Assembly (NCBI GenBank): GCA_032358255.1
Contig: JAULBX010027319.1
Location: 1-38,391, forward strand
Source: Heterotrichella gracilis
Taxonomy: Eukaryota; Sar; Xanthophyceae; Tribonematales; Xanthonemataceae
Length of the DNA stretch: 38,391 nt
Direction of reading: 5' to 3'
Shown in pieces: positions 1-38,391 of the stretch. The notes below the pieces were generated by a model that worked only from the letters and a program-made list of their open reading frames with translations, was not told the origin of the DNA and made no database searches. Every line of letters begins with the position of its first letter. Position 1 is the stretch's first letter. The position numbers were made by a program, and so were the translations under genes.

Positions 1-512
1 CGATTTCCCACTGCTTTTCCCCTGCCTTGAGTGCTGCCCACTGAGCTCTGAGGCCCGGTGGGCAGTATGACTGAGCTCTCCCCTATGGTCCAACTCAAGC
101 TCCACCCACTCACAGGCATTCGAGTGCTTCGGTACACAACCTTGCTGTTTCTACGTTAACCTCAAGAGGTGGAAGCAGGAACAGCCAGGTCCAAATTTTC
201 TCCCGCACGAGCCCAAGTTCACGGTGTTCACTTTGGTGTTCAACCTTTGCTCGAACCGGTGCTGGCATGTCCTGGGCATGCGCCACTCTGGCCCCTCTGA
301 GCTGCAGCATCTGACGCTTGACAAGAACCACTAGAAAGCCAACCAATATTCTGTAACCTTTCATCGGCTCCACCGATATCTTTCACTGTTTGGCAGCCAC
401 GACGCGTGTCCTTTTGGTCACTTCTGCTCGCATATGCATGCATGCATCCTAAAAACCTGTCCTACACTCCCTTTCCAAGCTTCCACAAAGTTGATATACA
501 GTACCGTGAATA
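1..512. other. Left-edge intergenic region, 5' flank of the ADP-ribosylglycohydrolase gene
   Basis: No reading frame here resembles a known protein or shows plausible splice structure. A short GCAT repeat lies near 433-447. The start codon of the next gene follows at 513, so the right part is probably its promoter and 5' UTR. No clear TATA box is visible. Confidence 0.5.
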
Positions 513-3312
513 ATGGAGCTTGGAGAAACACCGTCGGTTGTTTCCGGCAGCTCCTTTGACGCAGCGTTTGGTGCGGTGCTGGGTGCCTTCGTGGGTGATG
601 CCGCAGGTGCCCTAGTGGAGTTCAGCTCCTCAGTGTCCGAGCAACAGGTATGGTGGCCGCGATCAACCCTAAACCCTATACAACCTGCAGGCTTATGGGA
701 GAGTAGTGTACACATATGTCAGCTTGCGTGTGCAAGGAGGGCTCCAGCTGGCAGCGCAGGGTGTTTCACTGTACCCCTTCCAGGCCTATGGATACCTTTC
801 AGATTACCAAAGTAGGTTACTAGGTATCTGACACCCCTTCACACCCTTCATTTATTTCTTTTTTGTAGGCGGCTGAGGCGCTGACTCTGCCTGGAGGTGG
901 GCCGTTCCATCTGGGGCCAGGGCAGGTGGGGTTTAGGGTTTAGGGTTTAAATGTAACTGGGCCACCAATGCTGCTTCCACTGCGCACACTTCAACTTTTC
1001 AGAACAAAAGTTTCTGGATCCATGCAAGTCGTCACCACCATAGTGCCTGGTTAAGATTTTCAGGTTTCTGGTTTTTGACCCTGGTCAAAACCCTGTTTCA
1101 TTGGTGTGATCCCCCAGGTGACAACCAACAGTGAATGGCCCTTCAAGGGTTTTCGAACAACCACCCAACACCACCCTTTTTAGGGTTTCTGACCCAGCTT
1201 ACCACCCTGTCGACAGGTGACAGACGACAGTGAACTGGCCCTGTGCCTCATGCATGGCCTGGCCACCAGCCCCCCACGCGCCTTCCCCACGATGGCGGTG
1301 GCGCGCCAGTACGCGGCGTGGTGGGACAGCGACCCGTTTGATATTGGTAGGTTCCCTCCCAGTGATAGATGAGCACCTCCAACCTGCGCCTACTGACTGT
1401 GAACGTCAGTGGGCTCCAAAACGTGCGCAAGCTTCCGCACAGTGTTTGCTTGTATCTTGCAGGGCAGGCGGGACATTGTTTTGTTCAGGAACAAATGATT
1501 CATGTGCCCCTTTGGTGTCCATGTTTGCTGGGGGTCTGATCTTGCGGTCAAATTGCTCATGATAGTACCCTAAATTGGGGTCTGGCCTGTGCCCCCGCAG
1601 GCATCACCTGCACTCGTGCCTGCCGCCTGGCGCGCATGCTGGTGCAAGGGGATGGCGGGGTGCCTGACCTCCCCTCGCTTCTGACCCAGGTGGAAAAGGT
1701 GGGTGTGCATGGATGGTGGAGCGCATGAACCAAGGTGGTCCATGACATGGCCATGGTGCAGGGAAGGGAGAGTGCATGCGATGAAGGTCTACCACTCGAG
1801 ATCTTTTGTCGGACAGTGAATGGGGCACTTTGCACACTGGGCCACCATCGATTCCCCCCACACAGAAACGATACGCAATAAACATGGAAAGCAACGAATA
1901 ATGTCAATCATAGTACACGTTGCCCCAAACCCTTCCCTGTCCAGCGCCATCATGCGCGTTGCCCTCCCAGCACCTCTAACTTCCCCTTGCAAAGCCCCAT
2001 ATCCCCTTAAGAGGGCACAGTGCACGCCCTCATGCTCCCTTTAAATGCCCCGCATTTCCCCTCCCTCAGGCCAATTCCAGCTCCAAGGCCAACGGGGCCC
2101 TCATGCGCGCCACCCCCCTGGCAGTGTGGGGCCACGCACTGGCAGTGGATGAGCTAGCTGAAGCTGCCCGCATGGATGCTCGCCTGTCGCACCCCAACCA
2201 GACATGCCAGGTGGGTAGGGTGGGCGGGGGAGTCCGCTGTAGGGTTTGCTGCGGGAGGGCTGGGGGTTGTGTTCATTTTAGATACTTCATCACGCGGTAG
2301 GGATGCACCGGGGAGTGACCAGTATTTCAGGTCCTACCTGGAACGCCCCATACTGAGGACGAAGATCGTGTACCTTGGCTGTTTGATTTTATTGATTATT
2401 GTTGAGGATTTTACCCTTTTTCAAGGCCTTGTACCCTCCCAACCCCCAACAGTAACATAAACACCTACATCATAACCGCCACGTTGCCGTGGCGCAATGG
2501 TAGCCTCCTTTTGGGCACCCACCCCACACTTTATCACCCCTCCTCCACCACCCAGGATGCCAATGCCGCCTACTGCGTTGCCCTGGCCCACTTAATACGC
2601 TCCCCTGGCGACTCCCAAGGGGCCATGCACGCCGCAGTCACATGGGCCCGCCAGCAGGCAGTGGAGGAGGTCTGCCAGTGGCTGGACGAGGCGCAGGGGC
2701 CCGGGGATGGGCCTGGGTGCGGCGAGATGATTGGATTTGCGCGCTGGGGGTTTGTGCACGCCTTCAGGTGGGTGTGGGGATGGGGCACATTAAATGTACA
2801 TGACGTCAAACTATGCAAAATTGGGATCCCTAACGACTGGTTACTGGAAATGTGTAATAAATACATCAATAATATTAAATATGGATATCATGGTCTGTTT
2901 CACTCTACGCCCACGGGGGGTGGGCGCTTTGTGATTGGGCCGGGCCTCGTACATGAAAGTGGTCATTATTCACTCAGCAGTCTGCATGTCCTAATTTCCT
3001 AATCATTTCAAGGGGATTTCACCCTCCCGCAGGCACCTCCACCTGCGCACCCCCTTCACCACCGGGCTGCGCCACATCATCCAGCAGGGGGGGGACACAG
3101 ACACCAACGCAGCAATAGTGGGGGGCATGCTGGGGGCGTTGCACGGGGCGGGGGCCATCCCCCCACACATGCGCGAGGCAGTGGTGGGGAGTGGGGGCAG
3201 CAAGGGGTACAGGGAGAGACCTGCGTGGCTGCAGCCTACGGGGTTGGAGGGGCGGTGTAGGGGCCTGTTTGATATGGCCCTGGCAGGGAAGAGGGAGGGG
3301 GGCAGAAGTTAG
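513..3312 (+). CDS. ADP-ribosylglycohydrolase (ARH/DraG family), 7 exons, 350 aa
   Basis: The family removes ADP-ribose from proteins or small molecules using two Mg2+ ions. Exons: 513-647, 869-925, 1217-1346, 1601-1698, 2070-2210, 2556-2767, 3033-3312. All introns are GT-AG, and phases join to one frame ending in TAG. Family motifs appear in order: GAFVGDAAGALVEF near residues 24-37; VTDDSELALC near 65-74, whose Thr-Asp-Asp are metal ligands; NGALMRATPLAVWG near 148-161; and GGDTDTNAAIVGGMLGA near 277-293, whose Asp-x-Asp supplies the second ligand group. The length is usual for a single-domain ARH, and all visible metal-binding residues are intact, so the enzyme should be active. No signal or transit peptide is obvious, suggesting cytosol or nucleus. 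Which substrate (ADP-ribosyl-Arg, -Ser or O-acetyl-ADP-ribose) cannot be told from sequence alone. Confidence 0.93.
931..948 (+). repeat. Interstitial TTTAGGG units in intron 2
   Basis: Two and a half TTTAGGG units sit a few bases after the 5' splice site of intron 2. This is the plant and green-algal telomere unit. Confidence 0.8.
1116..1142 (+). repeat. Echo of the start of exon 3, in intron 2
   Basis: This 27-bp stretch matches 1215-1242, the acceptor AG plus the start of exon 3, with three substitutions and one gap. The copy lies about 100 bp upstream in the same orientation and retains its own AG. The duplicated part covers the codons for the metal-binding Thr-Asp-Asp motif. Confidence 0.6.
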
Positions 3313-3423
3313 AAAGTGGGAATTTAAGCTGGCATAGCCATGGGTTGATCGCCCATGCTCTGTTGTTCTTATGCGAGCCTTGGAGCCTTGATTTTTTCCA
3401 GCGCCGTTGAGCAGTCACTCTGG

Positions 3424-3428
3424 TGTAA
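3424..3428 (+). promoter_or_regulatory. Poly(A) signal TGTAA
   Basis: TGTAA occurs 112 nt after the stop codon of the ADP-ribosylglycohydrolase gene. This pentamer is the standard poly(A) signal of chlorophycean nuclear genes. Confidence 0.65.
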
Positions 3429-4272
3429 ACAGAGGAACCTTTTGTTGGCCAACTAGTTGTGGCTCTGAAGTGCACTGGTTACTGGAGCCCACTGCGTTTG
3501 CGTTCTGCGTTTGCCAGGGTCCATCCCAGTGATCGCACTGTCAGTGACTAGTTTGACACAGCTGTGTCCCAACACTGTTGGCAACTAGACACTTGCCACT
3601 GAATAACAGTTTGGGTTGGCAATGCTCTGCAACCAGTCACTGACTCAGTTGGGTTTTGGTTAGGTTTTATGGTGGGTCCCGGATCCAAGATTGCACTACA
3701 GGGTTTGAATTCAGGCAGTTTGCAGGTTTTTTTACAACTGTGTTACACTCACAGGTGGAGCCTTCATGGCCCCGGTGGAAGATTGCATCCCTTCAGTTAG
3801 CAGAGCAAAGTAACTTCATACCTGTCATACCTGTTATGACACCACTGCCTCCCAGGTCCCACCGCAGCGCCTGCCTTAATTTTAAACTAGTCAGCTAGTG
3901 AGTGATATACCCCACTGATAAATTTACTACGTAGTTAGTATTATCAACAAGCTGTCCCCTTGCTGTACCCATGAGGAACGCTGAGTTAGCTGTGAAACTC
4001 CTGGCCCTCAACAGCAACCCTGCACCACGCTGACAGAGCCGGGTGTCGGTGTAACAGCACCACACATTTAAATGTGTGGCCAGCAACCTACAGTCAAAGA
4101 ACAGAAACCGACAAACAAACTTTGCAATGACGCCAGTAGCACCTTGCACAGCCAGCCCCAGAAACCAGTGACAGCATTGAAAACGATGGACTGGCTAACG
4201 GCATGGACTGGCAACAACAACTATAAGAACGCGCATGGCTAGGAAACCTGCCTTGTAAGGGGTAGTGATAAC
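3429..4272. other. Intergenic region between convergent genes
   Basis: No supportable gene. The frames at 3656-3898 (+) and 3895-4300 (-) lack recognisable protein character. The region holds the 3' flanks of two genes that face each other. Confidence 0.5.
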
Positions 4273-4294
4273 TTACAATGAACCCTAATTTACA
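4273..4294 (-). promoter_or_regulatory. Two poly(A) signals (TGTAA) of the antiporter gene
   Basis: On the minus strand TGTAA occurs at 4290-4294 and 4273-4277, about 50-70 nt past the antiporter stop codon. Confidence 0.6.
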
Positions 4295-4344
4295 ACACAC
4301 GAATCAGAAGTGAATCCCCCAAGAAACGCCCAGCACCCCCCCCC

Positions 4345-7300
4345 TCATTGAGGTCCCTGCACCTTCCCGCCATCCCCGCTGCTCCTGCCCACCCCCCCTT
4401 CCTCTAACAGCCGCGCCTGCTCCACATCCGCACCCCCCAAACCCCCCTCCTCAACCCCGTCTTCCACCTCCACCTCCTCCCCCACTCCACTCAAACCACC
4501 CACTGCCGGTGGCAGCGGGGATGCGGGTGGTGTCCCCGCATGTGTTCCCCTTCCAAAGTGCGCATCCAGTTCCTCCACAGCCCCCACCGCTGACACCTCC
4601 ACAGCGGATGCGGAAGAAACCGCTTGGCGCAGGCGGCTGAAAGGGCCGGGGCGGGCGCGCTGCGAGGGGGTTTGACCCTCCAGGCTGCGCCGGGTCCCTG
4701 TGCGACGGGGAAACCCTAGGTCAGGGTTTTGGACAGAAAAGGGGGATAACGGGGATGGGAGGGCGATGGGCATGCATGCAAATGACATGTGATTGCTGGC
4801 AGGGCAGTGGTGGATGCCGAGGCATTTCTTGTAATTGTAACGGTGGATGGGACTATCAATGTGGTTTCTGATTGCGAATGTGATTCTCTTCTTGTGGTTG
4901 GTTGCGGATGTGGTTCAATGGTGTTACCTCGGCTGGCGGACGACACAATTGGCCCCTTCACCGCATTCTGATTGGCGCGCATCGGGCGCAGCGACGCCAC
5001 ATGCACGCTCTTCTCCCCCTCCCCTTGACCGCTGCTGCTCTCTCCCCCTGACTGGTCCGCACCCCGCAGGGGGGTTCCACCTGGGCTGCCGCGCGGCGAA
5101 GGGCCAGGCGAAACAGCCTCAGAGGCCACGCTGTGGACGGTGCCGTTCCCCAAGGTAAGCGGCGGGACTGACGTCAGGCGGGAGAGATCTAGGGTAAATG
5201 CGGAACCCTCTGGGGGAGAAGGGGGTTGCTCGGGGAGGTCTCGCAGGACCTGCAGGGGGAGGTGGGATATAATCTGCTACAGGGGAGGTACCAGAGGGTT
5301 CTACGTGGTGCGCCCCATACCCTAGGGTACGCGCAAGGGTAATTCCAAGCGTCCACCTCTATACATGCCATCACCATCACTGTACAGGCAACATGCCCAC
5401 ATCATCAATATTGCATAATCAATTCTTGAGGCAATAATATTGGCCCAAATGCCACGCCCCTTACCCTTATGCTGGTGAAATTGGTGTAGGGCCTTCCCCC
5501 CTGCTCCACCGGCGGCAGCAGCGTGACCGCCTCAAAGGTGGTGTAGTTTTCCCTCCCCTCGTCACACGTGTACACGCTCCCCTCCATCAGCAGCGCCGCC
5601 TCCCCTGGGGGAAGGCTGTCGCCCTGGGCCAGGCCCTGGAACCGGGCGGACCTGCGGGGTGGGTAGGGAGGTGAGTGGGGGAGATCAGTGGGTGGAGGTA
5701 GGGATCAGTGGATGAGAAGTGGAAAGAGAGCCTGGAACCCACCAGGCCTGCGAGTATGGGTTGGGGCCGGTGGGGCGCCGGTGGTGAATCTCCGAGGGGT
5801 ACAGTTTACCAACATGCGCCAAACCTCTGCAATGCTACAGCTTCGCACCGCTGATCCCTCCTCATAATCACCCAGGAGTTCCTGCTCTTCACCAAACCCT
5901 ACCAAAAACCCTAACCCACCTCAAGGGCCTTGGTATTCCAGCTGGGAACATAGCAGTTGGGTTTGACCCTTGATCCGCCGCTGCACCTCCTGCAGCTGCA
6001 CGTTCCCCCATGTCCTGGACCTCTAAACCCTGTATTAGGGTTCCCATTTCACCATCAAAGCCCTAGCCAAGGGTTGTCCACCCGCTCACTCACCTGAACC
6101 TGCTCTGCAGCTCCTGTAGCTGCACATTCCCCCACGCCCCCCCCAGGAACGTCTGCGCCAGCAGCGCCCCTGTGCACGTCCACAGGCACATGCGCAGGCC
6201 CTGGTGGGTGAGCGCAAGCTCCTGGAGAGGAGGAGGAAGAGGGGTTGGTGGTGGTGATGATGATGTTCATCTTTGTAGTTGGTTGCAATCATCAACAGAC
6301 GTATAAATTCAATGATTACCACAGTAATTATGATAACAGCCCCAATGATGGGACCACCACACCACTGACCAAGCGTTCCCCACACAGTCCCCACCCTTCC
6401 CCGGCATGTCCAATCCCCTCTCCAACAAGAGGCCCCCCAAGGCCTCTCCCTTCCCCCACACACCCCCCACCTTGATATACTCCACATCCATCCGGTACGC
6501 CTCACAAATGGTCACCGCGGAATACTCCAATTTGGACCCCTTGGGCAGCGCCAGGTGGGTGTGCAGCACGGATTTAGGCCCCGCGAATGATGTCCCTCCT
6601 CCACTGCCCTCCTTGACCTTAGCCACGCCACGTGTCATGATGTAGATGAAGCGATCGGTCACGTGGGGGAACAGCTGGCCGGGGCCCAGCCATACGGGGG
6701 TGGCGGCATCCAGGACCTGGGGAGTGGAGAAATTGGGGCAAATTTGAGGGGGGTAGGGATGGCGGGACAGCTGGCGCAGATGGTAGGAGGATGGATTCGG
6801 GGCGTATGTCACATGGGGAGAATACCTGGTCGTGCCCCAAACGGGGGGGGGATAACTTTTTATGCACCAACATCAACTGGATGAACATACACAGTTTGTA
6901 TCCAAAAAAGTATCACTGTTGTAATTGGCATTTTCCCATTTGAATAAACACTTGCCTTTTTCATCTCCTCCTCCGGCAGCTCATCAAACAGCACGCACTG
7001 CTGCACCAGGGGGGAGAAGTCGTCCACGGGCGCAGAGGGGGGGTCCTGGAGCAGCTGCTTCAGGCGCACCTCAACCATGTCGTCCACACCCACCATCTCA
7101 TCCTCCTCCATCAACCCTACGCAAGGGTGCAGGTTAGAGCATCGCAGGGCATGGATTTCCGTGGCGCAAATGCATACCGTATCGCTCACAGGGTGACTTT
7201 GCACTGCGCACAAAAGTGTATGAGTTTGCAGCTCTCATGTCGTCCACACCTACAATCTCGCCTGTCATCAACCCTCCGCAAGGGTGCAGGCTTTCGGGTC

Positions 7301-10300
7301 GTAACCAATGGTCATGAAAGGCAGATCAGGTCACGTACAAGAAAGGTACCTGACCAAACACCATCCGTTTCCAGACCTTCCAACCAACCCATGCCACCCC
7401 GTACTCCAGCACACCACCCCCACCCTTCCCTGTGCACCCCCCGCCCCCCGCCCCCACCTGACTTGCCCAGCCCCTGGATGTACCCCTTCTCAAACAGCAG
7501 CAGCTCCTGCGCAACCTGCTTGGTGCGTATGGAGGTGAGCACCTCGGGGAAGCCAGCACCCACACGGCGCAGGAAGGCCTCGCTGAGATCGGACTGGGCG
7601 GCGCCCTCCACAATCACCTGCGGACATGGTGTGGTGAGCGGGCTGCGGGTGTGGTTGGTACTCTTTTGTCGCCACTGTTATTCCTGGCGAACGGGGCCAT
7701 ACTGCTGTAAACTGGTACCATACTGACAAGCCTATATACCACAAACATATTGCCTTAGTGGGCCAGTCCAAGGCTTGGGGTTGAAGGATTGGGTGCCACC
7801 CATGACTCCCCCACCAAAACCCTACCCCAGGGTTTACGCACACCTGGGCCCCCCACTCCAATCCCTTACAAAAACGCCCATCCCACCAGCGTACCTGATC
7901 AATCACGTTCTGCCTCATCTGCTCAAACAGCGCATCCATGTCCGAGCTGAAGTACATGCCACCGCCAGCATACTCCACCTCCTGGTCCCAGTACTCGCTG
8001 CGCACGTTGTAGCTCTTAAGCAGCGCCCCAGTGGAGTGGTGGGCGGAGGAGAAGGCGGCGGCGGTGGCGGCCAACTCCTGTGGTGGGGTGGGGTGGGGGG
8101 GGTTAGGGTTAGGGTTTAGGGTTTAGGGTTTTGACCGGCTGTGGCGGTAACTTCTGAGGAAGGGTAGTGGATGTGTGGGGGTGGGGTAGTGGATGTGCGG
8201 GGGTTGGAGGACATGGAGAGGGGTGGTGGTGCTCTGCGGGGTGGGTGGGGCTTCTTGCATTTATGCTGTATGTGTGTTTTGTGGAGGGTTTGAGGTCTGA
8301 TTGGGCTTCAGAGGAAAGAAAAAGCAAGCAAGGGGTAGTGTGCGCACTGAATGCCGTCTTGGACAGTGTTGCATCACGTTCCACATTGCATCACTTCACA
8401 GAGGGTTTACATAAGGGTTACCATGAGGGTTCAGTTTGAGGGGATTGCATGGTGATAAGGGTCCCATCAAGAAGATTTGCAGCTCACCTGCAGGATGGTG
8501 AACAGCCAGTGCCTGACCAGGCGCCCAATGCCACGGGTGTGCTTGAACCTGCAAGGTGTGGGTGGGAAGAGGGGTCAGGATACGGCTTTCACCAGCCGCT
8601 AGGCATCGATTTTGCATGCCTGGTCAAGAGAGCTCCAATGAGTTCTCTACACAGTACTCTGGCCCGGTAATAAACAAAATGCCTCTACAGTCCCCTCCCA
8701 TTTGCACCCAGTCCCATGCATTTTGCAATGATATGTATTATAGACATCATGCCACACCCCCATCTCCGCACCCACATTTGTATTATAGACATCATGCCAC
8801 ACCCCCATCACGCATGCACGCAGCACATTCACTGTTGCTTTTGCATACATCGGGTAATCAATCAATTCCAACACCCCCACACACGCCCTGCCCCACCCCA
8901 CCTCAGCAGCACGTTTATATAGCTGGGCAGGCTGGTATTGATCCATTTCCAGTCGCTCAGCGGGGTAGTCAGATGATCCAGGTCGGAATCCACCGCGTTG
9001 TACAGCTGGTAGATCTGATTGGAGCTGATCTGGTTGCGTCGGAACGCGTCCTCATATGATGCCCGCACCCCCCGCAAATAGCGCGCGCGCATGTCCGCCA
9101 GGAGGTGGGTGCGGTTGAGCTTGAGTGCCAGGTGGCGGAGGTAGCGATCTGGGAAGGGGAGAGGGAGGTACTTTAACGAGGGCAATAATGTCTATCTCAG
9201 CTATTTCAGTTATTATTATTGGTATTGACAATGATTACTACTATGAGGGATGCGCAGGGAGGCATCCTCGCATGCCTGTCACACACCCAAGGGTTATATG
9301 CATCCAGGTCAAGGGTTCCACTGGGGTGTGTTGCAGTACCTATGTTGTGCTGGCTCTCCATGGCCGTGGGTGCGCTGCTGCGCCTGCTAGCATACCGCTC
9401 CATGAACGACTCGCTCTCAAGGGCCACCAGGTCAGACACCTGGGCCAGAGCAAGGAGAGGGGAGTAACCAGGACAGAAAAGGGCGTGATACACAGTGACC
9501 TTTAAATTTTACTATATTTACTAAGCAGTAGGTGCCATTAGGTGAGCAGGACTCTGCAGGCATAGAAAGGGGGAAGAATGGGGTGGAATCAGGAACGTTA
9601 CAACACATTTTTGATAATTACTTCTCCCCAGCACACAGGGCGTGCAAACACTACACACAAAAGCTGCACATTACAGCAGCGGGTACCTTAGCAAGGTCTA
9701 CCTCTGCCTAGGGTTCTTGACCTACCCACCTGATTCCAGTTTGGGCTACCCAGCAGCGGGTCCTGCGCCAGAGTGCGCGCCTTGTCGTCGGTGTGCTGCA
9801 GCACGTCCTTGAGTGCGTTGTTCAAGTACACGCGCTTCACTGCAGCGGGGCGGGTCATGCCCAGCTTCTGCAGGGGGAGTAACAGTGGGGTGTGGGTTAG
9901 GGTTTTGGTTGGGTTTGAGTGCGCCCTTGAGGAACTTGCGCGGGGCAAGACATGCCACATAACTGCTACAGGATTTTAGGACTACTGTAGGGTTCACCAG
10001 CCTCGCACAAAGCAAATGATGCATGCCGTTCCATCATAGCAGCAGCGGTTCAGGCACTATGATTTCTGCTAGGGTTTTTGCTAGAATATCTACTAGGGTT
10101 TTTGCTAGAGTTCTGCTAGGGTTTCTTCGCAGAAACTTTCTTGTGCGCCGCACCTCCAGCAGCAGCGTGGTGGTGGAGCCCTGGATGAGGATGGTCAGCA
10201 GCGCCTGGCACCCTATCTGGAAGAACGCCAAAACCCTAAAGTTAGGGTCTGGGATCTGGTTGTCCAGCAGGATGAACAGCCCCAGAGACAGCCCCACAGC

Positions 10301-13300
10301 GCCCCTCAGCCCTGCCCAGGTCATGACGATGGCGGTCTTCAGGTCGATGCCGTAGCCGGTGACCTTGAGTATGGGGTAGAAGATGGCAAACATGGCGGCA
10401 CGGATAAGCTGCAGAAAGGGGTAGGGTTTTCAGTAGGGTTTTTGGCAGTTGTGTTGCCTCCAGCTGATGCTGTTTTTGCGCCTTGACGCCACTTGCTCCA
10501 GAATGTCCAAGTCACACAATTTTGACCAAAATGGATTGCACAATCATTGGGCAAGCCTTCATATCTCGCACGGTATTTGTGCCCTTCCTGGGAGTACAAC
10601 CAAAATCAGCCCCCACCTGTAGGAACACCCACAGCACAGGGGCATGAGCCTAGTCCCTGCTCCAAATGTGGCCAGGTGTCATTGTCTCTCAAGGCACAAT
10701 TTGGGCCCCTAACAGTACAGCAGACTACCCAAAGGCAGGCATTTACAACAGGTGCAGATTTGGGTCCCAGCTCCCCCAGGGAAAACCCTCCACATCAGCC
10801 CCCACCTGAAGGAACACCCACAGCAGCAGCGCGTATGCGTAGTCGCTGCCCGAGATGTGGTTGATGCCGTTGTCGCGCTCGCTCTCAAAGATCTTGGCCA
10901 CGATGAGCGTGCCGGCAAGCACAAAGATCATGGTGTTGCCAAGGAACTCAAGCTCCTCCCTGGGGGTAGTAGGTAGGGGGGAGTGGGGATTAGTGAAATT
11001 GGGGATGGGGATGGGCACATCTGATGTGGTGTTGCCAAGGAACTCAAGCTCCTCCCTGGATAGAAGGGGGGAGAGGCCTGCTTGTTGAAAAAGGGGGTAG
11101 CTTTGTGGACCAATGTGGGGGTGCCTTCAAAGGGCCTCCAGCCCCCCCGTGTGCATGTGGGGTTTGATTGTACACGTGATGATGCGCATGTGGCCGCGGT
11201 CAAGTCAAGGACATGTGCAGGCGCTTAGGAAAACGGCAGGATCATGGCAAAATTTAGCATGCATCGGGTCCTCCCGCCGCCACCACCGCCACCACCATCC
11301 ATCCACCCACACTCACCACACCACGTGCATGGAGTGCTCCACGCTCCTGCTGATGTGGTGCTGCCCCACCGCAGCCATCAGCATGCCCAGGGTCACCACC
11401 GCCAGCACGCCAGACACCTTGAGCAGCTCGTTGCCCACTATGAACGCACCAAAAGCTGCCGCGATTGTCATGGTGATCTCCATCATGGGGTCCTGGTACA
11501 CGTAGCGCAGCCAGAACAGCATGAGCAGGCCGACTGCGGGAGAGTTGGGGGTGGGGGCAGGGGGTTAGTAAGGGGAGAGGAGATGGGGCGGAAGGAGAGA
11601 AAGGGGTTGTCAACAGCCATCAAATTGGTGTTAGATCATGCACTCTCATCCAGCAAGTGTTTCCCTGTCATGCATACGAATCCAACGGATTTTGGAATAT
11701 CATGCACAGACCGCATGGTGTCAACCCCCCACTGCAAGACTTGTCCACCCACCTGCAAAGCCAAACGCAGGCCCTCCCAGCGACAGCCTGCACAGCAGCC
11801 CGATGATGTGGCCAGCGCTCTCGTTGTACCCGTGATTGTACTCCTACGCACAGCAATCAAGTCTTGTCATCATCACCTGGCGATCGGCCGTGGGCGAGGT
11901 GCATATGGTGGCAAGCATCACGGATGGTCTCATCCCATGGGTGGTGTTACAGGAGGGCGGTGCATTCTTAGGAGTTGAGGGCGTTGCTCACCCACCCTCC
12001 AGCCATTTACCATGACAAGAAGGGGGTTGCAATTTATACTGGGACAGCGGCATCCATGTCTAAATAGTCATGGTCCATAACGGCCAAGGTTTTGAAGAAC
12101 AGCAATTGCCACCAGGATTATTACATGTTTCCGAGAACTGCGGTTTGGCCGGAGCGGGAACTAAGGGGCAAAATTGTACAGCATGCAACCCTAGGAAAGG
12201 GTTTTCCCCGCACCTGGAACAGCAGGAATAGCACGTAGGCTGTGCCATCGTTCACCAGCGCCTCCCCTTCAACCACGATACGCAGCTTGGTGTCAGCACC
12301 AACCTGGAACACAACAAAGAGAATTTGTGGTTGGGACATCAGGTTTTACGATATTAGGGTTTAGGGTATTGCGCAGCTTGGTGTCGACGCCAACCCAAAG
12401 TGGGTGGGTGGGTGAGAGAGTGGGTGGGGGGTGGGTGGGAAATGCATCTACTGCTGATGCTGATTATGATGGTGATGACCCTACCAATGGTGTTGGTGAT
12501 GGTGATGGTGACCAACCCCACCATCCTACCAAGCCACCCTACCCACCCACCCACCTCCTTGAGCAGCGCCAGGCGCCACCACTGCAACTGGGTCCGTGGC
12601 CAACAGCAGTCTCGACTACAACCCTACCCAAACCCTCACTCCCACCCCCTTCACCACCGCCGCCACAACTGGGTCAATGGCGCCACCACCACCACCCACC
12701 ACTCACCCCCACCACCACCACCCACCTCCTTGAGCAGCGCCACCACCGCCACCGGGTCAGTGGCCGACAGCACCGACCCCACCAGCAGGCACTGGCTCCA
12801 ATTCCAGTCGTAGGGGAACACGTACTTGAACACCAGCGCGGTGAGGGTGGCGCCAATGAGCACACCGGGGCCGGCCAGCAGCAGCACCTGAAACGGGGGT
12901 TAGGGTTTTGGGGTTTAGGGTTTAAGGACAGTACACTGGGCCCGTAAGGAGCCCACCTGAAAGGGGGTAAAAGGGCGGGGAGGAGGGGGTGATAATTGAT
13001 TGGACCAGAGTGGAGAAGGTGCTAATGCTTGGCCGCTTGCTGAAATTTCTGATGGGCAAAAGAAGTGCTGGTGACCTTTAAACCCTACACCCTACAATCC
13101 CTCAGCGACATGCAGTCTTCACAGCGCGTGCCACCCCAGGACAGTTCACTGCTGAACCCCTAAAACCCTACGCCTGCCGGCCGCCGTACCTGGGTCATGC
13201 ACTTGCGCAGCGTGTGCCACTCCAGGGAGAAAGCGCTACTGAAAAGCAGAACGGGGAGGAAGAGCGACAGCAGGAAATTGGGGTCGATGGTCTGCAGGAG

Positions 13301-14130
13301 GGGGCGTGCAGCTGAGTGCGCCAAAGCACGGGAGGGTTACGCACGCTTCTCATGCTGTGCTGTGCTGAAATGGCGGTATTTTCCGCCATGGGGAGGTATC
13401 ACACGGGAGCTGTACTGTGTGTCAGGGTATGAATACAAGCAACAGATAAAAACCATAGTATAAATGTAGTGGAATACAAACAAACGCGTGGCACCAGCTG
13501 GAGATTGGTTCAAAATAGCAGTGTGCCACAAGGGAGTTTATGTGGGCGCAGCCTGGGTCCTAGGGCTCTCGCGTACCTGCCAGGTGGTTATCCCTTCAGA
13601 AAACAGGGAATTCGTCGCTGCAAACGTTTCATAGAACGTGCCCAGGATGCAGCCCCACACCTGCGCCAGAAATCCGGTAGTTAGTCCATGTCCAGGGGTG
13701 TTCTACGTGTGCATCAAGGGGAGGGATTGCTGAAGTGCCACAAACTGTCGAAAACTGCTGCACCAGCCACCGCCTGTGTGTGGCATGGTTTGAGTGGCGG
13801 TGCTTGCCTGCCTGCCTGTGCTCTGTGGTCGCTAGAGTGCGTGCATCCTTGACTAGGGTGTTACCATGCACCCTCAACCACACGCACCTCTACAGTAGGG
13901 TTTGCCTAGGGTACGCCTTGGCTGGTGTGTGACCCTACACGCAAAGCATGTGTGCCCATGGCGAAAACATGCGTTCGTGGCCTCACCAGCAGCATCACGG
14001 TGTATGGAATGGGCACCGGGCGCATCACATGGTAGGTGAAGATCCCTATCCCCAGCGCCAGGATGAGGAAAAAGAGGGCACCTACTGCACTGCCCTCCAG
14101 CTGCCCAGCTGCCTCAGCCGCGGAATCCAT
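4345..14130 (-). CDS. SOS1: SOS1/NHX7-type plasma-membrane Na+/H+ antiporter, 21 exons, about 1194 aa
   Basis: Exports Na+ in exchange for H+ (CPA1 family). Exons: 14130-13987, 13660-13577, 13291-13190, 12887-12726, 12303-12214, 11843-11753, 11533-11317, 10959-10806, 10408-10154, 9867-9730, 9439-9340, 9148-8902, 8548-8488, 8077-7895, 7617-7458, 7116-6956, 6716-6471, 6221-6094, 5651-5465, 5249-4928, 4697-4345. Phases join without a break. Exons 1-9 encode the membrane domain: SATDPVAVVALLKE near residues 151-164, VEGEALVNDGTA near 175-186 (ion-binding Asp residues) and WAGLRGAVGLSLGL near 379-392. Exons 15-17 resemble the cyclic-nucleotide-binding-like domain of SOS1. The last two exons form a Ser/Pro-rich then acidic tail, the region that is regulatory in plant SOS1. 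Arabidopsis SOS1 is about 1146 aa. ATG 14130 is the first ATG in this frame. Intron 16 uses a GC donor. The two tail exons are the least certain, resting on phase and splice consensus only. Confidence 0.92.
5273..5300 (-). repeat. Diverged echo of the start of antiporter exon 20
   Basis: The stretch resembles 5225-5252, the first bases of exon 20 with its acceptor, sharing GGGGAGGT and flanking bases. It lies immediately upstream in transcript sense. Weak and found by eye. Confidence 0.35.
5727..5753 (-). repeat. Diverged echo of the start of antiporter exon 19
   Basis: About 70% match to 5634-5660, which spans the exon 19 acceptor. Shared blocks include CCTGGAACC and CCTGCG. Same orientation, about 90 bp upstream in transcript sense. 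Confidence 0.4.
5971..6015 (-). repeat. Echo of the end of antiporter exon 18, in intron 18
   Basis: About 80% identical to 6095-6139, the 3' end of exon 18 that encodes the GNVQLQELQ stretch. The copy lies downstream of the real donor. Read in frame it gives GNVQLQEVQRR and runs open for about 17 more codons to a stop next to a potential GT donor, so it could also be a decayed duplicate exon. Confidence 0.6.
6800..6852 (-). repeat. Echo of the start of antiporter exon 17, in intron 16
   Basis: Resembles about 6650-6702 inside exon 17 at roughly 75% with a small gap. Shared blocks are CAC-TGGGG, CTGG and ACGGGGG. Lies upstream in transcript sense, same orientation. Confidence 0.45.
6954..6955 (-). 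other. GC-AG intron: non-canonical 5' splice site of intron 16
   Basis: The exon ends ATGAAAAAG and the intron begins GCAAGTG, the strict consensus for the rare GC-AG class. The joined frame continues into exon 17 (EEEMKK then VLDAATP) across the domain resembling the SOS1 cyclic-nucleotide-binding region, which supports the junction. Confidence 0.75.
7236..7290 (-). repeat. Echo of the start of antiporter exon 16, in intron 15
   Basis: This 55-bp copy matches 7076-7133 with a 3-bp gap and a few substitutions (about 85-90%). The matching segment spans the acceptor AG, the intron end GCACCCTTGCG and the first exon codons (GLMEEDE). The copy keeps an AG at the splice position. Confidence 0.75.
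8101..8132 (+). repeat. Interstitial telomere-like repeat (TTAGGG and TTTAGGG mixed) in intron 13
   Basis: About four tandem units of TTAGGG/TTTAGGG lie near the acceptor of antiporter exon 14. On the coding strand they read CCCTAAA and form part of the pyrimidine-rich tract. Confidence 0.85.
8161..8204 (+). repeat. Tandem GGTAGTGGATGTG repeat, two copies
   Basis: Two copies of a roughly 22-bp unit containing GGGTAGTGGATGTG in antiporter intron 13. Confidence 0.7.
8734..8809 (+). repeat. 31-bp direct repeat with 45-bp period in antiporter intron 12
   Basis: 8734-8764 and 8779-8809 are identical over 31 bp, containing TATTATAGACATCATGCC. This is a purely intronic duplication. Confidence 0.85.
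9915..9972 (-). repeat. Echo of antiporter exon 10 start with internal deletion
   Basis: The stretch carries TTGAGTGCG and then GCGGGGC...CATGCC...CTGCTACAGG, in the same order as 9809-9874 inside exon 10 and its acceptor. A block of roughly 12 bp is missing. Lies upstream in transcript sense. Confidence 0.5.
10067..10126 (+). repeat. Short tandem CTAGGGTTTTTG repeats
   Basis: Three diverged copies of a unit containing CTAGGGTTTTTGCTAG in antiporter intron 9, probably degenerate telomere-like units. Confidence 0.7.
10606..10671 (-). repeat. Echo of the end of antiporter exon 8, in intron 8
   Basis: About 80% identical over 66 bp to 10795-10860, which spans the exon 8 donor and the last codons (ALLLWVFLQ). 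The first 30 bases differ at only one position. The copy is downstream of the real donor and retains a GT, so it is a potential decoy 5' splice site. Confidence 0.75.
11027..11059 (-). repeat. Perfect echo of the start of antiporter exon 8, in intron 7
   Basis: 33 of 33 bases match 10931-10963, which covers the exon 8 acceptor and the codons EELEFLGNT. The copy is 96 bp upstream in transcript sense. Its bases before the exon-like part read CCAGG, so a usable AG is preserved. Confidence 0.9.
12372..12395 (-). repeat. Echo of the start of antiporter exon 5, in intron 4
   Basis: 21 of 24 bases match 12281-12304, the first codons of exon 5 (VGADTKLR). The copy lies 91 bp upstream in transcript sense; the real acceptor CAG is not conserved in it. 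Confidence 0.65.
12548..12571 (-). repeat. Perfect echo of the end of antiporter exon 4, in intron 4
   Basis: 24 of 24 bases match 12719-12742, the last codons of exon 4 (ALLKE) plus its donor GTGGGTG. The copy therefore carries a complete potential 5' splice site 171 bp downstream of the real one. The surrounding intron is rich in GGTGGGTGG-type sequence. Confidence 0.8.
12660..12760 (+). repeat. CCACCA/CACC low-complexity tract at the exon 4 donor
   Basis: Low-complexity CCACCA and CACC repeats run through the 5' end of antiporter intron 4 and slightly into exon 4. Similar CACC tracts occur at 11278-11320. Confidence 0.7.
12895..12926 (+). repeat. Interstitial TTTAGGG-like units in antiporter intron 3
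   Basis: TTAGGGTTTTGGGGTTTAGGGTTTA lies beside the acceptor of exon 4. A smaller patch is at 12354-12367 in intron 4. Confidence 0.75.
13110..13160 (-). repeat. Echo of the end of antiporter exon 3, in intron 3
   Basis: About 75% match to 13196-13247 in exon 3. Shared blocks are CATGCA, CAGCG-GTGCCAC-CCAGG and CTGAA. The copy lies downstream of the exon 3 donor in the same orientation. Confidence 0.5.
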
Positions 14131-14981
14131 CGAAACCACAGCTGGTTTCTACTCCCCCTCGCTGCTCCCAGCTGAGTATTAAGAGCAAGGAGGCTACGTC
14201 ACCACATACATCGGCCTTGAGGGTTGAAAGGTGTGGTGAGGTGGTGACGTACACTTTTACACAATATTCCCTTGCCCAACGGGACGTCTTGGGTTTGCAC
14301 AGCCGTTTGCAAGGGTAGGGTAGCAGGTAAGGTGTTGGATGTCAAAACCTAGTTGGCCTAAGGAGGTAAAGCGAGCACTAATAGTGCTAAAGCTGCAACC
14401 TTATTTGCGGGAGCAGTACTCAACACCTGGTGCCTCTATACTTGCATGTCATGCCTTTGCGTCCGAGCACATCTTCACATTCGCTCAACCCATCACACCA
14501 ACATTGCAGAACAGAAAACAACCCACTTTAGCCTCAACAACTAACTAACTAACGTCGAGTAAAAGCGTCGGCTAAACACTAATGCATGCATGCATTTTTG
14601 TGTTGCGAATAAAGCACCGAAATGATTCAAAAATTTCGATTACTCCACCTTCTGCTACTAAATGACCTCTTAAATGACCTCGTCCAAGTGCATGCATCAC
14701 GTAAACTGCTCGATGCTTCCAACGGCGTCCTTGTTGCTGTCACCAACTTGTTGTTTCCACCCAGTAAAACCGCATATTTATGCAGCAGTGGCCATCGTTG
14801 ACCTGCAACTGAATCAAATACACCCCCACCTCAACCAGCACATTGTAAACAAAATCATCCGTTAAGCAGACAGAAGTAACCTGGGGTTGTGTGCTGCGGT
14901 TGGTGTTACCACTTGGGTTTCTCTCGTTGCACAAACTCCTTTGCTTCGGTTTGGTTTGGCCCTGGGTGGCATCCTCACATC
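14131..14981. promoter_or_regulatory. Bidirectional promoter region between SOS1-like (-) and PSMA4 (+) genes
   Basis: 851 bp separate the two divergent start codons, so both promoters and 5' UTRs must lie here or use upstream exons. No TATA box is evident. A GCAT repeat lies at 14582-14597 and an AACT repeat near 14539-14552. No other gene is visible in it. Confidence 0.6.
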
Positions 14982-17744
14982 ATGTCTCGAAGGTATGACT
15001 CCAGGACGACCATCTTCAGTCCTGAGGGGCGGTTGTACCAGGTGGAATATGCGATGGAGGCCATTTCCAACGCCGGAGCAGCTATAGGCATCCTGGCGAA
15101 AGATGGCGTGGTCCTGGCAGCTGAAAAGAAAATCACTTCCAAGGTGGGGACCCATATGCATGCATACATCTTCCCAGCACCCAACTGTTGTCTTGCATAA
15201 TCCGGAGGCTGCTTGGTGTTTATCAACGTCACATCTGTCCAAACTCGCAGCTATTGGATACCACAGCTGTCGGTGTGCGGAGAGAAAAGATGTACAAGCT
15301 TGATGACCATGTAGCATGCGCAGTGGCAGGCATCACAGGTAACACCCCTCCCCAAGCAGTGCACGTGGTACTTTCTCAAGTGAGCATCCTCAATCGACGT
15401 GCTGAACCAACGCACAATGGCATTTTGCCCCTCTGGAAGGTAGCAGCTTGTCCCAGTGAAATATCAGATGTTAACCAAGCGTGAGATGTTTACACAGCCT
15501 TTTCACACTGGATGGTTTTTCCTGCAGCTGACGCCAACATCCTGATCAACACCTGCCGGTTGGCTGCCCAGCGATACCTGTTCACCTACCAAGAGCCTAT
15601 GCCTGTGGAGCAGCTGGTGCGCGCACTGTGCGACAACAAGCAGGTAAGCAACAGGGAAACAGGACGTGCTGACAGCAACACGTGCACTTCCAGCAGGTGT
15701 CCATATGCACACTGACCCCGTTGGTCTGTACATTGCGTCGAGGGTTGATGGCAATGCCCCAAGTGGCCACTAAGCAGTGACAGCATGGAAGTTGATCCAT
15801 GCATTGGTGATGCGGCCTGCCATACAGCTGCTCCAAACCTCACTTCTGGGTCTTTGGCCTGGCGTTTGTGTCCCAATTTCCATTTGTGGTGCAACTGCAC
15901 CTGCCCTGTTGGTGCCTGGCCTGGCATATTGTCCATCTAACCCCAATGCTGCCGTCCCACAGGGCTACACGCAGTTTGGGGGGTTGAGACCGTTTGGCGT
16001 GTCCCTGCTGTATGCCGGATGGTACGTTTCATGGCCCCACCTATTCATTACATACACACTTCTTGCCCACGCACCTGTCACCTGCTCGCCCCTTGGAACC
16101 CTAACAAATGGTCGATGGCAGTGACCCTTTAGGGTTTTGGGTCATGGGTGAGGGTGTAGGGATTGTCAAGCCTTTGTCTGTCGTGATTTGTATTAATTGA
16201 TTTCCTTATATTCCTCTAGCCATATACCCCCAAACCCCAACTCCATCCCAAGTTCCGCCACTTTGAGACTAAGCACTCGGCTAAATCAGGAGTTAATTAC
16301 TTACAAGCACTTCAGCAATACAGCCAATTCAGCATTTGGCCTCGCGCATGTGGCGCCTAGCAGTTTGGTCCTGGCACTGTTGTGGTCGCTTTGCAAACTC
16401 AGTTGTCTGCACTCGCTTTCCCGCTTGAGATCCTTGTGCTTTGATACCCTGGTTGCTCCCACCTAGGGACGAAGTGGAGGGGTTCCAGCTGTACCAGAGC
16501 GACCCCAGCGGCAACTACGCGGGGTGGAAGGCAACAGCCATCGGCGGGAACCACCAGGCGGCGCAAAACATACTCAAGCAGGTGCGGACCAACTCAGCAT
16601 GTGATTAAATCACATGGGATGTAGTCACATGTAATCCTGCTGTGTAGCCAGGGTGGCAATCAGCCATGCACATGCGGCGCCAAGCAGTTTGGCCATGGCA
16701 CTGATAATTTATTCTGCATGATTACATATCGTTCTTGATCTTGCACGATTTGAGGTCCTGCTGGGTCACCGGAAGTGGCGTGCTGGCAAAAGTGGCCAAT
16801 CCGTAAATCCACCTTAGTTGTACTCTTGGAAACCGAAGGTGTGCATGGGGCATTCACAACTGCATGGCCACATGCCGCCTGCCGTCAGCACCCCCCTCAG
16901 CTCTGTTGTGAGGACACAAGGAGGTTCAGGCTGCAGTCGTGTAGCTGATAGGAACCCTGGTCATTGTCCCGGTTCTGATCTTTTATATACCTATTCCCAC
17001 ACACACCCTCACACATCGCGCCACATCACCCCAACGCAAGTATAGCAATGGCCGCTCCCGCATTACAACCCTCGAGCCTAAATCCACACCCTCCCTGCCT
17101 GGCCCCAGGACTACAAGGAGGACCTGAGCCTTGCGGATGCTGTGAAGCTTGTGATCAAGGTGGTGAGCAAGACCATGGACAGCACCAGCCTCACGCCCGA
17201 CAAGGTGGAGCTGGCAACAATCTCAAGGAACGAGGAGACGGGGAAGGTGCGTGGTGTAGGGTTTAGGGTCAGGGTTAGGGTTCGGGGCTAAGGTGGATAA
17301 GGGAACAGAAATGAAGAGACGGGGGATTTGTGCGTGGGGTGGGGCAGGGGTGCTGCCAGCATTGCGACTGAGACTGTCTCTGGCAGGGCCTGGTAACTCG
17401 TGTCACATGCACACTTTCCCGCTGGCCCCTTTCCCAGTGTCCTGCAACTTGACGCTTCATTTGTAACACACTTGATCTGATAATATGAGATTGGGAATAT
17501 CGAAATAGATATCTCATTCCCCTATGTCATCATGTCCTGTTCAAGCTTGAGCGCTGCTAAATCAGTAAAAAAATTAGTGGAATCAAATACAATACAAAAC
17601 ATTATCTTGATGAAAGAAAGTAACCCCCTGCCCCCCCCCCGCACCCAGGTCCTGTTCAAGCTGTACGAGGATGACGAGCTCAAGCCGCTGCTAGACACAG
17701 TGAACCAGGAGGTGCAGAAGGAGAAAGAGGAGGAGAACATGTGA
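14982..17744 (+). CDS. PAC1: 20S proteasome subunit alpha type-4 (PSMA4/PAC1), 7 exons, 257 aa
   Basis: One of seven alpha subunits forming the gate rings of the 20S proteasome; alpha subunits have no protease site. Exons: 14982-15143, 15251-15338, 15528-15643, 15963-16021, 16467-16581, 17109-17246, 17649-17744, all GT-AG and in phase. The N-terminus [20 protein letters not shown] followed by VEYAMEAI is the alpha-subunit signature and is diagnostic for the alpha-4 type. [43 protein letters not shown] and [12 protein letters not shown] follow in family order. The C-terminus is a charged Lys/Glu tail, as in PSMA4 orthologues. Human PSMA4 is 261 aa, so this is full length. The start is fixed by family conservation. 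Expected in cytosol and nucleus. It shares its upstream region with the antiporter gene. Confidence 0.97.
16347..16703 (+). repeat. 33-bp direct repeat in the two introns flanking PSMA4 exon 5
   Basis: 16347-16379 and 16671-16703 match at 29 of 33 bases and share AGCAGTTTGG and TGGCACTG. Exon 5 lies between them. Neither copy resembles coding sequence of this gene. Confidence 0.75.
17254..17285 (+). repeat. Interstitial telomere-like units at the start of PSMA4 intron 6
   Basis: TAGGGTTTAGGG, then TTAGGG and TTCGGG, begins eight bases after the exon 6 donor. Confidence 0.75.
17530..17572 (+). repeat. Echo of the start of PSMA4 exon 7, in intron 6
   Basis: GTCCTGTTCAAGCT is repeated exactly from 17649-17662. 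After a missing block of about 15 bp the match continues with GAGC, GCTGCTA and a run resembling GACACAGTGA. The copy is about 115 bp upstream in the same orientation. The acceptor AG is changed to TG. Confidence 0.6.
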
Positions 17745-18161
17745 AGGGGGAGGGGAGGGGAGGGGACGACACCGCCTGGCGGTGGCGGGAGGGCCAGTGC
17801 GCCTTGGGCTCAACGCTAGACCCTAACAGCCCCACGCTGGGCTGGGCAAGTGAGAGCAAGGTCATGCGGTCCACCGTGTGCATCAAAACTGCTGGAGGGG
17901 GCAGGGGCTGGCAAGGTGCATTGAATGGGTATGCAGCTGGCCTATGGTGGCTGCAGTCAGAACATCCGCTTGTGGTGCACAGCATTCCAATTGGTGGCAA
18001 TCGGGGGGTTCCTGAGCGATCGGGGTGGGGGTGCTGACGGCAACGTTTGCAAGTCTTTGATGGCTGGTGCACCACTGTAGGAGGGGGGTTAGTCAGGCAT
18101 GGGGCTGGGATATGGAACTTTACAATGTGTACAAAATTTGATGTCAGCCTGCAAATGGTAT

Positions 18162-18166
18162 TGTAA
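18162..18166 (+). promoter_or_regulatory. Poly(A) signal TGTAA of PSMA4
   Basis: First clear TGTAA after the PSMA4 stop, giving a 3' UTR of about 420 nt. Long 3' UTRs are common in this algal group. Confidence 0.55.
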
Positions 18167-18541
18167 TCTGCCTTTGTGACATCACATTGGTCGCTTGAAA
18201 GAAGGCAACAGTGCAATTGCGCCAAATGGGACTGAGGCCCTCATACAGTGCCATTCCTTGAAACCCTCAGGCTGACAGGCAGTGTCGAGATCTGCAATGG
18301 GAAACACTGTTGTGGTCCACCCAGTGGGTGACCGGGGGTAGGAGACCTTTGCCATGCAGGCATCAATGCCTCAGGCGGCAGATGATTTCACATACACATA
18401 TAACATTTAATGTCCCAATGGCATAACAAAGTGCTTGTGTTGTAAACAGCAGCTGGTCTTGGGGTCTAAAATATCAAGCAGAGAAGCACAGCACTTGATG
18501 TTCTTGTCTGAGCTTGTCAATCTATATATCACTGTTGTATA
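18167..18541. other. Intergenic region between convergent PSMA4 and LRR genes
   Basis: No supportable gene; this is the spacer between the poly(A) signals of the two convergent genes. Confidence 0.5.
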
Positions 18542-18546
18542 TTACA
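18542..18546 (-). promoter_or_regulatory. Poly(A) signal TGTAA of the LRR gene
   Basis: TGTAA on the minus strand about 430 nt after the LRR gene stop codon. Confidence 0.5.
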
Positions 18547-18973
18547 TAATTTGTCGGCTCTTGGGTACATGTGGAAAATCCCTTTAGTGTATGTGGAAGT
18601 TCCATGTCAGACATTGCTCAGGGCCCTGATAGGGCATTGTTCAATTCCTAACAGCTTGGTTCTTTCTTTCTTGAATGTCACCCGGAACATTGCTCATGCG
18701 CATTCAGTTCTATATCAGCGAAAAACAGTAAGTATTTATTGAACATTTGTACCCCAGGGGCCTTTGATACATCGCATGCCTTCAGCATAACCCAAATACT
18801 GACAAGATTGTGTTCAGCTGCCACCAGCATGTGACAAACTCGTAAAAACTATGATACCGAGTAAAAGCTGCTAACAAGATAGCAGAATCCAAAATCAAAA
18901 CAGGCTCTGTGACTGCGCATTCAAATTGGGCAATATTGTAAATGCCTGAACGCTGCTAACAAACTGCTCCTTG

Positions 18974-21247
18974 TCACCATGGTTTATAGATGGCTATGAG
19001 CATCTGGCCGTCTGTCAGGCCAGGGATGGGCTGCTCCTGGTTGTCCACGCGCCTGTGGTTGAGCATCAACTGGCGCAGGTTGGTAGCCCAGGTGGCCACA
19101 TGGCTGATGCCGCCAACGGTCAACCCGTCGCCCTGGCAGCCAAAGATGTTCAGCTTGCTGAGCCTGTGCAAGCCGGTCAGCTCACGCATGCTCCAGTCGT
19201 CCAACGTGCGGCACTGGGACAGGGACAGGCGGCGCAGGCGGGTGAGGGAGGACAGGCTGCGCAGGCTGGCTGGAGCTACGTCTGGCATGGAATCTGGCTG
19301 TATGGTGGCCATGCTGAAGTCTGCGTGCAGGCTGGTGAGCGCAGTCATGGCTTGCAGGGCGGGCACCAGCATGGGCTGGTCCAGCGCCTCGTGATTGGTG
19401 TGCAGCTGCTCCAGGAAGCGCAGCGCAGTCAGGAGTGCGACAGCAGCGCTCATGGTGCCGCTCACCCCTGTGCGCCCCGGCAGGGTCAGCGCCAGGTGGG
19501 TAAGGCGGGTGAGGTGGCGCACTACCCCCAGCCCAGCAGGCCCCACTGGCTCAACCCCTGCGGCATCCCTGTAGCACAAAAAAAATAGGCAAGGTAAGTG
19601 TCAAATGCAAATACATTCATCGAGGATATAGCACATGGCGAGAGCCAGCCTGATCGGTGCTTCCCTCACAGATTGTAAAGGAAAATGACAATTGCACCAT
19701 TTTATGTACACAATGCATAAAAATTACGCAACAATTTTCGACTGTCTCATTCCTGAATGGTTGAAATGTAATGATAATCAATGCAGTTCATAAATCCACA
19801 TCACACTGCAGATCATGTGCAATGCAATGTTGAACGTACCTCTGCTTGTTGCTCGGCAGCGCGCACAGGTGGCGCAGGCGGGTCAGCGGGGCCAGGCACG
19901 CCACATCGCCATCACTGGCGCCAGTCAGCTCCAAGTGCGTGAGCCCCGTCATGGCCGCAAGGTGGGCAGTGCCGCGCTGGTCAAGCGGGAGGACAGGCAC
20001 AAGCTCCACGCTGAGGTGCACCATGCGCGCCATGCGCGCCAGCATGCGCGCGGGCTCGGAGTGCAGGCTAGAGATGGTGCCGAGCTGGGTGAGCGCCAAG
20101 GACATGCCCAGCATCTCCAGTCCCTCTGCGCACCCCTCCATCCTGGCGTCAAAGCGGTCAAAGTGCAGGTCGCGCAGGGAGGTGAGGTGCACCAGCAGGT
20201 CCACAACGTCGGCGATGGGGAGCATCACATACTCCCAGGCGTGGCGCACAGGCGTGGCAGCCTCAGGGTGTGGAGGCGGGTGAGGGACGAGAGGGTGCGG
20301 GCTGGCCACGGGCGCAGGCGTGCTGGCATGGGATGTGGCCTGTTTGTGATGTCCTCCAGGCTGCTCACGGTGTGCCCCATGTTGGCTGTAGCCAGGCTGA
20401 GGGTGGTGAGCGTGGGGATGGCGAGCAGCGGCCATGTGAGCGCAAAGCTGTGTGGCCTGCGGTGCCCGTTGACCTTCGCTCCGTCCATGACTGCGCTCAA
20501 AGACATGTCCAATTCCTGAATATGTTTGTTGGAATAGCTCAGTAGGTAGCTCACAACACCACACCTACGGAGGCCGGTGAGGGCGCTGAGGGCTGCTGTG
20601 GTGTTGTGATCATCCTCCAGTGAAAGCAGCTGCATTGCCGCCAGTTGCAGCGCTGTGAGCGCTGTAAGAGCAGCCAGCGGACTGACATCCAAATGTGGCG
20701 TGGCAAATGAAACCTCCATAGTGTGGGCGCTGGCGACGGTGAGGGAGGCCAGGCGGGTGAGGGTGATCAGGGGGTTGAGGAGGAGACGGCTACTGCAGCG
20801 CAAAAGTTGCAGCCCCGTCAGGCAAGTGAGGCAGCCCATCTGGTTCACGCCGCGCGCAGTGTCCTTGTGGCTGAAGGTCAGGTCAAGAACGTCTGGCATG
20901 CGCTTCAGGCAGCGGACGCCCGTGTTGAAGCATCTCTCAGCGGCCCACTCAGAGTCCACCACTACCTTCTGCGCCTTTGAGAAGCGCTGGGCCAGGCACT
21001 TGCTCCCATTTAAAATGTCGTCCAGGGGGGCCTTGCGGGTGGGCATGAGGATGCCTGCGCGGGTGTGAAGGGCGGAGACGCTGCGGTCCAGATCACTCAT
21101 CCAGTTGCGGCACACCAGGCGCATCTCCGACAGGTCCTGGGGGTGGATGGCTGCCAGCAGGGCTTCAGGGGTTGGGAGTGCTGTTGCCCAGGATGAGGTA
21201 AGTCTGGCAGCTGCACGTCTCTGGGACTCAGGCTGGCTTTGCTGCAT
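18974..21247 (-). CDS. F-box-like leucine-rich-repeat protein, 3 exons in this model, about 631 aa
   Basis: Proposed exons: 21247-20369, 20261-19840, 19568-18974. The N-terminal part has ALLAAIHPQDLSEMRLVCRNW (about residues 30-50), similar to an F-box helix set, which would recruit a SKP1-containing ubiquitin ligase. The rest is built of leucine-rich repeats of the form L-x-x-L-T-x-L-x-x-L-x-L (LAALTALTALQL, LAAMTGLTHLEL, LAPLTRLRHLCAL, LSSLTRLRRLSL). The intron 19569-19839 is clear (AG/GTACGT donor, CTACAG acceptor). The first intron, 20262-20368, is less certain: it removes a frame conflict but also one LRR-like stretch. ATG 21247 is the first ATG in frame; an upstream GTG-started extension is not used. 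Partner proteins cannot be inferred. Function of the individual protein is unknown. Confidence 0.8.
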
Positions 21248-24200
21248 ACTTGGCTGCTCTCTCACTTCCTCCTCTTGATAGTTATCTTCCTTAACATGTT
21301 AGCACAGGTACATCAACCCGTCCGGTTTGAGCTTTTGACAGAACCCTCCATGGCGGAAGGGGCCTGTGGCACAGTCTGCTGCCTGCACAGAAGTTGTTGA
21401 AGGCCTAGGCTCAGCCCTGCAGAGAGGCAAGGGTTGCAAATTCAGCACGTTGCAAGAGAACTAAAGATGTTGGTTCACGATGGCCTTCAGTTTCAGTTGG
21501 TGGCAAATAGTTTCGAAAACCACACACTGATGCCAGGTAAACTCCTACTCGCTGATCAACAGCTGCTTAATAAAGACAAGGTTTCTTCGCAGGGAGTTGC
21601 GCATCAAAGCAGAGGTACTTACCTTTCTGCTATTGGAAGCTGCCACCCTTCAACACAAAGCTTCGGCCTTTCACTACATCTGTAACGACAACAAGAACAA
21701 AACAAAGGGGGTTGAAATCTGAACATATTGACAAGCACGGCATGCAAGCTGCAACAGCAAAGCAGGGAATGCAAAATGGGGTTGGCTCCTCGTGGTGACA
21801 TTTGCATGCATGCCGATAAAACAAACACCACTTACTCTCTGGTACTGTTCTGTCAGCGACAGGACTCGGAATAGCAACCGGACGGAAGGCACATTCTTGT
21901 TTCGATCGAGCTTGATCTATAGTAAAAAAGAAAGGGGGCCTATACAAGAGGGTACCCTTGAAGAAAGCAGCACCGATTGAATATAAGGTTGTGACTGACC
22001 CTCCACCAGGAGCCAGTATATATATACCATTACGGCAACTGGGTATACGTTCTTTTGTGTGGACCCTTTTCAAAGCGATTTGCGCTAGAATAAAATAAAA
22101 GTGCAATTCCAAAGCATTGCAATGCATGCATGTGGCAAAGGATGTGTGAGGCGGACAAGGTGTGTACGGTATGGTCCTTAGCTGCAAGTCCAACTGGGTG
22201 TGCTTGTAAGAAGGCGCTCCAATATACCTCCACCACCGACAGAGTGTTGCACCGTAGTCTCGTTGTCAGAACGCCAGAGGTGTGGGAGGCAAGTATGGTT
22301 ATGGCTGGCCAGCGAAAAGGTGCAACAAATCAGACTCGATACAGCTGATACTGCAGTGTGGACCAAAGACCTTTGCACTGCAACGCAATGCAGACCTTTG
22401 CACCGCTGCACCTGAAACGTGGGCTGCAATTGTGCCACCAACGCAACATCACAACGGTCTTGACTCGAGGCTCGAGCAGCAAAAGAAGTGACAAAGAATA
22501 TCAGACTTGAACTCAGGACCTTTCGGGATCACCAGGAGCTCCACCGAACATATAGGGCAGGAAAGTGCTTCTGGTAAACCATTGGCAGCTATCCCGCAAA
22601 CTTGCGAAGGAAAACCCATCTTGGGAGAACCGAAATGACCTTTGTTGCCATACTTTCAATTTCCATGCCCTATATTCCCCAGTAATCACCAGTAATCACT
22701 ATTTGGATCGTCACACGACTGATCACTTCTAACCGCGTATTGAGCAGGAAAAAGAAATTTCTTTTCAAAGAAAAGAATTAAATTAAAAGGTCCTGAAAAT
22801 CAAAGCCTTTCCGTGTCTCCTCTTCAAGAACCGCCCAAAAAACACAAGGGCATAGTACAAAGCATGGCCTCATCTAGCGTTTCAAGGTATCTCTGATGGG
22901 ACAATATTCAGCTTGTACTAAGGTGCTTGTAAACAAGCTGGGACCATGCCAATGCACTGTTTGCTGGTTAGCATTCCAAGTACACGCATGGCACGGGTGC
23001 ACTGCACATACATTGACCAGTTTCTTGCGCCAGCTTGCAACTCACACCAGCTTGCAGCTTGCAAGGAGAAGATGAACGGCATGAAGATGGTTGAGAGGGA
23101 TAACAAGTAGTCCCATTCCGCCAAACTTGGTACAGAAAATGATACAACTCCAGTGTATACTCACAATCGGATAACTATTAAAGGAGAGTTGTATTGTTCA
23201 ACATACTTGGGTTAAGATAGCTTGATATTCTCAACTGAGCACTGATTGTGGTGTAAACAAATATGTGACGTGATGAGGCACACACAGCTGCAAGCGAGGA
23301 ATTCTGCTTTGGTTGTGCACTGTGCAGGCCACACCCCGTCAGTGGGCAGGCATGTTGCTGTTCTCAGCTGAGCAGGAGAACCTATGGTAGGGTGGCGCTG
23401 CACAAGATCCCCAAACCTGCCTGCTGACGCCCATGCGCTGCGCAGCCGCCAGGTGTTGCTCGAGTTGAGGGCTGGGTATGGACCTTGCCTGTCAGTGCAG
23501 CGGTGTCCTGCTGGGTCAAGGTCAGGGTATGGGCCCAACTGCCCTGTGCTGGTGTGCAGCAGCTTGGTCTATGAGGTGCAGGGTGGTGGGGGCACATGGG
23601 TGTGGGCCATGGCAGAGGGTGGGCGCCGGGGTCCCCTCAGTGTAACCTACAGCTGGCATGCACCTGTGCAGGCTAGGTGCGCGTGTATCTTGTGCAGCGC
23701 AATATGCACCGCACGGCTCCAGGTTGTTGCTGGGCAGCCGAGGATGGGGGAGAAGTGAGGTCGGTGTGCCGAGATGCTCTGACACCAAGCATGGTAGTCC
23801 TGGGTTTGATCTGGGTTTGGTGGAGGTAGGTGCGCCGGGGTATACTGCTGTAGCATGCTGTTCCATGGCAAGAGGTACTGCTGTTATTTGCTTTTGTCGG
23901 TCACCCAGAGGCTTGACACTGTTGCAGATAACTGTTGGACGCCAGTGCATCATGATAGGTGTTATTTTGCCCCTGGTGCCATGCCTGCTGCCCATGTATG
24001 CATGCATATGTCAGGGACGAGCCAAGAACGGGCTACCCTCCTGTCCATTACTTCCCCTCCCAGGTTTGGTTGTGTCGCCAGTGAGAGTGGGCTGGCTGGC
24101 GTTTCCTCGCGATGCCTCCTGGAGCTTGCTGAGTGGTGAGGGGCTGGTTGGGTTCTGCTTGGCATCTACGGCCATTGACGTAAGTATCACGGCACAAGGG

Positions 24201-24691
24201 CGCTCCTACACACCTCGCCCCCCGACCCAATACTCACCGTTGTCTCGCTGTCTCTGCACTCGCTGTCTCTGCACTCGCAGCAGCTGTGATGACTGGCAGG
24301 CTGGCTGTTACCTCGCTTGGTGTCCAGCAGTTGTCGCACTTCCAACACACCAACGGAACAGAGGCGATGGTGACGAGCACAAAGTCAGACGCAGTGCATC
24401 TGAACCTACCGTGGTGTCGGCCTGCGTTGGTGTTCTGATGCGACTGCAAATGCACATGCATGCATGCATCGCACACAATAAGCACGGTGGCATCCTTTGA
24501 AGGAAAGGGTCCACAACGAAACCCTGCTGCGGTGGAGGCGACGAGGTTCCAGGCCCTTTTAAGCCGTGCCCCACTCATCACGCCGTGCCACCAGTTTTGT
24601 TGCTGTGCTTGTTCGAGGTGCCTAATAATAGCCCCCCTTGCCACTGGCCACCATCACCATCGGTCCAACGTCACGACTGGTGGCCCAGGCA
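21248..24691. other. Gene-poor region with no recognisable gene
   Basis: Frames up to 280 codons occur (23658-24500, +; 21630-22193, -), but none shows a known motif, convincing splice pattern or domain-like composition. A 15-bp tandem repeat (CGCTGTCTCTGCACT, just over two copies) lies at 24246-24275. GCAT repeats occur near 21803, 22119, 23996 and 24455. The part next to 21247 probably contains the promoter and 5' UTR of the LRR gene. Confidence 0.45.
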
Positions 24692-24698
24692 TATAAAG
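24692..24698 (+). promoter_or_regulatory. Candidate TATA box (TATAAAG)
   Basis: GGCATATAAAGAGCG fits a TATA box. It would drive a transcript whose first exon ends at a good donor (CGCCAG/GTGAGC at 24836/24837). A second TATAAAG at 25041-25047 is an alternative. Confidence 0.35.
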
Positions 24699-25213
24699 AG
24701 CGAGCAGGACCTCTGCACCTGTCTTTGTATCTCATGAGGTGGCTATTCTAATCGTTGACGAGGAACTCCCAGCCATCTGACAGGAACCTTGGCGGCATGC
24801 CGTTCCCATGCGAGGTTGACTGAGCACGAGCGCCAGGTGAGCACTGCGCTGTTGAACCCGCACGCCATCATTTACGTCAGGAATACGTTTCAAGTCAACT
24901 TCTTTCCTGGTTGCTGCCTAGCCGTTGTTGGACCCGTGAGGTATTTTGTGATTGCCTGGAGTCTGACATGGTACCGTGAAACATTGGCAAAACCCTTTCA
25001 CTAGACCACCAAAACTCAGCTAGTACGGTTGTTGTTGAGCTATAAAGTACGCGTAATTTTCTTACTAGCACGCTCTTTACTTACTTTTTTCTTTGGTCAG
25101 CAGCTTTCAGTCAAACCAGAATCACCCTGCCAGCAAAACATGGCACACATGACACAGGTGTGTCGAGCCTGCTGACACCTTGTTTCACGCAGGTCGCCTA
25201 GTATAAACACAAC

Positions 25214-25417
25214 ATGCGGCTGTATCCAGTCAGCAGCAAGGCGCCTAGGAGCGACACAACGAAGAGCACTGCCAACAGGAGCACCCGCAAGCAGCAGGTG
25301 GTGAAAAAAGGCACCAAAAACACGGCAACAGACCGCGCAAGGGGCAACAAGAAGGCAGCGCCAAAAAAGCAGCAACAGGAGCCAGAGATGGTGGACCTAA
25401 CCACCTCCACTGAGTGA
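25214..25417 (+). CDS. Candidate small gene: 67-aa basic protein with a C-terminal SUMO-interaction-like motif
   Basis: Not a protein I recognise. The 67 residues include 16 Lys/Arg and only 6 Asp/Glu, with KKQQQEPE near the end and the C-terminus EMVDLTTSTE. V-D-L-T preceded by acidic residues resembles a SUMO-interacting motif, and the basic part could bind nucleic acid. Support for a gene: a TATA box at 24692, a possible 5' UTR intron 24837-25192 (GTGAGC...CACGCAG), an in-frame stop at 25199 that fixes the ATG, and a TGTAA poly(A) signal at 25558. Against: the frame is short and found alone in a gene-poor region, and no homologue is known to me. The role is inference only. Confidence 0.4.
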   Translation: MRLYPVSSKAPRSDTTKSTANRSTRKQQVVKKGTKNTATDRARGNKKAAPKKQQQEPEMVDLTTSTE

Positions 25418-25557
25418 GCAGTGGGGGTGCGCTGCTACTGCTGGAAACACCCAAGTGAACTCACACTTGTGTACTTTAGGTTTAGATTGTTTTGCCTGAG
25501 ACGCTTCTAATACCGTGTTTTGTTGTTAGCTTGGCACTGGTCACGAGTGTCTCAAAC

Positions 25558-25562
25558 TGTAA
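25558..25562 (+). promoter_or_regulatory. Poly(A) signal TGTAA of the candidate small gene
   Basis: TGTAA 141 nt after the stop codon of the 67-aa frame. Confidence 0.4.
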
Positions 25563-26088
25563 CACTTTGAAGATCAGTCCACGTGTTTCCAGCTTGCACC
25601 CTTGCACTCACAAGGTGACGTCCGTCGCAAATTACAAGCACATCACAGCAAGGCTATTATAGCATGCGCAGCAACTCAGTTGCGTTCAGTACAGACAGTC
25701 ACTGCAGTGGTGGTGCAAGCCATCACCCAAATGCATTCACTCCCCTCCCAGTCCGACAGCGCCCATGCTTACCAAGGCCCCTGCTTCAGCCACAACAAGC
25801 TAGAGTCAGCAACTACAAAGCCCGGTTTGCAACTACCCTTCTGCAGCGGAAAGCACAGCCAGAAGCGCATTGGCTAAACATATTAAAAGTTAAGGAAATG
25901 CCACGAAATGCCTCCAAATTTGCACCCGCATGCTCAGCACACAGACGACGCACCACCCAATCTGGCAGCGTCAGTGGAGGCCTGAAGGCTGCTTTCAACC
26001 ACAGCATCAGGTCATACTCCTTGCAAAGCAGTGTGATACAAGTGACATCAAAAATCCACAAGCGCCACTACACACATTAGGCCCCTGA

Positions 26089-26235
26089 AAAATACATCTG
26101 AAAATACATCTCTGAGAAAAAGTGCAGGATGGGGAACGGGGACAGAAAGGCGGAGGTAACTACAGAACCCGGCAGGACTAAAGCAAAAAAAATATATCTG
26201 AAAATACAACTGACGGAGAGATGGAACAGGTACAG
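26089..26235 (+). repeat. Degenerate direct repeat of about 100-bp period
   Basis: AAAATACATCTGAAAATACATCTCTGAG near 26091 and AAAATATATCTGAAAATACAACTGACGGAG near 26189 are related. Both are followed by GATGG, AAC and GG-ACAG blocks. Confidence 0.5.
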
Positions 26236-27785
26236 CTTGCCGCGTGTCAGTGAGGACTGCTACTGCAACTCCTGCCTGCCACATTGTCAAGACGGGACGT
26301 CTTTGCAGGCTGAACCTTGGTGCTGTGTACCGTCTGGGGAGCCCTGCGCCAAGGTGGAAACAATCGTGTCTCAGGAAACATGGTTGTGTTCAAGAGCAGG
26401 TGCTGGTGTGCAGGCCTTCCCCACATTCCAGAACACACAGAGAGCACAGCCCATGCAGCCTTGCACCCCACCTGTGGTTCTTGAGGTCAACCTGGTCTGC
26501 CGCATGCACCACAGCAGACACAGCTGCTGGACCCTGCCCCTTGCCCAGTCTGACACTGCCTGCCCCAGCATGGCCTCCGTTTGCTGGGCGCCCTGATGCG
26601 CATGCATGCGCCATGAATCCCAAACAGCTGCTGCAGGCCGTTGAACAGGTGCCCATCAACAGGTCCCCAGAGACCCCATCCTGGTCCATGCAAACCAGCG
26701 CAGATGCAGCGCCTTGACCTGCGTGGTGGTGCGCACGCTGCTGATCTCCTGCAGCGGCTCAGGCACTGGAAAGCGGGGGGGTGCGGACCTGCCAGGCGGG
26801 GCGCACTGGTGAGCACAATCATGTTCTGTGTAGTGCTGTGCAGTGGTGTGCGCCCAGGATCATGCGCAGCGGCCGCAAGCTACAGCAGGCAATGGGGGTG
26901 CATGGTCAATGGGTCATATGAAGAGCCAGCCTACTGTCCTTTGCACACAATTAAATCCATACCCTTACACATTTATTTATGAATATACTTTTGATGGTTC
27001 TGCGTGGGTTTCAAGGTCCGCGCACACCCCTGTACCTGATATTCTAGTAGGGCCAACAAAGCATGGGTGACAGACACAAGGTCAACAGGCTTTGCTGATT
27101 GAGGAAGTAGAAAGCATACCCTGCAACGCCTGCCTAAATGCATGATGTTTGGTGGGGTACAGGGCGCAGGTAAGCCAGGGAGGAGCACCCTGGGAATGGT
27201 GACAAATTGGAGGAGGGAATTTGGGAAATGAAAAGATAAAATAACACTGTGTCTGTCAGAAGTAGAACAGGATGATAACATGAAGATGGAAATATTATAC
27301 AATTTTATTTTATTCCGATGATGTTGCGCATATATATATATATGAATTTTGTTTTATGGACGATGGGCATATCTCGCGGCGCACACACTCTTCACCACCG
27401 TCCTCCCACCTCCCCACAGCCACTTTCACACACCTTGCTGCTGCAGATGCTGCTTGCACAGCCCGTTACAAATTTTGCCACCAAGTACCCTGGAGATGTC
27501 AATGGAAGGAGGCGCACCATCAGCAAGAGTGTGGCGGGGTAGGCCATAATGTGTTGACGTGCAGCCACCCCTTCATGCGCTTGAAGGAGAAGGCCAGGGC
27601 CACAGTGTGTGCAAAGGGGAGGGTTTGGGGATGGCCATCACTGGGAGGGGAGTTTGAAAAACAATAAAATATAAAGTGACGTTCACCGTGCAGTGACAGG
27701 GTCAGGAATTGTCATTTCCATGGAGGCGTGGACACAGGGGCTGCACGTGTCAGGCAGCACACCAGCTGTTCTTTAAATTTTTAAA

Positions 27786-27866
27786 TCACGTGGAAGGGTA
27801 CAGCCTGAAACTTGCCTGCTTCAAGCTCTTGGTCTCCAGGTGGGTTCGCAAAGTCGCCATGTCTTG
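27786..27866 (-). pseudogene. Reading-frame fragment A of an unknown repeated coding element
   Basis: The frame reads QDMATLRTHLETKSLKQASF and then RLYPST before a stop. It matches fragment B (31427-31528, -) at about half of its residues. Many differences are at third codon positions, so the similarity is at protein level. No family recognised. Confidence 0.45.
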
Positions 27867-28055
27867 CATTGTCCGACACCCCGCAATTTGCTGTTGAAAC
27901 AGCCTCCCAAAATCATCTCTCTGCACTTTGCTGCGCTATCCTTTGCCAAGGATGACATGAGCAGGGAGCGGTCGTGGGCAGGCTGATTCACCAGAGCACT
28001 GTCAGCCTGCAGCCAAGCAATATCAAACCAAAAGATAATGGGACCAGCATGGGTT

Positions 28056-28112
28056 GAGGATGCCTGCAAATTAGGGATGAGAATGGGCGCCTCAAATGCA
28101 CCACTGTGTTGC
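28056..28112 (+). repeat. Diverged third copy of the 28784-28910 palindromic element arm
   Basis: GATGCCTGCAAATT...GAATGGGCGCC...CACTGTGTTG resembles the arm sequence of the palindrome at 28784-28910 at roughly 65-70%. Confidence 0.4.
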
Positions 28113-28114
28113 TT

Positions 28115-28164
28115 CAAGAAGGTTTTGGGGTTGTCCCCAGCTCCAAGAAGGTTTTGGGGTTGTC
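28115..28164 (+). repeat. 21-bp tandem duplication
   Basis: 28115-28135 and 28144-28164 are identical and contain AAGAAGGTTTTGGGGTTGTC; the period is 29 bp. Confidence 0.85.
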
Positions 28165-28783
28165 AACGTCACAAGTTGAACACAGCTCCGCAGCTGCACT
28201 CATCAGCTGGCGAAGCCGCCGTCGCTCTGCTCAACTTATGAAGTTGGCAATGCACATTGGCATATACAAGGAGCTGGGGACAACCCCACGTTTTTGGTGG
28301 AAGCATCTGCCTGTCTGCGCTGCTTCCAGCGCAGCACCCCTAGACATGATGCTCTGCAGACAGAACAGCACCCCTGGACGCAACGCACCGCAGACAGATT
28401 CTGAACAGCAGACCCCGTGCAGCACAGGGGCAGACAGGCCCCGCCACTGGCGATGTTGGGGGGTTATCACAGGAGAATCCGCCTGCGCTTCCACCTGCAC
28501 ACTGTGGCATAGAAGTGCAGGCAGCTCCTGCCGCCCATGAGACTTGTGAATGCCTTTCTGGCTGCAAGCCACAGAGGAGCAGATTAGTAGTCAAGAGCGA
28601 CTTTGTCCCATAGCAATGGATCCAGCCACAGGGAACAAGGACAACAGCCATCAGGCAAGCCACAGCTAAACAAAAATATAAGTAATGTGAAGGCATATAA
28701 AACATATAAGATAAATTGTTTTGTTTTGTTTAACTTAGGAATAAAAAGCCACCACGTGCACGAAGAGTGGGGCCAGCATGATG

Positions 28784-28910
28784 GCAGAGTACTTGCAGAT
28801 ATGGCACAACAACAGGCGCCACAAGAGTGCCACTGTATTGATTCAGGTCGAAAACAACATAGTGGCGCTCTTTGATGCCCATTATCGTGCCACATCTGCA
28901 GGCACTGTGC
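28784..28910. repeat. Imperfect palindrome with about 63-bp arms
   Basis: The left arm 28784-28846 and the reverse complement of 28850-28910 match at about 70%. Shared blocks include TGCAGAT-TGGCAC and GCCACT-T. With almost no spacer it could fold as a long hairpin in DNA or RNA. A related single arm lies at 28056-28112. It looks like a small inverted-repeat element or a decayed hairpin gene. Confidence 0.6.
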
Positions 28911-30037
28911 CATCAAGCTAGTCCCAATCTACCTGCAGGCCTCCCTCCGCTTCCCGCAGGCAGTTGCATGAATTCACAGCAATACCCCCAAGGCACAGCC
29001 CCTGATCTTCCTGAAGAACGCACAACACGGCTATGGCCAGTCACCACACTTGCCTGCAATTGGTGATGGGGTAATTGCCGGCCCCCCTTCCCTCGGTGCC
29101 GACGCCACTGCCACAGCCTGCCTCCCACCCACATCTAACTATCGCCATTATCTTCGTGGTGAGGGTGCCTGAGGAGAGGGGATAGGGGGGAGGTCAGGGG
29201 AAAACCCTACAACCTGAAAACCCTAACACCTCAAGATGCTGAATTTCAGGGCTTGAGCAGTGTTCCGAATGCTGAGGCAAGTTTAAGACGCGCATTTTGA
29301 GCAGAGAGTTCGCAATCCACACAAAGTGCCACTGCCAAGGCAAGTCTCAGATGTATTACCAGTGAGAGTTTGGCGCAGGCTGCAATCCCCACAAAATGCC
29401 AAATCCTATGAACATGAGGATGCTTCTCCAACCACTACAAAGCTCCACAGCCTACCGCCTGACAATGTAACACCCAGACGACCACTCATTACCGTGCGGA
29501 TGTATCCAAATCACCGGCCTTGTGCACAAATCACCACGGCAAGGTTGCCACTGTGCCCTGCAGCATTGCTCACCCTCGGCGCGAGCAGATGGTTACCAAT
29601 GCCCGCAATTAATGTCCCTAATTGTCAGAAATATATGCAATACTGTGAATTCCCTACTTTCATTGAACAGTTTCATAGAGTTTGCCTTGACTTTCAACGA
29701 GTAGGGGCAACACATGCTGCCATTGGCTACCACCTGGTGGCTAGCTCCCTTCCAAGCTATTATATATGTAACTACTAACGATAATTACTGTACAAGCTGG
29801 TGTGAACTACCGTACAAGCTGTTTGTCACTTTCAATTGGGTAATCATACAGTTCAAATCATAATTTTGGGCTGGGTTGAGGCATACATGCTGACCTTCGA
29901 GGCTGGAATGCCTAAACTTACAAGTTTTCTTTAAATCAAACTTCCAATACAGAATTTAAACAAAACTAAAATGCCCACCACGCGGCAGCAAACAGTATCA
30001 GACAGCCGCGCTTAACAGCACTCACTTTGCTTCTGCC

Positions 30038-30117
30038 GGCTGCAATGCCAATCTCTGAATGCATGCCACTCAATCTGACAATCAGTGGCTGCGATGCCAA
30101 TCTTTGGATGCATCCCA
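30038..30117 (+). repeat. 31-bp direct repeat, 49-bp period
   Basis: 30038-30068 and 30087-30117 match at 27 of 31 bases (GGCTGC-ATGCCAATCT core). Confidence 0.8.
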
Positions 30118-31027
30118 AGTGTTTGCCAACCGGAGTCACTGGGTGTTAGATTGGGTTGCACGCGGCGATTGGCAATGCAGCTGCCAGGAGCCAGGAGCCT
30201 GAGCAAAATAAGTGTTATTAGGTGCTGCTGACTGATACTATTTGCCGCTGCGTGTGGAGTCGTTTTAGTTTATGTCTTTGTTATCTACATTGACTTTGAC
30301 AGTGGCGCTGGATACCTTCAATGCAGATCCTTACCCCAGTCAACAGCTCCGTGAACAGGGTGTTCTTGAAGTGCCTGCTTATCATGCGCATCAGCTCCAG
30401 GACCAGTTCTCGCCCTGCAACATGCAAGAATGGCGTGCTACCAAAGTTGTACACTAACACGCAACTGAAGCATTTGTTGCAGCAAAGGACATGCATGTGC
30501 ATATGCATGCATTTAATGCTGCCCTTGATTATTTGAAGAAGCGAAAAAAGTTGATCCCGCAAACAAAATATAAGACGAATGAGCATTGGTGTTAGTCCAC
30601 TTTGATTTTTATCACAATCCATATAATATATATGAGTGTTTTAAGCAGCATATTGCCTTCTTTTCAGACAAGATAACCTAAATGGGTGTAGCCTGCGGGG
30701 ATACCTGCCTGCGTGCTGCGGTGCTCCTGAAGCTCCTGTGAGCTGTGACTGCTGCGTGGGGATACTGCTGGAGGTACCTGTGGGTTGCACCTTGCGGGTA
30801 CGATGTGATCAATGAACACCTTCAGCAGTTCTCCAGACTGCAGGAGCCGCGGTCACAGCAGCTTCCCGGTAGCAGCAACAGCACACACCCACTTTGCACT
30901 GGAAACGGGTGCTGTGTGGGTGAGAGGCTGGGTGGGGAGGGTGATCAGGGGTTCACCACAACACGTTGAGAGGTAAAGGGGGCACTGTTTAACAAATTTG
31001 GGTTTTTAATGAAACAAAGGGCAGCAT

Positions 31028-31162
31028 ACTGTTGAACTAGTTCATTAAATTTTAATGAAAATAGAGGATAGGTAAGTTGCATATCCTTGGAGTATTTGTT
31101 GCAGCAAAGAATATGCAGCTTACCTATCCACTGTTTTCATCTAAATGAACTAGTTCAACAGT
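31028..31162. mobile_element. MITE-like inverted-repeat element
   Basis: The ends ACTGTTGAACTAGTTCATT (31028-31046) and its exact inverse (to 31162) begin arms of 57 and 52 bp around a 26-bp loop. The inner parts of the arms also pair (GGATAGGTAAG-TGCATAT). The loop holds TTTGTTGCAGCAAAG, itself palindromic and also present at 30473-30487. The element is 135 bp and AT-rich against its surroundings. No clear target-site duplication is visible and it has no coding capacity, so it would be non-autonomous. Confidence 0.65.
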
Positions 31163-31426
31163 GCCATCCGTGGGTGTGGTGGATCTGCTGGAGCCTGAGC
31201 GTAACACCAGAAACAACAGCCCTGGCAGCAGGTCAACATGTCTGATACTGCTTCCAGTGAAAGTGCGTACCTGGTGGCCGCATTGCGCCTGCAGATGTAC
31301 TCCCGTGATCAGCCTACTTTGCCGACAAGCTGACAGGGGTTTAAAAGTTTGGTGATTGGCCAGCAGTCATGCATCAGATGAACATGTGGCAGCCGTGACA
31401 AAGGCGCTGCATTTGCCAGGTAGCGC

Positions 31427-31528
31427 TTAAGCGTTGCTGAAAAGATACGCAAAAGCCTGGTACAATCTGAAACCTCCTTGCTCCAAGTTCGTGCCCTCCA
31501 AATCGTTTAGCAGAGTCGCCACGTCTTG
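31427..31528 (-). pseudogene. Reading-frame fragment B of an unknown repeated coding element
   Basis: The frame reads QDVATLLNDLEGTNLEQGGF, RLYQAF, then AYLFSNA and a stop. It aligns without gaps to fragment A (27786-27866) and ends 7 codons later. It may be a terminal exon of a duplicated gene or the remnant of a mobile element. Confidence 0.45.
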
Positions 31529-31942
31529 TGCACGTGCATGGGCATGGGTGCATGGGCAAATGTGGAAACCACAGGTCAGCCGCCAGCTTTCACTATAGGG
31601 GGCCTGCAAGTTACTCTCGCACTCTGGGCCCAAGTTCAGCCCCAAAATCGAACGATGTCACCATCATGGGTGTCCTTCGACGTCTGGGGTGAACTTGGGA
31701 CAGAGTCACTGAGAGCAACACACCCAAAGGCTTGCAAGACCCTCTTACTGCTGCTGACCTCACTGCAATAAACTATGTTGCATAGCAGACGATCTGCGCC
31801 AAAGCCTTCAAGGACCTCTTCCCCTCAAACTGGAGTCCGACTGACAGCCCTGAGGGCAACGAGGTTCCCTAACCATGGTAAAGACGCATAAGAGGACCAA
31901 GTCCTCTTTTCCTGCCAGGACCGATACTGGGTACTGGACATA

Positions 31943-32093
31943 ACGATGATGCGAAGTGAGGTACATGGCATGCCATTGCATGCCACCGCAAACCTATTAG
32001 CATAACGGCTTCCTAAACACGGCAAAACGCGGGGCTGTTGTAACAGGCTTAGCATAGAGATGGCATGTTTCATGTACCTCACTTTGGAATCAT
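31943..32093. repeat. Inverted repeat with AAGTGAGGTACATG arms
   Basis: 31953-31966 reads AAGTGAGGTACATG and its exact inverse occurs at 32071-32084. Flanking bases (GATGATGC / AATCAT and GGCATGCC / GGCATG) extend the arms imperfectly. Confidence 0.6.
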
Positions 32094-32859
32094 GCTCTAC
32101 AGTGTGCTGCAGCCTCGACAGCGGCCCGCTGTGACGTTGTTGACCTCGTCCAAATGGCATTAAGAATGGCATTCAGCAGGACGTGGTTGCAGGTTGCACC
32201 CATTTATACTGGCGGCCACAACGAGAAGCCAGAGCAACAAGTCCTGTTTCAGAGAGGTCCTTTTTTTAGGTCTGCAGAAGTGGAGGCCTTCATGTCGTAC
32301 AGGGCATTTTCAAATCTGTACCGCTGGGCAGTGATTTTTCAAAAGGCACTTGGAGTTGTTGCACAGTCTGACACACGACAAGTGTTCAGAATATTCGAGT
32401 GCTTTGGGAAGGTGCACGTCAGACGCAGCACGCAGGTCCTGGAGTTTTGAGGGTGCACATCAGCACATGCTTTTCATCCATGACTTAATTGCATCAGTTT
32501 GATTATGGGATGGTTTCGGAAAACTGTTTGAGCTGTGCCCTCATCCACAATGACCTACTCGTGACAAAGCACTGCTGCTTGTGGCACGATGCCATGCAGA
32601 ACGTTGTGAAAATGCAATGCCGTTGTAGGTTTGACAAATGTGAAATGGGTGTTGTGGTGCTCATGCCACGGTAAGTGTTGCTGACATTCTCTCCTGGACC
32701 CAGTCAGCCATCCATGCCATTTACTCATCATGCATAATGCACATTGTCAATGATTGCACCAAGGTTTCTTGCTGATGCAGCCAGTGGCTGCCAGACCATG
32801 GATGGGTAACAGCTCTTTACGCTGACTTAGAGATGTTCAGCATCCATTTCCAGTAAAGA

Positions 32860-32879
32860 TTACAACAACAAGGCTTACA
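32860..32879 (-). promoter_or_regulatory. Two poly(A) signals (TGTAA) of the Der/EngA gene
   Basis: On the minus strand TGTAA occurs at 32875-32879 and 32860-32864, about 170-190 nt past the stop codon. Confidence 0.55.
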
Positions 32880-33048
32880 ACAACACAGGCTAGCCAAAAT
32901 CCCAAACCTAGCAGTCACACAGGATATCCATAGCCATCATGGAATGCCACCCCGCTGCAGTGCATGACTGACAACATCATGATCATGGCATGCACCACCA
33001 GTCACCCAACCACCCCTTGCTCCAGCAGCGGCCACCGCTGCACCCCCC

Positions 33049-36000
33049 TCACCGCCCCTTCACCCCTTGCTTCTTCCTCCCCTTGCCCCCTGGCTTGGAC
33101 CCCAGCCCTGACGCAACCTGCTTGCTGCGCGCGATGATGCGCATGGGCACCCCATCAAAGCCAAACCGCTCCCGCAGCCCGTTGGCGATCATCTTGCGCA
33201 GGTTCTCGGGGAACTCCTTCTGTCCCTTGCAGAACACGGCAAACGTGGGGGGGCGTGCCTTGACCTGCGTGATGTAGCGCACCCGGCTGATCTCGGCGGC
33301 GGTGCCAGAGCCCTGGTACTGGGTGTGGATCTGCATTTGGGGGAAAGGGGGGCCAAACCCTGGTGAGCGCCAGAACCGGGGGAAACTGTCGATAAAGATA
33401 CATCGGCCTTGACTAGAATGCACTAGAGAATTATGGAATCTGGAGTCCATGATCCTGTAGGATCATTGCTGTGGGTGTCTGCTAGCCCTGCGCCTCAACC
33501 TATGACACAAACCCAGCTGCATTCACCCACACCCATGTCACCCATCACCAGGGACCCCACCAACCCCCACATCCATCCCCACCCTACCCACCTGCTCCAG
33601 CCACTTGTTGATCTTTGCAGTGGGCACCCGCCTGTTCCACCGCCGGTAGGCACCCAGCACCGACGGCATCAAGTCCCGCGCCCCAGCCCCCGTTTCCGCC
33701 GACATCGGCACCACCACCAGCCCCGCCACATCCGCCATGCGGCGCTCCAAATGCTGGCGCAGGCGGGCGATGGCCAGTGGCTGCTCCTGGATGGGGATGA
33801 GGTCCATTTTGTTGGCTGCGATGACCAGCATGCGGCCCTCCGTGGAGACCCGCGAGGCCAGGGTAAGCTCGGCACGCGACACCTGCCAGGAGGCAGGGGA
33901 GGCGGGTCAGAAATACCCTAGTATAAAACCCTAGTATAATACCCTAGCAAAAACCCTGCAAAGACGGCGAGGAAGGGAGCGAGCTGGTCAGCAGGCGACA
34001 GCTGGCGGAGTGGCGCGGGTAGGTATGGGTAGCAAGGTTAAAGCTTTGAAAAACTTGACGGTACCCCCTGTGCAAGACCTGGCATGCAGGGGTGCAGGTT
34101 CAACCCATGCTCACCACGTCCAATTCCACCAGATACCCGTCCAATCCCCCCACGCATCTACCCCCTGCACCTTCACCATCATAGCCCCACCCCTCCCCAC
34201 CACCCACCTGCCCCGCTGCCAGCACCCCCGGCGCATCCATGACCATCACCACCACGTGAGCGAAAGCCACGCTGCGCCCCACCTCCTCCACTGCCTGCTG
34301 TGCCAGCGCCCCCCCCACATCGTCATATCTATCCAGGCGCAGCTTGCGGATCCAGCCGGCTGTGTCGTGCAGGATGACGTGGGTGGAGTCGTAGGTGAAG
34401 GGGATGCTGGGAGTGAAGGGGATTTTTTATAATTAATAAAATGACATTATTTGGGGGTTCTGGGTGTGGGGGGGTGATGTGTATTCCATGTGGGTTTGGT
34501 AGATTGTGGTGGGCGTCTACAGGTCTCAGAATGTAGGGGTGTGGATCCAGCCGGCTGTGTCGTGCAGGATGACGTGCGTGGAGTCAAAGGTGAAGGGGAT
34601 GCTGGGGTGGGGTGCGGTAGAATTGGGGTGAGTGGGGAGTCATGGTGGCACGATGCCTGTCAACAACGTTTACTCAAGCTGCGCATGAGCGGCTGCCGCC
34701 CTGCCTGTCATGCTGGGACACAGTACAGGCAACACAGTTTTGATTTAATTGTCATATAGTTTTTAATGCAGGGCTTGGCATTGGGTCTCCCTCACTACCA
34801 TCCATGGGCACCCTGCGACCCACCTGATGGCATCCCTGGTCAGGCCAGGCTCGGGACCCGTCAGCACTCGCTCCTGGTCCAGCAGGCGGTTCACAAGCGT
34901 GGACTTGCCCTGCACAAGGGTTTAGGGTTGAGCTTTTAGGGTTTAGGGTTTAGGGTTCACAAATGTGGACTTGGCATGCGCAAGGGTATCTGTGTGTTGG
35001 TAGGGCATCACAGCCAAACAGGTTGTGTGGGTGCGGGAGCAATCAGTTGGGTAGACATGCACAGGAAATGCAGCAGGCTGTGGGTTTTGGATTGGGGTCA
35101 ACATTAAGCACACGCTGCAAATTGACGTTTCATAGCAGTTGCAAGCGGCTGTGTGCAGACATTTATGAGCCCACAAACCTCCTCAGATTAACGTACCACA
35201 TTCGGCAGGCCCACAATGGACATGCGCAGCGGCCCCTCAGGCTGCCCAACCTCCACCGCCCCCTCCCCTCCTGCCTCCCTGCCCTCCACCCCCTGCGCAA
35301 CCATCCCCCCACCCCCTGGCTGGCCATTTGACAAGGCTGATTCGCCTGGCCCTTCATCTTGTGATGCTTGGGCCGAGGCAGATTCCCCAACTGCTTGATC
35401 ATGTGACTCATACAAAGAGGTTGTTTCGCCTGCTTCTTGATCAGGCAAATCATGTAACACAGCCGTAGTTTCTGCATGTGAGACAGGAGGTTCCGCATGT
35501 GCGGCACGGGGCTCGAATGCCTGCCGCCGCGCCGCAGCCGCCGCATCCACATGCGGTTGGAGTGCAGAGTATAGGTCGGCCATGCCCTCCCCGCTTGTGG
35601 CTGAAATGGGCACTGCCTCCCCTAGGCCTAGCCGGGTGGCCTCAGCCAGCGCCTCGCTCACCCCTGCAATGGTTTGGATAGGGTTTTGCATCTAGCCAGG
35701 GCCGCGCTCAACCCGGCAAGCGTGTAGGGGGTTGGTGAGGGTTTGGATGGTGTATTGGTCAAGCACCAGGGTGCTGGTTGAGTGCGAGCAAGGGGTTGCC
35801 ACGGGGATTTTAGCCCTTTTAGAATGGTATGACTTCCAGGCAAGCACCGCCGAAATGGCCAACAGGTACATACCCTGTTAGGGTAATTTGATGCGGTGCA
35901 TGCTGCATATTGCCCCTTCAAATTTTTGTGTCGTACCTGTGGCATATGGCCCCCGGCTCTCACATTTGTTGGCCACCAACACCAGGGAGGGGGGCGAAAT

Positions 36001-37127
36001 CCTGCGAAGCCATTTGGCCAGCTCATTATCCCCGGGAAGAACGCCGCTCCTGCAGAAAAGATGTAAAATTGGTAGGTCTTACCTCCACAAGTGTGCTGAT
36101 GCAAATCCAGCCAGGGCGCCCAGAGGAGGTGCGCATTGCAACAAAACCTTAACCGAAAACCCTAAACCCGCACCTTGCATCCAATAGAAACACCACCACA
36201 TCTGCTCGCTGGACCACGCCCTGTGTGATGGTGGTGGCTCGGGCCTGTAAGGGGGCAATGGGGGTTGCGGGTGAGAGTGAGAGCGAGGTGCAGGAATTGG
36301 AGAAGTGGGGTGCACAAGGTCTCATCCCGCTGCGCGGATGGGGACTGGGCGGACAGACTCCAGTACACATCGCCCCACTTCTACTCACCCTCCCAGAAGA
36401 TGCACACCCCTCTCACCTGTATGGACCCGGATGGCAGGAACGGCTCCAGCCCCGAGGTGTCTATCGCTGTGAAGCGCAGGTCAGCCAGGGCAGCAAAGCC
36501 CTCCTGGTAGTCCCGAGTGACGTGCCCCCCTGGGGTGTCGTGCACCAGCGCCTGCTTCCGCTTGACCAGGCGGTTGAACAGGGCGGACTTGCCCACGTTG
36601 GGGCGGCCCACGATGGCAACCTGGGGTGGGGAGTGGGGGGTGGGGTGGGGGTGGGGAGGTGGGTACTCCCATCCATGTAGCGACCACCAGGCCCACTAGA
36701 GTGACATACTAATGCGACTGCAGATTATAGAAGGCAACATGTGTCTGTGGGTTGCAATTTTGTCGTTGCATAGGTTGCGAGGTTAACGCATGCATGCATT
36801 CTCATATTATATGCATGCAAGATGCATGCATGCATCTCCACAACATGCCACCCCCCCTTTCGTGCGTTTGAACCACCAAGGTCCGCATTCTCTGTTCAAT
36901 CCACGTACCACAGGCAGTAGCTCAAGCTGCATCTCCTCTTGACGCCGCCTGTGGGGGGCGGGTGCCTTGCCCTTGCTAGCGAACCCCCGCCCCTCCCACC
37001 ACGGACGCCCCACCGCCGCCTCCCCACCCCACGCCCCTACGCAGCTCCTGGCGGCACGACATAGGCCCCACGCAGCTGGCTCCCGCTGGTGCGCCAATAC
37101 ACATGCGAATAGGGCCGCTGGAATCAT
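33049..37127 (-). CDS. DER: Der/EngA tandem-domain GTPase, organelle-targeted, 9 exons, about 643 aa
   Basis: Der/EngA is a double GTPase needed to assemble the large subunit of bacterial-type ribosomes; in plants it acts in chloroplasts. Exons: 37127-36909, 36620-36417, 36244-36174, 36049-35937, 35663-35197, 34909-34824, 34406-34208, 33882-33592, 33330-33049, in phase throughout. Residues 1 to about 65 are Ala/Arg-rich and look like a transit peptide. GTPase 1: [12 protein letters not shown] (74-85), DTSG (127-130), NKCE (192-195), SATSGEG (223-229). GTPase 2: IVGLPNVGKST (about 352-362), DTAG (401-404), NKMD (477-480), SAETGAG (514-520). The last exon encodes the KH-like RNA-binding domain and a Lys/Gly/Arg tail. 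The first G4 motif has Glu where Asp is usual. A 100-residue Ala/Gly/acidic linker separates the two GTPase domains, far longer than in bacteria. Chloroplast versus mitochondrion is undecided. Confidence 0.95.
33977..34011 (-). repeat. Diverged echo of the start of Der exon 8, in intron 7
   Basis: Resembles 33865-33894, the exon 8 acceptor region, with shared AGCT, CAG and GCGACA-CTG blocks (about 70-75%). Upstream in transcript sense. Confidence 0.4.
34543..34606 (-). repeat. Echo of the first 60 bases of Der exon 7 with acceptor (61/64 identical)
   Basis: 64 bp match 34348-34411 with three substitutions. The copy includes the CAG acceptor and the G3 motif of GTPase 2 (HDTAG) and ends abruptly at GGATCC. 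Read in frame it gives [20 protein letters not shown], then leaves homology and stops within six codons. One of the changes makes Tyr into Phe. If spliced in, it would truncate the protein; if the real acceptor is skipped, exon 7 is lost. Confidence 0.92.
34918..34957 (+). repeat. Interstitial TTTAGGG repeat in Der intron 5
   Basis: Four to five TTTAGGG units, partly interrupted, separate the real exon 6 acceptor from its upstream echo. Confidence 0.85.
34954..34987 (-). repeat. Echo of the start of Der exon 6, in intron 5
   Basis: 29 of 34 bases match 34888-34921, the acceptor plus the P-loop codons GKSTLVN. The copy is 66 bp upstream in transcript sense, beyond the telomere-like repeat. 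Confidence 0.75.
35694..35730 (-). repeat. Diverged echo of the start of Der exon 5, in intron 4
   Basis: About 75% match to 35644-35680, spanning the exon 5 acceptor. Shared blocks are AGCCAG, CGCTCA, CCC and GCAA. The copy lies 50 bp upstream in transcript sense. Confidence 0.45.
36787..36836 (+). repeat. GCAT tetranucleotide repeats in Der intron 1
   Basis: Three adjacent (GCAT)n tracts, ATGCATGCATTC, ATATGCATGCAAG and ATGCATGCATGCATC. Shorter copies of the same motif are scattered through the window. Confidence 0.8.
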
Positions 37128-37956
37128 AATGGAACCAAGGGCATAGCAACCCTATCTAGTGCATGTTACCAACGTCTAGTAGTGAAAGACAGCAACTATG
37201 GAGCCATAGTTGTGGAGGAACCAGCGTGTAGTGTTCAGCTGCGTTGTGTGCTTTGGGGAGAGTTGATAAGCAGATTGCCAAGCCTTGCACCCAAGTTGGT
37301 GACCCAATGCCCTTGTAGAGGGAGAAGGGGTGCTGGACGCATATTATGGGACTCAAAACGGGGACGACAGGCATTGTGTCCATCACGCACCGTCTCAGTG
37401 TGTGTGTTAGGGAATTACCACCGTGAGCCTGATCATACTTCCAGGACCAAGGCAATAAGGTCCTTTGCAATCCCATTTTGAGACGCTCCACAAGTTGGTC
37501 AATACTGGCCCACACATGTGTCGTTGACCTGATACACCCCACACACAACAAGCCCATCAAGGTTACAAACTTTAAACCCTGAGGCATGGATAGTAACCAA
37601 GATGGATCAGACAGAACATGCCTTGGTAAATTACTGGGGGGCACGCAGGGTTGACTGGCGCCGCACCAGACCTTGTAAACAGATTCGTTTGACAACAACG
37701 TGCGTGCGCACACCAAGCAGAGCTGCATTGGGGAAATGCTTACTCCATTCTACACTCACAAAAGTCATCCGCTGAAGAGAGTTGCCTGTCAAAACTTTTC
37801 CTGAAGGTAATGGTACTGTCAAGCACCCAAGGGGTAGATACTACCAACACATATTGACCAAGGTCCATTGCTGCACATGCGCACCAGGCAGGCAGCAGAA
37901 CCAAAGGCTGACAGCATTTGCACCATCTTTCCAGGTGTTAACCCTAGTGTAGGGTT
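37128..37956. other. Spacer between Der and EttA-like genes
   Basis: About 830 bp with no supportable gene. It must hold the 3' UTR of the ABC-F gene (TGTAA at 37563-37567 on the minus strand, about 390 nt after its stop) and the promoter and 5' UTR of Der. The 190-codon frame at 37156-37728 (-) shows no known motif. Confidence 0.5.
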
Positions 37957-38104
37957 CTACACCGTTGCCAGGCGCCTGAACTTTACCCTAGTAGGGTCCG
38001 CCACCCCAGTGCGCCGCCTCCTGTCCGCCTCGTATTCGCTGTACCCCCCCTCGAACCACACCACCTGGGAGTCGCCCTCAAATGCCAAAATGTGGGTGGC
38101 CAGC
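37957..38104 (-). CDS. Last exon of an EttA-type ABC-F ATPase (partial gene)
   Basis: The exon reads [20 protein letters not shown] followed by [13 protein letters not shown], a basic tail and TAG. This matches the C-terminus of EttA-type ABC-F proteins, which follows the second Walker B and switch-histidine motifs. These ATPases bind the ribosomal E site and throttle translation by energy state; a plant or algal copy of bacterial type is expected in an organelle. The acceptor (CCTGTGCAG) and phase are good. Upstream exons, including HDRWFLD, are not in the window, so the gene continues past the right edge. Neighbouring Der is also a bacterial-type translation factor. Confidence 0.85.
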
Positions 38105-38391
38105 CTGCACAGGGCACAAACACATTTGAAATTTTACGGCGATCATTGACTACTTCATTGAGGGTGACACACATTACATCACCAGCCATAAATTACAGCA
38201 GCCGAGGCTTTGCATCGCACCCGCCCACATGTTGAATCAACTTTTTCAACCATAACACCTTTTTGTCTAGCACCCCACCCCCCATTCCAATCCTCCTACA
38301 GCCAACCTCATTGCACCCCCTGCTCCTTCCCACCCTCAGAACACACCCACTACGCAGCGTCTCCACAAAACATCCCCTCCTTCTCTCCCTC
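38105..38391 (-). other. Intron of the EttA-like gene reaching the right edge
   Basis: The sequence upstream of the last exon carries no match to the expected preceding ABC-F motifs. It is therefore read as intron, with the rest of the gene outside the window. Confidence 0.6.

What the first reader, a model, noticed from the sequence alone, without database searches (positions are those of the whole stretch)
1..38391. Introns repeatedly contain short direct copies of the edge of the neighbouring exon ('exon-edge echoes')
At least 17 cases were seen in four unrelated genes: ADP-ribosylglycohydrolase exon 3; antiporter exons 3, 4, 5, 8 (both ends), 10, 16, 17, 18, 19, 20; PSMA4 exon 7; Der exons 5, 6, 7, 8. 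Copies are 24-66 bp, in direct orientation, typically 50-200 bp from the original, and usually span the splice site. Identities run from 100% to about 70%, as expected of repeated events of different age. About three quarters sit upstream of a 3' splice site. Chance cannot give 33/33, 24/24 and 61/64 matches next to their own source. I know of no described process that gives this pattern. Possible explanations are template switching or microhomology-mediated repair during replication that lengthens introns, reverse-splicing intermediates, or selection for decoy splice sites.
Basis: seen in the sequence. Interest (0 to 1): 0.85.

Follow-up and report, generated by a model that had tools for sequence, protein, structure and literature searches.

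The report
Intron repair scars with telomere repeats
In this green alga about a quarter of the sampled introns carry a short copy of the neighbouring exon's edge, and the DNA between original and copy is unusually rich in telomere repeats, which suggests that broken genes were patched with chromosome-end sequence and the damage was then spliced away.

Summary
With my own gene models, 60 of 226 introns from 24 sources (window plus 23 stretches) hold a direct copy of a flanking exon edge. In the first 184 introns there were 52 hits where foreign introns predict about 1.3; reverse-complement controls gave 1. Copies decay neutrally (codon-position mismatches 115:120:256), and two tested genes have no second full copy in the 68.5-Mb genome. 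The new finding is what lies between the copies: the seven most enriched hexamers are the seven rotations of the telomere unit CCCTAAA. Conversely 37 of 68 intronic telomeric tracts are flanked by direct repeats, against 120 of 689 random intron points and 0 of 75 inverted. Best explanation: staggered breaks in genes, filled in (giving direct duplications), often with telomeric filler; hits on exon edges survive because the duplicated splice site lets the scar be spliced out. Against it: telomerase polarity was not seen, and 81 of 142 duplications show no telomeric word.

The parts
34824..34909 (-). Der-like GTPase exon whose 5' edge is echoed
   Evidence: gene models; Der/EngA C-terminal domain in the last two exons of the same gene
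34888..34921 (-). copy 1 (exon edge) of the clearest scar
   Evidence: direct pair, 34 bp, 85%, d 66
34917..34957 (.). telomeric stretch AGGGTTTAGGGTTGAGCTTTTAGGGTTTAGGGTTTAGGGTT between the copies (overlaps a few bases of each)
   Evidence: tract scan
34954..34987 (-). copy 2 (echo in intron)
34345..34411 (-). Der exon edge, source of the longest ungapped echo in the window
   Evidence: 67 bp, 94%, d 195; 61/64 core
34540..34606 (-). echo of 34345-34411; one telomeric word between
10931..10963 (-). antiporter exon 8, 5' edge; 33/33 source
11027..11059 (-). echo of 10931-10963; no telomeric word between
10806..10874 (-). antiporter exon 8, 3' edge; source
   Evidence: id 0.73
10617..10686 (-). 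echo of antiporter exon 8 3' edge
12214..12303 (-). antiporter exon 5
12354..12367 (.). telomeric tract TTAGGGTTTAGGGT between exon 5 edge and its echo
12372..12394 (-). echo of antiporter exon 5 5' edge (12281-12303)
12555..12608 (-). echo of antiporter exon 4 3' edge (12726-12772)
12859..12967 (-). antiporter exon 4 5' edge: copy, 31-bp telomeric insert, copy (38 bp, 75%)
   Evidence: tract 12900-12924
13109..13156 (-). echo of antiporter exon 3 3' edge (13196-13243)
7236..7273 (-). echo of antiporter exon 16 5' edge (7076-7116)
6808..6850 (-). echo of antiporter exon 17 5' edge (6658-6703)
5971..6015 (-). echo of antiporter exon 18 3' edge (6095-6139), telomeric words between
1118..1142 (+). 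echo of ADP-ribosylglycohydrolase exon 3 5' edge (1217-1242); telomeric tract 1179-1188 between
17534..17547 (+). echo of PSMA4 exon 7 5' edge (17649-17662)
   Evidence: 14/14, among the two lowest scores
35694..35713 (-). echo of Der exon 5' edge (35644-35663), telomeric words between
   Evidence: p 0.01
8059..8186 (-). antiporter exon 14 5' edge: copy, 27-bp insert of telomeric repeats, copy; C-rich and weak (71%)
   Evidence: tract 8109-8131; not among the 13

Best explanation
The echoes are scars of DNA breaks in genes. A staggered double-strand break (two offset nicks) leaves single-stranded ends of roughly 20-120 bases; fill-in of both ends duplicates that segment X in direct orientation, and end joining traps filler between the copies, giving X-filler-X. 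In this alga the filler is often telomere repeat (TTTAGGG/CCCTAAA), so I infer that ends are handled like telomeres (telomerase, or capture of telomeric DNA, with CST/Pol alpha-type fill-in). Events inside an intron are neutral. Events that hit an exon survive mainly when X includes the splice site: the exon body keeps one complete X with a working splice site, and filler plus second X become intron. Shown here: direct duplication, no full second copy for two genes, neutral decay, telomeric enrichment between copies, concentration in genes. Inferred: staggered break, fill-in, end joining, telomere-type handling, survival by splicing.
For: (1) Direct: 227 direct against 19 inverted pairs; flanks of telomeric tracts directly repeated in 37 of 68 intronic cases, inverted in 0 of 75. 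(2) Telomeric words between copies: among hexamers seen at least 20 times the top seven are the seven rotations of the telomere unit; 61 of 142 gene clusters 60-399 bp apart against 29.0 expected, and in 41 of the 61 no such word in flanks of the same total length outside the copies. (3) Reciprocal test: 37/68 against 120/689, p 1e-10; one tract per intron 29/55 against 83/513, without the three richest loci 17/38 against 47/368. (4) Compact structures at 35 tracts: copies 18-122 bp, median 65, inserts 13-59 bp (60 was the cap), 21 of 35 touch an exon. (5) Neutral decay. (6) The unit stands at the first bases of contigs; 19 other 7-mers of the same composition give at most 27 tracts each against 144. 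(7) Same anatomy in print: telomeric insertion at a staggered break with flanking duplication (PMC7215372, passages); CST/Pol alpha fill-in of 3' overhangs yields tandem duplications (PMC8355091, passages).
Against: Telomerase polarity was not seen: the predicted side of the tract was the nearer one in 20 cases and the farther in 28 (tracts of 9 bp or more; 14 against 19 for 11 bp or more). 81 of 142 clusters have no telomeric hexamer between copies, and in the identity bin 0.88-0.94 there is no clear excess (12 of 36, 9.8 expected). The 33/33 case has no telomeric word between copies and the 61/64 case one. For 3'-splice-site echoes the density excess is weak (4.53 against 2.72 per kb, 7% of controls as high). 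27 of 76 echoes copy exon interior without the splice site, which a plain X-filler-X event does not give; 7 of 24 such cases tested show further homology as in longer tandem duplications. The excess of copy ends at the splice junction is not predicted. No relative with an empty site was available.
Confidence: 0.6

Rival explanations
1. Telomere-like tracts came first and are fragile: they stall replication or form G-quadruplexes, and the nearby DNA is then duplicated by slippage or template switching. The tract is cause, not filler.
For: Association alone does not fix the order; in 20 of 61 clusters telomeric words also lie outside the copies; the L022 array near 401-818 has telomeric tracts between successive units. 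ITS fragility is reviewed in PMC6410037 (passages).
Against: If the tract were part of the duplicated unit it should appear on both sides; in 41 of 61 it is only between the copies.
Confidence: 0.18
2. Ordinary short local duplication by replication slippage or template switching, with no causal role of telomeric sequence; exon copies are noticed more because the source exon is conserved.
For: Pairs 20-59 bp apart are equally dense in introns and intergenic DNA (15 in 111 kb, 10 in 61 kb); 81 of 142 clusters lack telomeric words; among pairs at least 92% identical the exon excess is modest (16 of 29 against 9.9 +- 2.5, maximum of 200 trials 17).
Against: Clusters 60-399 bp apart are rare outside genes (3 in 61 kb against 27 intron-intron in 111 kb); exon source in 63 of 93 against 32.8 +- 4.1 on random repositioning; telomeric hexamers rank first.
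Confidence: 0.14
3. Splicing- or RNA-linked copying (reverse splicing, reverse-transcribed pre-mRNA) that pastes exon edges next to cryptic splice sites.
For: Copy ends 1-6 bp past the splice junction in 20 of 76, and in 9 of 18 at 90% identity or more (simulation 6-11% overall, 7-16% at 90% or more; microhomology model 4-5%); 15 of 21 junction-bounded echoes show no homology beyond the junction, yet AG or GT stands there in 16 of 21 by my count of the listing; direct orientation, concentration in genes.
Against: 0 of 7 in a later stretch (L033); intronic bases follow the copies, not the next exon, so spliced mRNA is not the template (by eye); 14 of 35 compact tract-flanking duplications do not touch an exon.
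Confidence: 0.06
4. Assembly artefact: two haplotypes or misjoined reads laid in tandem.
For: The assembly is fragmented (903 contigs) and appears to hold bacterial contigs.
Against: Mismatches fall equally on codon positions 1 and 2 (115:120:256), not as between alleles under selection; all degrees of decay are present; low-GC, bacterial-like contigs of the same assembly show 3 direct pairs in 30 kb; no second allele was found for two genes.
Confidence: 0.02

Closest known systems
Short interstitial telomeric sequences inserted at double-strand breaks (mammals; PMC2246262, PMC7215372, passages seen)
   Same: Telomeric repeats inserted at break sites; some loci show direct duplication of the target, attributed in the horse paper to staggered breaks (plain duplication at 3 of 66 horse loci; 6 of 130 rodent and 4 of 25 primate loci).
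   Different: There duplication is a minority outcome and human insertions fall in introns as expected for random insertion (31%); here 37 of 68 intronic tracts are flanked by direct repeats, and 73 of 80 tracts are in introns, 7 in intergenic DNA.
Small tandem duplications from fill-in of 3'-overhang breaks by CST-Pol alpha-primase (PMC8355091, passages seen); paired-nick duplications in plants (PNAS 2016, seen only in that paper's reference list; author name Schiml recalled)
   Same: Direct duplications at breaks made by offset nicks.
   Different: Experimental breaks in cultured mammalian cells; no telomeric insert in the passages seen.
Doublets / repair-mediated duplications in vertebrates (Thomas 2004, seen as cited; PMC2671141, passages seen)
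   Same: Short local copies, sometimes of exon plus splice site; no constraint found on the two copied exons discussed.
   Different: 824 donors in the human genome, 4 of them partial exon/intron; a copy there can be inverted. Here about a quarter of sampled introns, nearly all direct.
Internal direct repeats of new introns in Daphnia (PMC4202315, passages seen)
   Same: Repeated staggered breaks proposed to lengthen introns.
   Different: Repeats shared with the exon end are 4-12 bp there; here 14 to more than 100 bp; no telomeric filler in the passages seen.
[quoted passage not shown]
   Same: Duplicate crosses an intron-exon boundary and carries splice signals along.
   Different: There a new intron arises; here existing introns grow.
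Direct repeats near splice sites (Rogers and Bendich 2025, PMC11782384, abstract and outline only)
   Same: Direct repeats at intron borders above chance.
   Different: Repeats pair the two borders of an intron, mean 11.4 bp; here one exon edge is copied inside the adjoining intron.

Membership tests
Telomeric insertion at a staggered break (short ITS with target duplication) | telomeric repeat of the species itself between two copies of the target | tested here: met
   unit at the first bases of contigs; 37/68 intronic tracts flanked by direct repeats; met for a part of the duplications only (61 of 142)
Telomeric insertion at a staggered break (short ITS with target duplication) | tract absent from the orthologous empty site | not testable with these tools
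   no relative of this genome is held
Telomeric insertion at a staggered break (short ITS with target duplication) | polarity expected of telomerase (G-rich tract abuts the left copy, C-rich the right) | tested here: not met
   20 for, 28 against; capture of telomeric DNA or later erosion not excluded
Doublets / short local paired duplications | short copies, close together, same strand, more than chance | tested here: met
   227 direct, 19 inverted, 1 in shuffles
Introner elements | repeated element family inserted at many introns | tested here: inconclusive
   two genes searched against the genome gave no dispersed family (two short matches on one other contig); that search skips simple repeats, so the telomeric core is not covered
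Intron gain by tandem duplication | copy abuts the opposite splice site so that the copy itself is the new intron | tested here: not met
   2 of 29 downstream-exon echoes start at the 5' splice site, 0 of 23 upstream-exon echoes end at the 3' splice site
Functional duplicated (mutually exclusive) exon | copy under coding constraint | tested here: not met
   codon-position mismatches 115:120:256 over 94 echoes, similar in each class

The most novel reading that the evidence does not exclude
In this alga breaks in transcribed genes are routinely handled as if they were chromosome ends, so that telomere-type repair is a main engine of intron growth: each event adds a filler, often telomeric, and a duplicate of up to about 120 bp, and the duplicated splice site lets even breaks inside exon edges be spliced away without harm. 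Introns would act as the sink that makes this repair tolerable.
Probability: 0.35. Interest if true: 0.87.

Novelty: new variant of a known kind. Interest (0 to 1): 0.7.

Why it matters
Where intron sequence comes from and how introns lengthen is an old question. Here a specific, countable footprint (exon edge, telomere repeat, exon edge) marks many introns and ties their growth to break repair with telomeric filler. It predicts empty sites in relatives, dependence on telomerase or CST, and that breaks near exon edges are tolerated because the splice site is duplicated too. In the listings of the ten literature searches made here (capped lists, titles and starts of abstracts) I saw no paper on telomeric repeats together with exon-edge duplications in introns; the library holds open-licence papers only.

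Tried and rejected
Chance: rejected. Coding function of the copy, and allele or haplotype artefact: codon positions. Whole tandem duplication of the interval as the only process: many of the 28 pairs at 94% identity or more have unrelated sequence between the copies (by eye), and sequence between copies resembles the flank in 14 of 62 tested. Microhomology at splice words as cause of copy ends at the junction: only 4-5% predicted. Spliced mRNA as template: intronic bases follow the copies (by eye). Recursive splicing: no GT at the start of the stretch after the echo in the cases looked at (by eye). Cryptic acceptor before junction-bounded echoes: tract score above random intronic CAG sites (n = 10, p 1e-4), but the youngest of these were not convincing. 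Splice-junction peak: 0 of 7 in L033 (L032 has no predicted gene). Telomerase polarity: not supported. Held-out claim avoided: L032 and L033 were already in the set.

Rows dropped: L001, L007, L011 (GC 33-37%) from the algal counts; L018 (coding repeats of 126-bp period) from then on; introns outside 60-900 bp or beside weak or short predicted exons; one of 76 stretches between copies; 14 of 76 echoes with short flanks; 5 of 80 tracts near stretch ends; inserts over 60 bp; clusters with gaps under 8 bp or outside genes.
Full report
WHAT WAS DONE. The window is contig C481 (bases 1-38391) of an unnamed 68.5-Mb, 903-contig assembly with no relatives held. I fetched 25 stretches of 10 kb and later two more. 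Three stretches of low GC were set aside (L001, L007, L011; L001 carries dense long ORFs that by eye are response regulators and histidine kinases, so it reads as bacterial). I wrote a gene finder, started it from two hand-annotated window genes and retrained it. It returns its starting models of ADP-ribosylglycohydrolase (ADPRH) exactly and the first six PSMA4 exons; its later PSMA4 exons run past the gene. Window proteins match ADP_ribosyl_GH, Proteasome, Na_H_Exchanger (first 296 residues) and the Der/EngA C-terminal domain (last two exons); the best-scoring relatives of ADPRH are green-algal, at about 50% identity. Outside the window the gene models are ab initio and untested by RNA.

IS IT THERE? 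Yes. The best local score of the last or first 100 bp of an exon against its own intron reached 16 in 23 (upstream exon) and 29 (downstream exon) of 184 introns (60-900 bp, between two well-scoring exons); foreign intron stretches of the same length predict 0.5 and 0.7, and the reverse-complemented exon edge gave 0 and 1. The 52 hits lie in 47 introns; without the window 44 hits in 39 of 149 introns. On the final set (window plus 23 stretches) 60 of 226 introns carry an echo, unevenly among 44 genes (permutation p 0.002), and these introns are longer (median 357 against 261.5 bp).

WHAT KIND OF COPY. Pairs are mostly direct: 227 direct, 19 inverted, 1 in shuffles over 208 kb; the three low-GC contigs give 1, 0 and 2 direct pairs. 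Genome searches with two echo-rich genes found the locus itself, one tandem echo, one inverted self-match and two short partial matches on another contig. Clusters 20-59 bp apart are as dense between genes as in introns (10 in 61 kb, 15 in 111 kb). Clusters 60-399 bp apart belong to genes: 67 exon-intron, 27 intron-intron, 30 with exonic sequence in both copies, 4 in very long introns, 2 mixed, 3 intergenic. Of 93 with one copy wholly in an intron, 63 have an exonic partner; random repositioning gives 32.8 +- 4.1, maximum 44 of 200 trials. The excess is 1.6- to 1.9-fold in all identity bins, though for the youngest (92% or more) it lies within the range of the trials (16, maximum 17). So slower decay of exons does not explain it alone.

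AGE AND CONSTRAINT. Exon and echo differ at codon positions 1:2:3 as 115:120:256 (94 echoes). A neutral copy of a constrained exon predicts about 1:1:2; a functional coding copy or a second allele would be dominated by position 3. The ratio is similar for copies that end at the splice junction (24:32:52), cross it (44:30:78) or lie inside the exon (34:38:96), and there is no excess scatter between echoes (p 0.86). The copies are real, old and young, and decay freely.

ANATOMY. Of 28 pairs at least 94% identical, many have sharp ends and unrelated sequence between the copies (by eye). Of 76 exon-side echoes, 21 end 0-6 bp beyond the splice site, 28 cross it further, 27 lie inside the exon. For ends 1-6 bp beyond, 20 of 76 were seen; a simulation of random copy ends with neutral decay, made for downstream exons, predicts 6-11% (7-16% for copies at 90% identity or more) and a microhomology model 4-5%. 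The excess was strongest in the youngest copies (9 of 18), but 0 of 7 in a later stretch (L033), so I leave it open.

THE TELOMERIC LINK. Ranking hexamers (seen at least 20 times) by enrichment between the copies against introns without an echo puts CTAAAC, CCCTAA, AACCCT, AAACCC, GGTTTA, ACCCTA, CCTAAA first: the seven rotations of one unit, CCCTAAA, either strand. The same seven lead the list introns against intergenic. Exact runs of seven units occur in 11 contigs: on the forward strand at the first bases of five and at base 138 of a sixth, on the reverse strand in five whose lengths I did not look up; the backward control pattern gave none. I take this as the telomere unit. Between an upstream exon edge and its echo the density of ACCCTA/TAGGGT is 10.94 per kb against 3.74 +- 1.43 in matched stretches (no control of 500 as high); for downstream exon edges 4.53 against 2.72 (7% of controls as high). 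Of 142 gene clusters 60-399 bp apart, 61 have a telomeric hexamer between copies, 29.0 expected; by identity bin 13 of 29 (6.4), 24 of 54 (13.0), 12 of 36 (9.8), 12 of 23 (5.4); in 41 of the 61 none lies in flanks of the same total length outside the copies. Reciprocally, of 80 telomeric tracts of 11 bp or more, 73 are in introns, 7 intergenic, none exonic; the flanks of 37 of 68 testable intronic tracts are direct repeats (score 16 or more), against 120 of 689 random intron points of the same loci, and 0 of 75 flanks are inverted repeats. This survives one tract per intron (29/55 against 83/513), removal of the window (26/47 against 78/436) and of the three richest loci (17/38 against 47/368); window alone 3/8 against 6/79; L032 and L033 alone 6/8 against 17/66, though these were part of the set. 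Clean examples: L017 9432-9552 (54-bp copy, 13-bp insert CCCCTAAACCCTG, 54-bp copy with its 3' splice site) and window 34888-34987.

MECHANISM. X-filler-X with X in direct orientation is what fill-in of a staggered break gives. Horse telomeric insertions include loci explained in just this way (PMC7215372, passages), a table for rodents and primates lists duplication as a minority class (PMC2246262, passages), and CST-guided Pol alpha-primase, which also fills in telomere ends, makes small tandem duplications at 3'-overhang breaks (PMC8355091, passages). I therefore take staggered breaks in genes, often with telomeric filler, as the most likely origin, and survival by splicing as the reason why exon edges are involved: if X includes the splice site, the exon body keeps one complete X and the rest is intron. 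Steps inferred, not shown: the break, the fill-in, the origin of the filler. A polarity test for telomerase failed (20 against 28), so captured telomeric DNA is as possible. More than half of the clusters carry no telomeric word; whether they had other filler, lost it by decay, or arose otherwise is open. Why the scars are rare in intergenic DNA is unexplained; transcription-linked breaks would fit.

VERDICT. The process is most likely of a known kind (break-repair duplication), in a variant that I did not meet in the literature searched here: dense, concentrated in genes, linked to telomere repeats and centred on introns.

Noticed in passing
introns of the sampled stretches, e.g. window 929-949, 8109-8131, 17257-17269: Telomeric hexamers (ACCCTA/TAGGGT) are 3.06 per kb in introns against 0.62 intergenic and 0.43 in exons, crowded toward the 5' end of introns (87 of 373 in the first tenth).
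   Followed up: partly
L001 (C1), L007 (C100), L011 (C180): Low-GC contigs (33-37%) in the algal assembly; L001 carries dense bacterial-type ORFs and L007 dense long ORFs (by eye): the assembly seems to hold associated bacteria. L011 was judged by GC only.
   Followed up: partly
L018 3211-4478 and 7321-8194: Arrays with period about 126 bp in predicted coding sequence, i.e. probably a repeat protein of 42-residue units.
   Followed up: no
L023, L025, L032: Stretches with few or no predicted genes; L023 and L025 had no local direct repeats, L032 had five.
   Followed up: no
window about 31030-31163: Imperfect inverted repeat with arms of about 40-50 bp, seen by eye in the sequence, perhaps a small foldback element.
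   Followed up: no
window 18974-21124: A further predicted gene on the minus strand, 4 exons; leucine-rich-repeat-like from reading, not scanned.
   Followed up: no
L022 401-818, L017 7805-8129, L014 3657-4127: Multi-copy arrays of exon-edge or intron units with spacings near 91, 114-122 and 193 bp, as if the same site was hit repeatedly.
   Followed up: partly
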